Shown: piece by piece, positions 1 to 64,000 of the stretch | Layout of the letters: every line of letters begins with the position of its first letter | Numbering within the stretch: the first letter of the stretch is position 1 | Source of the DNA: Polaromonas sp. | GTDB lineage: Bacteria; Pseudomonadota; Gammaproteobacteria; Burkholderiales; Burkholderiaceae_C | Direction of reading: 5' to 3' | DNA: 64,000 bases | Assembly (NCBI RefSeq): GCF_012927455.1 | Contig: NZ_JABBPE010000016.1 | Location: forward strand, 186,001 to 250,000 | Notes under the pieces: generated by a model | Told to the model about the DNA's origin: nothing | Database searches by the model: none | What the model saw: the letters and a program-made list of their open reading frames with translations, nothing else | Position numbers and translations under genes: made by a program

Positions 1-1606
1 TGAAAAGGAATTCGCGAATGGCCTCGCGCACCGGCATGTCATTGAGCATATTGCGCATCTCAATGGTGTACTGGATGGCCATGGTCTCCTTTTGCTCGAC
101 CTGCTGCGCCACGCTGACCACGCGCGCAGTGCTGCCTTTCTGAGACAGGAATTTGGAGAGGAACCTGTCAAATTCGTCGTAAACCAGCTGAAATACCCGG
201 CGCCCGGTTTCAGGATATTGCTCTATCACCTGGACGATACGCTTGACTTCGGTTTCCAGCGCGCCGCCCGTCACCGTGACTTCGAAGCCAAGTACACACG
301 CACCCATCCTGTCAATCAGCCGGCGCGCCGGATGCTGTAGCGACCCGAAAAACTCGGGTTCGGAAATCGCCACCCGCAGCACCGGCATTTGCAACCGGGC
401 AAACCAGACGCGAATCACAGCCGGAATTCGATCCTCAGCCAGAATGCTCTGAAACATCAGGGCGACGATTTCAATCGTCGCTTTTTCAGAAGACGTGGTG
501 GCTGCCCGCTTGAGCGCGCTGGTGCGCTGACGCAAGGCTCCGGCTGCGCGATCAACGTGCGCCGGCCCATACACCTGGCCCGGCGCATCATCGCGCAATG
601 TGGCTGCCACGCCGCTGTCTTGCGCGCGCTGCACATCGACCATCGCCTGCGCAAGCGGTGCAGAGGCGTGCTGGGCGCGCGTGTCGTCAAAACCCGCGAC
701 ATGGTCGGTCAACAACCGTTTGAGGTGGCCCATCACGCCCTGGGCGCGCATGCGCGCTCTGGCCAATGGCGTGGTCGCCGTTTGCATGCGGGTCTCTTCG
801 TAGACCGCATTACTCGGAGCAGAAGTCTCCCGGCCTGCGGCAGCGCGCGCACCGTCATGGCCCGAAACGGAGCCGGAACCCGTTCCACTGCCAAATGGGG
901 CCTTGGCACGAGGCTGCTCGGACGCCATCCCGTTAGCCGCTTTTCCAAGGGCTGCGGAGGGCGTGCGCTTGACCAAGGGGCGTAAATCAATTTCAGCCAT
1001 CACGCCTTGCCGAACCAGAAATTCGTTGGTGGCGTGATAAATCTCAAGCAACTGCTCGCCCATGCTTCTGTGAATCAGCTCTTGCACCTGCAGCCAGCCC
1101 TCGCGCGGCAACAGGGCTTGAGTCCACTGTTCAACCAGATGCTGCGCCAGCACCTCGGGGCGAAAAATATCTTGTTTACTCAGTTCAGGAATAGCCTCGA
1201 GATTTTGCACGCGCAGCCGCAAGTCGTTCAATTCCCAGCTGACAAAATCCAGCAGGCGTAAGGCCAGCCGTGACCCGAGAATTTTGTCCTCCATCACATC
1301 ATTGCCAATCAGTTCGAACTTGCTGCTGTCGGCAAATTTCGATGGGGCGGGAGTCGCAGCGATGGACTGCGCCTTGGACCACGCGCTGGCACTGCCCTGC
1401 ACCCAGACCGCGCCGTTTTTCTGAAAGGACAGCGCGGCGTCACGCCATTGTTGCAATTCGCGCGCGGCGCCGGGCTGCTCGCTCATGGCCGACAGCCGCT
1501 CTCTAATCGTTTTGGCTAATTCGGGCAGCAAGCGGATCGCCCGCTCGGTGAACAAGGCACGTGCCTGCTCAACAATACTACTATTTGTTCTACTAGTTGG
1601 AACCAC
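1..1606 (-). CDS. DUF1631 family protein (3' end outside window)
   Basis: Open on the minus strand from a GTG at 1606 to the window edge, about 535 codons with no stop; the C-terminus is missing. A CAGGG ribosome-binding sequence lies five bases upstream of the GTG. Two blocks look like the DUF1631 family of betaproteobacterial proteins: an early stretch with MEDKILGSRLALRLLDF and a later one with PVIRVWFARLQMPVLRVA followed by SEPEFFGSLQHPARRLID. A low-complexity, Ala/Ser/Gly-rich linker lies between them. Family members are usually around 700 residues or more, so roughly a quarter is missing. No enzymatic motif is visible and the function is unknown. The gene follows secF in the same direction with only 27 bases between, so it may be read through from secDF. 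Family assignment is from memory of motif patterns. Confidence 0.72.
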   Translation of the reverse strand, partial: MVPTSRTNSSIVEQARALFTERAIRLLPELAKTIRERLSAMSEQPGAARELQQWRDAALSFQKNGAVWVQGSASAWSKAQSIAATPAPSKFADSSKFELIGNDVMEDKILGSRLALRLLDFVSWELNDLRLRVQNLEAIPELSKQDIFRPEVLAQHLVEQWTQALLPREGWLQVQELIHRSMGEQLLEIYHATNEFLVRQGVMAEIDLRPLVKRTPSAALGKAANGMASEQPRAKAPFGSGTGSGSVSGHDGARAAAGRETSAPSNAVYEETRMQTATTPLARARMRAQGVMGHLKRLLTDHVAGFDDTRAQHASAPLAQAMVDVQRAQDSGVAATLRDDAPGQVYGPAHVDRAAGALRQRTSALKRAATTSSEKATIEIVALMFQSILAEDRIPAVIRVWFARLQMPVLRVAISEPEFFGSLQHPARRLIDRMGACVLGFEVTVTGGALETEVKRIVQVIEQYPETGRRVFQLVYDEFDRFLSKFLSQKGSTARVVSVAQQVEQKETMAIQYTIEMRNMLNDMPVREAIREFLF

Positions 1607-1633
1607 AACCACCCTGAATGATGAATTCGTAGC

Positions 1634-2587
1634 TTACACCGTGGCACCGGCGTTGGGGTCGTTCGGGTCCTCGTCCTTTTTGGTTGGCCCTTTGATCAGG
1701 TCTTCGCGCTTGATGCCCAGCCACATGGCGATGGCGGCCGCCACGAACACCGAAGAATAGATGCCGAACAGAATGCCGATGGTCAGGGCCAGCGCGAAGT
1801 AAAACAGCGTGGGGCCACCGAACAGCAACATCGACAGCACCATGATCTGGGTCGAGCCGTGGGTAATGATGGTGCGGCTGATGGTGGAGGTGATCGCGTT
1901 ATCGATGATTTGCACCGTGTTCATTTTTCGGTAACGGCGAAAATTCTCGCGAATCCGGTCAAAAATTACCACCGATTCATTAACGGAATAGCCCAGTACA
2001 GCGAGTACTGCGGCCAGCACCGCGAGCGAAAACTCCCACTGGAAAAAAGCGAAAAACCCGAGGATGATGATCACGTCATGCAGGTTGGCAATGATGGCAG
2101 CCACCGCATATTTCCATTCAAACCGGAAGGCAAGGTAGACCATGATGCCGAAAATCACCATGGCCAGAGCCTTCAAGCCATCCTGCGCCAGTTCTTCGCC
2201 GACCTGCGGGCCGACAAACTCGGTGCGGCGCAGGGTCACATCGCTGTTGGTGGCCTTCAGCGCAGCCAAGACTTTGTCGCTTTGCTGGGCGGTGCTCACG
2301 CCCTTTTGCGCAGGCAAACGGATCATCACGTCACGCGAGGTTCCGAAGTTTTGCACCTGCACATCGGCCAGACCCAGGCTTGCCACGGTCTCGCGAATCT
2401 TGCCGACATCGGCTGCCTGGGTGTAATTCACCTCCATCAAGGTGCCGCCGGTGAACTCTACCGAAAGGTGGAGTCCGCGCGAGAACAGGAAAAACACCGC
2501 CAGCGCAAAAGTTGCAAAACTGACGCCGTTGAAAATCAAGGCATGCCGCATGAACGGAATGTCGCGGTGGATTTTGAAGAATTCCAT
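1634..2587 (-). CDS. secF: Protein translocase subunit SecF
   Basis: Inner-membrane partner of SecD that uses the proton gradient to help pull secreted proteins across the Sec channel. The 317-residue product has the usual SecF length. It starts with a short cytoplasmic lead and a first membrane helix (FATFALAVFFLF), followed by the conserved VEFTGGTLMEV segment that opens the periplasmic domain. A cluster of five C-terminal membrane helices follows, with the SecF signature VNESVVIFDRIREN. The C-terminus is hydrophilic. It sits 15 bases after secD in the order yajC-secD-secF, the standard arrangement. Confidence 0.97.
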   Translation of the reverse strand: MEFFKIHRDIPFMRHALIFNGVSFATFALAVFFLFSRGLHLSVEFTGGTLMEVNYTQAADVGKIRETVASLGLADVQVQNFGTSRDVMIRLPAQKGVSTAQQSDKVLAALKATNSDVTLRRTEFVGPQVGEELAQDGLKALAMVIFGIMVYLAFRFEWKYAVAAIIANLHDVIIILGFFAFFQWEFSLAVLAAVLAVLGYSVNESVVIFDRIRENFRRYRKMNTVQIIDNAITSTISRTIITHGSTQIMVLSMLLFGGPTLFYFALALTIGILFGIYSSVFVAAAIAMWLGIKREDLIKGPTKKDEDPNDPNAGATV

Positions 2588-2602
2588 CTGGGGTCCTTGG
2601 GA

Positions 2603-4477
2603 TTATTTAGCCACGGCGCCGGACGCGGCAGGGCGCCACACCGTGCCAATGGATACGGTCTTGAGTTTTTTCTGGCGGCCATACCAGAGGTTGACGAGGC
2701 CGCGTGAGAAAAATACCGCCGAGAACATACTGGTCAAAATGCCGATGCAGTGCACCACGGCAAAGCCGCGTACCGGGCCAGAGCCAAAGGCCAGCAAGGC
2801 CAAGCCGACGATCAGCGTGGAAGTGTTGGAGTCCAGAATGGTCGCCCAGGCTCGCTCATAGCCCGCATGAATGGCCGCTTGGGGCGAAGCGCCGCCGCGC
2901 AATTCCTCGCGCACCCGTTCATTGATCAGCACGTTGGAGTCGATGGCCATGCCCAGCGCCAGCGCCATGGCGGCCATGCCGGGCAAGGTCAATGTCGCCT
3001 GAAGCATCGACAGCACGGCGACCAGCAGCAGCAGGTTGACGGCCAGCGCCAGGCCGGAAAACAGGCCAAACAGCATGTAGTAAACCGCCATGAAAGCGAC
3101 GATCACCAGAAAGCCCCAAGACACGCTATGAAAGCCCTTGGAAATATTGTCGGCACCCAGCGTCGGGCCGATCGTGCGCTCTTCAATGATTTCCATGGGC
3201 GCGGCCAGGGAACCGGCGCGCAGCAGCAGCGCCAGGTCATTGGCCTCGCTCACGCTCATCGAGCCGGAAATCTGGAAGCGATTGCCCAGCTCGCTCTGGA
3301 TCACGGGGGCCGTCAGCACCTCCCCCTTGCCCTTTTCAAATAGCAAAATCGCCATGCGCTTCTTGATGTTTTCGCGGCTGGTGTCGCGCATGATGCGCCC
3401 GCCCTTGGCATCGACGGTCAGGTCCACCTTGGGTTGCTGGCTCTGCGAGTCGAAGCCTGGTTGCGCGTCCGTCAGATTTTCACCGGTCAGGATCACCTGT
3501 TTCTTTACGATGACGGCCTGTCCACTGCGTTCGAAAAAACGCTCGGAGCCAAAAGGCACGGCGCCGCTGTTGTTCTCGGCGGCCCTGGCCTCGGCGCCGT
3601 CTTCCACCAGACGCATCTCCAGCGTGGCGGTGCGCCCGAGAATGTCCTTGGCCTTGGCTGTATCCTGCACGCCAGGCAGTTGCACCACGATACGATCTAT
3701 GCCTTGCTGCTGAATCACCGGCTCGGAGACGCCCAGTTCGTTGATCCGGTTGTGCAAGGTCACGATGTTCTGCTTGAGCGCCTGGTCCTGGATGCGGCGT
3801 GCCGCCTCGGGCTTGATGGTGGCGGTTAGCCTGTATTCAGTGCCGTCCGGCGCATCGACGCTTTGAAGGTCGGGAAACTGCTCTTGTATCAACGCTTTGG
3901 CCAAGGCCAGGGTCGCGGAATCGCGGACCTTGATTTCAATGGATTGCCCATTGCGGTTGATCCCGCTGTGCCGGATATTTTTTTCGCGCAGCGACATGCG
4001 GATGTCACCGGCCAGCGATTCGGCGCGCTTGGTGAGTGCCGCCTGCATGTCCACCTGCAGCATGAAGTGAACGCCGCCGCGCAGGTCCAGACCCAGGTAC
4101 ATGGGAAAAGCATGCAGCGAAGTCAGCCAGGCGGGGGAGCGCGACAGCAAATTCAACGCGACGACATAGCCTGTAGTGCTGCCTTCGGGCGCCAGCGCCT
4201 TCTGCACTGCATCCTTGGCTTTCAACTGGGTATCGGTATCGCCAAAGCGCGCCTTGACAGAGTTGCCATCGAGCGTGATGGCATCGGCGGTGAGGCCGGC
4301 CGCCGTGAGCGCCTGCTCAACCCGACTGACAGTGGTGCTGTCTACCTTGGTAGTGGATTTGCTGCTGGAGATTTGCACCGCCGGCGCTTCGCCGAAAAAG
4401 TTGGGCAGCGTGTAGAGGGCTGCAATCAGTAGCGCGACCACAATGATGGCGTACTTCCAGGCCGGATATCGATTCAT
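2603..4477 (-). CDS. secD: Protein translocase subunit SecD
   Basis: Larger subunit of the SecDF complex that assists Sec-dependent export from the periplasmic side. The product has 624 residues, typical of proteobacterial SecD with its large periplasmic region. An N-terminal anchor helix (YAIIVVALLIAALYTLPNFF) is followed by LGLDLRGGVHFMLQVD, the P1 domain and a bundle of C-terminal helices. The conserved AIDSNVLINERVREE lies in the helix 4 region. It lies between yajC and secF on the same strand. Nothing looks degraded. Confidence 0.97.
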   Translation of the reverse strand: MNRYPAWKYAIIVVALLIAALYTLPNFFGEAPAVQISSSKSTTKVDSTTVSRVEQALTAAGLTADAITLDGNSVKARFGDTDTQLKAKDAVQKALAPEGSTTGYVVALNLLSRSPAWLTSLHAFPMYLGLDLRGGVHFMLQVDMQAALTKRAESLAGDIRMSLREKNIRHSGINRNGQSIEIKVRDSATLALAKALIQEQFPDLQSVDAPDGTEYRLTATIKPEAARRIQDQALKQNIVTLHNRINELGVSEPVIQQQGIDRIVVQLPGVQDTAKAKDILGRTATLEMRLVEDGAEARAAENNSGAVPFGSERFFERSGQAVIVKKQVILTGENLTDAQPGFDSQSQQPKVDLTVDAKGGRIMRDTSRENIKKRMAILLFEKGKGEVLTAPVIQSELGNRFQISGSMSVSEANDLALLLRAGSLAAPMEIIEERTIGPTLGADNISKGFHSVSWGFLVIVAFMAVYYMLFGLFSGLALAVNLLLLVAVLSMLQATLTLPGMAAMALALGMAIDSNVLINERVREELRGGASPQAAIHAGYERAWATILDSNTSTLIVGLALLAFGSGPVRGFAVVHCIGILTSMFSAVFFSRGLVNLWYGRQKKLKTVSIGTVWRPAASGAVAK

Positions 4478-4563
4478 GGGAGGGCTGTTCCTGGTGGACG
4501 AAGAGGAAAAAAACGACGCGCGGCGCCTTCAGTGGGCCGCCTGTGCCGTGTTGCCGCAGCGCC

Positions 4564-4905
4564 TTATTTGGCTGCGGTAATGGCGCCCTTGGGCAGCACC
4601 TGGACAATCGCACTGCGCTGCAACTGCACTTCAACGCCGGGCGCAATTTCAAGGCTCAGGTAGCCTTCTCCAAGCTTGGTGACCTTGCCCAGCAAACCGC
4701 CCGCTGTGGCAACTTCGTCACCTTTGGCGAGCGCCTCAATCATGGTGCGGTGCTCTTTTTGCTTCCTCATCTGCGGGCGGATCATGACGAAATACAGCAC
4801 CACGAACATCAGCACCAGCGGCAGCATGCCGGTCGCGGAAGACATCCAGTCGCTACCAGCGGCGGCGGCAGGAGCGGTTTGGGCAAAAGCAGAAGAAATG
4901 AACAC
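4564..4905 (-). CDS. yajC: Preprotein translocase subunit YajC
   Basis: Small single-span protein that associates with SecDF. I place the start at the GTG at 4905, because GGAG lies six bases upstream and the protein then begins MFISSAFAQTAPAAAAG, as YajC proteins do. A longer reading to 5052 adds residues without family resemblance. The 113-residue product has one membrane helix (MLPLVLMFVVLYFVMIRP) followed by the conserved QMRKQKEH and a KGDEVATAGGLLGKV segment. It is the first gene of the yajC-secD-secF run. The usual upstream tgt and queA are not here; instead the oxidoreductase gene ends at 5056. Confidence 0.95.
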   Translation of the reverse strand: MFISSAFAQTAPAAAAGSDWMSSATGMLPLVLMFVVLYFVMIRPQMRKQKEHRTMIEALAKGDEVATAGGLLGKVTKLGEGYLSLEIAPGVEVQLQRSAIVQVLPKGAITAAK

Positions 4906-5055
4906 GGCTAACTCCACTATTTTATTGAAAAACTGATACGTACACCGGGCCTGACAGGCCTGGTACAGAGTTCGTGATTGTATGCGGCAGGCGGAGGCCA
5001 AGGCTTGTAACCGCCGCGCACCCGGGGCTATTTCAAGCCCGCAGGCGCCCACGGC

Positions 5056-8000
5056 TTAGGCTGCTTGCTGTTCGGTCGTTTCTGCAGGGTGACGAAAGGA
5101 TTGCATCAAGGCGGCCCACTGCGGCCGCGCCACCGCCAGATGGCGCGCCTTGACATGGCCATAACCCTTGATCATCTCGGGAATCCGGGCAATTTCGAGC
5201 GCCGTGGCATGGTTGTCGGCGCTCAGGCTGTCCAGCAGCTCGTCCACGCTGGCCTTGTACTCATTGATTAGCGCGCGCTCCACCCGTCGCTCTTCGCTCT
5301 GGCCAAAAACGTCCAGCGGCGTGCCGCGCAAGCCTTTGGCGCGCGCCAGCAGTTTGAAAGCTGTCAGCATCCAGGGGCCGAATGGTTGCTTTTGCAGCTC
5401 GCCTTTGTCGTTTTTCGATGCCATCAGCGGCGGCGCAAGGTGGTAATTGAGCTTGAAGTCGCCTTCAAACATGGCGTTGACCTTGTTCAGGAACCCGCTA
5501 TCGGTATGCAGCCGCGCCACTTCGTACTCGTCCTTGTAGGCCATGAGTTTGAAGAGATACCGGGCCACGGCCTCGGTCAGCGTGGTCTTGCCAAGAGGCG
5601 CTTCCACAGCGCGCACTTTTTCCACGTAGGCCTGGTAGGTCTGCGCATAAGCCGCATTTTGGTAGGCCGTCAGGAAGTCAATCCGCTTGACCAGCATCTC
5701 GGTGAGCGAAGGTTTCTTCACGAACTCGATCACCTGCGCGGCCTTGAATAGCGCCTGCACCGAGGCCAGATCATGCGCGCAGCGCCGCCCCCATTCAAAT
5801 GCCGCCTTGTTGTTGTCAACCTGCACGCCGTTGAGTTCAATCGCCCGCATCAGCGAAGCATGCGTCAGCGGCAACCGGCCTTTTTGCCAGGCAAAGCCCA
5901 GCATCAAGGGATTGGTGTAGATCGAGTCGCCGATCAACTGCACCGCCACCTGCTCGGCATCGAAACTGTCCAGTCCCTGCGCGCCCACCGCGCTGCTGAC
6001 TGCGCTCTCGCAATTTGCGCCCGGAAATTGCCAGCCGGGGTTGCTGACAAACGCCGCCGTCGGCGTGCCGTGCGAATTCATCGCCACATAGGTGCGGCCG
6101 GGCTGCATCACCGTCAGCGTGTATTTGCTGGCCGCCACAATCGGGTCGCAGCCCAGCACCAGGTCGGCCTTGGCAGTATCGACCTTGGTGGTGTAAATGG
6201 CGTCTGGCCGATTGGCGATCTGGATATGGCTCCAGGTGGCGCCGCCTTTTTGCGCCAGTCCGCCGGCATCCTGCGTAACCACGCCCTTGCCTTCCAGATG
6301 CGCCGCCATGCCCAGCAGCTGGCCGATGGTGATGACACCCGTGCCGCCGACGCCGGCGACCACAATGCCCCAGGCGGTTTCCGCCAGCGGCAGCGTGGGT
6401 TCAGGCAGCTGCGGCAAACCGGTCGGGCCGCCCTTTTTTTCCTTCTTCGGCTTCTTGAGGCTGCCGCCTTCAACCGTCACAAAGCTCGGGCAAAAGCCCT
6501 TGACGCAGGAGTAATCCTTGTTGCAAGTGTTCTGATTAATGCGGCGCTTGCGACCAAATTCGGTTTCCAAGGGCTCCACCGACAGGCAGTTGGACTGCAC
6601 CGAGCAGTCGCCACAGCCTTCGCACACCAGCTCGTTAATGACCACGCGCTTGGCCGGGTCGACCAGCGTGCCGCGCTTGCGGCGGCGGCGTTTTTCGGTG
6701 GCGCAGGTCTGGTCGTAAATGATGGCGGTGGTGCCTTTGAGTTCCCGGAACTCGCGCTGGATCTGGTCCAGCCCGTCGCGGTGGTGCACGGTCACACCAC
6801 CCTGCAGCTTGGCGCTGTCATATTTTTCCGGCTCGTCGGTCACGATCACCAGTTTGCTCACGCCCTCTGCCACCAGGCTTTGCATGATCTGCAGCACCGA
6901 ATGGCCTTCAGGGCGCTCGCCAATTTGCTGTCCGCCGGTCATGGCCACCGCATCGTTGTAGAGGATCTTGTAGGTGATGTTGACGCCAGCGGCAATGCTC
7001 TGGCGAATCGCCAGCAGCCCGCTGTGAAAGTAGGTGCCGTCGCCCAGATTGGCAAAGATGTGCTGGTCCGTGGTGAACGCCGCCTGGCCGACCCAAGACA
7101 CGCCTTCGCCGCCCATCTGGGAAAAGGTGGCGGTCGAGCGGTCCATCCATACCGACATGAAGTGGCAGCCAATGCCGGCCACCGCGCGCGAGCCCTCGGG
7201 CACCTTGGTGCTGGTGTTGTGCGGGCAGCCGCTGCAAAACCAGGGCGCGCGTTCGCCCGTGTCGAGCTGGACTTCGCTGAGCGCATGTTCACGCGCCGCT
7301 ATCACCGACAGGCGCGCCTGCATGCGCGCAATGATGTGGCCCGGCACGCCCAGTTTGGTCAGGCGCTTGGCGATTGCCTTGGCGATGATGGCCGGCGTCA
7401 GGTCGGCCTTGGGCCGCAGTAGCCAGTGGTCGCTCGGGTTGGCGCGGCCCCATTCGCCGCTTGAGGCCTCGCCCTCGGGCTCGTCAAACTTGCCCAGCAC
7501 ATTGGGCCGCACGTCGGCGCGCCAGTTGTAAAGCTCTTCCTTAAGCTGGTATTCAATGACCTGGCGCTTTTCTTCAACCACCAGGATCTCCTGCAGGCCC
7601 AGGGCGAAATCGCGCGTGATGCTGGCCTCCAGCGGCCACACCACGTTGACCTTGTGCAGGCGGATGCCCAACTGGTGGCAGGTGTCTTGGTCCAGCCCCA
7701 GGTCACTGAGGGCCTGGCGCGTGTCGTTGAAAGCCTTGCCGCTGGCGATGATGCCAAAGCGATCATTCGGCCCGGCAATCACGTTGTAGTTGAGCTTGTT
7801 GGCACGCACATAGGCCAGCGCTGCATACCATTTGTAGTCCATCAGGCGCGCTTCCTGCTCCAGCGGCGCATCGGGCCAACGAATCTGCAGGCCGCCAGGC
7901 GGCATCTGAAAATCTTCCGGGAGGATGATCTTTACGCGGTCCGGATCGACCGACACCGAACTCGACGACTCGACCACTTCCTGGATGGTTTTCATGCCCG

Positions 8001-8622
8001 CCCAGACGCCCGAAAAGCGGCTCATGGCAAAGGCGTGCAGCCCCATGTCCAGGATGTCCTGCACGCTCGACGGAAAAAACACCGGCAAGCCGCAGGCTTT
8101 GAAAATATGGTCGCTCTGGTGCGGCGCCGTGGAGCTCTTGGAGATGTGGTCGTCGCCGGCAATGGCGATCACGCCGCCGTGTTTGGCGGTGCCTGCCATG
8201 TTGGCGTGCTTGAACACGTCCGAGCAGCGGTCCACGCCCGGGCCCTTGCCGTACCAGATGCCGAACACACCATCGAACTTGTTCGTTTTCGGGTACAGAT
8301 CGAGCTGCTGCGTGCCCCAGACAGCGGTGGCACCCAGCTCCTCATTGACGCCGGGCTGGAACACGATATTTTGCGCAGCCAGGTGTTTCTTGGCCGCCCA
8401 CAGCGCCTGGTCATAGCCGCCCAGCGGCGAGCCGCGGTAGCCGCTGATAAACCCGGCGGTGTTCAGGCCCGCCATGGCATCGCGCGTGCGCTGCAGCATG
8501 GGCAAGCGCACCAGCGCCTGCACGCCGCTCATGAAAGCGCGGCCGTGATCGAGTGAATACTTGTCGTCGAGCGTGACACTTTCCAGCGCTTGGCGGATGT
8601 GCTCGGGCAAGGGGGCATTCAT
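5056..8622 (-). CDS. Indolepyruvate ferredoxin oxidoreductase family protein (fused alpha-beta)
   Basis: Large cytoplasmic 2-oxoacid:ferredoxin oxidoreductase of the fused type, expected to decarboxylate aryl pyruvates such as indolepyruvate or phenylpyruvate to the acyl-CoA. I chose the ATG at 8622 (MNAPLPEHIRQALES), with GGAG eight bases upstream, over an upstream start at 8697; this gives 1188 residues. Order of domains: an N-terminal pyrimidine-binding region (FISGYRGSPLGGYD), a thiamine-diphosphate domain (ANLGDGTYFHSGLLAIRQS), an Fe-S segment with CEGCGDCSVQSNC and a later CNKDYSCVKGFCPSF, then the gamma-type domain opening with VAGVGGTGVITIGQLLGMAA. It lies beside a LIV-type ABC importer on the same strand, which fits aromatic amino-acid or aryl-acid use, but that link is inference. 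An Lrp/AsnC stump lies upstream beyond the importer. Confidence 0.9.
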   Translation of the reverse strand: MNAPLPEHIRQALESVTLDDKYSLDHGRAFMSGVQALVRLPMLQRTRDAMAGLNTAGFISGYRGSPLGGYDQALWAAKKHLAAQNIVFQPGVNEELGATAVWGTQQLDLYPKTNKFDGVFGIWYGKGPGVDRCSDVFKHANMAGTAKHGGVIAIAGDDHISKSSTAPHQSDHIFKACGLPVFFPSSVQDILDMGLHAFAMSRFSGVWAGMKTIQEVVESSSSVSVDPDRVKIILPEDFQMPPGGLQIRWPDAPLEQEARLMDYKWYAALAYVRANKLNYNVIAGPNDRFGIIASGKAFNDTRQALSDLGLDQDTCHQLGIRLHKVNVVWPLEASITRDFALGLQEILVVEEKRQVIEYQLKEELYNWRADVRPNVLGKFDEPEGEASSGEWGRANPSDHWLLRPKADLTPAIIAKAIAKRLTKLGVPGHIIARMQARLSVIAAREHALSEVQLDTGERAPWFCSGCPHNTSTKVPEGSRAVAGIGCHFMSVWMDRSTATFSQMGGEGVSWVGQAAFTTDQHIFANLGDGTYFHSGLLAIRQSIAAGVNITYKILYNDAVAMTGGQQIGERPEGHSVLQIMQSLVAEGVSKLVIVTDEPEKYDSAKLQGGVTVHHRDGLDQIQREFRELKGTTAIIYDQTCATEKRRRRKRGTLVDPAKRVVINELVCEGCGDCSVQSNCLSVEPLETEFGRKRRINQNTCNKDYSCVKGFCPSFVTVEGGSLKKPKKEKKGGPTGLPQLPEPTLPLAETAWGIVVAGVGGTGVITIGQLLGMAAHLEGKGVVTQDAGGLAQKGGATWSHIQIANRPDAIYTTKVDTAKADLVLGCDPIVAASKYTLTVMQPGRTYVAMNSHGTPTAAFVSNPGWQFPGANCESAVSSAVGAQGLDSFDAEQVAVQLIGDSIYTNPLMLGFAWQKGRLPLTHASLMRAIELNGVQVDNNKAAFEWGRRCAHDLASVQALFKAAQVIEFVKKPSLTEMLVKRIDFLTAYQNAAYAQTYQAYVEKVRAVEAPLGKTTLTEAVARYLFKLMAYKDEYEVARLHTDSGFLNKVNAMFEGDFKLNYHLAPPLMASKNDKGELQKQPFGPWMLTAFKLLARAKGLRGTPLDVFGQSEERRVERALINEYKASVDELLDSLSADNHATALEIARIPEMIKGYGHVKARHLAVARPQWAALMQSFRHPAETTEQQAA

Positions 8623-8774
8623 TGTCTTATCTCCAGTGGCAGTGAGCGCCTTGTGGGCGGGACGTAAAGCAGGCGCACCCGGATAGGGCAGCGTCACTAT
8701 GATGAGGCAAAGTGTAGGCTTGATACATGGATAAGTCCTTGCTTTTTATGCCCTGCCAAGGCGCCCTTATTGGG

Positions 8775-9479
8775 TTAGATGCCTAGATAAATTCTGCGAA
8801 TATGGTCGTCGTCGCGCAGCTCATCGCTGCTTCCGCTTCGGGCGACGCTACCATTTTCCAGCACGTAGACGCGATCAGCTATGCGCAGCGCCGACTGCGC
8901 ATCCTGTTCGGCCATCAGAATCGCGGTGCCACCTTGCTGAATGCGTTTTATGGCATCGAATATCTCGATCTTCAGGCGGTGCGCGATGCCCACAGAAGGC
9001 TCGTCGAGCAACAACAACGAGGGCTTGCCCATCAGTGCCCGACCGATCGCGACCATCTGCTGCTGGCCGCCCGAAAGTGTACTGACAATCTGCGGACCGC
9101 GCTCCTCCAGAATTGGGAACAGGCTGTAGACCACACTTAGGTCAGCCGCGACGGCCGTAGCGTCGCGTCTCAGGTAGGCACCTAGCATCAGGTTCTTCAA
9201 CACCGTTAGTTCCGGAAACAGCCGCCGACCCTCGGGGCAGTGGCAGATGCCTTTGCCGACCACGGCGTGGGCTGGATGGCCGTGCAGCGATTCACCCCGA
9301 AACTCAAGCATGCCGGTCGACGTTTGCGAGCGTGAAATCGCCCTCAGCAGGGTGCTCTTGCCGGCGCCATTGGGGCCGAGCACCGCAACGAACTCGCCTG
9401 CGGCTATTTGCAACGATACGTTTTCGAGCGCCACCGCCTTGCCGTAAGAAACCGACAGCTTGCGCAGCTCAAGCAACAT
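8775..9479 (-). CDS. livF: Branched-chain amino acid-type ABC transporter ATP-binding protein LivF
   Basis: Second ATPase of a LIV/HAAT-family importer. I start it at the ATG at 9479 (MLLELRKLSVSYG), where GGAGG lies six bases upstream; a longer reading to 9572 adds non-homologous residues. The 234-residue product has Walker A (GPNGAGKST), the signature LSGGQQQ and Walker B (LLLLDEPS) in the expected order. It overlaps the end of livG by 11 bases. Last gene of livH-livM-livG-livF. Substrate cannot be told from the ATPase. Confidence 0.93.
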   Translation of the reverse strand: MLLELRKLSVSYGKAVALENVSLQIAAGEFVAVLGPNGAGKSTLLRAISRSQTSTGMLEFRGESLHGHPAHAVVGKGICHCPEGRRLFPELTVLKNLMLGAYLRRDATAVAADLSVVYSLFPILEERGPQIVSTLSGGQQQMVAIGRALMGKPSLLLLDEPSVGIAHRLKIEIFDAIKRIQQGGTAILMAEQDAQSALRIADRVYVLENGSVARSGSSDELRDDDHIRRIYLGI

Positions 9480-10227
9480 GGCGCGCCTCCGGGTCTCCAG
9501 CATCGCCGCGGCCGATGTAGGCCTCAATGACGGCCGGGTGGCGCACGATGTCTTCCGGGGAGCCTTGGGCAATTACCTCGCCGAAGTCGAGGGCGATAAC
9601 CCGTCCGACCAGACGCATGAATTCGCGCAGCTTGTGTTCAATCAAGATCACTGTAAGACCTTCGTCGACATGAACCTGCCGGATTAGCGCTGACAGATCA
9701 GCGATTTCGCCGCTGCCGAGCCCGGCAAAAGGCTCATCGAGCAAAAGCAGCGCCGGCTTGGCAGCCAGCGCACGCGCGATCTCCAGTCGCCGCTGGTCGC
9801 CATAGGAGAGCACCTCCACTGGCACCTGCGCCTTGCCGGCCAACCCGACCCGTCCCAGCAGCGCCTGCGCCCGTGCATCCAGATCAGCACCGCGACCACG
9901 CTTGGAACCGAGTGCGCCGACGATAACGTTTTCGAGCACGGTCATACCGATAAACGGCCGGCACAGCTGAAAGGTGCGCGAGATGCCGAGCCCGGCGATA
10001 CGATGCGGCGCCAAACCCAGCAAGCTTCGGCCCTCAAAGGCGATGCTGGCCCCAGGGTCGGGTGCAATGAAGCCGGTCAGCAAGTTGTACAAGGTGGTTT
10101 TACCCGCTCCGTTCGGGCCAAGGACGCCGACGATCTCGCCGGGCTCGACCGAGAACGATAAATTCTTGACCGCATGCAGGCCGCCGAAGTGTTTATTAAG
10201 AGCCGACACCTCCAACAGAGCGGTCAT
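9469..10227 (-). CDS. livG: Branched-chain amino acid-type ABC transporter ATP-binding protein LivG
   Basis: First ATPase of the importer, 252 residues. Walker A is GPNGAGKTT, the signature is LSYGDQRRLEIARAL and Walker B is LLLLDEPFAGLG. The C-terminal extension typical of LivG (VEAYIG-like, here VIEAYIGRGD) is present. It overlaps livM by four bases (stop and start interleaved) and livF by 11, so translation is probably coupled. Confidence 0.93.
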   Translation of the reverse strand: MTALLEVSALNKHFGGLHAVKNLSFSVEPGEIVGVLGPNGAGKTTLYNLLTGFIAPDPGASIAFEGRSLLGLAPHRIAGLGISRTFQLCRPFIGMTVLENVIVGALGSKRGRGADLDARAQALLGRVGLAGKAQVPVEVLSYGDQRRLEIARALAAKPALLLLDEPFAGLGSGEIADLSALIRQVHVDEGLTVILIEHKLREFMRLVGRVIALDFGEVIAQGSPEDIVRHPAVIEAYIGRGDAGDPEARHVA

Positions 10228-11228
10228 TGGGTCACCTTATCTACCTTATGCACTGGTGGCTGTCCCGCCGAGGGGGCATTCGACAGTGAACGAAGCTGTC
10301 GGCTCCGCAATGCCCCCTTGAGCCTGCGCCATGTCGGCGCGATCAGGCCGTTGGGCAGAAAGAACAAAATCAGAATCAAGGTGCAGCTGTAAATCATTAA
10401 GCGCCACTCACCGAAATTGCGCAGCAGTTCGGTGAGCAGCACTAACAAGATCGCGCCGCCCACCGGGCCGTAAATGCTGGCCATGCCGCCGACATAGACC
10501 ATCGTAATGATCGTGATCGAGGTTACTACGGCGAACAGCTGCGGACTTACCTGGAGCTGGTAGTGCGCATACATCGCCCCGCCAACGCCAGCAAAGGCGG
10601 CGCTGATCACCAACGACGCGATTTTGTAGAACGTGACATTGATGCCAGCGGCCTGGCAGGTCGCTTCATCACCGCGAATCGCGCGCAGGATCATGCCCCA
10701 GTGCGATCGCGCCAGGGCCAGCAGCAAGGCGGTAATGGCCACCAATGAGCCCAGCGCGAAGTAGTAGAAGCCGAGCTGCGAGCGGATCAGTGGCGTCAGG
10801 CCGTTGATGCCTTCTTCGCCACCGGTCTGCTCCCAAAAGATCAGCATCAGCCGCTGCATGATCACCGCGCCCGACAGCATCGCCAGCGCGAAGTACGGGC
10901 CTTTGAGCCGCAGCGTGGGCAGGCCGATCAGTAGCGCGAACAGCACCGACATCACCATGGCAGCCGGCAGGCTCCACCAGCCATTGAAGCCTAGGCTGGT
11001 ATTCATAAAGCCGGCGGTGTAGGCGCCGACGCCTATGAACAGGCTGTGGCCGAAGTTCTCACGCCCCGTAAGGCCCGACATGAAGTCCCAAGTCACGGCC
11101 CAGATGCCGTAGATCACGCTGACCGTCAACACGCCTATCAGATAATTGCTGCCAAAGACCAGCGGCAGCAAAGCCATGAAGGCAACAAAGGCGGCGGCGC
11201 CGGCGAGATCGATTCGTTTGCTGAACAT
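10224..11228 (-). CDS. livM: Branched-chain amino acid-type ABC transporter permease LivM
   Basis: Membrane permease of the importer, 334 residues with a series of hydrophobic helices. The LivM signature region is seen in GLTGRENFGHSLFIGVGAY and GDEATCQAAGINV. The last 25 or so residues (from RSRQLRSLSNAPSAGQ) are hydrophilic and are encoded by a strong DNA inverted repeat at 10272-10317, which looks like an inserted repeat that became the C-terminus. It starts six bases after livH ends. Confidence 0.92.
   Translation of the reverse strand: MFSKRIDLAGAAAFVAFMALLPLVFGSNYLIGVLTVSVIYGIWAVTWDFMSGLTGRENFGHSLFIGVGAYTAGFMNTSLGFNGWWSLPAAMVMSVLFALLIGLPTLRLKGPYFALAMLSGAVIMQRLMLIFWEQTGGEEGINGLTPLIRSQLGFYYFALGSLVAITALLLALARSHWGMILRAIRGDEATCQAAGINVTFYKIASLVISAAFAGVGGAMYAHYQLQVSPQLFAVVTSITIITMVYVGGMASIYGPVGGAILLVLLTELLRNFGEWRLMIYSCTLILILFFLPNGLIAPTWRRLKGALRSRQLRSLSNAPSAGQPPVHKVDKVTQ
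10272..10317. repeat. Nested inverted repeat encoding the LivM C-terminus
   Basis: A 9-bp outer stem (GGGGGCATT at 10272-10280 with AATGCCCCC at 10309-10317) encloses a 6-bp inner stem (CGACAG at 10281-10286 with CTGTCG at 10296-10301). It lies inside the livM coding region near its end. It differs from the three-hairpin element found elsewhere in the window. It could act as a processing or stability hairpin between livM and livG, or be a captured palindromic repeat. Confidence 0.75.
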
Positions 11229-11234
11229 GGCCTG

Positions 11235-12089
11235 TCAGAACGCGGCGCGTCGGCCGAATATGCCGGCCGGCCGGAACATCAGCATCAAGAGCGTCGCGAG
11301 CACCGAGACGATCTCGGTCCACGAACTCGAGATCATGTAGGCGACGATGGTCTCTGCATATCCCAGCATCAGCGCTGCCAGGATACTGCCCGGTATTGAG
11401 CCGAGTCCGCCTACCACGACGATCGCAAAAGCCTTGACGATGGGCAGCAGCCACATTGTTGGCTGCACTGTCAGAAAAGGCCCGGCCAGCACACCCGCTG
11501 CCGCTGCCAACGCGGCCGAGATGCCCATCACGACGGCAAAGATGCGGTCGCTCGGAATACCCATGTACTGTGCGGCCACCGGGTCTTGAGAGATTGCGAG
11601 AATAGCCGAGCCTAGACGGGTGCGCTGAATAAACAACCACAGTGCGGCAATCAACACGACCCCGACGCCGAGCGCCAGCAAGCGCGCCCCGCCGACATCG
11701 ACACCACCGATCGTAAATTTCGTGTCGATAAACGCTGGCACGTTGCGGTATTCCGAGCCGAAGGTCAGGAACAGCACCTGCTCAATCACCAGCGCCACGG
11801 CGAGCGTGATCATCAGCATTGCCAGCTGCGATTTTCGCATCGGCCGGATCAGCACCCGCTCAACCACAATGCCGAACACCGCTACCACGGCGACAGCGAG
11901 CAAGGCAGCTGGCAGCAGCGGCAGTTTCATGTGTGCAGTGAAGAAGTAGGCGCCGTAGGCACCCAGCGCATAAAACGAGCCGTGCGCCAAATTCAGGATT
12001 CGTGCCACGCCGAAAATCAGCGTGAAACCGACCGCAAGCATGGCATAGATGGCGCTGCTCACCGCGCCGACAATTAAAATTTCAAGCAA
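11235..12089 (-). CDS. livH: Branched-chain amino acid-type ABC transporter permease LivH
   Basis: Second permease of the importer, 284 residues, all-helical and hydrophobic. It starts at a TTG (MLEILIVGAVSSAIYAML) preceded by GGGGGAAG at close spacing; no better in-frame start is visible. The LivH signature is in the region IFGVARILNLAHGSFYALGAY and again near VVVGGLGSIPGSILAALMLG. It is 74 bases downstream of the binding-protein gene, on the same strand. Confidence 0.92.
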   Translation of the reverse strand: MLEILIVGAVSSAIYAMLAVGFTLIFGVARILNLAHGSFYALGAYGAYFFTAHMKLPLLPAALLAVAVVAVFGIVVERVLIRPMRKSQLAMLMITLAVALVIEQVLFLTFGSEYRNVPAFIDTKFTIGGVDVGGARLLALGVGVVLIAALWLFIQRTRLGSAILAISQDPVAAQYMGIPSDRIFAVVMGISAALAAAAGVLAGPFLTVQPTMWLLPIVKAFAIVVVGGLGSIPGSILAALMLGYAETIVAYMISSSWTEIVSVLATLLMLMFRPAGIFGRRAAF

Positions 12090-12163
12090 GGTCTTCCCCC
12101 GTCAATATTTCGTGTGACCACTTTGCGCCGTCAAGAACAGAAGGCGCGTTCAGAATTGCCAGA

Positions 12164-13387
12164 CTATTTCTTGATCCAGGCCGGATAGACAAAGTCTGCG
12201 GTGCGCATCGCCTTCGGATGGACCACCTCACGCTTGCAGCCCTCGCGCCATTGCGCCAGCAACAGGGCCGGCCCCTTGAACGTAGCGGTAGCAGGCTTGA
12301 CGTCGTGGGTGTCGTCGAACTCGATGATGCCGGGAATGCCAGCGTAGCTGGTCTTTTCGAGTTCCTTAATCACGGCATTCGCCTCGGTGCTGCCAGCCCG
12401 CTTGACGGCTTCAGCATAGATATACACGGCGTCGTTGGCGCCAAAGGCCGTGTACACCGGGGAGCGGCTGGTGCGCTTGCGGAACTCGTCGAAGAACGGA
12501 ATTGTTTTAGGCGTGAGCGGTGCGCGTACCGCGAAGTTCACCGCCATCTCGCCCACCGACTTGCCGCCAATGCGGTCACAGAAGTCGCCGTCCATGCTCT
12601 TCACGTCAATGCCGCCATAAGGCATCGGGAAACGTGAGTCGAACCACTGCTTGGCGAAAATGTCGCTTGAGGCATGCGACAGCACAACCACCATATACTG
12701 TGCGCCCGACTCCTTCACCTTGGAGAACAGCGGTGAAAAGTCAGAAGTCTGCGCGTCAAAGAATTCAGTCGCACGCACGTCGGCGCCCGCCTCAGTGGCA
12801 CCTTTCTTCAGCAGTGGAACCAGGTCCTGCACCCACTTCGCGTTTTCGCCGACGATCGCGACCTTGCTGATGCCGAGTTCGCCTTTAACGAAGTCCGAAA
12901 TGAAGACGGTGAGCTGGCGCGCCTGGTGAGCGGAGTTCAGCGGCCCGACGCGGAAGATGTACTTGTAGTTGTCGTAGTCGGTCTTGACTTTGGCATTGGT
13001 CGCAGGCGACGCCGAGCCAACGTTCAGGTAGATGGTCTTCGCCGCCGAAATGTGCGGCAGCTGGGCCAGCGTGACGCCGCTGGTGTATCCGCCGATCAGC
13101 ACGTCGACTTTCTCGTCGGCGGTGAGCTTCTTGATCGCGCTGATGCCGGTCTCGGGGTTCTCGGTCTCGTCGGCGACTACCATCTCAAGCTTGCGGCCAA
13201 GCACACCCCCCTTGGCGTTGATGTCCTCGATTGCCATTTTCAAGGCGTCCTGCGTGTCGCGTCCGACCTGCAACTGCACAGCGGTGGGCACGCCGATACG
13301 AATGGGCTTTGGTTGCGCGCGCACCGGCGCGGTGGTGAGTCCGGCGGCGAGGCAGACTGCTGTGAAAAGAACACTCAACGTCTTCAT
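12164..13387 (-). CDS. ABC transporter substrate-binding protein (LivK/HAAT type)
   Basis: Periplasmic solute-binding protein of the Peripla_BP_6 type, feeding the livHMGF genes that follow. The start is the ATG at 13387, with AAGGAG a few bases upstream, giving 407 residues. A longer reading to 13534 is not supported. A clean Sec signal peptide (LSVLFTAVCLAAGLTTAPVRAQ) precedes the mature sequence PKPIRIGVPTAVQLQVG. The block AIEDINAKGGVLGRKLE is diagnostic of the family. Members bind leucine, short-chain amides, urea or aromatic compounds. The neighbouring aryl-pyruvate oxidoreductase hints at an aromatic substrate, as inference only. Confidence 0.9.
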   Translation of the reverse strand: MKTLSVLFTAVCLAAGLTTAPVRAQPKPIRIGVPTAVQLQVGRDTQDALKMAIEDINAKGGVLGRKLEMVVADETENPETGISAIKKLTADEKVDVLIGGYTSGVTLAQLPHISAAKTIYLNVGSASPATNAKVKTDYDNYKYIFRVGPLNSAHQARQLTVFISDFVKGELGISKVAIVGENAKWVQDLVPLLKKGATEAGADVRATEFFDAQTSDFSPLFSKVKESGAQYMVVVLSHASSDIFAKQWFDSRFPMPYGGIDVKSMDGDFCDRIGGKSVGEMAVNFAVRAPLTPKTIPFFDEFRKRTSRSPVYTAFGANDAVYIYAEAVKRAGSTEANAVIKELEKTSYAGIPGIIEFDDTHDVKPATATFKGPALLLAQWREGCKREVVHPKAMRTADFVYPAWIKK

Positions 13388-13780
13388 ATTGTCTCCTTTG
13401 GGTTTTCTTGCTTGACGCAGAACTACTTGCAGTTCTGCGGACCGTCTTTGCGGTCTTGCTGGCGTCCGGCGTTGACCGCGCGGACCTCGTCTGGTCATTA
13501 TGATGAATCGAAGCGCGAAGTGAAACGCTTGCACTTCAGTGGAAACCCTTGTATGTAGGCTTAATCATTCTTTTCGAGTCACAGTGGGGACTTCGAGCCG
13601 AGTTCTGGCTCGCGACTTCCCGCTCGCCGGCAGCAACGCTTCGCCCTCATGAACACGCGGTTTGTCCAGTTGCTCGATGCGGCACGTCACCAGGCGCCCG
13701 TCCGAGCTACCGGGCGTGCTCAGTTCGGAAAGATTGCCTTTTTCGTACAAGCCCGCGCTCCTCATGAGTAAGCGGGCACT
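13388..13780. other. Non-coding or unrecognised stretch upstream of the binding-protein gene
   Basis: About 390 bases between the importer operon and the IS element. The first 150 bases should hold the operon promoter, but I see no operator I would name. A minus-strand reading frame of 81 codons (13565-13810) runs into the IS left end. Its product has no resemblance I recognise and I do not call it a gene. It may be the remains of the gene disrupted when the IS arrived. Confidence 0.4.
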
Positions 13781-14556
13781 GGGTTGTGTCGCAATAAGGA
13801 TATCTAACAATCCGGGCCATGCCTGATTTCCACAAAGGTGCGATCAATAGCGCGTTGCGCAAGGTATTTAAACGGGTTCGGCTACTCGCTGGAGGGCATG
13901 CTAATGTGCGCACGCTGGTACTTGGCCTACCCGTTGAGCCTGCGACATATCAAAGAGTTGATGCAGGAGCGAGGCGTTTTTGTTGATCACTCCACCGTGC
14001 ATCGCTGGGCAACCAAAATGTTGCCGAAGTTGGCTGAGTTGGCGGATGGACGAGACTTGCATCAAAGTGGCCGGTCTGTGGAAGTACTTTTACCGCGCCG
14101 TTGATCGCACTGGTGATAGGGTTGACTTCCTTCTCACTGTCAAGCGTGATTTAGCCGCTGCGCAGCGCCTTTTGGAGCGCGCCACAAACCTGTACGGCCT
14201 GCCCGACAAGATCACCATCGACAAAAGTGGCGCAAACACAACCACCATTGAAAGTGTCAAGGTTGCCATTTGCGTCGATATCTTGATGCGTCAAAACAAA
14301 TACCTCAACAACATCGTCGAGCAAGACCACCGGGCCATCAAACGGATGATCCGACCAATGCTCGAATTCAAGTCCTTTTGAGTGCCCCAATCCTCATCGC
14401 AGGTATCAAGACGATGCACATGGTTCGCAAGGCGCAGTGAACTACCCCAAAGGCACCACCATGTCCGCAATACGCCAGTTCTACAGCCTCGCAGTTTGAT
14501 CAGAAGGCCAGCCGTGCGACTCTTTTCGGCCAGACTCCGCTATCGCGACAGAACCC
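13781..14556 (+). mobile_element. Degenerate IS6-family insertion sequence
   Basis: The ends are imperfect inverted repeats: GGGTTGTGTCGCAAT at 13781-13795 and ATCGCGACAGAACCC at 14542-14556, matching except for two positions. The length of 776 bp and the transposase type fit the IS6 family. The transposase is broken by frameshifts, so the copy is dead unless helped in trans. No 8-bp target duplication is visible: flanks CGGGCACT and GTGCGCGC differ. This suggests a deletion or recombination next to one end after insertion. Lrp coding sequence begins immediately after the right end. Confidence 0.8.
13819..14440 (+). pseudogene. IS6-family transposase, frameshifted
   Basis: The pieces of a DDE transposase lie in three frames. 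The N-terminal piece contains GMLMCARWYLAYPLSLRHI and ERGVFVDHSTVHRWATKM (from about 13870). The middle piece begins around 14045 with MDETCIKVAGLWKYFYRAVD (first catalytic Asp). It continues through ITIDKSGAN (second Asp) to YLNNIVEQDHRAIKRMIRP (catalytic Glu) and ends at a stop near 14381. The last piece, APILIAGIKTMHMVRKAQ, ends at 14440. The likely start ATG at 13819 is in yet another frame. The catalytic residues survive but at least two or three frame changes separate them. Confidence 0.85.
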
Positions 14557-14922
14557 GTGCGCGCGGCCGAGGAGGCCGGCTTCATCACCGGCTACCGTGC
14601 CGAAATCAACCGCCACAAGATCGGCCTGGGCGTGCTGGCCTTTGTGCGGCTGGACGCTGCGCGCAACAACGGCGACGTGCTGCACACCTTGGAAGAAGCC
14701 GCCCGCAAGATTCCCGAGGCCGTTAGTTGCCACTACATCAGCAGCACCGGCACCTTCGAGCTACAGGTGGTCAACCGCGACCTCAACAGCTTCAGCCAGT
14801 TCGCCCGCGACGTGCTGATCAACCTGCCCAACGTGAACGATTTGCACACCAGCTTTTCGCTCGGCGAGGTCAAGGCCAGCAGCGCGCTGCCGCTCGGCCA
14901 CCTGACCTGTCCTGCGCCCTGA
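14557..14922 (+). pseudogene. Lrp/AsnC family regulator, C-terminal stump
   Basis: About 120 codons that match the ligand-binding and oligomerisation half of an Lrp/AsnC regulator: EEAGFITGYRAEINRHKIG, then LAFVRL, AVSCHYISSTGTFELQVV, ending with LPNVNDLHTSFSLGEVK. The N-terminal helix-turn-helix is missing, because the IS right end abuts the sequence at base 14556. Such regulators commonly sit next to indolepyruvate oxidoreductase genes and respond to amino acids. This one can no longer bind DNA by itself. The first codon in frame is a GTG formed at the junction; translation is uncertain. Confidence 0.8.
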
Positions 14923-14937
14923 AAAACCCATTAAATA

Positions 14938-14987
14938 GGTATTTAGCCCAATAGACACGGGCGTAAGCAGCTATTAAATTAGTAGCA
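14938..14987 (+). repeat. AT-rich interspersed repeat, copy 1
   Basis: Contains ACGGGCGTAAGCAGCTATTA and then AATTAGTAGCAG, preceded by TTTAGCCCAATAG. The end forms a short hairpin. Member of a family with about nine copies in this window (see findings). It lies between the Lrp stump and the 3' end of amt. Confidence 0.85.
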
Positions 14988-15014
14988 GAGCCACCGCCTT
15001 CGCGGCCACGGCAA

Positions 15015-16217
15015 TTACCAGTTGACCTCGCGCTCTGCGCTGGCGCTGATGCGGTGAATCGACAGGTCGGCGCCTTCAAATTCTTCTTCCTGACTCAGGC
15101 GCAAGCCCATGGTTTTCTTGAGCACGCCGTAAACAATAAAGCCCGCCAGCAGCGCCCAGCCCACGCCCATGGCCGTTCCGATCAGCTGCGCGCCCAGACT
15201 CACGCCGCCCAGCCCACCCAGAGCCTTGCTGCCAAAGATGCCGGCGGCGATGCCACCCCAGGTGCCGCAGAGGCCGTGCAGCGGCCAGACGCCGAGGACA
15301 TCGTCAATCTTCCAGCGGTTCTGCGTCAGTGTGAACATCACAACGAACACGCCGCCCGCCACGCCGCCCACCACCAGCGCGCCCAGCGGGTGCATCAAAT
15401 CGGAGCCGGCACACACGGCCACCAGCCCGGCCAGCGGCCCGTTGTGCACAAAACCCGGGTCGTTTTTGCCGAAAGCCAACGCGGCTAGCGTGCCGCCCAC
15501 CATGGCCATCAGCGAGTTGACGGCCACCAGACCGGATATCTTGTCTATGGTCTGCGCGCTCATGACGTTAAAGCCGAACCAGCCGACCGTCAAAATCCAG
15601 GCGCCCAGCGCCAGAAACGGGATGTTGGACGGGGGATGCGCCGACATGGCGCCATCCTTGCGGTAGCGGTTGCTGCGCGCGCCTAGCAACAGCACTGCCG
15701 GCAACGCCAGCCAGCCGCCCAGCGCATGAACCACGATGGAGCCGGCGAAATCATGAAAATCCGCGCCGGTCAGCGACCGGATCCAGGCCTGCACGCCGAA
15801 ATTCTGATTCCAGACAATGCCTTCGAAAAAAGGATAGACCAGACCGACGATGACTGCAGTAGCAATCAGTTGCGGGTAAAAACGTGCACGTTCGGCAATA
15901 CCGCCGGAAATAATCGCCGGAATGGCCGCCGCGAAGGTCAGCAGGAAGAAAAACCTGACGAGTTCATAGCCGTTCTTGGCGGCCAACTGTTCGGCTCCGA
16001 CAAAGAAATGGGTGCCGTAAGCCACTGCATAGCCCACGACAAAATAGACCACGGTCGAGACCGAAAAATCCACCAAAATCTTGACCAGCGCATTGACCTG
16101 GTTCTTTTTGCGGACGGTGCCCAACTCCAGAAATGCAAAACCGGCATGCATGGCCAGCACCATGATGCCGCCCAACAGAATGAACAAGGCGTCTGAGCCC
16201 TGTTTTAGTGCTTCCAT
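15015..16217 (-). CDS. amt: Ammonium transporter
   Basis: Amt/MEP/Rh-family channel for ammonium uptake at the inner membrane, 400 residues, with the expected eleven or so hydrophobic segments. Family motifs visible include AFLELGTVRKKNQVNALVK near the N-terminus, DFHDFAGSIVVHALGGW in the middle (the conserved pore His region) and LGVWPLHGLCGTWGGIAAG toward the end. Most proteobacterial amt genes follow a glnK. None is seen here: the upstream 115 bases are followed by an unrelated remnant on the other strand. Nitrogen control is probable but no NtrC site was identified. Confidence 0.94.
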   Translation of the reverse strand: MEALKQGSDALFILLGGIMVLAMHAGFAFLELGTVRKKNQVNALVKILVDFSVSTVVYFVVGYAVAYGTHFFVGAEQLAAKNGYELVRFFFLLTFAAAIPAIISGGIAERARFYPQLIATAVIVGLVYPFFEGIVWNQNFGVQAWIRSLTGADFHDFAGSIVVHALGGWLALPAVLLLGARSNRYRKDGAMSAHPPSNIPFLALGAWILTVGWFGFNVMSAQTIDKISGLVAVNSLMAMVGGTLAALAFGKNDPGFVHNGPLAGLVAVCAGSDLMHPLGALVVGGVAGGVFVVMFTLTQNRWKIDDVLGVWPLHGLCGTWGGIAAGIFGSKALGGLGGVSLGAQLIGTAMGVGWALLAGFIVYGVLKKTMGLRLSQEEEFEGADLSIHRISASAEREVNW

Positions 16218-16332
16218 AAGTCCCTCTTTTGGTTTAACTGTGTCGTTTTGGTGCGTTTTTTGGATGAGTTCAATAATCGCACCAAACTAAAGCAAGAAAT
16301 GCGCCGCTAATGTGCAAATAGGCGGACGCAAC

Positions 16333-16506
16333 ATGGCAGACGTTAGTGGCCCGTCGGTGCCGGCGCTAGGATGGGTGCTGGCCAATGCGCCCGTGGTCTA
16401 GCTGGGCGCGCGCGCCACGCGGCGGCTGCCGCTGCGCGTGGTCCACATCGTATCGGCCCAGGTGTTTGCCGTGCTCGGCGTGCCGGCGCTGCTGGTGCCG
16501 GCGTAG
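16333..16506 (+). pseudogene. UPF0016 (GDT1/TMEM165-like) C-terminal remnant
   Basis: Fifty-seven codons from an ATG at 16333, with an in-frame TAG at 16399-16401, ending at 16504-16506. Reading through the stop gives GWVLANAPVV, stop, LGARATRRLPLRVVHIV, then AQVFAVLGVPALL. This matches the last transmembrane repeat of UPF0016 cation exporters (pattern GMmlANvPvVllGe...lplr.vr..aAl.Falla). The N-terminal two thirds is absent. It lies between amt and the metX leader and is presumably a decaying leftover. Confidence 0.7.
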
Positions 16507-16521
16507 CTCGCTATACTGACA

Positions 16522-16575
16522 AGGCGCCGATTTGCTCCGCTTGCGGGCGCGTAAAAAGTACCGCTAAAGACGAAG
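16522..16575 (+). promoter_or_regulatory. SAM-II-type riboswitch upstream of metX
   Basis: The stretch matches the SAM-II (metA motif) layout. A 5' GGCGCCGATTT is followed by a loop, then TTGCGGGCGCGTAAAAAGTA, then CCGCTAAAGACG. The P1 stem is GCGC (16524-16527) with GCGC (16547-16550). The pseudoknot is GCGG (16543-16546) with CCGC (16561-16564), placed immediately before the conserved GCTAAA. The adenine-rich joining strand and GCTAAA are the conserved positions I remember for this class. The pseudoknot pairs differ from the reference sequence in a compensating way, which supports the call. It would bind S-adenosylmethionine and reduce metX-metW expression when SAM is plentiful. Confidence 0.78.
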
Positions 16576-16600
16576 CCCCGGACCCCCGCACTCTTGTACT

Positions 16601-16639
16601 CCCGGACTCGCCCTTAGCGCTGCCGGGTTTTTGTCTTTT
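16601..16639 (+). terminator. Possible attenuator hairpin after the SAM-II riboswitch
   Basis: CCCGG (16601-16605) can pair with CCGGG (16623-16627), and the second arm is followed directly by TTTTTGTCTTTT. The stem is short and the loop is long, so strength is uncertain. Its position between riboswitch and metX start suits transcriptional attenuation. Confidence 0.4.
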
Positions 16640-16653
16640 GGGGTCCTCCTACC

Positions 16654-17958
16654 GTGCCATCCGCCTCCGTCCTTGTCGCCACACCGCAGTCCATGCACTT
16701 TGCAAAGGCGCTGCCGTTGCGCAGCGGCGCATCGATTCGCGCCTATGACCTGAGCTTTGAAACCTACGGCCAGCTCAATGCCGACAAATCCAACGCGGTG
16801 CTGATCTGCCACGCGCTCAACGCCTCGCACCATGTGGCGGGCGTGTACCTCGATAAGTCCGGCCAGATTCTGGCCAAGTCCGAAGGCTGGTGGGACACCA
16901 TGATTGGCCCCGGCAAGCCGGTGGACACCGAACAGTTTTTCGTCATCGGCGTCAACAACCTGGGCTCCTGCTTTGGCTCCACCGGGCCGATGCAGACCAA
17001 CCCCGACACCCATGAGGTTTACGGCGCCGACTTTCCGGTCGTCACGGTGCAGGACTGGGTCGATGCGCAGGCCCGCTTGCTTGATGCCCTGGGCATCAAG
17101 ACGCTGGCAGCCGTCATGGGCGGCAGCCTGGGCGGCATGCAGGCCCTGAGCTGGACGCTGCAGTACCCGCAGCGCGTGCGCCACGCCATCGTCGTCGCCA
17201 GCGCGCCCAACCTGACGGCCGAAAACATCGCCTTCAACGAAGTCGCGCGCCGCGCCATCGTCACCGACCCGGACTTTCACGGCGGCCATTTTTACCGCCA
17301 CGGCGTGCTGCCCAAGCGCGGCCTGCGCATCGCCCGCATGATTGGCCACATCACCTACCTGAGCGACGACGTGATGAACGAGAAGTTCGGCCGCCGGTTA
17401 CGGGCCCCCACGCTCCCCGCTGCGCGTGGTTCGCTGCCCCCCGAGGGGGCGCTGCGCCTGCGGCCCGGCGAAGCCGGTTCCGCGGCCCCTGCTTGGGAAC
17501 GCGGGGACAGCTCGGCGCTGGCGGGTGCTGTCCCCACGCTGCCCGCTGCGCGTGCTTCGCTGGCAGCACCTTTCAAGTTTTCCACGCAAGATGTGGAGTT
17601 CGAAATTGAAAGCTATCTGCGCTACCAGGGCGACAAGTTCGCCGAGTACTTCGACGCCAACACCTACCTCTTGACCACGCGCGCGCTCGACTACTTTGAC
17701 CCGGCCAGCGAGTTTGGCGGCAACCTGAGCCGCGCCCTGGCCGAGGCCAGCGCTGGATTTTTACTCGTGAGCTTCACCACCGACTGGCGTTTCGCGCCGT
17801 CGCGCAGCCGCGAGATCGTCAAGGCGCTGCTCGACAACCAGCGCGATGTGAGTTACGCGGAGATTGACGCGCCCCATGGTCATGATGCATTTTTGCTCGA
17901 TGACCCGCGCTACATGGGCGTGGTGCGCTCCTATTTTCAGAGCAAGGTGGCGCCATGA
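16654..17958 (+). CDS. metX: Homoserine O-acyltransferase MetX, carrying an in-frame repeat insertion
   Basis: Alpha/beta-hydrolase enzyme that acylates homoserine in methionine biosynthesis; acetyl or succinyl donor cannot be told by eye. It starts at a GTG ([16 protein letters not shown]) and has 434 residues, about 55 more than usual. The nucleophile is Ser158 in [10 protein letters not shown]. The acid lies in [16 protein letters not shown] and the His in [13 protein letters not shown]. Residues about 249-305 are an insertion between MNEKFGRRL and [16 protein letters not shown], segments that are contiguous in relatives. The insertion is one full copy and one partial copy of the GC-rich hairpin element, read in frame. 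It overlaps metW by four bases and is preceded by a SAM-II-type riboswitch. Confidence 0.93.
17405..17503 (+). repeat. GC-rich three-hairpin element inside metX
   Basis: Reference copy for this family. Hairpin 1: CCACGC (17408-17413) with GCGTGG (17424-17429). Hairpin 2: GCCCCC (17436-17441) with GGGGGC (17445-17450), loop CGA. Hairpin 3: inner stem CCGGC (17465-17469) with GCCGG (17473-17477), loop GAA, and outer stem GCGG (17460-17463) with CCGC (17480-17483). It adds residues including [18 protein letters not shown] without breaking the frame. Confidence 0.92.
17531..17565 (+). repeat. Partial second copy of the hairpin element in metX
   Basis: TCCCCACGCTGCCCGCTGCG and the following CGTGCTTCGCTGGCAGCA repeat the first hairpin of the element at 17405, giving [14 protein letters not shown]. 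Hairpins 2 and 3 are absent. It indicates either tandem insertion or local duplication followed by loss. Confidence 0.8.
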
Positions 17959-18563
17959 GCAGCCTGCCTGACCTGACTGCGCAGCCCACGCCCGACCAGC
18001 TGTCGATTGCCCGGCTGGTGCCGCGCGGCGCCCGCGTGCTGGACCTGGGTTGCGGCACCGGCGAGCTGCTGGCCCATCTGATTGCCGAGCGCGGCTGCTC
18101 GGGCTATGGCGTCGAGATCAACGACGCCAATGTGCAGGCCTGCGTGGCACGCGGCGTCAATGTGATCCAGCTCAACTTGGAAGAAGGCCTGACGCTGTTC
18201 GGCGACAACTCGTTTGACGTGGTGCTGCAAATCGACACGCTGCAACACCTGCGCAACGCCGAAACCATGCTGGCAGAGACCGTGCGCGTGGGCCGCATCG
18301 GCATCGTCGCCTTTCCCAATTTCGGCCACTGGCCGAACCGGCTGGCGGTGCTGCGCGGCCGCATGCCGGTGACCAAGGTGCTGCCCTACCAGTGGTATGA
18401 CACGCCCAATATCCGCGTCGGCACACTGCAGGATTTTGAGGCGCTGGCGCTGCAAAACCGCCTGCAAATCCTCGACTCGTTTGGCTTGCAGGACGGCCGC
18501 GAAATCCGCTTCTGGCCGAACGCGCGCGCCAGCCGTGCGGTGTTCAAATTGCAGCGCGCCTGA
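17955..18563 (+). CDS. metW: Methionine biosynthesis protein MetW
   Basis: SAM-dependent methyltransferase-fold protein that accompanies MetX in many proteobacteria and supports its activity. The 202-residue product has motif I ([15 protein letters not shown]), then [14 protein letters not shown] and the MetW block [20 protein letters not shown]. Its ATG overlaps the metX stop (ATGA), so the pair is translationally coupled and shares the SAM-II leader. Confidence 0.95.
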
Positions 18564-18712
18564 CGCCAGCTGCGTAATCCCTGCGCAGCAGCGCGGTGCT
18601 TGCAGGCTGCGCTTGGCGCTGCTAATATTTAGCCATCGGGATTTCAGCCTCCCGACTCCTCACAGATAGACGGTGTCCCGTCCAAGCGCTGGCAACTGAC
18701 TTGGAGCTTTCC

Positions 18713-19618
18713 GTGGACACCTCTGACATTTCTGTTCCTTCCCCTTTCTTTTCCATTTCCCTTTCTATTTCCCCGCAAGAACTCGCAGCCGGCATCGGAC
18801 GCGCCGACGCGCCCCTGCTGCTCGACGTGCGGCGCGAGGAGACGTTTCTTGCCAGCCCGCATTTGCTGGCAGGCGCACGGCGTTGTGCGCCTGAACACGT
18901 GACAGCTTTTGCGGCCACGCAGCCGCAGCAGGAAGTCGTTGCGTATTGCGTCCATGGTCACAACGCCAGCGAAGATGCCGTGGCCACGTTGCGCGCAGCG
19001 GGCTGGAGCGCGCGCCTGCTGGCTGGCGGCCTGGCGGGCGGCGAGGACGGCGTCGATACGCCGCAAGACATCGCCGCGTGGCGCGCGCAGCATTTGCCGA
19101 TGATGCGCAAGCGGCCCGACCTGGGCGTGAGCGGCGAACAGCGCTCGCGCTGGATCACCCGCGAGCGCCCCAAGATCGACCGCATCGCCTGCCCGTGGCT
19201 GGTACGCCGTTTCATCGATACGCGCGCCGAGTTCTTCTACGTCCCCACCGCCAAGGTGTTTGAAGAGGCAGCGCGCCTGGGCGCGGTGGCCTACGACATA
19301 CCCGGCGCGCCGGTCTCGCATGAGGGCGAACTGTGCAGCTTTGATACCTTGCTGAGTGCGTTTGAGTTGACCGATCCGGCCCTTCAGACCTTGGCCCGCA
19401 TCGTGCGCGGCGCCGACACCGACCGGCTAAGCCTGGCAGCGCAGTCGGCCGGCCTGCTGGCCTTTTCGCTGGGCCTGTCAGGGCTGCACGCTGGCGACGA
19501 CCACGCCATGCTGCAGGCGGCCCTGCCACTTTATGACGCGCTTTACGCCTGGTGCCGCAGCGCGCAAGATGAGCCCCACAGCTGGATGCCCGAGACCATG
19601 ATGGGAGCGGTGCGATGA
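18713..19618 (+). CDS. chrB: Chromate resistance protein ChrB with N-terminal rhodanese domain
   Basis: The start is taken as the GTG at 18713 (MDTSDISVPS), with TTGGAG six bases upstream, giving 301 residues. Residues about 20-125 are a rhodanese-like domain with Cys79 in AYCVHGHNAS where the active-site loop should be. The C-terminal part (from about 150) is the ChrB domain: KIDRIACPWLVRRFIDTRAE, then GELCSFDTLLSAF and a late GLHAGDDHAMLQAALPLYDA. Full ChrB proteins have a different N-terminal domain and act in chromate sensing. The rhodanese fusion may instead link to thiol or sulfur handling. The stop overlaps the chrA start by four bases. Confidence 0.85.
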   Translation: MDTSDISVPSPFFSISLSISPQELAAGIGRADAPLLLDVRREETFLASPHLLAGARRCAPEHVTAFAATQPQQEVVAYCVHGHNASEDAVATLRAAGWSARLLAGGLAGGEDGVDTPQDIAAWRAQHLPMMRKRPDLGVSGEQRSRWITRERPKIDRIACPWLVRRFIDTRAEFFYVPTAKVFEEAARLGAVAYDIPGAPVSHEGELCSFDTLLSAFELTDPALQTLARIVRGADTDRLSLAAQSAGLLAFSLGLSGLHAGDDHAMLQAALPLYDALYAWCRSAQDEPHSWMPETMMGAVR

Positions 19619-21018
19619 CGCCAGCGACCCCCATGTCTCCAAGTACTCTTGAGCAAGCGTCCGCGCAGCCCTCCGCCGTATCTTTCCGCGAGGCCTTGCG
19701 CTTCTGGCTGCTGCTCGGCTTCATCAGCTTTGGCGGTCCGGCCGGGCAGATTGCCATCATGCACCGCGAGCTGGTCGAACGGCGCCGCTGGGTCTCGGAA
19801 AAACGCTTTCTGCACGCGCTCAATTTCTGCATGGTGCTGCCCGGCCCCGAGGCGCAGCAGCTGGCCACCTACCTGGGTTGGCTGATGCACCGCACACGCG
19901 GCGGCGTGCTGGCGGGCACGCTGTTCGTGCTGCCCTCGCTGGTGCTGCTGATCGCTCTGAGCTGGATTTACATGGCCTTTGGCCAGCAGCCGCTGATCGC
20001 CGGGATCTTTTACGGCATCAAGCCGGCGGTGGCGGCAATCGTGTTGCACGCGCTCCATCGCATTGCCCGGAAATCACTGGGAAATCCTTTGTTAACCCCC
20101 GTTCCATGGGTGCTGGCGGCTATGAGTTTTATAGCAATCTGGGCCTTGCAGTGGCCTTTTCCAGTGGTGGTTTTGAGCGCCATGTTGATCGGTGCAGTGC
20201 TGGCGCGCATCGCCCCGGACGCCCTGGTGCACGGCGGCGGCCACGCGGCGGCGGGCAGCGCGCCGCACCCAGCTGCGCTGATTGATGACGACACGCCGAC
20301 GCCGCCGCACGCGCGGTCCAAGGGCTCGCGTCTGGCGACGGTGCTGGCGCTAGGCGCGGTGCTCTGGCTGCTGCCGATGGCCGCGTTGCTGCTAAGCCAG
20401 GGCTGGAGCGGCACGCTGACGCAGATGGGCTGGTTTTTCACCAAGGCCGCGCTGCTGACCTTTGGCGGCGCCTACGCGGTGCTGCCTTATGTGAACCAGG
20501 CCGCAGTCGAGCATTACCAGTGGCTGACTACGGCGCAAATGATGGATGGCCTGGCGCTCGGTGAAACCACGCCGGGACCGCTCATCATCGTGGTGGCTTT
20601 TGTCGGTTTTGTCGGCGGCTGGACCCGGCAGGTGCTGGGCCCCGACGCGCTGTTTCTGGGCGCCGCGCTGGCCGCCTGCGTGGCGAGCTGGTTCACCTTT
20701 TTGCCGTCCTTCATCTTCATTTTGGCGGGCGGTCCGTGGGTCGAATCAACGCGCGGCAACCTGCACCTGACCGCGCCGCTGGCCGCGGTGACGGCTGCAG
20801 TGGTCGGCGTGATTGCTAACCTTGCTCTGTTTTTCATAGCGGCTATCGCATATCCGGCGGTTGTTACAGGTAATTTTGACACCAGACCCGACGTGATTGC
20901 ACTGACGCTGGCCGCGCTCGCCGCGCTGGCCCTGTGGCGCTTCAAGTGGGGCGTGATACCGGTGATTGCTGCCTGTGCGACGGCCGGCCTGCTGCTGCGC
21001 TGGTTCGGCCTGGCGTAA
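19615..21018 (+). CDS. chrA: Chromate efflux transporter ChrA
   Basis: CHR-family membrane transporter that exports chromate, 467 residues, of the two-domain (long) type. The first half opens with FWLLLGFISFGGPAGQIAIM and has EKRFLHALNFCMVLPGPEAQ. The second half repeats the pattern with FFTKAALLTFGGAYAVLPYV and MMDGLALGETTPGPLI. The internal duplication is typical. The ATG overlaps chrB (ATGA), showing one transcript. A sulfate-permease gene follows 70 bases later; sulfate and chromate share chemistry, which makes the grouping sensible. Confidence 0.94.
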   Translation: MTPATPMSPSTLEQASAQPSAVSFREALRFWLLLGFISFGGPAGQIAIMHRELVERRRWVSEKRFLHALNFCMVLPGPEAQQLATYLGWLMHRTRGGVLAGTLFVLPSLVLLIALSWIYMAFGQQPLIAGIFYGIKPAVAAIVLHALHRIARKSLGNPLLTPVPWVLAAMSFIAIWALQWPFPVVVLSAMLIGAVLARIAPDALVHGGGHAAAGSAPHPAALIDDDTPTPPHARSKGSRLATVLALGAVLWLLPMAALLLSQGWSGTLTQMGWFFTKAALLTFGGAYAVLPYVNQAAVEHYQWLTTAQMMDGLALGETTPGPLIIVVAFVGFVGGWTRQVLGPDALFLGAALAACVASWFTFLPSFIFILAGGPWVESTRGNLHLTAPLAAVTAAVVGVIANLALFFIAAIAYPAVVTGNFDTRPDVIALTLAALAALALWRFKWGVIPVIAACATAGLLLRWFGLA

Positions 21019-21088
21019 ACCTGGCGTCGACCAGGCGCAGTCAAAGCGCAGCGGCAGACCAGCCTGCGCACCGCCCGCCGCCCGCGTT

Positions 21089-23101
21089 ATGCTCAAGCCG
21101 ATGCAAGCCCCCGTCCCCCGCGCCGCCGCGCCCTCGCCGCCCCTGCTGGAGCGCCTGTTGGGCGGCTGGGTGCGGCAGGTTTCGCCGCTCACCCTGCGCG
21201 CCGATGCGCTGGCCGGTTTGCTCGGCGCGGTACTGGTGCTGCCGCAGGGCATTGCCTTTGCCACGCTGGCCGGCCTGCCTCCGGAATATGGCTTGTACAC
21301 CGCCGTGGTGCCGTGCATCATCGCCGCGCTGTTCGGCTCAAGCTGGCATGTCATGTCGGGCCCCACCAACGCCAATTCGCTGGCGCTGTTTGCCATGCTT
21401 TCGCCGCTGGCGCTGGCCTTCAGCCCGCTTTACATCCAGCTGGCGCTGGCCGTCACCGTGATGGTCGGCGTCATGCAGTGGCTGATTGGCGCCTTGCGGC
21501 TGGGCGCGCTGGCCAACTTCATCTCGCCGGCGGTGCTGTTTGGTTTCACCTCAGGCGCGGCACTGCTGATTGCAGTGCATGCGCTGCCCGACTTGCTGGG
21601 GCTCGGCGCTGCGCCCGCGCACAGTGCCGCTGCCGTGCTGCGCCATGTGGGCACGCAGCTCGGCTCGGTGCAAGCAGCGGCGCTGGCGGTGGCGGCCATC
21701 ACCGTCGTGGTCGCGCTGGGGGTGCGCCGCCTGCGCCCGCACTGGCCGCACATGCTGCTGGGCCTGCTGGTGGCCAGTACGCTGACCTGGCTGTGGGGCC
21801 AGACCATGAACGCGAATCTGGCGGCGGCTTTGAGTGCCAACGGCGCCACGCCGATTACCCAGCCCTTTCCCGCGCTGCGCCTGGTCGGGCAGATCCCCAC
21901 GCCGTGGCCGCGCTTTGAGCTGCCGCGCGTCAGCTGGGCACAGGCCATCGAGTTGCTGGGGCTGGCGTTCGCGCTCACCATCGTCGCGCTCGGACAGGCC
22001 ATCTCGATTGCCAAGATGGTCGCCCTGCGCTCAGGCCAGCGCATAGACGCCAACCGCGAGTTCCGCGGTCAGGGCCTGTCCAACATCGTCGGTGGCTTCT
22101 TCTCCTGCTATGTGTCGTGCGGCTCGATGAACCGCTCCATGCCCAACTTCGAAGCCGGCGCGCGCACCCCGCTGGCCTCGGTTTTCTCCGCGCTGCTGCT
22201 GTTGGCGCTGGTGGCGCTCAGCGCGCCGCTTCTGGCGCAAATCCCGATGGCCGCGCTGGCCGCGCTGCTGCTGCTGGTGGCGCTGGCGCTGCTGGACGGC
22301 AAGCGCTGGCGCCAGCTATACACCCTGAGCCGCGCCGACTTCAGCGTGGCGCTGGCCACCGTGGTCGCCACCGTCACCATACGGCTGGAAATTGCCATCT
22401 TGCTCGGCATGATCCTGTCGCTGATGTCTTTTTTGTACCGCACCTCGCACCCCGCCATGCGCACCATGGGCTTTGACAGCCGCGCGCCGGGCCGGCAGTT
22501 TGTAGTGATCGACGATGACGCCCGCCAGCTGTTAGGCGAGGATGGAGCAAGCCTGGAGGCGCCAGTACCTTCGCAAGCTCGAGCCGCAGGACCGGCTTTG
22601 CCGGACTGCAGGCGGGCGGCCCCCTCGGGGGGCAGCGAACCACACGCAGTGGGGAGCGTGGGGGCTAACTTCCTTCCGGAATGCCCCCAGCTCAAGCTCT
22701 TGCGAATGGAAGGCGAGGTCTACTTTGGCGCGACCCAGCATGTGGCCGACCATTTGTACGCGCTGCGAAGCCAGCCGCAACCGCAAAAGCATTTGCTGGT
22801 GATGGGCAAGAGCATGAATTTCATTGACCTGGCCGGTGCCGAGTTGTGGGAGGCTGAACTTGCCGCGCGCCGCGCCATGGGCGGGGATCTGTACTTTCAC
22901 CGGCCACGGCCCGAGGTGATCGCCATGTGGCGCAAAACCGGCTTCACCCGCGTACTCGGCCCCGAGCACCAGTTTCCCGACAAGGGCACCGCGATTGCCA
23001 CCATCTTTAAAAAGCTCGATCCCGAGATCTGCCGGCACTGCACGGCGCGCATTTTCTGGGAATGCAAAACCGCACCAGGTGCCGACAAGCGCGAGGACTG
23101 A
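21089..23101 (+). CDS. SulP family sulfate/anion permease with STAS domain and repeat insertion
   Basis: Inner-membrane anion transporter of the SulP family. I start at the ATG at 21089 (MLKPMQAPVPRAA); 21101 is also possible and no ribosome-binding site decides it. The product is about 670 residues. The membrane part contains LPQGIAFATLAGLPPEYGLY and MSGPTNANSLALFA. The C-terminal STAS domain starts near CPQLKLLRMEGEVYFGATQH and continues to FIDLAGAELWEAE. Between them, residues about 485-527 are an insertion from the GC-rich hairpin element in reverse orientation ([19 protein letters not shown]). Placed at a domain linker, it may be tolerated. It lies 70 bases after chrA; sulfate, molybdate or dicarboxylate are possible substrates. 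Confidence 0.9.
   Translation: MLKPMQAPVPRAAAPSPPLLERLLGGWVRQVSPLTLRADALAGLLGAVLVLPQGIAFATLAGLPPEYGLYTAVVPCIIAALFGSSWHVMSGPTNANSLALFAMLSPLALAFSPLYIQLALAVTVMVGVMQWLIGALRLGALANFISPAVLFGFTSGAALLIAVHALPDLLGLGAAPAHSAAAVLRHVGTQLGSVQAAALAVAAITVVVALGVRRLRPHWPHMLLGLLVASTLTWLWGQTMNANLAAALSANGATPITQPFPALRLVGQIPTPWPRFELPRVSWAQAIELLGLAFALTIVALGQAISIAKMVALRSGQRIDANREFRGQGLSNIVGGFFSCYVSCGSMNRSMPNFEAGARTPLASVFSALLLLALVALSAPLLAQIPMAALAALLLLVALALLDGKRWRQLYTLSRADFSVALATVVATVTIRLEIAILLGMILSLMSFLYRTSHPAMRTMGFDSRAPGRQFVVIDDDARQLLGEDGASLEAPVPSQARAAGPALPDCRRAAPSGGSEPHAVGSVGANFLPECPQLKLLRMEGEVYFGATQHVADHLYALRSQPQPQKHLLVMGKSMNFIDLAGAELWEAELAARRAMGGDLYFHRPRPEVIAMWRKTGFTRVLGPEHQFPDKGTAIATIFKKLDPEICRHCTARIFWECKTAPGADKRED
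22577..22665 (-). repeat. GC-rich three-hairpin element inside the SulP gene
   Basis: Reverse-orientation copy relative to metX. On the minus strand hairpin 1 is CCACGC with GTGTGG (one G.U pair), hairpin 2 is GCCCCC with GGGGGC, and hairpin 3 is CCGGC/GCCGG with loop AAA and outer stem GCAG/CTGC. The reading frame of the host gene is kept. Confidence 0.92.
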
Positions 23102-23126
23102 AAAGCCCCGCGCCGACTGCGCGGAG
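23101..23126 (-). terminator. Terminator-like hairpin downstream of alkB
   Basis: Read on the minus strand, CCGCGC and GCGCGG (23108-23124) form a 6-bp GC stem with a 5-base loop, followed by GGGCTTTT. It sits between the convergent stops of the SulP gene and alkB. Confidence 0.5.
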
Positions 23127-23780
23127 TCAGCGCGCCCGGCGAAACGTCAGGTTGATGCGCCGCCGCCCCAGCCGAACGTGATCGCCATCGGCCAGCGGCG
23201 CAACGCCGTGGTAAGCCAGCCGCGACGGGCCGCCCCACACCGCCACGTCACCATGCAGCAGCCGGTAACGCGCCGCTGGCTCACTGCGCGTTGTCGTGCC
23301 AAACAGAAAAATCGCCGGCAGGCCGAGGGACACCGACACAATCGGCGCCGTCAGGTCGCATTCGTCCTTGTCCTGGTGCAACGAAAGCCGCGCGCCCGGC
23401 GCGTAACCGTTGACCAGGCAGGCGTCTGGATTAAAGCGCTCGAACCCGGCCTGCGCGGCGGCCCGCAGCGCCACCTCCCTAAAGCAGTCCGGCATGGGCG
23501 GCCAGGGTTGGCCGGACTGCGGATCGCTTGCGCTGTAGCGGTAACCCGACCGATCCGACACCCAGCCCAGCGCACCGCAATTGGTCATACCGACCGACAT
23601 GCTGCGCCCGCCCGGCGTGACCAGATGGCGCAGCGGCGCGGCAGCGATGACCTGCTCGGCAGCCTGCAGCAACGCGCCTGCCAGGTCCAGCGCAAAGCCG
23701 CGCAGCAGCACAGCGCCCGGCGCGATGCGCTCTGGTGCCAGGTACGGCGTGGGGGTTTCGTCGAAAAGACTACGGGTCAC
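23127..23780 (-). CDS. alkB: DNA oxidative demethylase AlkB
   Basis: Fe(II)/2-oxoglutarate dioxygenase that repairs N1-methyladenine and N3-methylcytosine. The 217-residue product starts at a GTG and has the metal triad His135 and Asp137 (LSLHQDKDE) and His191 (AYHGVAPL). The 2-oxoglutarate-binding arginines are in RRRINLTFRRAR at the C-terminus. The nucleotide-recognition region is TNCGALGWVSDRSGYRY. It is convergent with the SulP gene and eight bases upstream of the stop-proximal end of the DapA-family gene, on the same strand. Confidence 0.94.
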   Translation of the reverse strand: MTRSLFDETPTPYLAPERIAPGAVLLRGFALDLAGALLQAAEQVIAAAPLRHLVTPGGRSMSVGMTNCGALGWVSDRSGYRYSASDPQSGQPWPPMPDCFREVALRAAAQAGFERFNPDACLVNGYAPGARLSLHQDKDECDLTAPIVSVSLGLPAIFLFGTTTRSEPAARYRLLHGDVAVWGGPSRLAYHGVAPLADGDHVRLGRRRINLTFRRAR

Positions 23781-23788
23781 ACGCGGCT

Positions 23789-24748
23789 TCAGGCGATCTC
23801 GGCCAGGCGCCGGTTTTGCCGCCGCGTCAGGCGGGCGATGTCGGCGACATCGGCCGCTGACAACTTCGGCCCCGGCTTGCGCAGGGTGGCGCTGGCAATC
23901 ACGCCGCGCTCGGCCAGAATGTACTTGCGCACGGCCAGGCCAATGCCGGCCTGTTGCTCGTAGCGCGCCAGCGGCAAGTAGGCGTCAAAAATGTCGTGCG
24001 CTGTTTCAAGCTTGCCGGCGCCATGCGCGCGGCACACCTCGACCATCATCTCGGGGTAGGCAAAACCAGTCATGGCACCGTCCGCGCCGCGTGTCAGCTC
24101 TTCAGGCAAAAACAGCCCGCCGCCGTTGCCGGTGAGGATGGAGACACGCGGCAAGTCTCCGCGCTCACTCGCCGCACGGATGGCCGACAGCTTGGCCAGA
24201 CCCGGGCAGTCTTCGTGCTTGAGCATCACGCAGGTCGGTGAGTTTTTCAGGATGCGCAAGACCACCGCCGTAGACATCTGCACGCCGGTGGCCACCGGGT
24301 GGTCTTGCAAGACCCAGGGCACCTCCTTGCCCAGGGTTTCATGGACCATCTCGAAGTAAGCCACGATCTGCTCGTCAGTACGCACGCTGGCCGGCGGCGC
24401 CACCATCACGCCGGAAGCGCCCATGGCCATCACGCTGTCGGTCAGCTCACGCATGGGCGCAAAGCCGGGCGCAGAGGCGCCGACCACCACCGGCACGCGG
24501 CCCGCCACGCGCGCCAGCACCTGCCTGACAAACAGCCGCGACTCTTCAGCCGTGAGCTTGCTCGCCTCGCCCATGATGCCCAGTACTGTCAAGCCGCTAA
24601 CGCCAGCGTCCAGACAGAAATCAACCATGCGGTCGGTGCTGGACAAATCCAGCGCACCACTTTCAGTGAAGGGCGTGACGGTGATCAGGTAGACACCGGA
24701 GGCCGCACCATCGAGTTTTGCATTGAGTTTTGCATCGAGTTTTTTCAC
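23789..24748 (-). CDS. DapA-superfamily aldolase/dehydratase (dihydrodipicolinate synthase family)
   Basis: TIM-barrel class I aldolase, about 319 residues. I start it at the GTG at 24748 (MKKLDAKLNAKLDG), which has GGAG six bases upstream. The Schiff-base lysine is Lys177 in CVMLKHED. The GXXGE-type loop is LGIMGEASKL. The catalytic tyrosine of true dihydrodipicolinate synthase (YNxP motif) is not present: the equivalent stretch is LQDHPVATGV. It is therefore probably not the lysine-pathway enzyme and may act on a different 2-oxo acid. The first codons contain a near-tandem repeat of GAGTTTTGCAT (minus-strand reading KLDAKLNAKLD). It is followed by alkB after nine bases. Confidence 0.85.
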   Translation of the reverse strand: MKKLDAKLNAKLDGAASGVYLITVTPFTESGALDLSSTDRMVDFCLDAGVSGLTVLGIMGEASKLTAEESRLFVRQVLARVAGRVPVVVGASAPGFAPMRELTDSVMAMGASGVMVAPPASVRTDEQIVAYFEMVHETLGKEVPWVLQDHPVATGVQMSTAVVLRILKNSPTCVMLKHEDCPGLAKLSAIRAASERGDLPRVSILTGNGGGLFLPEELTRGADGAMTGFAYPEMMVEVCRAHGAGKLETAHDIFDAYLPLARYEQQAGIGLAVRKYILAERGVIASATLRKPGPKLSAADVADIARLTRRQNRRLAEIA

Positions 24749-24869
24749 CAAGAACTCCGGTAGATTTTGCAGGCACCCATCTTATCGGCCACGCTGCGCG
24801 GCAAGCGCAGCCTGGTGACAGCTGCTTTGGGCTGGCGCATGGCTAAAGCGTCAACACTTGAGGGGTAAA

Positions 24870-24923
24870 TATGGCTGCAGCCCAATAACCACGGGCGTAA
24901 GCAGCTATTAAATACATAGCAAT
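24870..24923 (+). repeat. AT-rich interspersed repeat, copy 2
   Basis: The clearest full copy: GGCTGCAGCCCAATAACCAC, then GGGCGTAAGCAGCTATTAAA, then TACATAGCAA. It lies between the cueR stop and the DapA-family gene start, ending 11 bases before the cueR stop. Confidence 0.9.
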
Positions 24924-24933
24924 AAACCTGCGC

Positions 24934-25335
24934 CTAGCCCGCCAGCTCACTCAGGATAGGGCAGTCCGGCCGGTGATTGCCTTGGCAGCAATGCGCCAGC
25001 TGCGCCAGGGTTTGCCGCATCGCCTGCATCTCGGCAATGCGCCGCTCCAGGTCGGCCACATGGGCCAACGCGATGCGCTTCACGTCGGCGCTGGCGCGGC
25101 GTTTGTCTTGCCACAGCTTGAGCAGTTCGGCGATCTCCGCCATGCTGAAGCCCAGTGCGCGGGCGCGGCGGATAAAGCGCAGGGTGTGGATTTCGCTCTC
25201 GCCATATTGCCGGTAACCCGCATCAGTGCGCGGCACGGTGGGCAGCAGGCCGAGCGACTCGTAATGGCGGATCATCTTGGCCGACACCCCTGATTGACTG
25301 GCCGCCTGACCAATGTTGAAGAGGCTGGCAGTCAT
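24934..25335 (-). CDS. cueR: Cu(I)-responsive MerR-family regulator CueR
   Basis: Transcription activator that senses cytoplasmic Cu(I) and switches on copper efflux genes by distorting promoters with long spacers. The 133-residue product starts with the MerR winged helix ([20 protein letters not shown]). The C-terminal metal loop has Cys117 and Cys125 (CQGNHRPDC), eight apart as in CueR, plus an adjacent Cys116. Its start overlaps the copA stop by four bases, so it is cotranscribed with copA rather than with its own promoter. Two CueR-type promoters are visible upstream of copA and copZ, implying positive autoregulation. Confidence 0.93.
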
Positions 25336-27812
25336 TTCGAGCTGCCTTTCCAGCGGCGCAGCAGCAAGGCGTTCATCACCACGCTGACGCTGCTGAAGGC
25401 CATGGCGGCGCCGGCGATTACCGGACTCAGCAGACCAAAAGCTGCCAGCGGAATGCCGACCACGTTGTAGATAAACGCCCAGAACAGGTTTTGCCGGATC
25501 TTGGCGTAGGTGCGGCGCGAGATGTCGATGGCGTCGGCCACCAGCGCCGGGTTGCCGCGCATCAGCGTAATGCCGGCCGCGTGCATGGCGACGTCGGTGC
25601 CGGTGGCCATGGCAATGCCGACATCGGCGGCGGCCAGCGCGGGTGCGTCATTGATGCCGTCGCCGACCATCGCGACGCGGCCACCTTTGTCCTGCACTTG
25701 CGCCTTGAGCTGGCCCACGATGGCTGCCTTGTCTTCGGGCAGCACCTGGAAATGCACGATGTCGATGCCGAGCTGTTTGGCGACGGATTCGGCGCTGCCC
25801 TGGTTGTCGCCGGTCACCAGCGCGGTCTGTATGCCCAGCGCGTGCAGGCTGGCCACGGCCGGCGCGGCGCTGGGCTTGAGGGTGTCGCCAAAGGCCAGCA
25901 GCCCCAGCAGTTGCGGTGCGCCGCTGACATCGGCCAGCCACGAGACGGTGCGGCCTTCGGCTTCCAGTGCCTGGGCGCGCTCGGCGAATGGGCTGACATC
26001 GACTTTCAACTCCTGCATGAAGCGCGGGCTGCCGAGGCGCAACGCGCGCCCTTCGACCTGCGCCGACATGCCGCGTCCGGCGACGGCCCGCAACTGGGTG
26101 GCTGGCGCTACGCGGACCTCTTCCTTGAGCGCGAGGGCGGTGACGGCCTTGGCCAGCGGATGTTCACTGCCGGCCTGGATGGCGGCGCTCAGGGCCAGCA
26201 GCACAGCGCGCGTCGAGCCGCTGCCGGGTTCGAGCGCGACGACTTCGGGCTTGCCTTCGGTCAGCGTACCGGTCTTGTCGAAGGCGACGATCTTGACCCG
26301 GTGCGCCACTTCCAGCGCTTCGGCGTCCTTGATCAGAATGCCGCGTTTGGCCGCCGCCCCGGTGCCCACCATGATGGCCGTGGGCGTGGCCAGCCCCAGC
26401 GCGCAAGGGCAGGCAATCACCAGCACGGCGACGGCGTTGAGGATGGCGGCCTCCCAGTTGCCGGTGACCAGACCCCAGCCCAGCACGGTGACGGCGGCGA
26501 TGCCAATGACGACCGGCACGAACACCGCGCTGACCTGGTCAACCAGCCGCTGTATCGGCGCTTTTTTGGCCTGCGCCGATTCGACCATGCGCACAATGCG
26601 CGCCAACGTGGATTCGGCGCCCACCGCCGTGGTGCGCACCACGATCAGGCCTTCGGCATTGACGGCGCCGCCGGTGACGCGGTCGCCCTCGTGCTTGTTG
26701 ACGGGCAGGCTTTCGCCGGTGATCAGCGATTCATCGACTTGCGTCGCGCCTTCGATGATCTCGCCATCGACCGCGATGCGCTCGCCGGGGCGCACCACGA
26801 TGAGGTCGCCCACCGCGACCTGCGCCATCGCTATTTCCTCGTCCCGGCCGTTGACGCGGCGGCGCGCGGTTTCAGGCCGCAGCGCATTGAGCGCGCGTAT
26901 CGCTTCGGTGGTCTGGCCCTTGGCGCGCGCTTCCATCCATTTGCCCAGCAACACCAGCGTGATGACGACCGCTGAAGCCTCAAAATAAAGATGTTCCATG
27001 CTGCCCTGCGCCCCATATGCCAGCAGCTGATAGACACTGAGACCGTAGGCGGCCGACGTGCCCAGGGCCACCAGCAAATCCATGTTGCCGGCGCCGGCGC
27101 GCACGGCTTTGTAGCCGGCCTTGTAAAAGCGCGCCCCCAGCCAGAATTGCACCGGCGTGGCGAGAAGCCACTGCAGCCAGCCATCCAGCATCCAGTGCTG
27201 GCCGAACAGCCCGGCCAGCATGGGCAGCGCCAGTGGCGTCGAGAGCGCCGTCGCCAGCGCCACCGGCCACCAGCTGGCGCCAGATTTTTGCGACTGGCCG
27301 GCGGCGGTGTCCAGGCCCTCAGCCTGCAGCGCCCAGGCCCGGTAACCGGCTTTATCAACGGCGGCAATCAGTTGGTCCAGCGTGGCAGCGCCGCCCGAGA
27401 GTTTGACTTCTGCCGTCTCGGTGGCCAGATTGACCTCGGCCGACAGCACGCCGGGCACTTGCCTGAGCGCTTTTTCGACACGCGACACGCAAGACGCGCA
27501 GGTCATGTCGCCAATTTTCAGGCGCAGCGACTGCTCGCCCACCGCATAGCCGGCTTTTTCCACCGCGTGCTGCAGCGTGGCCAGGCTGACATCGGCGCGC
27601 GCCGAGACGCTGGCCTGCTCGGTGGCGAAATTGACGCTGGCCTCACTGACGCCCGCGACTGCGCCCAGCGCTTTCTCGACGCGGGTTACGCACGATGCGC
27701 AGGTCATACCGGTTACGGGAAAGCGCCATTCGGTCAGGGCAGCACCCGGTGTTGGCGGTGCTTGCTGGTCTTTTTGACTCAAGGGGGTTGGCAATGTCTG
27801 CGTGATGCTCAT
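25332..27812 (-). CDS. copA: Copper-exporting P1B-type ATPase CopA
   Basis: Inner-membrane Cu(I) pump with 826 residues. Two N-terminal heavy-metal-binding domains carry GMTCASC (Cys38, Cys41) and DMTCASC (Cys105, Cys108). The membrane CPC motif is in [13 protein letters not shown]. The phosphorylation site is DKTGTLTEG, followed by [11 protein letters not shown] in the nucleotide region. The TGES motif is [11 protein letters not shown]. The start ATG has AGGAG five bases upstream. It is first in copA-cueR and divergent from copZ, with a CueR-type promoter upstream. Confidence 0.96.
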
Positions 27813-27878
27813 GCGAACTCCTGGAAAACGAATTGCTGGGGCCGGTCACTTGGCAATAAGCGACATAGCGATAGACGT

Positions 27879-27909
27879 AGTGTGAACCTTGCCACCATGG
27901 CAGGGTCAA
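27879..27909 (-). promoter_or_regulatory. CueR-type promoter/operator of copA-cueR
   Basis: On the minus strand: -35 TTGACC (27909-27904), a 19-bp spacer holding the dyad CTGCCATGGTGGCAAGG, then a weak -10 CACACT (27884-27879). The 19-bp spacing and the TTGACC run-in to a dyad are hallmarks of MerR/CueR-activated promoters. It lies 67 bases upstream of the copA start. Confidence 0.82.
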
Positions 27910-27969
27910 GCGCCACGCGAAAAAGCCCGCCAAAGACCCCGGGTTCCGTTCAGGTTTGCCGCCGGGGGA

Positions 27970-28000
27970 TTGACCCTGCCCCCATGGGAACGTTCAAACT
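27970..28000 (+). promoter_or_regulatory. CueR-type promoter/operator of copZ
   Basis: On the plus strand: TTGACC (27970-27975), a 19-bp spacer with CTGCCCCCATGGGAACG, then CAAACT (27995-28000). The layout mirrors the copA promoter, although the dyad is less perfect. It lies 36 bases upstream of copZ. Confidence 0.75.
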
Positions 28001-28036
28001 GCAGGCCTCAGTCTTTAAGCATTCAAGGAGTCAAAC

Positions 28037-28225
28037 ATGGAATTCAACATCCCCGCCATCAGCTGCGGCCATTGCGTCCGCGCCGTCACCGAGGCCGTCA
28101 AGCAGGTCGACCCGGACGCACAGGTCGGTGTGGATTTGGAGAGCAAGAAGGTTACGGTGCAGACCACGCGGGAACGTGACGTTGTGGCAGCTGCGCTGGC
28201 GGATGCGGGTTACCCGGTGCGGTGA
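28037..28225 (+). CDS. copZ: Heavy-metal-associated domain copper chaperone (CopZ-like)
   Basis: A 62-residue single HMA-domain protein that should carry Cu(I) in the cytoplasm and hand it to CopA or CueR. The metal site is SCGHC (Cys10, Cys13), with the usual small ferredoxin-like fold pattern and an ending of ALADAGYPVR. An AAGGAG ribosome-binding site is six bases from the ATG. It is divergent from copA-cueR and has its own CueR-type promoter. A repeat follows about 20 bases after the stop. Confidence 0.92.
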   Translation: MEFNIPAISCGHCVRAVTEAVKQVDPDAQVGVDLESKKVTVQTTRERDVVAAALADAGYPVR

Positions 28226-28244
28226 CTACTGTTCAATGCGTTTT

Positions 28245-28298
28245 AAGGCTGCAGCCTAATAAGAGAGGGCTTAGCTAGCTATTAAATTCATAGTAACT
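28245..28298 (+). repeat. AT-rich interspersed repeat, copy 3
   Basis: AAGGCTGCAGCCTAATAAGA followed by TAGCTAGCTATTAAATTCAT and AGTAAC; a diverged copy. It is located just downstream of copZ. The rest of 28226-28466 shows no gene I can support. Confidence 0.8.
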
Positions 28299-28466
28299 CT
28301 GAGCTGCTGCGGTTGTTGTGGCTGAGCTTCTCGAGGCCTCGTTGGAGAGTCGTAGCAGCGCCCTTTGCGACCATGCCGGGGGTAGCCCGGCGGCTAGTCA
28401 CTTTCTATTGCTTCGCCCTTTATCAACTTGACCTCGCGACAGATAAACATAATTCGTTAGCCCTCT

Positions 28467-29057
28467 ATGACCCCGAACGACAAAAAATGGGAGCAGCTTC
28501 TTACGCCAGCTATCGCTCGCGAGAAACTGATCTCGGCTTCCATGTACATCACAGCATTCGAATTGCTGAAAGATTCCATCATTGATCGAGTCCGCTCGTT
28601 CTACGCAGATAGCTTCGACCAAAATGGGCCAATAGTCGGCCCGGAATACCAAGCAAAAGTGCTTTCTCGAAGCAAGAGCGTTCTGTATGCCTCACTCAAT
28701 TGGCTTCTAGAAAACGATGCCATAAACAAGCAAGACATTCAGTTATTCGAGAGCATCAAGGCAACTCGAAATTCCATCGCCCACGGCCTGCACACGCTAG
28801 TCATTGGGGATGCTGACTTCAAACATATTGAGCGGTTTCAGGAGCTCGTAGCACTGCTACGAAAAATTGAAGTCTGGTGGGTTGTCAGTTTCGAAATTCC
28901 GACTAACCCGGACTTCGATGGACAAGAAATTGATGAGAGCGGAATCGTTCCCGGCCCCGTACTGATGCTTCAAATGATGCTGGAAGTGGTTTCCGGGAAT
29001 GAGGAATTTCTAAACCACTACCGCCAAGCGAGGCCGTGCGCAAAGAACGACGACTAA
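28467..29057 (+). CDS. Hypothetical protein with HEPN-like RX4H motif
   Basis: A 196-residue soluble protein that I do not recognise by family. It is mostly helical, and its base composition is clearly more AT-rich than the neighbours. Residues 101-106 read RNSIAH, inside LFESIKATRNSIAHGL. This fits the RX4-6H motif of HEPN ribonuclease-type domains, where Asn after Arg is common. The C-terminal third (from about 130, with WWVVSFEIPTNPDFDG) is unassigned. It stands alone, flanked by interspersed repeats on both sides, with no partner nucleotidyltransferase or antitoxin visible. The start has only a weak ribosome-binding site. It could be a defence or RNA-processing gene that arrived by transfer; this is inference from one motif. 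Confidence 0.6.
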   Translation: MTPNDKKWEQLLTPAIAREKLISASMYITAFELLKDSIIDRVRSFYADSFDQNGPIVGPEYQAKVLSRSKSVLYASLNWLLENDAINKQDIQLFESIKATRNSIAHGLHTLVIGDADFKHIERFQELVALLRKIEVWWVVSFEIPTNPDFDGQEIDESGIVPGPVLMLQMMLEVVSGNEEFLNHYRQARPCAKNDD

Positions 29058-29229
29058 TGGGTACTCCCTCCCCCAGAAGCAGTAAACCGACCGATTGTTT
29101 GGCTGCCCGGGAACGCCTGCAGTCGTACACACCATACAAGTAGATACAGAAGCAGAAGCGATAACAGGGATGATTTAGGCTTTTAGCTCTGCTTTCGACA
29201 CGCATTTCATAGCCGCTGCCCAGACAGCG

Positions 29230-29260
29230 CGGGCGCAGAATGCTATTTAATCAATAGCAA
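29230..29260 (+). repeat. AT-rich interspersed repeat, copy 4 (short)
   Basis: GGGCGCAGAATGCTATTTAA followed by TCAATAGCAA: only the 3' hairpin half of the family. It lies in the 258-base gap between the HEPN-like gene and psd, where nothing else is seen. Confidence 0.65.
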
Positions 29261-29316
29261 CAACAGCTACCGCTGCCCCGATAGAATCAATCGTCCCATC
29301 CTCACGCCGCCTGCCC

Positions 29317-30171
29317 ATGTCTGACCGTCTTGCCGTCCTGCCCCAATACCTGATTCCCAAGCAGGCGCTCACCGTGTTTGCCGGCTATGTGGCAGGACGC
29401 GAGCGGGGCTGGCTGACCACTGAAATCATTCGCCGCTTTGTCGCCAAATACCAGGTCAACATGGACGAGGCGCTTGACTCTGACATTGCCCACTACACCA
29501 CCTTCAACGACTTTTTCACACGCGCCCTCAAGCCCGGTGCGCGGCCTTTGGCTGATGCAGACCTCATTTGCCCGGTTGATGGCGCCATTAGCCAGTTTGG
29601 GGCGATTGAGCACGACCAGATTTTTCAGGCCAAGGGCCATCGTTACTCCACCACCGCGATGGTGGGCGGCGATGCCGCGCTGGCCGCACAGTACCAGGAC
29701 GGCAGCTTCGCCACGCTGTACCTGAGCCCGAAGGACTACCACCGCATTCACATGCCTTGCGATGGCCGTTTGACGCGCATGATTTACGTGCCGGGCGAGC
29801 TGTTTTCAGTCAACCCGGTGACGGCGCGCGGTGTGCCCGGCCTGTTCGCGCGCAACGAGCGTGTGGTCTGCGTGTTCGAGGCAGAGCGCGGCCCGTTTGT
29901 GCTGGTGCTGGTCGGTGCGACGATTGTCGGCAGCATGGCGACGGTGTGGCATGGCGTGGTCAATCCGCCGCGCGGCAAGCAGGTGCGCGAGTGGGATTAT
30001 TCGGCGGAGGTAGCGCCCGCCATCGCCCTGAAGCAAGGCGAAGAAATGGGGCGTTTTTTGCTCGGCTCCACCGTCGTCATGCTATTTCCCAAGGGGCCGT
30101 TGCACTTCAACCCGACGTGGACGCACGCACGCGGCATACGGCTGGGCGAGGTCATGGCGAACTACGACTGA
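29317..30171 (+). CDS. psd: Phosphatidylserine decarboxylase proenzyme
   Basis: Inner-membrane enzyme that makes phosphatidylethanolamine from phosphatidylserine. The 284-residue proenzyme has the self-cleavage motif LGST with Ser251 as the residue that becomes the pyruvoyl group. Other family blocks are TFNDFFTRALKPGARPL, CPVDGAISQFG and SPKDYHRIHMPCDG. The length is that of the bacterial type I enzyme. It stands alone and is convergent with the DUF72 gene. Confidence 0.95.
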   Translation: MSDRLAVLPQYLIPKQALTVFAGYVAGRERGWLTTEIIRRFVAKYQVNMDEALDSDIAHYTTFNDFFTRALKPGARPLADADLICPVDGAISQFGAIEHDQIFQAKGHRYSTTAMVGGDAALAAQYQDGSFATLYLSPKDYHRIHMPCDGRLTRMIYVPGELFSVNPVTARGVPGLFARNERVVCVFEAERGPFVLVLVGATIVGSMATVWHGVVNPPRGKQVREWDYSAEVAPAIALKQGEEMGRFLLGSTVVMLFPKGPLHFNPTWTHARGIRLGEVMANYD

Positions 30172-30174
30172 AGC

Positions 30175-31080
30175 TCAGGTAACCGCCACCTTGACACCCA
30201 GCCGGGCCAGCAGCGCCATGGCGGCGGCAGGCGCCTTTTCTTTGGCGCCATTGATGAAGTAGATGAACACGTCGCGCGGCGCGCCTGCCTCAGCCGGACC
30301 CTCCAGGCTGGGCAAGTCGTCAGGCGCGCCGCCTGCCGCCCAGTTGCGCGCGCGTTCGGCCCAGGCGCTAAGGGCCGCTTCATCGTAGCCGCTGGCCAGG
30401 CCGGCCTCGCTCAACATCAGCCGGGCATAGACAAAATCGCCGGTGAGGTCGGCAAACGACGGAAATTTGTCAGCATCGGTAAACACGGTGGCCACCTTGT
30501 AGCGGCGTGCCAGCGCCAGGAAGGCTTGCGTCATGAAACTCTCGTGCCGCACATCGACCACATGGCGCAGCGCCCGCCCATCAAGCTGCTGCGGCAGCAG
30601 CGCCAGAAAGGCTTCAAAGTCCCCTGCCTCAAACACTTTGCCGGGCATGAATTGCCATACGATGGGGCCGAGTTTGTGGCCCAGCTCGCTGATGCCGCTT
30701 TCAACAAAGCGCGTGATGGATTCGCCCGCTTCGGCCAGCACGCGGCGGTTGGTCGCGTAGCGCGAGGCCTTGAGCGAAAAGACAAAGTCGGCGGGCGTCT
30801 CATCGTGCCATTTTTTGAAGCTGGCCGGTTTCATGGTGCTGTAGTAGGTGCCGTTGACTTCGATGGCGCTGAGCTGGCGGCTGGCGTAGGCCAGTTCCTG
30901 ACTTTGCGGCAGGCCTTGCGGAAAGAAGTTGTCGCGCCAGGGCGGGTAAGTCCAGCCGCCCACGCCGACGCGGATGCGCGGCGCGGCCTGTGCTTCAGGA
31001 GAATGATTTGCAGCGCTGGTCGGGGCGGGCTGTGGGGTCATGACGGGTGCGGTAAAAAACTCGTTCAAACACATGCCCAT
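30175..31080 (-). CDS. DUF72 domain protein (YecE family)
   Basis: A TIM-barrel-like protein of unknown function, about 301 residues from the ATG at 31080. An ATG at 31041 (MTPQPAPTSA) is an equally plausible start because neither has a strong ribosome-binding site. DUF72 blocks are RVGVGGWTYPPWRDNFFPQG, IEVNGTYYSTMKPASFKKWH, and FVFSLKASRYATNRR. A late VYARLMLSEAG is also typical. It is convergent with psd, the stops being three bases apart. Confidence 0.9.
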   Translation of the reverse strand: MGMCLNEFFTAPVMTPQPAPTSAANHSPEAQAAPRIRVGVGGWTYPPWRDNFFPQGLPQSQELAYASRQLSAIEVNGTYYSTMKPASFKKWHDETPADFVFSLKASRYATNRRVLAEAGESITRFVESGISELGHKLGPIVWQFMPGKVFEAGDFEAFLALLPQQLDGRALRHVVDVRHESFMTQAFLALARRYKVATVFTDADKFPSFADLTGDFVYARLMLSEAGLASGYDEAALSAWAERARNWAAGGAPDDLPSLEGPAEAGAPRDVFIYFINGAKEKAPAAAMALLARLGVKVAVT

Positions 31081-31173
31081 GAAGGATAGCGGCGTTCGCC
31101 ACAGGCGTACAGTAGCCGTTGGCCCAGCCTAGCGCTGATGTGTTTTCTGCCCTTCCATCTTCGGAGTCTTTTC

Positions 31174-32829
31174 ATGAACGCCCGACTACCCAGCTCGCAA
31201 ATTTTGCAAGGTTCGCAACGCGGCACTACCGACGCTACCGGCGCTTCCGACATTGACGCCAGCCCGTTCAACACCGCCCAGGCCCTGTCACAGATCACGG
31301 CACAGTGGGACGGCGACATCGTCCAGCAGCTGAGCGACTACATCGCCATTCCGGCCAAATCGCCCATGTTCGACAGCGACTGGGCGCAGCACGGCTACAT
31401 CGACACCGTGGTGCGCAATGCGGCGGCCTGGGTGGAGGCGCAGAAAGTCGAGGGGCTGACACTGGAAATTGTGCGGCTGGAGGGGCGCACGCCGCTGCTG
31501 TTTTTCGAGATTGCGGCCTCGTCAGGCGGTGGACAAGCACATGCCGCAAGGCACGCGGGGCCTGCCCCCTTGCCAGCCGGGGCCGTGGAACCGGCTTTGC
31601 CGGGCCACAGGCGCAGCGCCCCCTCGGGGGGCAGCGAACCACGCGAAGCGGGGAGCGTGGGGGCCACAGTCTTGTTCTATGGCCACCTTGACAAGCAGCC
31701 CGAATTTACCGGCTGGCGCAGCGACCTGGGCCCGTGGACGCCGAAGTACCAGGACGGCAAACTCTATGGCCGGGGCGGCGCCGACGACGGCTATGCGGTC
31801 TACGCCAGCATTGCGGCGGTACAGGCGCTGAAAAGCCAGGGCGTGGCGCACCCGCGCATTGTCGGCATGATTGAAACCTGCGAGGAAAGCGGCTCGCGCG
31901 ACCTGCTGCCCTATATCAACGCGCTCAAAACGCGGCTTGGCGAGGTTGCGCTGGTGGTGTGCCTGGACTCGGGCGCCGGCAATTACGACCAGCTCTGGCT
32001 GACCACCAGCCTGCGCGGCAACGCGGCCGGCGTGCTGAAGGTCGAGGTGCTGACCGAAGGCATCCACTCGGGCGACGCCAGCGGCTTGGTGCCGTCGAGC
32101 TTTCGCATCCTGCGCCATCTGCTGGACCGGCTCGAGGACAGCCAGACCGGGCGCCTGCTGCCGCCAAGTTTTCACTGCGAAATTCCTCCGGACCGCCTGG
32201 AGCAGGCGCAGGCGACAGCAAAAATTCTGGGTGACGAGATTTACAAACGCTTTCCATGGGCGCACTACGACTGCGAAGGCGCGGGCAGTTTTACCCTGCC
32301 GACGACCACCGACCCGGTCGAGGCGATGCTGAACCGCACCTGGCGGCCGACGCTGAGCGTGACCGGCGCCGAGGGTTTTCCGGCACTGAAAGACGCCGGC
32401 AATGTGCTGCGCCCTTACAGCGCCTTCAAGCTGTCGCTGCGCTTTCCGCCGCTGATTGACGCCGGCGCCGCAGTGCAGGAACTGAAAGCGCTGCTGGAAG
32501 ACAACGCGCCTTATCAAGCCAAGGTGACGTTTGAAAGCAGCGGCGGCGCAAGCGGCTGGAACGCGCCGGGCGCCGCGCCTTGGTTTGAAAGCGCCCTCAA
32601 CGACGCGTCGCAGAGCTTTTTTGGCGCGCCCTGCGGCACCATAGGCCAGGGCGGCACGATCCCGCTGATGGGCATGCTAAGCCAGGGCTTTCCCCAGGCG
32701 CAGATGATGGTTTGCGGCGTGCTTGGCCCCAAGAGCAACGCGCACGGCCCCAACGAGTTTTTGCATGTGCCCTACGCCAAGAAGCTGACCGCTGCAGTCG
32801 CCCAGGTGATCGCGCGCATGCCGGGCTGA
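31174..32829 (+). CDS. M20 family metallopeptidase with repeat insertion
   Basis: Di-zinc peptidase/deacylase of the M20 family, 551 residues. I choose the ATG at 31174 (MNARLPSSQILQ), with GGAG seven bases upstream. Zinc-site blocks: YGHLDKQPEFTGW (His, then Asp), YGRGGADDGYAVY (bridging Asp) and ETCEESGSRD (catalytic Glu pair). The final His is in NAHGPNEFLHV. Residues about 122-164 are an insertion from the GC-rich hairpin element ([20 protein letters not shown]), directly before ATVLFYGHLDKQ, the first metal-site strand. The stop codon lies inside a 62-bp perfect palindrome. Substrate is unknown. Confidence 0.9.
   Translation: MNARLPSSQILQGSQRGTTDATGASDIDASPFNTAQALSQITAQWDGDIVQQLSDYIAIPAKSPMFDSDWAQHGYIDTVVRNAAAWVEAQKVEGLTLEIVRLEGRTPLLFFEIAASSGGGQAHAARHAGPAPLPAGAVEPALPGHRRSAPSGGSEPREAGSVGATVLFYGHLDKQPEFTGWRSDLGPWTPKYQDGKLYGRGGADDGYAVYASIAAVQALKSQGVAHPRIVGMIETCEESGSRDLLPYINALKTRLGEVALVVCLDSGAGNYDQLWLTTSLRGNAAGVLKVEVLTEGIHSGDASGLVPSSFRILRHLLDRLEDSQTGRLLPPSFHCEIPPDRLEQAQATAKILGDEIYKRFPWAHYDCEGAGSFTLPTTTDPVEAMLNRTWRPTLSVTGAEGFPALKDAGNVLRPYSAFKLSLRFPPLIDAGAAVQELKALLEDNAPYQAKVTFESSGGASGWNAPGAAPWFESALNDASQSFFGAPCGTIGQGGTIPLMGMLSQGFPQAQMMVCGVLGPKSNAHGPNEFLHVPYAKKLTAAVAQVIARMPG
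31564..31664 (-). repeat. GC-rich three-hairpin element inside the M20 peptidase gene
   Basis: Reverse orientation relative to metX. On the minus strand hairpin 1 is CCACGC with GCGTGG, hairpin 2 is GCCCCC/GGGGGC, and hairpin 3 is CCGGC/GCCGG with loop AAA and outer stem GTGG/CCAC. That outer stem differs from other copies at both pairing partners. Confidence 0.92.
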
Positions 32830-32875
32830 ACGCGCGTGCCAGCGCGCTGGCACGCGCGTTCAGCCCGGCATGCGC
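32814..32875. repeat. Perfect 62-bp palindrome without spacer
   Basis: Two 31-base arms are exact reverse complements around the centre between 32844 and 32845. The left arm is the last codons and stop of the M20 peptidase; the right arm runs into a lipase remnant. A spacer-free palindrome this long is rare in bacterial DNA, because such structures are cut by SbcCD. It may mark a fold-back repair junction. Confidence 0.95.
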
Positions 32876-32876
32876 C

Positions 32877-33113
32877 CGCGCCGACCGGCTGGTCAACCCG
32901 GCGGGCAGCCGCGCCTTTGCAAAAAAAGCGGCGGACTCGCCCGCCGTGAAACCGGGCACGGTCACCAGCCCATGCTTTGACGGGCTCTATCACGAGGTTT
33001 TCAACGAGCTGGACGCCGCGCCGGTGCTGGCAGCACTGAAAACCTGGCTGGATGCCAGATTTTTAACAAGAAATGGCTGTAGACCAATGAAATCGGGCAC
33101 TATTAGCTATTAA
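32877..33113 (+). pseudogene. Alpha/beta hydrolase (monoacylglycerol lipase type) C-terminal remnant
   Basis: The reading frame gives RADRLVNPAGSRAFAKKAAD, then SPCFDGLYHEVFNELDAAPV and AALKTWLDARF. It matches the end of monoacylglycerol-lipase-like hydrolases: a catalytic Asp in GxDrlV and catalytic His in GLYHEvFNE. The nucleophile half is missing and the sequence starts right at the palindrome. The final codons and stop come from an AT-rich interspersed repeat. It is not expected to be functional. Confidence 0.8.
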
Positions 33114-33124
33114 ATTCATAGCAA
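33073..33124 (+). repeat. AT-rich interspersed repeat, copy 5
   Basis: ATGGCTGTAGACCAATGAAA, then TTAGCTATTAAATTCATAGC. It overlaps the tail of the lipase remnant and lies 23 bases from the end of the YidB remnant. Confidence 0.85.
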
Positions 33125-33146
33125 TCTAAGTTTGCATCAGCGTCCG

Positions 33147-33383
33147 TCAATGTGTCCGCTGGGCTAATCGCCCTTTCCGCAGGCCGCTCAGCATGCCCAT
33201 CAAGTCACCGCCATTGCCTAAGCCCTGCTGCGGCGCCTCTCGGGAGGACGTCAGGTGGTTGATCAGCCCCGGCAAAAGCTGCGATAGCTGACCGACCGCT
33301 TCGTCGGGGTTCAGTCCCAGCTTGGCGGCAATGTTGGAGACGGTGTTGCTGCCCAGCGCGATGGTGACTTCTTTGCCAGACAC
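33147..33383 (-). pseudogene. YidB/DUF937 family C-terminal remnant
   Basis: Seventy-eight codons ending LINHLTSSREAPQQG and GDLMGMLSGLRKG, with the family block NTVSNIAAKLGLNPDEAVGQ before it. Full-length relatives have an N-terminal half that is missing here. The upstream frame RQPV still resembles the QPVS hinge of the family but then meets a stop. It is fused at its 5' side to a transporter remnant on the same strand. A short product from the GTG is possible. Confidence 0.65.
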
Positions 33384-33384
33384 C

Positions 33385-33484
33385 GGCTGACGCGAGCTCG
33401 GTCAGCCCGTTGATGGCGATGAAGGTGACGTTGTTGGTGAGAAAAAGCCTGGCAAATGGCTGGCAGCCAGAGGTTGCGGTTCAT
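33385..33484 (-). pseudogene. Major facilitator transporter N-terminal remnant
   Basis: From an ATG at 33484 the sequence reads MNRNLWLPAICQAF; after a one-base frame change it continues FLTNNVTFIAINGLTELAS. This matches the start of a group of MFS permeases (pattern MNRNLWLLALCQGLFLTNNV). Only about 33 codons remain before the YidB remnant begins, so two unrelated genes were joined by deletion. Confidence 0.6.
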
Positions 33485-33502
33485 GGCAGCTGGCCGTTCG
33501 AG

Positions 33503-34042
33503 TCAGGCCCCAATGCGCAAGTTCTCCGTGGATATAGCGCGAACTCTGGGCCCGAAACTGCTGATATTGGTGAGCGTGTCGTTGTGGTGCTGAATCACCT
33601 GGGCTGCCGACAAATGCGCGTTGCCCTCCGTGGTGTGCGCGTCCGCTACCAGGACGACCGGGTAACCGAGCGCCAGCGCTCGGCGTGAGGTGGTGTCCAC
33701 GCAGAACTCGGTATGCATGCCGCAGATGACGAGGTCGGCCACCGCATGGCGCTTCAGGATTTGCTCCAACTCGGTGCGATGAAAAGAATCCGGAGTGGTC
33801 TTTCGCATGCGTACGTCTCTTGGCTCAACCTGGAGACCCTGGGCAAGTTGCCATGCAGCCGTTGCAAACTCAAGGTAGCCGGACGTGGACTCGTGCTGTA
33901 TGAAGATCACAAGGGCACCCGCGGCGCGCGCCTTCCCGGAAACTTGGTTGATGCGGGCGATGACTTGCTGTGACTCAAAAGCGGCGTGCTCGCCTTCGCA
34001 TAGGCCCTGCTGGACGTCGATGACAAGTAATGCTGTGTTCAT
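33503..34042 (-). CDS. Cysteine hydrolase, isochorismatase family
   Basis: Soluble hydrolase of 179 residues. The catalytic triad is complete: Asp9 in LLVIDVQ, Lys81 in RMRKTTPDSF, and Cys114 in CGMHTEFCVDTT. The product begins MNTALLVIDVQQGL, as in the family. Relatives hydrolyse amides such as nicotinamide or carbamates; the exact substrate cannot be inferred. It is upstream of the MFS and YidB remnants on the same strand. Confidence 0.9.
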   Translation of the reverse strand: MNTALLVIDVQQGLCEGEHAAFESQQVIARINQVSGKARAAGALVIFIQHESTSGYLEFATAAWQLAQGLQVEPRDVRMRKTTPDSFHRTELEQILKRHAVADLVICGMHTEFCVDTTSRRALALGYPVVLVADAHTTEGNAHLSAAQVIQHHNDTLTNISSFGPRVRAISTENLRIGA

Positions 34043-34127
34043 GGGTCGACAATCAGGAATATGGGGGTTGTGGAGCTTGCGGCCTCATTGGACCCTGAGC
34101 TTGACGGCAAATGCAAGCCGCGAAAAT

Positions 34128-34475
34128 TCAGTCGGCGGTTTTTGGGTTGCTGCCGTAGGCGTTGTCCTGTGCATCGCCTTCCTTGACGGCCCAGTACAGC
34201 GCAATGATCCAGCCGACCAGCGGTAGCAGCGCAATCAGCAGCCACCAGCCGCTGCGGCCAATGTCATGGAGCCGGCGCACGCCCACCGTGATGCTGGGCA
34301 CCAGATGCGCCAGCGCCACCAGTCCGCCAATCAGGCCCAGCCCGACCAGCGCGTCGAGCAGGCCGGCAACAATGGCAATCGCAAGGTAGACCAGAAAATA
34401 CATCCAGTACTCGGTGCGCCGCGCACGGCCGCTGATGTTGAAATAATTTCTCATCACCTTTAGGTACCAGTTCAT
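34128..34475 (-). CDS. DUF805 family membrane protein
   Basis: A 115-residue inner-membrane protein with an N-terminal NYFNISGRARRTEYWMYFLV block and a later RRLHDIGRSGWWLLIALLP. These are the signatures of DUF805 proteins. Three to four hydrophobic helices are present. AAGGA lies five bases upstream of the ATG. Function unknown. It sits 46 bases after the rsmE stop on the same strand. Confidence 0.9.
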   Translation of the reverse strand: MNWYLKVMRNYFNISGRARRTEYWMYFLVYLAIAIVAGLLDALVGLGLIGGLVALAHLVPSITVGVRRLHDIGRSGWWLLIALLPLVGWIIALYWAVKEGDAQDNAYGSNPKTAD

Positions 34476-34521
34476 GGGGTTCCTTTTGAAATAGGGATTA
34501 TTCAGGCGGCCGGCTGGTGGT

Positions 34522-35292
34522 TCAGGCCGGTGTGATCAGGGTCAGCAGCGCCAGGCAGGCCAGCGGCGCGGTTTCGGCGCGCAGGATGCGCGGGCCCAGC
34601 GTAACGGGAACAAAACCGCTGGCGAGGGCGGCGGCTTCTTCGGCGGCGCTCAGGCCGCCTTCCGGACCACTCAAAAACGTCAATGCGCCGCTGCTGGCAA
34701 CGGCCTGGCTGAGCGGGCGGGTGCCGTCTTGCAGCGACAGCAGCAGCCGCGTACCGGCCCCGCTGGCGGGCGTCTGGCCGGTCTTCAGCCAGTCGGCCAG
34801 GTTGCTGACGTCGTGAATCAGCGGCAGCCGGTTGCGGCCGCATTGCTCGCACGCGGCGGTGGCGGCGGCGCGCCAGTGCGCCAGCTTCTTGTCGGCGCGC
34901 TCGCCTTTGAGGCGCAACACGCTGCGCTCGCTCATCAGGGGCTGGATGCTGGCGGCACCCAGCTCGGTGGCTTTTTCGATCAGCCAGTCCATGCGTTCGT
35001 TGGTCGGCATGACCACCGCCAGATGGATGGCGCGGCCGGCTTCGCGCGCGCTGGCACTGTAGGCACCTACGAGGACCTGGACCTCGCTGCGGCCCATGCG
35101 CTCGACCGTGGCCTCGAATTCGCCTTCGCTGACGGGTTGGCCACTGCCCTGACCATTACCCTGGCCATTGAACAGCGTGAGGGGCGCGCCGGGCTGCAGA
35201 CGCAGCACCTGAACATGGCGCGCGGCCTGCTCGGGCAGGCTGACGGAATGGCCGGGCACCAGGGCCATGTCGGCGTAAAAACGCGGATTCAT
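34522..35292 (-). CDS. rsmE: 16S rRNA (uracil-1498-N3) methyltransferase
   Basis: SPOUT-fold methyltransferase of 256 residues that modifies U1498 of 16S rRNA. An N-terminal PUA-like part begins MNPRFYADMALVPG. Knot-region motifs are FLSGPEGGLSAAEEAAAL and LGPRILRAETAPLACLALL. The mid-protein MPTNERMDWLIEKATELGA is also diagnostic. A repeat of the AT-rich family separates it from amgK upstream. Confidence 0.95.
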   Translation of the reverse strand: MNPRFYADMALVPGHSVSLPEQAARHVQVLRLQPGAPLTLFNGQGNGQGSGQPVSEGEFEATVERMGRSEVQVLVGAYSASAREAGRAIHLAVVMPTNERMDWLIEKATELGAASIQPLMSERSVLRLKGERADKKLAHWRAAATAACEQCGRNRLPLIHDVSNLADWLKTGQTPASGAGTRLLLSLQDGTRPLSQAVASSGALTFLSGPEGGLSAAEEAAALASGFVPVTLGPRILRAETAPLACLALLTLITPA

Positions 35293-35337
35293 GAACGCGG
35301 GCTCATGCGCTCGGCCCGGCTGTAATGGCTTTTTGAA

Positions 35338-35391
35338 AATGCTATTAAATTAATAGCTGCTTGCGCCCGTGGTATATGGGCTAGAGCCGTA
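35338..35391 (-). repeat. AT-rich interspersed repeat, copy 6
   Basis: Reverse orientation: GCTATTAAATTAATAGCTGC, then TTGCGCCCGTGGTATATGGG and CTAGAGCC. It lies between the amgK stop and the rsmE start. Confidence 0.88.
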
Positions 35392-35398
35392 TTTAGCA

Positions 35399-36655
35399 TC
35401 AAAACGTGTAACCCACTCGGGTTTCGTTGCCTTCGATCTGGTCGAGCAGCACCATCAGCGGCCCGAGCTGGCGGTAGCGCGCGGCGGTGTTGCGCGCGTA
35501 CTTGATGAAGCGCGGTGTGTCGGCCAGGTATTTGGGCTTGCCGTCGCGCAACGTCAGGCGCGCAAAAATGCCCAGCACCTTGAGGTGGCGCTGCAGGCCC
35601 ATCCACTCGACGGCACGGTAAAACTCGCCGAAATCATCGCCGACCGGAAGCCCGGCCTTGCGCGCCTTTTGCCAGTAGCGCACGCTGATATCGAGCACGA
35701 AATCTTCTTCCCAGGTCAGGAAGGCGTCGCGCATCAGGCTGGCAATGTCGTAGCTGATCGGGCCGTAGACGGCGTCTTGAAAGTCTAGTACCCCCACGCT
35801 TCCCACTGCGTGTGGTGCGCTGCCCCCCGAGGGGGCCGCCCCGCCTGCAGTCCGGCGAAGCCGGTCCTGCGGCCGGAACTTGGAGGGGTCGGGAGCCGTC
35901 TCCTTTAATCCTGCAGTATGGAAGGCGCCGACCGCCACGGCGCTGCTGCCGCTTTCGCCGGCAGCATTGGACACCATCAAATTGCGGGGCATGAAGTCGC
36001 GGTGCACATAAACGCGCGCGCCGCCCAGCGACTGCAGGTTGCTGGCCTTGATCTGCGTGAACATGGCGTTGAGCTTGTCCAGCAGCCCGCCATCGAGTGC
36101 CAGGCCGCGGTGCTGGGCGACATACCAATCCGGGAACAGGGCCAGTTCGCGCGACAGCAACGCGTCGTCGTAAGGCGGCAGCACGCCGGGGCGCGAGGCG
36201 AGCTGCCAGCGCACCAGGGCATCGACCGCGTCCAGGTAGAGCTCGGTATGGGCGGCGCTGGGCTGGGCGATGGCATCGACGGCAGCCGGCGGCGCGATCA
36301 GGTCGAGCATGGTCTGGTTGCCCAGGTCGCTCAGCAGCATGAAGCCGAGCGACTGGTCCCAGGCCAGCACGCGCGGCGCGTTCAGACCGGCTTGCAGCAT
36401 CAGGCCGGCGACGCGTACGAAAGGCTGGCAGTCTTCTTGGGCCGGTGGTGCGTCCATGATGATGCGGCTGGCTGCGCCGAGGCCTGCAGCGGCGCCAGCA
36501 TCAATCCTGAAATAGCGGCGAAAGCTGGCATCGGCCGAAGCCAGCCGCAGGCTGCCGGTTTGCAGGTCATGCTGGTGCGCCATGTCGGCCAGCCAGCGGT
36601 CAAAGGCACTGGCGCGCGCCGGGTCAGCCCAGACGATGGAAAGAGAAGTGGTCAT
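35399..36655 (-). CDS. amgK: N-acetylmuramate/GlcNAc kinase AmgK-like phosphotransferase with repeat insertion
   Basis: Aminoglycoside-phosphotransferase-fold sugar kinase. AmgK phosphorylates MurNAc or GlcNAc at the anomeric position for peptidoglycan recycling, with MurU as next step. The 418-residue product is about 50 longer than usual. Motifs: FRRYFRIDAG (P-loop analogue), IIMDAPPAQED, the catalytic loop HRDFMPRNLM (His218, Asp220) and the Mg-binding VLDFQDAVYGPISYD. Between the last two, residues about 240-289 include the hairpin element (TAGGAAPSGGSAPHAVGSVG). In relatives these motifs are only a few residues apart. A murU gene is present at 61.0 kb, not adjacent. It is divergent from lptD, the arrangement known for amgK. 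Confidence 0.85.
   Translation of the reverse strand: MTTSLSIVWADPARASAFDRWLADMAHQHDLQTGSLRLASADASFRRYFRIDAGAAAGLGAASRIIMDAPPAQEDCQPFVRVAGLMLQAGLNAPRVLAWDQSLGFMLLSDLGNQTMLDLIAPPAAVDAIAQPSAAHTELYLDAVDALVRWQLASRPGVLPPYDDALLSRELALFPDWYVAQHRGLALDGGLLDKLNAMFTQIKASNLQSLGGARVYVHRDFMPRNLMVSNAAGESGSSAVAVGAFHTAGLKETAPDPSKFRPQDRLRRTAGGAAPSGGSAPHAVGSVGVLDFQDAVYGPISYDIASLMRDAFLTWEEDFVLDISVRYWQKARKAGLPVGDDFGEFYRAVEWMGLQRHLKVLGIFARLTLRDGKPKYLADTPRFIKYARNTAARYRQLGPLMVLLDQIEGNETRVGYTF
35790..35876 (+). repeat. GC-rich three-hairpin element inside amgK
   Basis: Plus-strand orientation, opposite to the host gene. Hairpin 1 is CCACGC with GTGTGG (one G.U pair), hairpin 2 is GCCCCC/GGGGGC with loop CGA, and hairpin 3 is CCGGC/GCCGG with loop GAA and outer stem GCAG/CTGC. 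It is nearly identical to the SulP copy. Confidence 0.92.
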
Positions 36656-36768
36656 GGTTGTCGGGCTGCCGCCGGGGCGGGCGCCTGGCGCTGGTTTGGC
36701 AAGGTGGGGGTGGGATGGATGGTCATGGATAATCGGGCCTGATTTTACAAACGGGTTATCTCATACAA

Positions 36769-39261
36769 ATGATGCGCCGCGCATCCTCCTCGCCTTTTAT
36801 TCTTTCCCCGGTCGCCCTGGCCGTCTGCAGATTGGCATTGCTCGCCATGCTGGGACTGGCCTGCGCCGGGATCGGGCGCGCCCAGGCGCAGGCGGCGCCG
36901 GCTGACACTGCGCCGCTGCCGGGTTCACCGGCGTCCGCAGCTGCAGCCGCACCGGCGGGTCCGGCCCAGCTCAAAGGCTCGGCCCTGCTGGCCGAGCAGC
37001 CCCCCGCTCTGCAGGACAGCCAGCTGCCGACCTTTGTGTTCGGCGACCGGCTCTCGGGACGCCCCGATCTGGAAACCGTGATCGACGGCAACGCCGAGTT
37101 GCGCCGCGGCACGACCTCGCTGCGCGCCGACCGTATTGAGTATTACCAGCCCGATGACCTGATGAAAAGCCGCGGCCATGTGCGCATCAACCGCGCCGGC
37201 AACCGCTTTGAAGGCCCCGAGCTGGAGCTCAGGCTGGACCGCTTTGAAGGCTTTTTCATCGCGCCCCGTTACCGCTTCCTCAGCAATGGCGGGAATGGCC
37301 AGGCCGAGCGCGTTGACTTTGTCGATGACAAGCACTTCACGGCGCGCCGCGTCCGGTACACCACCTGCGAAAGAGACGACGAAGCCAGCTGGAACCCGGC
37401 CTGGGACCTGCGCGCCAGCCGTATCGATTTCGATCTGGACAACGACGTCGGCGTGGCCACTGGCGCGGTCGTGCGCTTCAAGAAGGTGCCGATTCTGGCC
37501 TTTCCCGTCGTCAGTTTTCCGCTCAGCGACAAGCGCAAGTCGGGTCTGCTGCCGCCCACCTTCGGACTGGGCTCCGTCAACGGCGCGGAATACCGGCAGC
37601 CCTATTACTTTGACATTGCGCCCAACCGCGACGCGACCTTCTCACCGGCTATCCTGAGCAAACGCGGCATTGATCTGGCCGGCGAGTTCCGCTACCTGGA
37701 GCCGACCTACAAGGGCGAGCTGCGCGCCAATCTGCTGGCGGCCGACAAGCTGCGCAACCGTGACCGCTGGTCTTACAGCCTGCAGCACAGCGGAGCGATC
37801 GACAGCGGCATACCCGCCGTGGGCGGCTTCGGCCTGGCTCTCAATTTGAACCGCGTCAGCGACAACGACTACTGGCGCGATTTCCCGCTGCCCGTTGTGA
37901 GCGGGCTTTCGTCCTCGCCGCGACTGCTGCCGCAGGACGCCACCCTGTCGTGGGGCAAAGGTTTCTTTTCCTCAACGCTGCGCACGCTGAAGTGGCAAAC
38001 GCTGCAGGATGCGACGTCGCCCATCGTTCCGCCCTACGACCGGCTGCCTCAGTTGACCGCCGCCTACACGCGGGTGGACGCGCCGCTGGCCGGTTTGGGC
38101 AACGGCTTTGACTGGTCGCTTGACAGCGATTTCACGCGGTTTTCCGCCGATAGCGCGCTGACGAACCCGCCGGGCAGCAATCAGCGCAATGGCAACCGCG
38201 CCTTCGGCCGGGCACAGGTCAGCCGCCCCTGGCTCTGGCCGGCCGGCTACATCACGCCGAAAGTGCAGCTGCACGCCACCAGCTACCAATTTGAGTCGCC
38301 GCTGCCCAATGGCGCGAACTCGGCATCGCGCGTGGTGCCAACCTTCAGCCTGGACAGCGGGCTGCAATTCGAGCGCGACGCCAGCCTGTTTGGCCGCAAC
38401 CTGACCCAGACGCTGGAACCACGCGCCTTTTATGTGCGCACGCCGTTTCGCGACCAAAGCCAGCTGCCCAACTACGACTCGGGCGCCAACGACTTCAACT
38501 TTGCCACGGTGTTCACCGAGAACGCCTTTGTCGGCAACGACCGCATTTCAGACGCCAACCTGCTGACGCTGGGCCTGACCTCGCGCCTGCTCGATCCGGC
38601 GACCGGCGCCGAGGCGGTGCGCTTGGGCGTGGCCCAACGCCTGCGCTATGAAGACCAGAAGGTGACCCTGCCCGGCGCCCTGCCGGCGACCGACCGCGTC
38701 AGCGACCTGCTGGTCGGCGCGTCGGTCAACTGGGTGCCACAATGGACTTTTGACAGCACCGTGCAATACAACCCGAAGATCAGGCTGTCCGAACGTGCCT
38801 CCTACGGCGTGCGCTACAACCCCGGCAACTACCGCACCATCAGTGCCGCGATACGCCGCCAGCGCAATGTCAGCGAGCAGGTGGACATCGGCTGGCAGTG
38901 GCCCATTAACGATTTATGGGGCGACAAGGGCCGCGAACTGGGCGCCGGTCAGGGCCAGGGCGGTGGGCGCTACTACAGCGTGGGCCGCCTGAACTACAGC
39001 ACGCTGGAGAAAAAACTGGTCGACGCAGTCATAGGCGTAGAGTACGACGGCTGCTGCTGGATTGGCCGCGTGGTGCTGCAGCGCACACAAAACAGCGGCA
39101 CGAGCGTCGGTGCGGCGACCAGAATTTTGTTCCAGCTCGAACTGGTCGGTTTTTCCCGTGTCGGCGCCAGCCCGCTAGAAACCCTCAAGTCCAACGTTCC
39201 GCGCTACCAATACCTGCGTGACAACATCATTTCCCCCAGCCGCTTCACCACCTATGACTAA
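36769..39261 (+). CDS. lptD: LPS-assembly protein LptD
   Basis: Outer-membrane beta-barrel that inserts lipopolysaccharide into the outer leaflet, with 830 residues. An N-terminal signal peptide (LALLAMLGLACAGIGRAQAQ) is followed by the OstA/jellyroll domain (LRADRIEYYQPDDLMKSRGH) and a long barrel. The C-terminal segment contains VEYDGCCWIGRVVLQRT and ends in the beta-strand-like FQLELVGFSRVG. The cysteine pair near the C-terminus fits known inter-domain disulfides. Two ATGs in a row open the gene. The last eight bases overlap surA. Confidence 0.95.
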   Translation: MMRRASSSPFILSPVALAVCRLALLAMLGLACAGIGRAQAQAAPADTAPLPGSPASAAAAAPAGPAQLKGSALLAEQPPALQDSQLPTFVFGDRLSGRPDLETVIDGNAELRRGTTSLRADRIEYYQPDDLMKSRGHVRINRAGNRFEGPELELRLDRFEGFFIAPRYRFLSNGGNGQAERVDFVDDKHFTARRVRYTTCERDDEASWNPAWDLRASRIDFDLDNDVGVATGAVVRFKKVPILAFPVVSFPLSDKRKSGLLPPTFGLGSVNGAEYRQPYYFDIAPNRDATFSPAILSKRGIDLAGEFRYLEPTYKGELRANLLAADKLRNRDRWSYSLQHSGAIDSGIPAVGGFGLALNLNRVSDNDYWRDFPLPVVSGLSSSPRLLPQDATLSWGKGFFSSTLRTLKWQTLQDATSPIVPPYDRLPQLTAAYTRVDAPLAGLGNGFDWSLDSDFTRFSADSALTNPPGSNQRNGNRAFGRAQVSRPWLWPAGYITPKVQLHATSYQFESPLPNGANSASRVVPTFSLDSGLQFERDASLFGRNLTQTLEPRAFYVRTPFRDQSQLPNYDSGANDFNFATVFTENAFVGNDRISDANLLTLGLTSRLLDPATGAEAVRLGVAQRLRYEDQKVTLPGALPATDRVSDLLVGASVNWVPQWTFDSTVQYNPKIRLSERASYGVRYNPGNYRTISAAIRRQRNVSEQVDIGWQWPINDLWGDKGRELGAGQGQGGGRYYSVGRLNYSTLEKKLVDAVIGVEYDGCCWIGRVVLQRTQNSGTSVGAATRILFQLELVGFSRVGASPLETLKSNVPRYQYLRDNIISPSRFTTYD

Positions 39262-40669
39262 CTACCGCTTTTTTACCCGACCTGTGCCGGCCCGCTCACG
39301 CACCGCCGCGCTGGCGCTGCTGCTTGCGCTACCCCTGCTGGGGGCGCAGGCGCAAGGACTTAAACCGTCCGGCCTGCTGCGGCTGCCTGATGCGGCCGCC
39401 AGCGCGCCTGTGGCGGGGCGCGCCAGCACCGCCACGCAACGGCCGGCTGATTTCATCATCGCCATCGTCAATTCGGAGCCGATCACCAACAACGAACTGC
39501 GCACCAAGCTGATTCGCACCGAGCAGCAGATCCTGCAACAGGGCACTGCGCTGGCGCCGCGCAGCGAACTGGTGCCGCAACTGCTGGAGCGCCTGATCAG
39601 CGACAAGGCGCAGCTGCAAATGGCGCGCAGCTCGGGCGTGCGTGTGGACGAGAACGCGGTGGAAAACGCGGTGCAGGGCGTCGCCCGACAAAACCAGATC
39701 ACGGTGGACGAGTTGCGCCGCCGCCTCAAGGCCGACGGGATTGATTACAACCAGTTCCGCGCTGACTTGCGCGACGAACTGCTGGTCAGCCGCCTGCGCC
39801 AACGCGAGGTCGAGCCCCGCGCGACCGTGAGCGAGCAGGACATCGATCAGTTTTTACGTGACCAGGAAGGCGGCACCGACCTGTCTTCACTGGCCCTCAA
39901 TCTGGCCGAGATTCTGGTGGCGGTACCCGAAAACGCCAAACCGGACCAGGTCGCGGCGCTGCAGGCCAAAGCCCAGCAGGTGCTGGAGCGCGCGCGTGCC
40001 GGCAGCGACTTCGCGGCGCTGGTCACCGAGTTTTCCAGCTCGGCCAGCCGCAGCAACGGCGGGCAGATGGGCTTGCGCGAGGCGGAGCGTTATCCGCCGC
40101 TGTTTGTCGAGGCGACGCAAACACTGCGGGTTGGCGGCTTGGCCGGTCCGGTGCGCAGCGGCGCCGGTTTTCACATCTTGAAGGTGGTCGAAAAAAGGCA
40201 GGCTGGCATGCCTGGCCTGGCGGTCACGCAAAGCCACGCGCGCCACATCCTGTTGCGGCTAACGCCCCAGCTGACGGAAGCCGCCGCTGTCGAGAAACTG
40301 GCTGGCTTCAAAAAGCGAATCGCGGCCGGCCAGGCTGACTTTGCCGCGCTGGCGCGCGAAAACAGCGAGGATGCATCGGCCAAGGAAGGCGGCGATCTGG
40401 GCTGGACCAATCCGGGGGTGTTTGTGCCAGAGTTCGAAAAGGTTATGAACGGCCTGGGCCCCAACCAGATTTCCGACCCGCTGGTATCGCGTTTTGGCGT
40501 GCACCTGGTGCAGTTGCTGGAGCGCCGCGAAACCCAGCTGTCGGCGCGTGACCAGCGCGAGATGGCGCGCGGCGTGCTGCGCGAGAAAAAACAGAATGAA
40601 GCCTATGCGCTGTGGGCGCAGGAAATACGCGGCCGCGCTTATGTGGAAATGCGCGACGCGCCGCAGTAG
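39254..40669 (+). CDS. surA: Periplasmic chaperone/peptidyl-prolyl isomerase SurA
   Basis: Periplasmic chaperone that escorts outer-membrane proteins, including LptD. I start at the ATG at 39254 (MTNYRFFTRPVP), which overlaps the lptD stop; it gives 471 residues and a signal peptide ending in LPLLGAQAQ. The N-terminal SurA domain begins with DFIIAIVNSEPITNNELRTK. Two parvulin domains follow: one around ILVAVPENAKPDQVAALQAK, the second around HARHILLRLTPQLTEAAAVE to GDLGWTNPGVFVPEFEK. The lptD-surA-rsmA order is conserved. The pdxA gene often found before rsmA is absent. Confidence 0.95.
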   Translation: MTNYRFFTRPVPARSRTAALALLLALPLLGAQAQGLKPSGLLRLPDAAASAPVAGRASTATQRPADFIIAIVNSEPITNNELRTKLIRTEQQILQQGTALAPRSELVPQLLERLISDKAQLQMARSSGVRVDENAVENAVQGVARQNQITVDELRRRLKADGIDYNQFRADLRDELLVSRLRQREVEPRATVSEQDIDQFLRDQEGGTDLSSLALNLAEILVAVPENAKPDQVAALQAKAQQVLERARAGSDFAALVTEFSSSASRSNGGQMGLREAERYPPLFVEATQTLRVGGLAGPVRSGAGFHILKVVEKRQAGMPGLAVTQSHARHILLRLTPQLTEAAAVEKLAGFKKRIAAGQADFAALARENSEDASAKEGGDLGWTNPGVFVPEFEKVMNGLGPNQISDPLVSRFGVHLVQLLERRETQLSARDQREMARGVLREKKQNEAYALWAQEIRGRAYVEMRDAPQ

Positions 40670-40673
40670 ATAT

Positions 40674-40860
40674 GGCCCCCACGCTTGTCGCTTCGCGTAC
40701 TGCGCTGCCCCTCGAGGGGGCTGAGGGCCGCGGCTCCGAGCCTGCCGGCGCAGGCTTGGACGGCACGAAGAGCGGTTGCGTCTCGCAGTCGTGCGGCCTG
40801 CAAGGCCTGCGCCTGCGGCCCGGCAAAGCCGGTTCCGCGGCCCCTGCTTGCGAATGCGGG
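40674..40860 (+). repeat. GC-rich hairpin element between surA and rsmA (diverged, with extra insert)
   Basis: It starts GCCCCCACGCTTGTCGCTTC and keeps the hairpin 2 core CCCCTCGAGGGGG. An extra stretch of about 80 bases follows, and it ends with hairpin 3 (CCGGC, AAA, GCCGG; outer GCGG/CCGC). Hairpin 1 has lost two pairs. This is the one intergenic copy and lies in the 241-base surA-rsmA gap; no gene is seen in the gap. Confidence 0.85.
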
Positions 40861-40910
40861 AGCGGGGAAACGCGCGGTCAGTGGTTTCCGGTGATCCCGT
40901 TTTACGCCGC

Positions 40911-41741
40911 ATGAAACACATTCCGCGCAAGCGCTTCGGCCAGCACTTCCTGACGGACCGGGGCATTATTGAGGGCATCGTGCAGGCGATTGCCCCCGAG
41001 GCGGGCCAGGCCATGGTGGAGATCGGTCCCGGTCTGGCGGCGCTGACCCAGCCGCTGGTCGAGCGGCTGGGCCACCTGACCGTCATCGAGCTGGACCGCG
41101 ATCTGGCGCAGCAACTGCGCGCGCACCCGCAGCTCACAGTGATTGAGTCCGATGTGCTCAAGGTGGATTTCGGCCAGTTGGCTCGGGACCTGGGCGGCGC
41201 AGACAGCCCCGCAATCACGGCGCGGGCAGCTGGCAAGCTCAGAGTCGTCGGCAATCTGCCTTACAACATCTCCACGCCCATCCTGTTTCACCTGCTCGAT
41301 GCGGTGGACGTGATTGAAGACCAGCACTTCATGCTGCAAAAGGAAGTGATCGACCGCATGGTGGCGGCACCCTCAACCAGCGACTACGGCCGGCTCAGCG
41401 TGATGCTGCAGTGGCGCTACGTCATGGACAACGTGCTGTTCGTGCCGCCGCAAAGCTTTGACCCCCCGCCGCGCGTGAACAGTGCCATCGTGCGCATGGT
41501 GCCGCGCGCCGCGCCGGCGTCACTGGACGTCAAACTGCTGAGCGAACTGGTGCGGGTGGCCTTCAGCCAGCGCCGCAAGCTGCTGCGCCATACGCTGGGC
41601 CATTGGCTGGAGCAGCATGCGTTTTCCGGTCAGTTTGACGTCAAGCGCCGTGCAGAAGAGGTTCCGGTGGCCGAATATGAGGTGCTGGCGCAGCAGGTAG
41701 CCGCTGGCGCTGCGCCAGTAGGTGAGCCGCTGCAGCTATAG
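40911..41741 (+). CDS. rsmA: 16S rRNA dimethyladenosine transferase
   Basis: KsgA/RsmA dimethylates two adjacent adenines near the 3' end of 16S rRNA. The start is the ATG at 40911 ([16 protein letters not shown]), giving 276 residues; the upstream in-frame sequence is repeat DNA. Motifs: [16 protein letters not shown] for SAM binding and [15 protein letters not shown] for catalysis. The C-terminal domain contains [16 protein letters not shown] ribosome-binding site is not obvious. A repeat and a strong terminator follow. Confidence 0.95.
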
Positions 41742-41785
41742 AAAACATAGCTGCTTACGCCTGTAGGACAAGGGTTACGGGCCCA
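41736..41785 (-). repeat. AT-rich interspersed repeat, copy 7
   Basis: Reverse orientation: CTATAGAAAACATAGCTGCT, then TACGCCTGTAGGACAAGGGT. It overlaps the last codons of rsmA and lies just before the terminator. Confidence 0.8.
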
Positions 41786-41792
41786 ATCGACC

Positions 41793-41825
41793 AAAAAAAA
41801 GCCCGCTTAGAAACGGGCTTTTTTT
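41793..41825. terminator. Bidirectional intrinsic terminator after rsmA
   Basis: AAAAAAAA, then AGCCCG/CGGGCT arms around 41800-41819 with an 8-base loop, then TTTTTTT. Good stem and T-tract on both strands; it would stop rsmA transcription and also transcription arriving from the barstar gene. Confidence 0.93.
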
Positions 41826-42030
41826 CTGGCGCAGCGCATTCAGGCTACGGTTGTGGCTGACAGCGCCTAAGCCGCTGCAAGCCAGTAAGCCGCATTGAAC
41901 GGGCTGCTCATGCGCAGCGCTAGCGGCGATATATCTATCAGTTTGTCGGTAGGCATGGGTTCTGCACCTTCTGCGACTACCTGCTGGGCCTCATTCGCCC
42001 GATCCCCTTGGCCGATGTCTGGGGAGCGGG

Positions 42031-42456
42031 CTACAGAAAAGAATAAAAGCATCTGAACGGAATCTTTCGATCCGCCCAGTAGTCCGCGGCATCCCTGAAG
42101 ATGTCCAGCAGTTGCTCGCGCGCTTCTTTGTCAAACTTGGCATGCGCCGGAATCTGTTCAAGCACGACGATAAAGCCGGGCTGCGGGCCTGATTTGTGGA
42201 CCAGGTCCGTCATGCAGTCGTAAAGTGCATCGAAGTTTTTGCCGAAATGTGCCGGGAAGGTGTACTGGGCCGCGATCATGTCCAGAATGTCCTGCTTGCT
42301 CTGGGCATTGCCCAGGTTGGCATACAGGAAATGCTGGTTCAGTTGCGTCGCGGCGTCTTGCAGTTCCTGCACGCGAAAAGCGCGTATCGACTGCACGATG
42401 TTTGACCGAACGCCACGCAACGGCGTTTCCGGGTCCTTACGAAGTGGTGTATCCAT
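42031..42456 (-). CDS. Barstar family RNase inhibitor
   Basis: Cytoplasmic inhibitor of barnase-type RNases. I start at the ATG at 42456 (MDTPLRKDPETPLRG), giving 141 residues; a longer reading to 42594 is unlikely. The barstar fold is recognised by IAAQYTFPAHFGKNFDALYD and the downstream RDAADYWADRKIPFRCFY. Such acidic residues of the inhibitor helix plug the RNase active site. It follows the RNase gene by 53 bases on the same strand. Confidence 0.88.
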   Translation of the reverse strand: MDTPLRKDPETPLRGVRSNIVQSIRAFRVQELQDAATQLNQHFLYANLGNAQSKQDILDMIAAQYTFPAHFGKNFDALYDCMTDLVHKSGPQPGFIVVLEQIPAHAKFDKEAREQLLDIFRDAADYWADRKIPFRCFYSFL

Positions 42457-42509
42457 CTCCGCTACTCTTTCTCTTGGTTCAAAGGTCAAAATAACAACCA
42501 CAATACAAG

Positions 42510-42944
42510 TTAATGAACGATTCTGCGAAAACTCGCATAGTGATCGTCGGTGTAATAACAGACATCGGGTGCGGCCGGTTTCAAGCCGCCACACACAATG
42601 CGCCTGGCACCCCGGCTACGCTCCCCTGGCGTTCTGACGGTGTATTCAAGGTAGTAAGGGCGATTTTTGGCGGGAAGAATTCGTTCCCGGTTGCCAAATA
42701 CCACGCCGTCCTTGTCGTGCCGGAATGGTCCACCCTGGTAAATCAGCGTCATCATGTCGCGCCCTTGCGGAGGTAATTGGGCTGCGGAAACCGAGTCAAC
42801 CGGACCCAGAAAGGACGGCGATCTGGCTTGCACCAAACTGGAGCCTAAACTGGCAAAACCGAACAATCCGACCGAACCGAGCACGCAGGCCAACCGCCCA
42901 GCGGCCACCACCCGATGCCAACGTTCCCAACCCTTGCGCAACAT
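42510..42944 (-). CDS. Secreted barnase-like ribonuclease (RNase N1/T1 family)
   Basis: Guanyl-preferring extracellular or periplasmic RNase, 144 residues. An N-terminal basic and hydrophobic lead (LACVLGSVGLFGFASLGSSL) serves as signal peptide or anchor. The catalytic set is present: Glu100 in YYLEYTVRTPG, Arg in RGARRIVCGG and His135 in YYTDDHYASF. Cys118 and Cys129 could form a disulfide. The gene is paired with the barstar-family inhibitor downstream. Such pairs protect the producer while releasing a toxic or nutritive RNase. Confidence 0.9.
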   Translation of the reverse strand: MLRKGWERWHRVVAAGRLACVLGSVGLFGFASLGSSLVQARSPSFLGPVDSVSAAQLPPQGRDMMTLIYQGGPFRHDKDGVVFGNRERILPAKNRPYYLEYTVRTPGERSRGARRIVCGGLKPAAPDVCYYTDDHYASFRRIVH

Positions 42945-43120
42945 GAAAATGCCTTTCGTGAAACCAAGGCCAACCCTCCAATTTTCCGGGGTTAACCCTT
43001 GATTTCAAGTACTGTAGTTTGCCGCACAGCGGAAAAAAAAGCAAGGCCTTGCTGAAAATGTAGGCACTGGACAGCGCAAACCCAACTTTACTATGTTAGT
43101 ACTCGCTGCCAGTATTTCCC

Positions 43121-45451
43121 TTATCGCGCGGCGTTGGCGTCCGCCACTGTCAGCGCGGTCATATTGACAATACGGCGCACCGTGGCCATGGCGGTCAGAA
43201 TATGCATAGGTTTGTTGGCGCCCAGCAGCACGGGGCCAATGGCGATATTGCCGCCTGCCGCAACCTTGAGCAGGTTGTAGGAAATATTGGCGGCATCGAT
43301 ATTGGGCAGCACCAGCAAATTGGCTTCGCCGGTCAGCGCGCTGTTGGGCATGATGGCGCTTCGGCCATCGGCGTCCAGCGCGATGTCGCCATGCATTTCG
43401 CCGTCGACTTCCAGCCACGGGGTGTTTTCGCGCAGCAGTTCCAGCACGCGGCGCATCTTCAGCGCGCTCGGCTGGTTGGACGAGCCGAAGTTGGAATGCG
43501 ACAGCAAGGCGGCCTTGGGCTTGAGGCCGAAACGCATCATTTCCTCAGCGGCCATTGTGGTGATTTCGGCCAGTTGCTCGGCCGTTGGGTCGTAGTTGAC
43601 ATGGGTATCGACCAAAAATACCTGACGACCCGGCAGCATCAGCCCGTTCATGCAGGCATAGGTGTGGACACCCTCGCGCTTGCCAATCACCTGGTTGAGG
43701 TAGTCCAGGTGGTGCGAGGTGGTGCCCCAGGTGCCGCAGATCAGGCCGTCCACGTCGCCCTTGTGCAGCAGCATGCCCGCGATCAGCGTGAGGCGCCTGC
43801 GCATTTCAATCTTGGCGATCTGCACGGTGATGCCGCTGCGTTCCATCATGCGGTGGTAGGTTTGCCAGAAGTCGCGGTAGCGCCTGTCCTGCTCGACATT
43901 GACCACGTCGTAATCGAGTTCTTCCTTCAGCCGAAGGCCAAACTTGGCAATGCGCTGGGCAATGATGGCCGGGCGGCCAATCAGCGTAGGCCGCGCCAAA
44001 CCCTCGTCCACCACGATCTGGCAGGCACGCAGCACGCGCTCCTCTTCACCCTCGGCGTAAGCCACGCGTTTGCGGGTGGCCGATTTGGCGGCCGCAAATA
44101 TTGGCTTCATCAACGTACCCGAGGCATAGACAAAACTCTGCAGCCGCTCGCGGTAAGCGTCCATGTCCTGCACCGGCCGCAGCGCCACGCCGCTGTCAGC
44201 AGCGGCTTTGGCCACCGCCGGCGCAATCTTCATCATCAGACGCGGGTCAAACGGCTTCGGAATCAGGTAGTCGGGGCCGAACGCCAGCGGTTCGCCCAGA
44301 TAGGCCGCAGCCACCACTTCGCTTTGCTCGGCCTGCGCCAGCTCGGCAATCGCATGCACGGCGGCAATTTCCATCTCGATAGTGATGGTGGAGGCGCCGG
44401 CGTCCAGCGCACCGCGGAAAATGTAGGGAAAGCACAGGACGTTGTTGACCTGGTTCGGGTAGTCGGCGCGCCCGGTTGCCATAATGGCGTCATCGCGCAC
44501 CTTGCGTACCTCCTCAGGCGTGATTTCCGGGGTTGGATTGGCGAGCGCGAAAATGATGGGCTTGTCCGCCATTTTCCTGACCATGTCAGCCTTGAGCACG
44601 CCGCCGGCCGACAGTCCCAGGAAGATGTCCGCGCCTTCGATGACTTCGGCCAGCGTGCGTGCCGGCGTGTTTTGCGCAAACTTGATCTTGTCTTCGTCCA
44701 TCAGCTCGGTGCGGCCTTCATAGACCACGCCGGCAAGATCCGTCACGAAAATATTCTCGCGCGGAATGCCCAGCTTGAGCAGCAGCTTGAGGCAGGCCAG
44801 TGCCGCCGCACCGGCGCCCGAGGTCACCAGTTTGACCTTGGTCGGATGCTTGCCAACCACCTTCAGCGCATTGAGCATGGCCGCTCCCACGGTGATCGCC
44901 GTGCCGTGCTGGTCGTCGTGAAACACCGGAATCTTCATGCGCTTGCGCAGCTCGCGTTCGACATAAAAGCAATCGGGCGCCTTGATGTCTTCAAGGTTGA
45001 TGGCGCCAAAAGTCGGTTCCAGCGAAGCAATGATATCGACCAGTTTGGCCGGGTCTTTCTCGTCGATCTCGATGTCGAACACATCGACCCCGGCGAACTT
45101 CTTGAACAGCACCGCCTTACCCTCCATCACCGGCTTGGACGCCAGCGGGCCGATGTCACCCAGGCCTAGCACCGCCGTGCCATTGGTGATCACCGCCACC
45201 AGGTTGCCGCGGCTGGTGTATTTGAAGGCGGCATTCGGATCCTTGACGATTTCCTCGCAGGGCGCCGCCACGCCGGGCGAGTAGGCCAGCGACAGGTCAC
45301 GCTGATTGGTCAACTGCTTGGTCGCGGCGATGGCCAGTTTGCCGGGCTTGGGAAATTCGTGGTATTTGAGCGCGGCACGGTGCAGTTCAGCGCGTTTTTC
45401 GTCACGCTCCGGGTCGATGTCAACGGGCGCAGCAGCAGGGGGGGTGAGCAT
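43121..45451 (-). CDS. maeB: NADP-dependent malic enzyme (MaeB type, with phosphotransacetylase-like domain)
   Basis: Oxidative decarboxylation of malate to pyruvate with NADPH formation, in the cytoplasm. The 776-residue length is that of the MaeB hybrid. The malic enzyme part (about 1-430) contains [37 protein letters not shown] and [16 protein letters not shown]. The C-terminal 330 residues resemble phosphotransacetylase (ending region [19 protein letters not shown]), usually a regulatory acetyl-CoA-binding domain. It is divergent from putA, which fits proline feeding into the TCA cycle and out through malic enzyme. Confidence 0.95.
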
Positions 45452-45707
45452 TGAAAGTGTCTCCAGCTAAGACGGTCAGTGCGGCCGTCAACTCTTTATA
45501 CGGTTTGCAATTGTAGGCCGCAGCGTGTCCGCTACAGGCGCATTACCCACCGTGCCAGGGCAAGGTGCTTATGCCTTTTTCACACAAATGGCGGCATACC
45601 GGGCTGTCGGCAGCCCGGTGGCGTCCGTTAGATGCCGCATGCCGCGGCTGGACGGCCACAGGCATTACTCGCGAAGAAGCTGCAGGGGTTAACCCGAATT
45701 GAATAAA

Positions 45708-45759
45708 GGTTGTACCCGCCATAAAATTGGTTGCACTTTCTTTTAAATCAGGTGCAACC
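45708..45759. promoter_or_regulatory. Predicted PutA operators in the putA leader
   Basis: An inverted repeat GGTTGCAC (45729-45736) and GTGCAACC (45752-45759) contains the GTTGCA hexamer known as the PutA ribbon-helix-helix site in enteric bacteria. A third imperfect copy GGTTGTACC lies at 45708-45716. The last half-site ends at the base before the putA ATG. Autorepression by PutA is therefore likely. Confidence 0.7.
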
Positions 45760-48700
45760 ATGCCCACAGTCACGCTCGGCCTCAAGGTTGACGAAGCGCT
45801 TCGAACCCGTATCCGCGAAGCCGCCACCCTACAGGGCCGGACACCGCACTGGCTGATCAAGCAAGCGGTCCTGCAGTATGTGGACAGCCTGGAACGGGGC
45901 TTGTTGCCGCCGGGTGCATCAGGCGCAACCGGCTTATCAGCCCTGACTGAAACGGATGACGCCGACGCGCTGGCGCCGCCGGCCAATGCGGACGCTTTGG
46001 CGCAGCCCTTCCTGGACTGGGCGCAAAACGTGCTGCCGCAGACCGATCTGCGCGCCGCCATCACCGCCGCCTGGCACCGGCCCGAAGCCGAATGCCTGCC
46101 GATGCTGGTGCAACTGGCGCACACCGCCGACGCCGCCCAGCGCAGCGCCATCGAAGCGCTCGCCAGCCGGCTGGTAGAAGGTCTGCGCGGCAAGAAAGAC
46201 GCCGGCGGCGTCGAAGCGCTGGTTCAGGAATTTTCGCTTTCCAGCCAGGAAGGCGTGGCGCTGATGTGCCTGGCCGAGGCGCTGCTGCGCATTCCCGACA
46301 ACGCCACGCGCGACGCGCTGATCCGCGACAAGATCAGCCGTGGCGACTGGCATTCACACCTGGGCAATTCGCCGTCGATGTTTGTCAACGCCGCGGTCTG
46401 GGGGCTGATGCTGACCGGCAAGCTGACCGCCACCAGCAGCGAAAAAAGCCTGGCCGCCTCGCTTACGCGGCTGATCGGCAAGGGTGGCGAGCCACTGATC
46501 CGCCAGGGCGTGCACCGCGCCATGAAGCTGATGGGCGAGCAGTTCGTCACGGGGCAAACCATCTCCGAAGCGCTGGCCAACAGCCGCGCGCTGGAAAAAG
46601 TCGGCTTTCGCTATTCCTACGACATGCTGGGCGAGGCCGCCACCACCGAGCTGGACGCGGAACGCTACCTGGCCTCCTACGAGCAGGCCATCCACGCGAT
46701 TGGCAAGGCTTCGCACGGTCGCGGCATCCACGAAGGGCCGGGCATTTCGGTCAAGTTGTCGGCGCTGCATCCGCGCTACAGCCGGGCCCAGCGCGAGCGC
46801 GTGATGGCCGAGCTGCTGCCCCGGCTTTTAAAACTCACGCTGCTGGCGCGTCAATACGACATCGGCCTGAACATCGACGCCGAGGAAGCCGACCGGCTGG
46901 AACTCTCGCTCGACCTGCTCGAAGGTCTGTGCTTTGCCCCGGCGCTCAGGGGCTGGAACGGCATCGGCTTTGTGGTGCAGGCTTATCTAAAGCGCTGCCC
47001 TTACGTGATCGACCATGTGATCGATCTGGCACGGCGCAGCGGCCACCGGCTGATGCTGCGCCTGGTCAAAGGCGCTTACTGGGACAGCGAGATCAAGCGG
47101 GCGCAGCTAGATGGACTCGACGGCTACCCGGTTTTCACGCGCAAGGTGCATACCGACGTCTCGTATCTCGCCTGCGCGCGCAAGCTGCTGGCCGCGCCCG
47201 ACGCCGTTTATCCGCAGTTTGCCACCCACAACGCGCAGACCGTCTCGGCGATTTACCACATGGCCGGTAACAACTACTACAGCGGCCAGTACGAATTCCA
47301 GTGCCTGCACGGCATGGGCGAGCCGCTCTATGAACAGGTCACCGGCAGCGTAGGTGCCGGCAAGCTGGGCCGCCCTTGCCGCGTGTATGCCCCGGTGGGC
47401 ACGCACGAAACGCTGCTGGCTTACCTGGTGCGCCGCCTGCTCGAGAACGGCTCCAACACCTCGTTCGTCAACCGCATCGGCGATGCCAGCGTGCAGGTGG
47501 CCGAGCTCGCCCTTGACCCGGTAGCCGAGGCGCGGCAAATCGAGCTTGAAGCCGGCCAGCTGGGCGCGCCGCACCCGAAAATTCCGCTGCCGCGCCAGCT
47601 GTTTGCCGACCTGGGCGCGCAGTCGCGCCTGAACTCGGCTGGCCTGAACCTGGCGAATGAGCAGCAGCTGGCATCGCTCGCGGCCGGCCTGCTGCGCAGC
47701 ACGCAAGGCACCTACACAGCTGCGGCCAGCGTCGCCGCCATGCCCGACCTGCCTGATGCACTCGATGTAAACCCGAGCAGTGCCGACGGCTGGCAAGCGG
47801 TGCGGAACCCGGCCGACGCGCGCGACGCCGTCGGCTGGGTGCGCCCGGCCAGCGCAGAAGAAGTCGAGCTGGCGCTCAGCCGCGCCGCCCGCGCCGCGCA
47901 GATCTGGCAGGGCACGCCGCCCTCGGCGCGCGCCGCCTGCCTGACGCGCGCGGCCGACCTGCTGGAGCAGCGCACGCAAAGCCTGCTCGGTCTGATCGTG
48001 CGCGAAGCCGGCAAGTCACTGCCAAACGCGATTGCCGAGGTGCGCGAGGCGGTCGACTTTTTGCGCTACTACGCCGCCCAGGTCGCGGCCACCTTCGACA
48101 ACGACTCGCACCGCCCGCTCGGCGTGGTGCTGTGCATCAGCCCGTGGAATTTCCCGCTCGCCATCTTCACCGGCCAGGTCGCCGCGGCGCTGGCCAGCGG
48201 CAACTGCGCGCTGGCCAAACCGGCCGAGCAGACGCCGCTGATAGCCGACGTGATGGTGAAAATCCTGCACGAAGCCGGCGTGCCGCCCGACGCCGTGCAA
48301 CTGGTGCCCGGCAGCGGCGAGGCCGTCGGCGCGGCGCTGGTGGCGCACCCGCTGGTGGCCGGTGTGATGTTCACCGGCTCGACCGAGGTGTCGCGCCTGA
48401 TTGCGCAGACGCTGGCGCGCCGCCTCAGCCCGCAGGGCCGCTGCATCCCGCTGATCGCCGAAACCGGTGGCCAGAACGCACTGGTGGCCGACTCGTCGGC
48501 GCTGGCCGAGCAGCTGGTCGGCGACGTGCTGGCCTCGGCTTTTGATTCGGCCGGCCAGCGCTGCTCGGCGCTGCGCCTGCTGTGCATTCAGGAAGACGGC
48601 GCCGAGCGCGTGATCGAGATGATCAAGCAGGCGATGCACGAATGGGTCATGGGCAACCCGGACCGCATGCACACCGATGTCGGCCCAGTGATTGATGAGG

Positions 48701-49848
48701 ACGCGCGCATGCAGATCGAGCAGCACATTGCCCGGATGCAGGCCGCAGGCCAGCGCGTCACCCGCATGGCGCGCGACGAAAGCGCCGGCCAGGGCCATTT
48801 CGTGATGCCCGCGCTGATCGAGATCGACCACATAGGGCGGCTGGAACGCGAAGTGTTCGGCCCGGTGTTGCATGTGCTGCGCTACCGCCGCGAGCAGCTC
48901 AGCGAAGTGCTGGACGCGATCAATGCCACCGGCTACGGCCTGACCTTCGGCGTGCACAGCCGCATCGACGAAACCATTGCCCTGGTGACGCAAAAGGTGC
49001 AGGCCGGCAATATTTACGTCAACCGCAATGTGATTGGCGCGGTGGTTGGCGTGCAGCCCTTCGGCGGCATGGGTCTGTCGGGCACCGGACCCAAGGCGGG
49101 CGGTCCGCTTTATCTGTACCGCCTGCTGCAGGCAAGCCCGGCGCAGGGCAATCTGGCACTGGCCGCGCTGCCGGCCATGCCGGTTAGCCGGACAGCCCCG
49201 CCAGCCAGCGCGGGCAACCCGGCTGAGTCGCCGGTCCTGCGCGCCCTGCAGAGCTTGAGCACGGCCTTGCAAGGCGGCGAATTTTCAGCGCTGGCGGGTT
49301 GGCAAGGCAGCGACGCCTCCCTTCGGGCCGTTGCCGCCTGCGAAGCCTACCGCGCCTACAACGTGCTCGGCCAGGTCTTCACCCTGCCCGGCCCGACCGG
49401 TGAATTGAATCGATACCAGTTGCTGCCGCGCGGCGTGGTCTGGGCCGCACCGCAGACCGCACTCGGCCTGGTGCATCAGGTGGCAGCGGCGCTGGCCAGC
49501 GGCAACCCGTGCTGGCTGGAAGCGCCCGCGCCCGACAGCGCGGTGGCGCAGGCCCTGGCGGCGCTGCCCCCCGAGGTGCAGGCTTTTGTTCAGCAACGCA
49601 GCGCCGCGCAGTTGCTGGACGAGCCGCAGCTCAGCGCCCTGCTGTTCGAAGGCGATGGCGATGCGCTGCAAGCCCTGCTGCCGCGCGTTGCCGAGCGTGC
49701 CGGCGCCCTCGTCCGTGTCGAAAGCCTGAGCCCGGCGCAACTGGCTGCCGGCGCGCTTTATGACGTGAGCGCGCTGATGCATGAGCAAAGCATCAGCACC
49801 AACACCGCAGCGGCCGGCGGCAACGCGCAGCTCATGACGATGGACTGA
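45760..49848 (+). CDS. putA: Trifunctional transcriptional regulator/proline dehydrogenase/P5C dehydrogenase PutA
   Basis: Converts proline to glutamate in two steps and represses its own genes when proline is absent. I start at the ATG at 45760 (MPTVTLGLKVDEALRT), so that the protein opens with a ribbon-helix-helix DNA-binding domain (residues 1-45, HWLIKQAVLQYVDSLE); it has 1362 residues. The proline dehydrogenase barrel spans roughly 200-560, with GISVKLSALHPRY, KGAYWDSEIKRAQ and FATHNAQTV. The P5C dehydrogenase part has the catalytic Glu in LIAETGGQNA and Cys in FDSAGQRCSALRL. A C-terminal domain of about 200 residues follows. Paired with putP. Confidence 0.96.
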   Translation: MPTVTLGLKVDEALRTRIREAATLQGRTPHWLIKQAVLQYVDSLERGLLPPGASGATGLSALTETDDADALAPPANADALAQPFLDWAQNVLPQTDLRAAITAAWHRPEAECLPMLVQLAHTADAAQRSAIEALASRLVEGLRGKKDAGGVEALVQEFSLSSQEGVALMCLAEALLRIPDNATRDALIRDKISRGDWHSHLGNSPSMFVNAAVWGLMLTGKLTATSSEKSLAASLTRLIGKGGEPLIRQGVHRAMKLMGEQFVTGQTISEALANSRALEKVGFRYSYDMLGEAATTELDAERYLASYEQAIHAIGKASHGRGIHEGPGISVKLSALHPRYSRAQRERVMAELLPRLLKLTLLARQYDIGLNIDAEEADRLELSLDLLEGLCFAPALRGWNGIGFVVQAYLKRCPYVIDHVIDLARRSGHRLMLRLVKGAYWDSEIKRAQLDGLDGYPVFTRKVHTDVSYLACARKLLAAPDAVYPQFATHNAQTVSAIYHMAGNNYYSGQYEFQCLHGMGEPLYEQVTGSVGAGKLGRPCRVYAPVGTHETLLAYLVRRLLENGSNTSFVNRIGDASVQVAELALDPVAEARQIELEAGQLGAPHPKIPLPRQLFADLGAQSRLNSAGLNLANEQQLASLAAGLLRSTQGTYTAAASVAAMPDLPDALDVNPSSADGWQAVRNPADARDAVGWVRPASAEEVELALSRAARAAQIWQGTPPSARAACLTRAADLLEQRTQSLLGLIVREAGKSLPNAIAEVREAVDFLRYYAAQVAATFDNDSHRPLGVVLCISPWNFPLAIFTGQVAAALASGNCALAKPAEQTPLIADVMVKILHEAGVPPDAVQLVPGSGEAVGAALVAHPLVAGVMFTGSTEVSRLIAQTLARRLSPQGRCIPLIAETGGQNALVADSSALAEQLVGDVLASAFDSAGQRCSALRLLCIQEDGAERVIEMIKQAMHEWVMGNPDRMHTDVGPVIDEDARMQIEQHIARMQAAGQRVTRMARDESAGQGHFVMPALIEIDHIGRLEREVFGPVLHVLRYRREQLSEVLDAINATGYGLTFGVHSRIDETIALVTQKVQAGNIYVNRNVIGAVVGVQPFGGMGLSGTGPKAGGPLYLYRLLQASPAQGNLALAALPAMPVSRTAPPASAGNPAESPVLRALQSLSTALQGGEFSALAGWQGSDASLRAVAACEAYRAYNVLGQVFTLPGPTGELNRYQLLPRGVVWAAPQTALGLVHQVAAALASGNPCWLEAPAPDSAVAQALAALPPEVQAFVQQRSAAQLLDEPQLSALLFEGDGDALQALLPRVAERAGALVRVESLSPAQLAAGALYDVSALMHEQSISTNTAAAGGNAQLMTMD

Positions 49849-49983
49849 GCGCCGGCGTTTTCGCCGCATTTTTAGAACTTTTCCCCCACGGCCGCCCTGT
49901 TATCCCAGGACGGCTGGGCGCTCCATGCCTACCGGCAGGGCCGGCGCCAATTTTTGACCCCGTTCCACCTTGAGGAGACATTC

Positions 49984-51474
49984 ATGAACTTTACCGATCC
50001 CACCGTGATCATGTTCGGCATTTACCTGTTCGCCATGCTGTTCATCGGCTTTTTGGGCTACCGCGGCACCGACAACCTGGACGACTACATCCTGGGCGGG
50101 CGCAGCCTGGGCAGCTTCGTCACGGCGCTGTCGGCGGGGGCCTCCGACATGAGCGGCTGGCTGCTGATGGGCCTGCCCGGCGCGATTTACCTTTCGGGCC
50201 TGAGCGAAGCCTGGATCGCTGTCGGTTTGGTCATCGGCGCCTACCTCAACTGGCGTTTCGTCGCCGCGCGGCTGCGCCTGTATACCGAGCGGGCTGGCAA
50301 CGCGCTGACGCTGCCCGACTACTTCGCCAACCGCTTTGAGGACAAGGCCAACCTGTTGCGCATCCTCACCACCGTGGTGATTTTGGTGTTCTTCACCGTT
50401 TACTGCGCCTCGGGCGTGGTGGCTGGGGCGCGGCTGTTCGAGAACATGTTTGGCCTGCCTTACCAGACCGCGCTGTGGGTGGGCGCTGCCTGCACCATCG
50501 CCTATGTGTTCATCGGCGGCTTTCTGGCCGTGAGCTGGACAGACACCATCCAGGCGTCCTTGATGATCACCGCGCTGATCGTGGCGCCGGTGGTGGCGTA
50601 CTTCGCCGTGACCGGCGGCCTGCAGCCGGCGCAGTCGATTGCCGACCTGGTGGAGCCAGCCAAGCTGGACATGATGAAGGGCGCCTCCTTCGTCGGCATC
50701 GTCTCGCTGATGGCCTGGGGCCTGGGTTACTTTGGCCAGCCACACATCCTGGTGCGCTTCATGGCCGCCGAATCGGCAGCGACCATTCCGGCCGCGCGCC
50801 GCATCAGCATGACCTGGATGATCCTGTGCCTGGCCGGTGCGGTAGCAGTCGGTTTCATCGGCATTCCGTATTTCCTGGCGAACCCGGGCGGCGCGCTGGC
50901 GGTGAACGCCAATTCCGAAACCGTCTTCATTGAGCTGGCCAAGCAATTGTTTAACCCCTGGATCGCTGGCCTGCTGCTGGCCGCCATCCTGGCCGCCGTA
51001 ATGAGCACGCTGTCGTGCCAGCTGCTGGTCAGCGCCAGCGCGCTGACCGAGGACATATACCGCACTTTCCTGCGCAAGAACGCCGGCCAGACCGAACTGG
51101 TATGGGTCGGCCGCGCCATGGTGATGGCGATTGCATTGATCGCGATCATGATTGCCGGCGACCCGCAGGCCAAGGTGCTCGGCATGGTGAGCTACGCCTG
51201 GGCCGGCTTTGGCGCGGCTTTCGGCCCGGTCATCATCTTGTCGCTGTTCTGGCCGCGCATGACGCGCAACGGCGCACTGGCCGGCATCCTCGTCGGCGCC
51301 GTGACGGTGGTGGTCTGGAAACAAAATGCCTGGCTCGGCCTGTACGAGATCGTTCCCGGCTTCATCTTCGCCTGGCTTGCCACCGTGGGGGTGAGCCGCC
51401 TCGGCCAGCCTTCGGCCACCATGCTGGAAAAGCACCGATCGGTGGAAACCGAGTTGCGCGCCGCGCTGGCCTGA
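49984..51474 (+). CDS. putP: Sodium/proline symporter
   Basis: Solute:sodium symporter that brings in proline for PutA, 496 residues with about 13 helices. I start at the ATG at 49984 (MNFTDPTVIMFG), with GAGGAG six bases upstream. Family marks are LGGRSLGSFVTALSAGASDM near helix 2 and GYFGQPHILVRFMAAESA. Sodium-site residues are in LAAVMSTLSCQLLVSASAL. It follows putA by 135 bases with no promoter or terminator I can name in between. Confidence 0.96.
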   Translation: MNFTDPTVIMFGIYLFAMLFIGFLGYRGTDNLDDYILGGRSLGSFVTALSAGASDMSGWLLMGLPGAIYLSGLSEAWIAVGLVIGAYLNWRFVAARLRLYTERAGNALTLPDYFANRFEDKANLLRILTTVVILVFFTVYCASGVVAGARLFENMFGLPYQTALWVGAACTIAYVFIGGFLAVSWTDTIQASLMITALIVAPVVAYFAVTGGLQPAQSIADLVEPAKLDMMKGASFVGIVSLMAWGLGYFGQPHILVRFMAAESAATIPAARRISMTWMILCLAGAVAVGFIGIPYFLANPGGALAVNANSETVFIELAKQLFNPWIAGLLLAAILAAVMSTLSCQLLVSASALTEDIYRTFLRKNAGQTELVWVGRAMVMAIALIAIMIAGDPQAKVLGMVSYAWAGFGAAFGPVIILSLFWPRMTRNGALAGILVGAVTVVVWKQNAWLGLYEIVPGFIFAWLATVGVSRLGQPSATMLEKHRSVETELRAALA

Positions 51475-51510
51475 AGCCTGGTCCCGGACAGGCGCCGCCG
51501 GGCGCCGTCC

Positions 51511-52289
51511 TCAGCCGGCCTGCAGCACCACCTGTTTTGACTGGGCCATGCGCTGCGCCGTCTGCCTGCCTGACAGCACAAAACCGCGCTGCACACCGGC
51601 ATCAGCGAGAAATTTGCGTCGGTCGGAGTTCCAGCCAGCGTGGCGGCCAGCGCCCGGGCGGCGGTCATGATGGGCATGACGTAGGGCAGAGTCATGCCGT
51701 GGGCGTACTGCGCATGAATGTGCGACGCGCTGGTCTGGAGCTGGCGGTTGACCACGATGCCGCGCTCGACGTTCAGGCCGGCGGCTTGGGCCAGGCGGGT
51801 GTCTGCTCTTAAACCGATAGCGCTCAACACACAGTCTGCCTGCGCGCATGATCAGCACAGGGCGGTCGTTGCCGCTGACGGTGGCGCTCTGCAATTGCGC
51901 ATGCAGCGCTGCAAAGTCCTCCAGCGAATTGACGCTGAGCACCCGGTCTGCCGCATCGCCCTCGACCGGCACACGAATCGGCTGCGCGCCGGTGGCCAGC
52001 ATCAGATCGCGAAAGGCCAGCGTTCCGGCCGAAGTGGTCACGCTCCGGGCTGCCGCGTCTATCGTCTGCACGCAGCGGTGGGCCATCAGGGTGACGCCCA
52101 AGGTTTCGGCCATTTTTGCGGCCGGCGTGCTGATGAGCTGGGCGGGCAGGCGGCACTGCGCGAAAGCGTTGGACAAGGACGGCTTGGCGTAAAAGTCGCG
52201 CTGTCCAGCTTGCGAAATTCACGCACCGTGGTCCAGCCAGCCAGGCCGGCGCCAACCACTAAAAGGGGCCGGGCGTGCATTGGCGTCAT
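51511..52289 (-). pseudogene. Rubredoxin-NAD reductase-like FAD oxidoreductase, degraded
   Basis: Pieces of one flavoprotein lie in different frames. The start (MTPMHARPLLVVGAGLAGW, then TTVREFRKLD) is the FAD-binding Rossmann motif. Next comes LSNAFAQCRLPAQLISTPAA through RDLMLATGAQPIRVPVEGDA. The NADH-binding domain is interrupted after PVLIMRAGR, where about a hundred codons appear deleted. The end resumes with LSAIGLRADTRLAQAAGLNV and ASHIHAQYAHGMTLPYVMP, in which the conserved ALGDC before AQYAHG is lost. With frameshifts and at least two deletions it is not functional. It would have reduced the neighbouring rubredoxin. Confidence 0.85.
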
Positions 52290-52534
52290 GTCGAAGCCCC
52301 CGCCAGGGCCGGCGAAGCCTTAGCCTGACGGCCCCAGCGCTGCCAGGCTTTTTCATGAAAGAAAAAGGCAAAGGCTTGCACCGTGGGCTCCAGCAGGCTG
52401 AGCGTCAGCGACAGCAAGAAGTTGCCGGTAACCGCGTAAGCCACCAGGGCCGCGACCGTGACGTGCAGCAGGTAATAGGTGGCAGTTTTTTTCAGGGTAG
52501 GCAAATTGTCACGGGCAAACTTGACCATCATCAA
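52286..52534 (-). CDS. DUF2061 family small membrane protein
   Basis: An 82-residue protein with two hydrophobic helices, matching DUF2061 (KKTATYYLLHVTVAALVAYA and SLTLSLLEPTVQAFAFFFHE). Function unknown. It overlaps the start of the degraded reductase by four bases and follows rubredoxin on the same strand, so it belonged to the same transcript. Confidence 0.85.
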   Translation of the reverse strand: MMMVKFARDNLPTLKKTATYYLLHVTVAALVAYAVTGNFLLSLTLSLLEPTVQAFAFFFHEKAWQRWGRQAKASPALAGAST

Positions 52535-52595
52535 CTCCTCAAAAGCAATTAAAAACAGGACACCAGGCCGAACCGCTCGCGCTTGACGTCACGAT

Positions 52596-52760
52596 CTAGA
52601 TCTCGACCACTTCAAAGTCCGCCTTGGCCACGCCGCAGTCCGGGCAGGCCCAGCTGTCGGGAATATCGGCCCAGCGCGTGCCGGCACTCACGCCGTCTTC
52701 CGGGCGGCCGGCCGCTTCGTCGTACACAAAGCCGCAAACGATGCAAAGATAGGTTTTCAT
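52596..52760 (-). CDS. Rubredoxin
   Basis: A 54-residue iron protein that carries electrons to rubrerythrin. The two CxxC iron knuckles are [16 protein letters not shown] and [18 protein letters not shown], and DIPDSW sits between. The ATG is at 52760 with a GAAG seven bases upstream; the stop is TAG at 52596-52598. It is downstream of rubrerythrin and upstream of DUF2061 on the same strand. Confidence 0.96.
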
Positions 52761-52792
52761 GGGTTTTCTTCAAAAATAACTATAAAAAGTGT

Positions 52793-52842
52793 TTCTAGCC
52801 CAATAGGGACGGGCGCAAGCAGCTATTAATACGATAGCAGAT
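52793..52842 (+). repeat. AT-rich interspersed repeat, copy 8
   Basis: TTCTAGCCCAATAGGGACGG, then GCGCAAGCAGCTATTAATAC and GATAGCAG. It sits between the rubrerythrin stop and the rubredoxin start. Confidence 0.88.
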
Positions 52843-52854
52843 GGCAACCTGGCT

Positions 52855-53340
52855 TCACGCCGCCTGACCGCTCACCTGGGCCAGCCTGGCCTGGTAATGC
52901 CGGGCATGGCGCTCTTCCACCCGGGCCAGCGCGGCAAAACGCTTCTGCGCTTTTTCCAGCGTGGCCCTGAACAGCGCCGCGTGCGCTTTGGACTCGGCGA
53001 TCTGTTCGTCCATTTCAGCCACAGCCGCCGCCTGGCCTTCAGCCTCGGCGGTGGCGCGAAAGCCCGGGTACGTCTCGCTGTACTCGTAGGTTTCGCCGTC
53101 AATCGCCAGTTGCAACGCCCTGGCCGGCGTCATCGTGACTGCGGGGTAGAGTAGGTCGAGGTGACCAAAGGCGTGCATCACTTCCTGCTCGGCGGTCTCT
53201 TCAAACGTGCGCGCCGTGTCTTCGTCACCGGCTGCGCGCGCCAGCCTGGCGAAGTAACGGTACTTGAGGTGGGCCATCGACTCGCCGGCACAGGCGGCTT
53301 CGAGGTTGGCCAGGGTCTTGATCTCGGGGCGTGTGCTCAT
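52855..53340 (-). CDS. Rubrerythrin (di-iron peroxidase without C-terminal rubredoxin domain)
   Basis: Di-iron protein that reduces hydrogen peroxide. The start is the ATG at 53340 (MSTRPEIKTLANLEAA), with TGGAG seven bases upstream; it has 161 residues. Iron ligands are expected in NLEAACAGESMAHLKYRYF, FEETAEQEVMHAFGH, and the late LARVEERHARHY. The usual C-terminal rubredoxin domain is absent; a separate rubredoxin gene follows. An inverted repeat (TAGAAA-A-TTTCTA, 53389-53401) lies 48 bases upstream and may be an operator. Confidence 0.9.
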   Translation of the reverse strand: MSTRPEIKTLANLEAACAGESMAHLKYRYFARLARAAGDEDTARTFEETAEQEVMHAFGHLDLLYPAVTMTPARALQLAIDGETYEYSETYPGFRATAEAEGQAAAVAEMDEQIAESKAHAALFRATLEKAQKRFAALARVEERHARHYQARLAQVSGQAA

Positions 53341-53388
53341 TCGCGAACTCCAGCGGATAGGGTTAACTGATTGAAAGATAGTCAATGG

Positions 53389-53401
53389 TAGAAAATTTCT
53401 A
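53389..53401. promoter_or_regulatory. Small palindrome upstream of rubrerythrin
   Basis: TAGAAA and TTTCTA around one central base, inside a wider AGATAG...CTATCT pair (53377-53404). Its AT-rich location upstream of a peroxide-defence gene suggests a regulator site, but I cannot assign a protein. Confidence 0.4.
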
Positions 53402-53739
53402 TCTAAAAGGCTAATTGGAATTAACTAATCGATTTATAGAAACTATTAACGGCCTCCAATTGATTGCGGGCAAGGCTGAGGCCGCTGCAGCCGGAGCCCC
53501 ATCGCCTGCCGCTGATGTGCGCCGCGCATCAAGGACGTTGCTGGATGTCTTGATACCGCGAATACGTTTGAAGCAGAAAACCAGCCCGGCAAGTGACTTT
53601 GAGTTAAAGATGGGCTGAAAAAGACCACACTTCTGTGCTAAATCAAAGACTCGTTTGTGGATGTATCAAATGCCTACATGGATGCAAAAACCCACATTGC
53701 TGCTCCAAGGCAACAGAAATAAATGATTCATTTCATCTT

Positions 53740-54215
53740 GTGGCGCACGCCACGCTGCGGCGCCTGGCCGCTTTCCCGGTGCTGCTGCTGGGTCTGAGTG
53801 CTGGCGCGCAGGCGCAAGCCACATCGAAGCCCCCGACCACGGCTGCATCGCCAGCAGCCGGCACAACATGACCCAGCGCTTTCTGGGCGGCAGCGCGGGC
53901 TGGATGAACCCGTCGCGCAACGTCGACAACGGCGAGCACGAGGTGGTGGCGTTGGGCCGCGACGGCAAGGAGCGCTTTCGGCTCGGGTCGAACGGCCAGC
54001 AGACCGGGCAAGTCAATATCCGACTGGCGGCGACGACAGGCACCAACGGCGCGCTGCATGTGGCCGATTCGCAAAACTTCCGGGTCCAGAAATTCGATTC
54101 AAACGGGAATTTTTTGCTCGCCTTCGGCGCAAGCGTGCTGGCTATCAGCAAAGCAGTGGGCGCGCAGTGGCAACGCCCTGCAAAACCACCTCAACTTCCG
54201 GTCACGCCGCGATAG
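53740..54215 (+). pseudogene. NHL-repeat beta-propeller protein remnant
   Basis: A signal-peptide-like N-terminus (LAAFPVLLLGLSAGAQAQ) from a GTG at 53740 runs to a stop at 53871. In another frame from 53868 come one or two NHL blades: GWMNPSRNVDNGEHEVVALG and NGALHVADSQNFRVQKFDSN. Full NHL proteins have five or six blades; most of this one is missing. The 5' part and the blades are out of frame. The stretch 53402-53739 holds no gene I would support. Confidence 0.6.
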
Positions 54216-54796
54216 GCCTCGCGGGTAGTGTGCGGCACCGACGCCAGCAGTTGCGCATACGAGGTCTGGTGGCGCACCTGCATGCGCGCTGAGGCAATGG
54301 TTTTTGATTTGCAAAACCAATGGCAGCTGTGCTGCATCAGATATAGCTCGGCCGACATCGCGAAGGCCTTGTCTTTGGGCGTGCGCTGCAAGCTGTTCTG
54401 CGCGGCACTGCCGAGGCCCTGCGCATGCACGCGCAAGAGCTTGCGCAGGTCAAAGGTCGCAGCCGGAAACAGCTTGTCGGCAAAAGGAATGGACAGCGGC
54501 AGTTTGCTGACGCGCGCCTCCTGCTCGGGGACGGTGGAAAACTCGGCGACGAAGCTGTTGAACTGCTCACTGAGCTTGCTCTCGGTGCTGTCCAGCAGAT
54601 GCCAGATCTGCTCGCGCCGCTCGACATCGGTTTCTCCCAGTGCGCGCAGGTAGCCCGCGGTCAGGCTTTCCATCAGTTTCTCAATCTGGTACTTGCCCAG
54701 ATGGCTGCCCAGCAGGGCGATGCGCCGGCTTGAATTTCTCGCTCTGAGCACGTAAGCGCCGATGGCGATCAGCATCGCCAGTACAAAAATTTCCAT
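54191..54796 (-). CDS. Hypothetical membrane-anchored protein
   Basis: A 201-residue protein with one N-terminal membrane helix (MEIFVLAMLIAIGAYVL) and a cytoplasmic helical body rich in Lys, Glu and Gln. I do not recognise a family. Visible blocks are ALLGSHLGKYQIEKLMESLT and LYLMQHSCHWFCKSKTIA. It overlaps the end of the NHL remnant on the opposite strand by 25 bases. Codon use is like the neighbours, so it is probably a real gene. Confidence 0.65.
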   Translation of the reverse strand: MEIFVLAMLIAIGAYVLRARNSSRRIALLGSHLGKYQIEKLMESLTAGYLRALGETDVERREQIWHLLDSTESKLSEQFNSFVAEFSTVPEQEARVSKLPLSIPFADKLFPAATFDLRKLLRVHAQGLGSAAQNSLQRTPKDKAFAMSAELYLMQHSCHWFCKSKTIASARMQVRHQTSYAQLLASVPHTTREAYRGVTGS

Positions 54797-55087
54797 GTCT
54801 GCTTTTTGTTTGGAGGTGGTTGGACTATCAGCAAAGTGTAGTCACACCGTCGACGTTGGGCTTTCATGCGCTGGTTTGCGGATGCAACTGCCAGCCCTGA
54901 CTGCTGCGCAAAAGCTGGCCTGCACGCTGACGCAGAAATTGTGAAAGACATCACGGTAAGGGACAGAACATGATGTCTGTCGTTAGCAATTTGTATCGCA
55001 CGAAACGTAAACTCACAAAACTTGCTGTTGTAGGTCCACTAGTGAAATTTCGGCATTTTTTTTGTTTTTTTTTGGAAAGTGACAGCA

Positions 55088-56155
55088 ATGAAACGAACTC
55101 ATGATTTGAGTTGGCCTGCCGTCGTGCTGGCAACCAGTTGCCTTGCCGCCTGCTGGACCACACAGGCGCAGGAGTTGAACAAAAGCGCAGCCATCGCTCT
55201 CAAACCCGCCGATTTCCAGCAGTGGCGACTTGCTGCCGCGCCACCCCATCCCGTAGACAACAAGCCCAGCGCCGACCGCGTGGCCCTTGGGAAAATGCTG
55301 TTTTTTGATCCGCGCGTTTCCCGCGACGGCAATATGTCGTGCGCCACCTGCCATAGCCCGGCTTTTGGCTGGTCTGACGGCCTGCCCACCGGCCGCGGTT
55401 TTCAGAGCCAACTGCTAAGCCGGGCTACGCCGACGATCGTGAATACCGCTTACAACACCATCCAGATGTGGGACGGTCGCAAGAAAACCCTGGAAGACCA
55501 GGCAATCGGGCCGCTCGAAGCGAGCCCCGAGATGAACACCGATCTGGAACGCTTCTTCGCCTGGATCAACGAAAACGATGGCTACAAGAAAGCCTTTGCG
55601 AAAGCCTACCCGGCAGAGCCCATCGGTACCGAAACATTTAAAAAAGCAGTAGCGTCCTATGAGCGCACCGTGATCAGCCGGACATCGCCGTTTGACCGCT
55701 GGATTGCCGGCGACAAGAAGGCCATGACGGCACTGCAGTTGCGCGGCCTGGCGCTCTTCGTCGATCCGGTCAAAGGCAACTGCGTGGCGTGTCACGCCGC
55801 TCCAAATTTCACTGACAACGGTTTCCATAATCTGGGACTGGCCTCTTTCGGCAATGAAAGCCCTGATCAGGGCCGCTTTGCCCACAAGAAAGTCGCAGCG
55901 CTGAAAGGCGCTTTCAAGACACCGACCTTGCGCGACATCGAACGTACCGCACCGTATTTTCATGATGGCTCGGCCAAAACCCTGCTGGATGTCGTCGAAC
56001 ACTATGACCGCGGTGGCGAGGTGAAAACAAATCTGTCGTCCAACATGAAGCCGCTGCATTTGACGGCTCAGGAAAAAGAAGAACTGGTCGGCTTCATGAA
56101 GGCCTTGAGCAGCCCACTGACGCCAACCAGCTTCCCGCAACTGCCGCCGAACTGA
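55088..56155 (+). CDS. Di-heme cytochrome c peroxidase (CCP/MauG family)
   Basis: Periplasmic di-heme protein that reduces hydrogen peroxide, or a MauG-like oxidase. I start at the ATG at 55088 ([16 protein letters not shown]), with GGAAAG a few bases upstream; it has 355 residues. Heme sites are CATCH (Cys85) and CVACH (Cys232). The block [20 protein letters not shown] and a late [20 protein letters not shown] are family marks. The N-terminus is a signal peptide; LAAC (Cys22) could be a lipobox. A T-rich tract (two runs of seven to nine T) lies upstream. It is the first gene of a four-gene run in which the next starts three bases after the stop. Confidence 0.92.
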
Positions 56156-56157
56156 TC

Positions 56158-57687
56158 ATGGGAACAGCCGTCCTGACTTCTCCCATGGCGGCGCGCTGGC
56201 GGCTTTCGTCGTTTTCAGGCAAAACCGGCTGGCGCGCAAAGATTCGCCTGTTTGCCGCCGTCGTCACCTTCAACACGGTGCTGGTCGGCGTTGTCGGTGC
56301 GCTGGCCATCGGCTACATGAACCGGTCCACGCGCGACGCAATCGACCGCGCCAATGCCGACGCTGGCGCGGCGTCGAGCGCCCGCGTGTCGGTCATCGGC
56401 ATAGACCGGGCGCAAGCGCGCCTGATCGCCGCCAGCGAACCCAAGTCGGTTCGCATCGAGGCAGTTGCCGCCATACGCGCTGCCGCTTATCTGGACGACA
56501 ACCTGCAGGCGCTGGAAAAAGCATTGCCTGGCGACCCGCTGGTCAAGCAGCTGGTCAGCCTGAACACTGAAATCACGTCGACGAGAATGTCCTTAATCAA
56601 GGCGGCAAGGGCGCAAGACCCTGCAACCGCCCAGGAACTCAGCATCAAGAGCAGCGCCACGATCAAGCAGATCGAAGAGCTGTCCGAAGCTATCTACACT
56701 CAGCAACAGACCGCGCTGGCAGCGGAAGTCGCCTCTACCGAACGCACCGGCCAGCAAGCCATCGTGGCGCTGGGCATTTTCACCCTGCTCAGCATCGTCA
56801 TCGCGGCCCTGGCCTGCGCCAAATTTTCCAGGCTGCTTGCCAAGTCGATCGGCAACCTGCAGGGCGGCGAAGAAGCACTCAGTGGCAACGCCGCTCACGT
56901 GGCGCGAATTGCCGAGGATATTTCGGAATGCGACGCGCGCACCGGCGCAGCGGTCGGCGAGATAGAAGCCGGCATGCAAGGCGTTGATGCGGCAACGCAA
57001 AGATCCGAGCAACAACTCCACGAGGCCATCGAGCACATCCAGCGCATGGTAGACGCGGTGATTCAAAACGCGACAAGCGTGTCGCGGATTTCTGGCGACT
57101 TTCAGTCCATGCGCAGCGATATACAGGGCGCCGTCGCCATCACGCAGGGGCTACAGCAGTCGGTCGGAAAAATCAACATGATTGCCGGCACCATCTCCGA
57201 TATCTCCCGGCAGACCAATATGCTGTCGCTGAACGCGGCCATTGAAGCCGCACGCGTTGGGGAAATGGGCCGGGGCTTTGGCGTGGTGGCGGCCGAGGTG
57301 CGCTCACTGGCCCAGCGTACGCAGCAGGCGACGACCGAAATCCTCAAGATCGCGTCCAGTATCGATACCGAATTCGGCGTGGCCACAACCTCCTTGAGCA
57401 GCTCCGCGGCGAAAGCCAACGGCTACACCGGGCAACTGACAGACGTGGTCAGCAAATCCGACCAGACCGCGCAATTGAGTTCGACCGCAAAAGCGAAGAT
57501 GGACGCGGTCGCGCAGGAGATGACTTTGCTGCGCCGGGCGATCAACACGATTGAATCCCAGTTGACCGAGGTGCAGGCCACCACGGAACAAAGCTTTGTG
57601 CAGACTTCCGAGATGCAGAAAGTTTCCTTGGCCTTGTCGCGTTCGGCCGATGCGCTGGGCTTGCTGGCCGAGAACCTGAAACTTTAA
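56158..57687 (+). CDS. Methyl-accepting chemotaxis protein
   Basis: Chemoreceptor of 509 residues. Helix 1 covers about 31-53, the periplasmic sensor about 54-200 is helical (four-helix-bundle-like), and helix 2 is about 200-222. The HAMP region after it is short or atypical ([20 protein letters not shown]). The signalling tip is typical: [20 protein letters not shown], then [20 protein letters not shown]. Its ATG is three bases after the peroxidase stop, and a cupredoxin and a cytochrome c follow, so this receptor is embedded in a periplasmic redox operon. Confidence 0.9.
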
Positions 57688-57729
57688 AAACTTTTAACTA
57701 CGGACTTCCGAATTTTCAACGGAAAAAAT

Positions 57730-58053
57730 ATGAAACATGACATTCGCCTGGCCTTTATTTTCGGACTGTTGCTAGTCTCTGCCTCCTTGCACGCCAAAGA
57801 CTTCGAAGTGTCCCAGAAGGACAAGAAATTCTCCCGGAGCACCTTGACCGTGAAGGTCGGGGACGCCGTGAGTTTTAAAAACGAAGACGCTTTTGCGCAT
57901 AATATTTTCTCTTTGTCCGATACGAAAACTTTCGATCTCGGCTCTTACCCATCGGGGCAGGCCAAAAAAGTTGTCTTCGACAAGCCCGGCATGGCCGAGA
58001 TTGAATGCGCCATTCATCCCGACATGACAATGGTGGTCGAGGTTCAGAAATGA
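57730..58053 (+). CDS. Cupredoxin (plastocyanin/azurin-like)
   Basis: Small periplasmic type 1 copper protein of 107 residues with a signal peptide ending VSASLHA. Copper ligands are His57 (DAFAHNIFSL), Cys93 and His96 (IECAIHPDMT) and Met99. The compact loop CAIHPDM is close to those of methylamine-utilisation-type cupredoxins. It should pass electrons to or from the peroxidase and the cytochrome c downstream, whose ATG overlaps its stop. Confidence 0.93.
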   Translation: MKHDIRLAFIFGLLLVSASLHAKDFEVSQKDKKFSRSTLTVKVGDAVSFKNEDAFAHNIFSLSDTKTFDLGSYPSGQAKKVVFDKPGMAEIECAIHPDMTMVVEVQK

Positions 58054-58445
58054 AGCGCTGGATAGTCCTGGTGCTGGCCGGCCTTATCGGTCATGGCGCG
58101 GCCGCGGCAGCCGACGCCGGCGTGGCCTCTGATGGCGACTTTCCGCCCAAAGCATCGCCCGAGGCGATGGTTTACCGCGGCAACATTGTCTACAGCAACT
58201 ACTGTGTCTTGTGTCATGGCGTGAAAGCCGATGGAATGGGGCGGGCGGCCAAAATCTACAATCCAAAGCCGTCCAATTTGGCCATGAGCGACAAGAACGT
58301 CCAGTACAAGGAATTGATAATCAGGCAAGGCGGTGCTGCGCTGGCCCGCTCCAAGTTCATGCCGCCGTGGAACGATGAACTCACCAACGAGCAGGTTTCC
58401 GATGTCGTTGGATTTTTGGAATCATTGAAGACCGCTGCTCGATAA
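58050..58445 (+). CDS. Cytochrome c (mono-heme, class I)
   Basis: Periplasmic electron carrier. The ATG at 58050 (MKRWIVLVLAGLIGHG) overlaps the cupredoxin stop; the product has 131 residues with a signal peptide. Heme binding is CVLCH (Cys52, Cys55, His56), and Met104 in SKFMPPWNDEL is the likely sixth ligand. It is the last gene of the peroxidase, MCP, cupredoxin and cytochrome run. Confidence 0.93.
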   Translation: MKRWIVLVLAGLIGHGAAAAADAGVASDGDFPPKASPEAMVYRGNIVYSNYCVLCHGVKADGMGRAAKIYNPKPSNLAMSDKNVQYKELIIRQGGAALARSKFMPPWNDELTNEQVSDVVGFLESLKTAAR

Positions 58446-58524
58446 AGAGGTGGTTTGCCGGCACCAGCGGTTCGCGGGCACAACGCGTGCGTGAAGTGGT
58501 GGAAGAAAACCGGAAACTTGCCCG

Positions 58525-59096
58525 GTGACCGCACCGCCAGTTTTCCACCTGCTTGCCGGCCCAAACGGCGCAGGCAAATCGACGCTGTACGCGCCTTGAT
58601 GAAAGACGGACACATCAACGCCGAGTTGACTTCGTGAACGCCGACCTGTTTGAGCGACCCCCTGCAACACATCACTTACCCCGAGCAGCGCTCAAAGGCA
58701 GCCCGCGACTGGGCTGATGCGCCGCGAACAGCCAGGCTTTCGGCGCGCGAGTCATTCGTCAGCGAAGCGGTTTTTTCCCACGAGTCCAAGCTGACTTTGA
58801 TTGAAGAAGCGGTCCCACATGGTTTCGTGGTCGCGCTGTATGTGGTGGCGCTTGACGATCCCCAGCGCTTGCTCGCACGCATTCAGCAGCGTGTGCGCGA
58901 AGGCGGTCATGACGTGCCGCCGGACAGGATTTTGGCTCGCTACCCGCGCACACTGATCAATTTAAGCAAAGCGCTTGGTTTGGCTGCTGCGGCTTATCTG
59001 TATGAGTCACGGGAGCTGGACGATGGCGGGCCACACATGGTGGCGATATGCAAGGGTGGGAAAGTGACAGCATTTGTTGAGTCTTTGCCGCAGTAG
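58525..59096 (+). pseudogene. Zeta-toxin family kinase, frameshifted
   Basis: From a GTG at 58525 the frame reads VFHLLAGPNGAGKSTLY (Walker A), then is lost. Three frame changes are needed to follow it: to ALMKDGHINAEL, to DFVNADLFE, and finally to PLQHITYPEQRSKAARDWAD, which is open to 59096. The last block includes ESFVSEAVFSHESKLTLIEE and VPPDRILARYPRTLINLSKA, typical of zeta-like kinases. Just upstream, REVVEENRKLAR ends with a stop overlapping the GTG and looks like the tail of the cognate small antitoxin. The toxin is dead. Confidence 0.8.
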
Positions 59097-59157
59097 GCGC
59101 AAAGACGGTTGGATGATCTGGTGCCGAAGCGGATCAATCCGCAAACTCGGGTGACGA

Positions 59158-59550
59158 TCAGGCAGCCGCAAACCGACTTCGAAGATACGCAATGATCTTC
59201 TCCGAGTCGTAAAGCCACTGGCTATTTCCAGCCGCATCGGTAATCTTTAAACAAGGTACTTTGGCTTGCCCGCCTTTCAGAGTCAACTCTTCCCGGTCGG
59301 TGCTAGGGTGTTGCGCGTCAATGCGCTTGATATTGAGCGAAAGCCGGTTGATTTCCTGCCGCACCTTCATGCAGAACGGGCAAGTCTTGTATTGATACAA
59401 AGCCAGGCTCTGGCATTGCAGATCGGCACTTTGCTGCGCGGCCTGCGCGCGAACAATACCTTTAGGCTGGCTCAGTTTTTCCTTAAACAGCATCACCGGG
59501 CCGAGAACGACGCGCAGGGTTCTGAAGAACGTTCTGATAATAATTTTCAT
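59158..59550 (-). CDS. Glutaredoxin-like protein with N-terminal membrane segment
   Basis: A 130-residue thioredoxin-fold protein. An N-terminal hydrophobic lead (MKIIIRTFFRTLRVVLGPVM) is followed by a linker, then a glutaredoxin domain with CPFC (Cys57, Cys60) in LYQYKTCPFCMKVRQEIN. The cis-Pro is in KVPCLKI, and the GSH-type C-terminal signature SQWLYDSEKIIAYLRSRF is clear. It may act in thiol-disulfide exchange at the membrane. It lies alone between the zeta remnant and pepP. Confidence 0.88.
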   Translation of the reverse strand: MKIIIRTFFRTLRVVLGPVMLFKEKLSQPKGIVRAQAAQQSADLQCQSLALYQYKTCPFCMKVRQEINRLSLNIKRIDAQHPSTDREELTLKGGQAKVPCLKITDAAGNSQWLYDSEKIIAYLRSRFAAA

Positions 59551-59595
59551 AGCGGATTTTAAGGGGCGTTAAAAATGCGTTGAACTGACCAGCGG

Positions 59596-61002
59596 TTAAC
59601 CCGCCATCAACGCCTCAATCTCGTCCGCCTTCACCGGCACGCCCCGCGTCATCAACTCGCAGCCCTTGGCCGTCACCAGTGCATCGTCTTCAATGCGTAT
59701 GCCGATGTTCCAGAATTCTTTCGGCACGCCCTTGGCGGGGCGCACATAAAGGCCGGGCTCCACCGTCAGCACCATGCCTGGCCGCAAGATGCGCGGTGGT
59801 TTTTTCATGACGAGTTGGCCCAGCGCGTCTTTCTCTTCGCGTGGGCGGCTGCCGGGCTCGGTGTAGTCGCCGCAGTCGTGCACGTCCATACCCATCCAGT
59901 GGCCGGTGCGGTGCATGTAGAACTGGCGATAGGCGCCCGACTCGAGCACGTCATCGACCTTGCCGTGCTTGGCTTTTGGCAGCAGGCCGCAGTCCAGCAT
60001 GCCTTCAATCAGTACGTGCGTGGCGGCCTCGTGCGGATCGGTAAAGCGCTTGCCGGGTTTGATGGCCTTGATCGCCGCTTCTTGCGAGGCCTGCACGATG
60101 TCGTAGAGCCGGCGCTGGGCGGGCGTGAATTTGCCGCCGGCCGGAAAGGTGCGCGTGATGTCGCTGGCGTAGCCGTCGAGCTCGCAGCCCGCGTCAATCA
60201 GGCAGAGCTGGCCGGCCTGCAGTTCGCTGTCGCCTGCGCGGTAATGCAGGATGCAGGCGTTGGCGCCGGCCGCGACGATGCTGGTGTAGGCCGGAAACTG
60301 CGCGCCGTGGCGGCGAAACTCGTGCAGTAGTTCGGCTTCAAGGTGGTATTCGCGCAGCCCGCCTTTGCTGGCCTTGCGGTCGCCGCGCAGCCGGGCGGCC
60401 GAGGTCTGCATGGCGCGCACATGGGCGCCGGCGGAAATCTTGCCGGCACGGCGCAAGATCGCCAGCTCGTGGCTGTCTTTCATCAAGCGCATTTCATCGA
60501 GCAGCTGGCACAGGTCGTGCTGGCTTTGCGGGCATTCAGCGCCATAGCGCACGCGCGCGCGCACCTTGCCCAGCCAGCCATCGACCTGGCTTTCCAGACC
60601 CTGGTGCGTGGCAAACGGAAACCACACGGCGTTCTGGTTGGCCAGCAGCGCGGGCATTTTTTCGTCGAGTGCGTCAACGCTGAAGGCCGCGTCCACACCC
60701 AGCTGGGCCGGCGCGGCTTTCGGGCCGAGCCGTAGACCGTCCCAGATTTCGCGTTCCAGATCCTTGGGGCGGCAAAACAGCGTGCTTTGGGAGGTTTTGC
60801 CGTTGGCTTCAATCACCAGCCAGGCGCCGGGTTCGCTGAAACCGGTCAGGTAATAAAAATAGCTGTCGTGGCGGTAGGGAAAGTCGCTGTCGCGGTTGCG
60901 TTGCAGTTCGGGCGCGGTCGGCAGCAAGGCGATGCCGCCGCCGGCGGCTTTCAGGGCGCGCGCGACAGCGGCGCGGCGTTTGGCGTAAATGGCAGAGTTC
61001 AT
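59596..61002 (-). CDS. pepP: Xaa-Pro aminopeptidase (aminopeptidase P)
   Basis: Dinuclear manganese peptidase of family M24 that removes N-terminal residues before proline. I start at the ATG at 61002 (MNSAIYAKRRAAVARA), giving 468 residues; a longer reading to 61131 overlaps murU. Metal ligands are the Asp pair in DAGCELDGYASDITRTFP, His in MHRTGHWMGMDVHDCGDY, Glu in VLTVEPGLYV and Glu in IGIRIEDDALV. The N-terminal creatinase-like domain has YRHDSYFYYLTGFSEPGAW. It follows murU on the same strand with 38 bases between. Confidence 0.94.
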   Translation of the reverse strand: MNSAIYAKRRAAVARALKAAGGGIALLPTAPELQRNRDSDFPYRHDSYFYYLTGFSEPGAWLVIEANGKTSQSTLFCRPKDLEREIWDGLRLGPKAAPAQLGVDAAFSVDALDEKMPALLANQNAVWFPFATHQGLESQVDGWLGKVRARVRYGAECPQSQHDLCQLLDEMRLMKDSHELAILRRAGKISAGAHVRAMQTSAARLRGDRKASKGGLREYHLEAELLHEFRRHGAQFPAYTSIVAAGANACILHYRAGDSELQAGQLCLIDAGCELDGYASDITRTFPAGGKFTPAQRRLYDIVQASQEAAIKAIKPGKRFTDPHEAATHVLIEGMLDCGLLPKAKHGKVDDVLESGAYRQFYMHRTGHWMGMDVHDCGDYTEPGSRPREEKDALGQLVMKKPPRILRPGMVLTVEPGLYVRPAKGVPKEFWNIGIRIEDDALVTAKGCELMTRGVPVKADEIEALMAG

Positions 61003-61040
61003 GAGGCGTGAAATTCCTTGGTGGTGGGTTCGGCTGGGCT

Positions 61041-61748
61041 TCAGCGGCTCTGGTTGAGAGCGGCCAGCCGCTCTGGCGTGCCCACGTCCGTCCATGCGCC
61101 TGAATATAGCGCCGCACTGACGCGGCCGCACTGCATGGCCTGGCGTAGCAGCGGTGCCAGTGCGGCCTTCTGGCCCACCGGCGTGTTCTTGAACAGCGAA
61201 GGCCGGTAAAGGCCTATGGTGCTATAGGTGAATTTTTGCGCCGCCTGGTCCAGCGCCAGACCGTCTGCCGACAAACCGAAGTCGCCTTTGAGGTTGTGCG
61301 GCGGATTGGCCACCAGGTAAATGTGCGCCAGCGCGCCGGATGTGGCAAAACGCGCGGCGTCTTCTGGCGAAAAGGTGAACGCTGGCGCGTAGACATCGCC
61401 CGCCAGCAGCCAGAACGGCGTGTCGTTTTTCAAGCTGTCAGCCATCAGCGGCAGCGCCGTGGCAATGCCGCCTGCGGTTTCCAGTGCGCCGCCAAAGCGC
61501 GCGCCTTCATGCGAGTAATTGATGCGCAGACCCCAGGCGCTGCCGTCGCCGAGCGTCGGCGCAAACTGCTGCTCCAGCCACGCCGTGTTGATGGTCACAT
61601 CGAGCACGCCGGCGCGCGCCAGATTCTCCAGATGCCAGGCGATCAGCGGCCGGCCCTGCACGCTCAACAGCGGCTTGGGGCAGTGGTCGGTCAGCGGGCG
61701 CATGCGTTCGCCGCGGCCGGCGGCAAGAATCAGGGCTTGAGGAGTCAT
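61041..61748 (-). CDS. murU: N-acetylmuramate-1-phosphate uridylyltransferase MurU
   Basis: Nucleotidyltransferase of 235 residues that makes UDP-MurNAc from MurNAc-1-phosphate in the peptidoglycan recycling route, the step after AmgK. The N-terminal signature is LILAAGRGERMRPLTDHCPK. Other blocks are LSVQGRPLIAWHLENLARAG, DVTINTAWLEQQ and HEGARFGGALETAGGI. Ending AWTDVGTPERLAALN is typical. In most genomes it is beside amgK; here they are about 25 kb apart. Confidence 0.88.
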   Translation of the reverse strand: MTPQALILAAGRGERMRPLTDHCPKPLLSVQGRPLIAWHLENLARAGVLDVTINTAWLEQQFAPTLGDGSAWGLRINYSHEGARFGGALETAGGIATALPLMADSLKNDTPFWLLAGDVYAPAFTFSPEDAARFATSGALAHIYLVANPPHNLKGDFGLSADGLALDQAAQKFTYSTIGLYRPSLFKNTPVGQKAALAPLLRQAMQCGRVSAALYSGAWTDVGTPERLAALNQSR

Positions 61749-61780
61749 GGTGCTGGCGATTATCCTCTTTTAGCAACAAA

Positions 61781-61836
61781 ATAGCGTTGTAGCCTAAGTA
61801 ATACGGGCGTAAGCAGCTATTGAATTTATAGCAGAC
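61781..61836 (+). repeat. AT-rich interspersed repeat, copy 9
   Basis: ATAGCGTTGTAGCCTAAGTA, then ATACGGGCGTAAGCAGCTAT and TGAATTTATAGCAG. It lies in the 301-base gap between the divergent murU and tkt starts. The rest of the gap should hold both promoters; I see no operator there. Confidence 0.88.
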
Positions 61837-62049
61837 AAAAGACCGGTAGGGTCTGGCGCGGGCCTGCGCCGTAGCGCCAAGGACACACCCAACCGCAGGC
61901 TGTTTGTCGCCGCACGCAGCCGCATCCGAGGCGCCGCCAGGCGCATCCCGTAAAATCAGGGGTTTCCCCGTGTTGGCCGGTGTTGCGCGAAATGCGCCAT
62001 GGCTTGCCAGTCTCGGGCGCTGCGACCTTCACACCCTGGACTTCAAGCA

Positions 62050-64000
62050 ATGGCTGACATCACCCCATCCCTCATGGCCAATTCCATACGCGCGCTGGCC
62101 ATGGATGCTGTGCAACAAGCCAATTCCGGCCACCCTGGCGCGCCCATGGGCATGGCCGATATAGCCGTCGCCCTGTGGGACCGCCACCTCAAGCACAGCC
62201 CGCAGAATCCGCACTGGATGGACCGCGACCGCTTCGTGCTGAGCAATGGCCACGGCTCCATGCTGCTGTACGCGCTGCTGCACCTGACCGGCTACAAGCT
62301 GCCGATGAGCGAGCTTCAAGCCTTCCGCCAGCTGCACAGCAAAACCCCCGGCCATCCTGAACTGGGCTACACCCCCGGCGTGGAAACCACCACCGGCCCG
62401 CTCGGCCAGGGCCTGAGCAATGCCGTCGGCATGGCACTGTCTGAAAAGCTGCTGGCCAAGGAATTCAACCGCGAAGGCCATGCGGTGGTTGACCACCACA
62501 CGTATGTCTTCCTCGGTGACGGCTGCCTGATGGAAGGCATCAGCCACGAAGCCAGCGCGCTGGCCGGCGCCTGGAAGCTGAACAAGCTGATTGCGCTGTA
62601 CGACGACAACGGCATCTCGATTGACGGCCAGGTCGCGCCCTGGTTTATCGACAACACGGCGCTGCGTTTTACCGCCTACGGCTGGAACGTGATCGGCCCG
62701 ATCGACGGCCACGACACCGAAGCCGTTTCCGTGGCCATTGGGCAAGCCCAACAGAGCGCCGACAAGCCCACGCTGATCATCTGCAAAACGCACATCGGCA
62801 AAGGCTCGCCAAACCGCGCCAACACCGCCAAGGCGCACGGCGAACCACTGGGCGCCGAGGAAATCAAGCTGACGCGCGAGGCGCTAGACTGGCCGCACGC
62901 GCCCTTTAAAATTCCGCAGGAAAGCTACGACGCCTGGGACGCCAAGGCCAGGGGCCTGAGCGCCGAAGCGGCCTGGGACGCCAAGTTTGCCGCCTACAAA
63001 GCTGCGCACCCGGCGCTCGCAGCCGAGCTGCTGCGCCGCATGAAAGGCGACTTGCCCAAGAGTTTCTCGCAGCTTGCCGTTGACACCGTGATTGGCGCGC
63101 ACACCAAGGCCGAAACGGTGGCCTCACGCAAAGCCTCGCAGCTGGCGCTTGAAGCCTTCACCGCCGGCCTGCCCGAACTGCTGGGCGGCTCGGCTGACCT
63201 GACCGGCTCCAACCTGACCAACACCAAGAGCACGCCCAGCTTGCGCTTTGACCTGAACGGTGAGGTGGTGCAGACACCCGACTCCAACGGCGTGAGTGTC
63301 GGCGGGCGCCACATCAACTACGGCGTGCGCGAATTCGGCATGGCCGCGATCATGAACGGCATCGCGCTGCATGGCGGCTTCATCCCCTACGGCGGCACTT
63401 TTCTGACCTTCAGCGACTACTCGCGTAACGCCATCCGCATGGCCGCGCTGATGAAGCTGCGCGTGGTGCATGTGTTCACGCACGACTCGATCGGCCTCGG
63501 CGAAGACGGCCCGACGCACCAGTCCATCGAACACGCCGCCAGCCTGCGCCTGATCCCCAACCTGGATGTGTGGCGCCCGGGCGATACTGCCGAAACCGCC
63601 GTGGCCTGGGCCGTGGCGCTGCAAAACAAGAACAAGCCAACGGCGTTGTTGCTAAGCCGGCAAAACCTGCCCTACGCACCGAAAGATGATCTCGGCCAAA
63701 TCAGCAAGGGCGCTTACGTGCTGGCCGAGCCTAACGAAGTCGGTCTCAACAAGAAGGCGCAAGCCGTCATCATCGCCACGGGTTCTGAAGTGCAGCTGGC
63801 GCTGAAAGCGCAAGAGCTGCTGGCGACCTACAAGATCGCCGTGCGCGTGGTTTCCATGCCCAGCACCACCACCTTTGACAAGCAAAAACCTGCCTACAAA
63901 TCCGAAGTGTTGCCCGAAGGCATTCCGCGCATCGCCGTGGAAATGGGCGTGACCGACGGCTGGTGGAAATACGGCTGCGCCGCCGTCGTTGGCATCGACA
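62050..64000 (+). CDS. tkt: Transketolase (3' end outside window)
   Basis: Thiamine-diphosphate enzyme of the pentose phosphate or Calvin pathway; 650 codons are present and the last 20-30 residues are cut. The ATG at 62050 opens [20 protein letters not shown], followed by the His loop [12 protein letters not shown]. The TPP motif is in [20 protein letters not shown]. The catalytic Glu lies in [20 protein letters not shown], and the second half has [20 protein letters not shown]. The gene starts 301 bases from murU on the other strand. No Calvin-cycle neighbours are visible. Confidence 0.96.

Follow-up and report, generated by a model that had tools for sequence, protein, structure and literature searches.

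The Beta-proteobacterial repeat element (BRE) is reported, in the part of its description seen here (Hot et al. 2011, PMC3110155), as a sequence of about 75-91 bp with a mean GC content of 69%, found in Bordetella and in Comamonadaceae, with 29 copies in Polaromonas JS666. The same account gives variable-number tandem arrays, a mostly intergenic location with some copies wholly inside coding sequences, and lexA as a Bordetella site. The repetitive extragenic palindromes (REPs) and their BIME assemblies, in the excerpts available, are multicopy palindromes that adjoin the ends of upstream ORFs (PMC3733652), come in pairs and clusters between co-directional or convergent genes and, in a minority, lie inside ORFs (PMC3733652, PMC12306157); those at most 15 nt from a stop codon stall ribosomes (PMC12306157, citing Liang 2015). 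Two further groups reside within genes, again as partial texts have it: the Rickettsia palindromic elements (RPEs), which sit in frame in functional protein genes (PMC3733652), and PARCELs, palindromic DNA that encodes tandem protein segments (PMC2996958).

The repeat analysed here is very probably BRE, an identification drawn from its features and not from a match to a BRE sequence. Length and GC content agree, its 94-bp unit being slightly over the 75-91 bp range; the taxa agree as well, since the repeat occurs in named Achromobacter records (Alcaligenaceae) and in the family of the window, f1, which we infer to be the Comamonadaceae. As in BRE, there are tandem copies and some copies lie entirely inside coding sequences. 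The fold, the frames and the stop-codon rule found here for the repeat do not appear in the part of the BRE paper that was available. No match above 18 bits was found at 18 lexA loci, none of them known to be from the B. pertussis group. Searches of the open-licence literature on repeats of Comamonadaceae, of Polaromonas, Acidovorax and Variovorax, and of Rhodoferax found no paper on the element besides the BRE paper; the BRE name led to no further paper on it, and its motif strings led to unrelated papers only. The likeness to REP and BIME lies in palindromy, copy number, clustering and position, 71 of the 106 intergenic copies being placed inside the distance of 15 nt from a stop. Whereas the E. 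coli REP is (in the text seen) a single palindrome of 14-40 nt, the repeat has three hairpins over 94 nt, and its consensus lacks the GTAG and CGTC tags of REP.

Copies of the repeat in the window

The window, i.e., the whole 64-kb stretch of Polaromonas DNA that was analysed, was described in an earlier note as holding five copies of a three-hairpin element, with no reference to BRE. All five places do hold the repeat, four of them as full copies; the one in the surA-rsmA gap is a composite. Scoring used two models, R1 and R2, the latter built from Alcaligenaceae copies only, and R2 recovers the five places at E <= 4.3e-4 and none other in the window at E <= 0.01. With at most 3 mismatches, the window has 6 occurrences of the hairpin-2 motif against 0.28 expected, five being the copies and the one at 49563 not. 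The hairpin-1 motif also occurs 6 times there against 0.28 expected (the five copies and a decayed head), and the hairpin-3 motif is less distinctive (12 occurrences against 5.76).

The four full copies lie inside protein genes. The one in metX is in sense (17404..17497, plus strand; R1 101.7 bits), was called in frame, has empty orthologues, and is followed in the same insert by a decayed second head, a hairpin 1 with a 67% match to the head (17531..17576, plus strand). Its host is a homoserine O-acetyltransferase ORF (16654..17958, plus strand; Pfam PF00561). An antisense copy (22572..22665, minus strand; R1 97.4 bits) lies in the ORF of a SulP-family transporter (20966..23101, plus strand), between the transporter domain (PF00916, residues 77-465) and the main STAS match (575-668). 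The M20 peptidase ORF (31138..32829, plus strand; PF01546) also holds an antisense copy (31571..31664, minus strand; R1 108.1 bits). The fourth (35790..35884, plus strand; R1 96.4 bits) is antisense to an amgK-like ORF (35399..36655, minus strand), a name taken from the earlier note, where Pfam supports an APH-family kinase (PF01636). For three of the four host proteins, the best solved structure served as the comparison with distant genera, and each of these alignments is interrupted: that of MetX to 2pl5 (phmmer) between query residues 248 and 313, that of the peptidase to 3pfe between 126 and 172, and that of the kinase to 3csv between 227 and 284.

The composite copy consists of a head module with hairpins 1 and 2 (40675..40760, plus strand; R1 55.2 bits), which begins 5 nt past the surA stop, and a separate hairpin-3 module (40796..40852, plus strand; R1 49.5 bits; R2 35.5 bits at 40793-40854). 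Immediately 5' of it are the TAG stop of surA and ATATG (40667..40674, plus strand; junction class d = 5), a combination that ranks among the two most frequent types of junction, and the same surA-rsmA junction is occupied in three other genomes (G025, G032, G436). The flanking ORFs are surA (39218..40669, plus strand; PF09312 and PF00639) and rsmA (40776..41741, plus strand; PF00398), whose true start, judging by the sequence, is probably the ATG at 40911.

Anatomy and fold

In the consensus of the own genome the unit is about 94 nt long, a head with two hairpins followed by a tail hairpin, with no terminal repeats seen; a second unit type has 84 nt and another tail. Among own matches above 72 bits, the 84- and 94-bp types have a GC content of 0.68-0.82, and the Alcaligenaceae copies have 81-87 bp and 0.74-0.78. 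Tandem strings of units are frequent in the own-genome list, eight arrays having a period of 84 bp, a multiple of 3; periods without the factor 3 also occur (91 at C15:85327/85418; 68 and 100 at C12:394940-395168).

The pairing proposed in the earlier note had to be revised. Hairpin 1 cannot be CCACGC/GCGTGG, since of 31 own copies 10 lack one of the two outermost pairs and 12 the other; what is conserved in these copies is GC..YY-CRC-TKC-GYG-T-RR..GC. Covariation is seen in the outer arms of hairpin 3, as claimed, and in the corrected hairpin 1; it does not extend to hairpin 2, which is nearly invariant and has zero pairs changed on both sides in the 31 copies. The fold is nevertheless conserved amid sequence drift: double-change cells number 46 in the 31 own copies against 11.3 in shuffles, and 30 against 6.7 for hairpin 3 across families, the null here being shuffles that ignore phylogeny. 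Slid versions of the cross-family pairing reach 11 such cells, and further pair types are ordinary in number (14 against 13.0 in the 31 own copies; 11 against 9.6 across families). Covariation among related repeats can also be explained by hairpin-templated repair or common descent. Single-strand folding energies were no better than those of shuffles (z from -0.02 to -1.38). RNAalifold, applied to the Alcaligenaceae copies, pairs the leading CCCCC with the GGGGG of hairpin 2 and nests hairpin 1 inside, and this leaves an alternative to the three-hairpin fold. Pairing of the variable arms of the 84-bp tails is real in some copies and was rejected as a general feature (at least 6 pairs in 8 of 46; mean 3.4 against 2.4 shuffled). 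No Rfam family reaches its gathering score on the window copies; chrB-b at 18636-18692, the only Rfam match in the window, is unrelated to the repeat.

Placement at stop codons

Placement was analysed in 133 copies, 53 from the own genome and 80 from relatives, of which 106 are intergenic. Of the 106, 71 both follow a co-oriented gene and start at an offset of -1 to +7 nt from its stop codon. The stop-abutting own copies account for 25 of 28 with a gene 3' end on their left, against 3.6 expected from uniform placement in the same spacers, and those of relatives for 46 of 54, against 13.6 in the same spacers. The Achromobacter copies behave alike (9 of 12 stop-abutting) and some of these sites are orthologous. 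The signal does not depend on a gene caller: counted over the 133 copies and in any frame, offsets -1 to +7 together hold 133 stop triplets, and offsets 8-39 hold 0-7 each. In orientation, 82 of the 106 intergenic copies lie behind a co-oriented gene, 21 are reversed and 3 lie between divergent genes. Pfam domains were found in all 20 upstream genes tested, from 26 candidates, and the families are many.

Junction offsets are uneven, with -1 (17), 0 (9), +1 (10), +5 (18) and +7 (8) common among 77, and the left flank of the own copies favours ATATG (A-5 in 32/53, T-4 in 30/53, T-2 in 31/53, G-1 in 27/53), a preference that is not independent of the stop codons. In the copies studied, the 5' end of the head is flush with a gene edge, mostly at most 7 nt past a stop on the same strand; less often, the repeat is reversed near a gene start.

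Copies inside genes

The proportion of four copies in five inside genes holds within the window and not genome-wide, where 14 of the 53 own copies are intragenic. Among the 80 copies of relatives, 11 are intragenic by one rule, 13 by a second and 9 by both (L179 and L220 by the first only, the second counting both as stop-abutting; L203, L225, L247 and L249 by the second only). About one copy in five is inside a gene, and the intragenic bias suggested earlier is an effect of the window: the family lies mostly between genes and has its 5' end against stop codons.

Every copy called intragenic sits in frame, whichever its orientation. Since an open in-frame path is a condition of the call, insertions that disrupt a gene would escape it; 12 of the 80 relatives' copies are ambiguous, with coding flanks on one strand and no open in-frame path. 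Of the 23 copies intragenic by the two rules, all 12 in sense use one frame and 7 of 11 in antisense another. These preferred frames are nearly stop-free (stops in 1/130 for +0 and 0/130 for -0), and frame +2 is unused though it has stops in only 6/130. The encoded peptide is mostly Gly/Ala/Ser/Thr/Pro and the hosts are enzymes and a transporter. The earlier statement that the element inserts in frame is sound for residence and overstated for insertion, the best-resolved gain being 84 bp, a multiple of 3, present in the M20 gene of G004 and absent from G025, G032 and G436.

Within the genus, relatives that carry the same residues without the element were not found; instead, empty orthologues with plain short loops exist for all four window hosts, e.g., for SulP in G032, G025 and G004, for the peptidase in G018, G031, G032, G025, G436 and G023, and for amgK in G018, G032, G025 and G004, three of which were aligned. 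The same four loops are occupied in several species by different unit types, a single site seems to be used in either orientation and with differing peptides, and the inserts of G015, G010 and G027 look decayed from their sequences. The resemblance to RPEs drawn in the earlier note, in-frame residence in functional protein genes, is borne out in behaviour, although RPEs belong to another taxon and gene residence is here the minority state. PARCELs differ in peptide and in host: they are described, in the text available, as amphipathic repeats of 25 residues whose ORFs have no assigned function (PMC2996958).

Abundance and mobility

The own genome has 157 matches, 53 of them strong (at least 72 bits). 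In a panel of 61 genomes of relatives the repeat is found in 36, i.e., in 36 of the 37 of the genus (own included) and in 0 of the 24 from other families of the order; among the matches listed, 27 of the 37 have at least 25. Across the order, with 10 candidates scored per genome, R1 has matches in 15 of 399 genomes, one of them the own genome. R2 matches occur in 25 of 151 genomes of another family (f4), nine of the 25 reaching at least 29 among the matches scored, and 13 stretches of the repeat lie in named Achromobacter records.

A comparison of left and right flanks gave no excess over chance of target duplications of at least 4 nt, and two 3-nt signals (3 and 6 observed against 1.0 and 1.64 expected). 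Terminal inverted repeats, which together with a target duplication mark a MITE, were not seen in the consensus. HUH transposition is not known to leave target duplications. A RAYT was rejected as mobiliser: Y1 transposase matches are present in 40 of 41 genus genomes, including those with 0-2 copies (G021, G003, G033, G013), and whereas REPs flank their RAYT gene, the element is beside none of 32 Y1 loci at E <= 0.05, these loci being a part of the Y1 matches in the genus.

Discussion

The reading that we favour, and consider probable, is a non-autonomous, REP-like palindromic repeat of 3' UTRs, very probably BRE, whose in-frame presence in protein loops is tolerated; the same structured element seems capable of occupying gene ends or of serving, when translated, as filler. 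By analogy with E. coli REP, the repeat, as a structured and GC-rich 3' UTR directly at the stop, would slow terminating ribosomes and block 3' exonucleases, and in reversed copies the GUGGGGGC end may act as a ribosome-binding stretch. Inside genes the repeat would be translated as a Gly/Ala/Ser/Pro-rich linker in loops. Two properties could let copies persist there: the frequent unit lengths (84 and 102 bp) are divisible by 3, and in each orientation one frame is nearly stop-free. Spread may proceed by copying in trans without target duplication, together with tandem gain and loss.

An appreciable, though lesser, chance goes to a selfish element without function, which prefers targets near stops (e.g., stop-ATRTG), survives where harmless and keeps its hairpins only as single-stranded DNA read by a transposase or the replication fork. 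The ATATG preference, for all its dependence on stop codons, points this way, as do the uneven junction classes, the tandem arrays, the presence or absence of copies between near relatives, and flanks free of duplications of at least 4 nt, as expected from HUH transposition. However, the bias of 82 in 106 towards the orientation of the upstream gene, with a similar position in Achromobacter, needs an oriented target, and none of the 32 Y1 loci has the element beside it.

More speculatively, the REP-like repeat may be a portable gene-edge device. On this view a mobile RNA/DNA element with three hairpins would target the stop junction (stop-ATRTG, or a stop joined to the CCCCC of the head). In sense it would act on termination and as a regulator of the mRNA 3' end, reversed copies would supply a ribosome-binding site ready for use, and, with unit lengths often divisible by 3, the element could settle at gene edges or in loops while breaking neither.

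It is improbable that the in-frame copies spread for protein function, under positive selection as peptide modules that serve as flexible linkers or in interactions, as proposed for PARCELs. The recurrent occupation of the MetX, SulP, M20 and kinase loops by different unit types and the prevalence of one frame per orientation would fit, but many orthologues lack the insert, orientations and peptides seem to vary at one site, some inserts look decayed, and the frames used most have the fewest stops, the unused +2 notwithstanding. A riboswitch-like RNA that regulates in cis and binds a ligand or a protein is more improbable still: strong covariation and the sense orientation past stop codons suit it, but the 20 upstream genes belong to many families, copies are many per genome, Rfam gives no match to the window copies at gathering score and some copies are translated within genes.

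The repeat joins three topics that are usually separate, namely REP-like elements at stops, palindromes inserted in frame in proteins, and folds that covary. Alleles of MetX, the APH-family kinase, the M20 peptidase and the SulP transporter occur both occupied and empty and form a natural test of loop tolerance. Given the abundance of the family, its effects on expression could extend to dozens of genes in a genome.

The repeat family and its distribution

At the five places where the earlier note had reported a GC-rich element (metX, the SulP gene, the M20 peptidase gene, amgK and the surA-rsmA gap), a repeated GC-rich element is indeed present. A DNA search of the same genome gave 60 matches, and 29 of its 30 loci were aligned with two window stretches to give 31 copies (alignment A1), in which the window's four full copies are represented once apiece and from which locus L013, not framed by the motif search, was left out. 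The covariance model made from A1 (R1) has 157 matches in the genome at E <= 0.01, including 53 that score at least 72 bits, with a 10-bit gap below them. Many of the weaker matches are a second unit type, which shares the head made up of hairpins 1 and 2 and carries the tail CTTGGGGCGGCCCGGC. The surA-rsmA copy, like locus L082, has a third, longer head and tail arrangement; the family is therefore mosaic, built from modules. Tandem arrays with an 84-bp period occur eight times in the own-genome match list, other arrays being spaced otherwise. In L095, L096, L102 and L106, the 84-bp-type tails share one conserved loop, and their 9-bp arms are entirely different yet perfectly paired; some process may have rewritten both arms together.

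R1 matches were found in 36 of the 61 genomes of the relatives panel, i.e., in 36 of 37 from the genus (own included; G021 is the sole one without a match) and in 0 of 24 from elsewhere in the order. In a sample of the order, 15 of 399 genomes (own included) had a match: 11 in family f1, probably Comamonadaceae, 2 in f4, probably the family of Achromobacter, and 2 in f44. When the f4 copies were turned into a search pattern, it matched 13 stretches, each in a record named as Achromobacter. A second model, R2, was based on 15 copies from Alcaligenaceae, of which twelve came from Achromobacter and three from f4 genomes; it recovered all five window places with no other match in the window, and matched 25 of 151 f4 genomes. 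Locus L291 of f4 genome G134 carries five units with an exact 129-nt period (1372-1972).

The window also holds seven copies of another repeat family, with units roughly 50 nt long, GCCCAATA..CGGGC..AGCTATTAAATTCATAGCAA (14939-14988, 24873-24922, 28247-28296, 29211-29260, 33075-33124, 52791-52840 and 61785-61834), and a candidate cis-regulatory RNA, Rfam chrB-b, scoring above gathering at 18636-18692.

A conserved fold

The fold is conserved, with one revision: hairpin 1 as drawn in the earlier note is not, its two outer pairs being broken in 10 and 12 of the 31 copies of A1. An alternative hairpin 1 has YY/RR around CRC-TKC-GYG and, outside these, GC/GC or in some copies GG/CC; it agrees with 98.6% of cells. 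Across A1, the whole structure has 46 cells with both sides changed, against 11.3 in shuffles that take no account of descent; slid versions never exceed 5 such cells, a comparison that favours our structure because the alternative hairpin was picked after viewing the alignment. RNAalifold reached nearly the same fold independently. Hairpin 2 is almost invariant. The covariation claimed for hairpin 3 holds across families: the outer arms vary on both sides, the loop and inner stem are kept, and there are 30 double-change cells (6.7 in the same kind of shuffles, up to 10 and 11 in slid versions). The number of pair types showed no excess over shuffles in either test, and single-sequence folding energies were no better than those of shuffles. 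In the Alcaligenaceae alignment, RNAalifold nests hairpin 1 within a CCCCC/GGGGG stem.

Placement at gene edges

After training on 27 long ORFs of the window, a codon-score classifier assigned 14 of the 53 own copies, at 12 sites, to positions within genes, and a second rule gave the same 14. Eight relatives (G004, G018, G023, G024, G025, G031, G032 and G036) contributed 80 high-scoring copies, a non-random choice from the top R1 matches listed; 11 of these were intragenic by one rule and 13 by the second (9 common to both). The second rule leaves 106 intergenic copies, own and relatives': 82 follow a co-oriented gene, 21 are reversed and 3 divergent. Of those 82, 71 begin -1 to +7 nt past the stop codon, where 17.2 would be expected from uniform placement in the same spacers. 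Stop triplets (TAA/TAG/TGA, any frame) number 29, 15, 25, 4, 7, 12, 23, 2 and 16 at offsets -1 to +7 of all 133 copies, and 0 to 7 at each of offsets 8 to 39; the stop-codon rule is therefore independent of the gene caller.

By a third rule (score 20, offsets -1 to 8), 77 of 133 copies abut a stop codon, which overlaps the first element base in 17 (TGA-CCCCC, TAG-CCCCC), immediately precedes the element in 9, and is followed by five bases, often ATRTG, in 18. All 20 upstream genes examined, out of 26 candidates, have Pfam domains, including carbamoyltransferase, sigma-54, KH-domain GTPase, AzlD and SelR. In Achromobacter, 12 copies have a gene end to their left, and 9 of them obey the stop-codon rule (4-9 nt), a count that includes some orthologous sites shared by several species. 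At 7 of 19 reversed or divergent junctions inspected, a start codon was recognised a few nt past ..GTGGGGG (contig position C12:368354; loci L192, L194, L200, L218, L235 and L240), the remaining ones being less clear. The peptides that follow are presumably ruvC-, trpG-, atpG- and hslO-like.

In-frame residence

The window hosts are MetX, a SulP transporter, an M20 peptidase and an APH-family kinase. Alignments to solved structures are interrupted at the insert in the three hosts compared (MetX, M20 and kinase). Among same-genus relatives, orthologues without the insert occur for all four genes, and in other species the same loop is occupied. The MetX loop holds sense inserts in G032, G024, G018, G036 and others, and what reads as a decayed antisense insert in G015 and G010; M20 inserts occur in G004, G024 and G027, and kinase inserts in G436 and G027. 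The SulP peptide of G018 includes four complete units of 84 bp and a truncated fifth one. This coding tandem (L158, 7417-7729) has four R1 matches, and unit number varies between species. Differences in aligned length (MetX 121 to 277, M20 102 to 228, SulP 126 and 270) are multiples of 3. A gain is clearest in the M20 gene of G004, which has 84 bp that are missing in G025 (92.7% identity in the shared region), G032 and G436.

In-frame residence was seen in both orientations, as claimed, among the 23 copies that both rules place inside genes. Sense copies use frame +0 (12/12); antisense copies use -0 (7/11), -1 (3/11) or -2 (1/11). In 130 phased copies, stops number 1 in +0, 0 in -0, 6 in +2, 10 in -1, 45 in +1 and 48 in -2, and the commonly used frames are thus the open ones. 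Frame +2, nearly as open but never used, encodes more Cys and basic residues.

Possible mobilisation and relation to known repeats

The element would spread in trans through an HUH-type enzyme. Y1 genes were the only mobiliser candidates found, with a match in 40 of 41 genus genomes; the element is absent near the 32 Y1 loci examined, and the test made for target duplications of at least 4 nt found none. L031 and many of L260-L285 carry a gene for a Y1 transposase of some 240 aa (MARLPRLTVPGYPHHIIQRGN..), as a rule with a single match per genome and often with a GGGTCAG-type motif within about 100 nt downstream; this gene looks like a domesticated RAYT.

Behind stop codons, the element might act at the RNA level, by analogy with E. 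coli REPs; those no more than 15 nt away from a stop codon stall ribosomes, according to a statement in PMC12306157 citing Liang 2015. The element shares with REPs, as described in PMC3733652, a location just downstream of ORFs and at times inside them. The element also agrees with BRE, as presented in a 2011 account (PMC3110155), in size, GC and host families, in occurring in tandem and in sometimes lying within coding sequences. The two are very probably the same family; in that account's section on BRE we saw neither a fold nor a rule for the junctions nor an analysis of frames. These agreements with BRE and REPs thus make the finding a better resolved form of a known kind of repeat, whose new content is the rule of placement at gene edges and the openness of the frames used.
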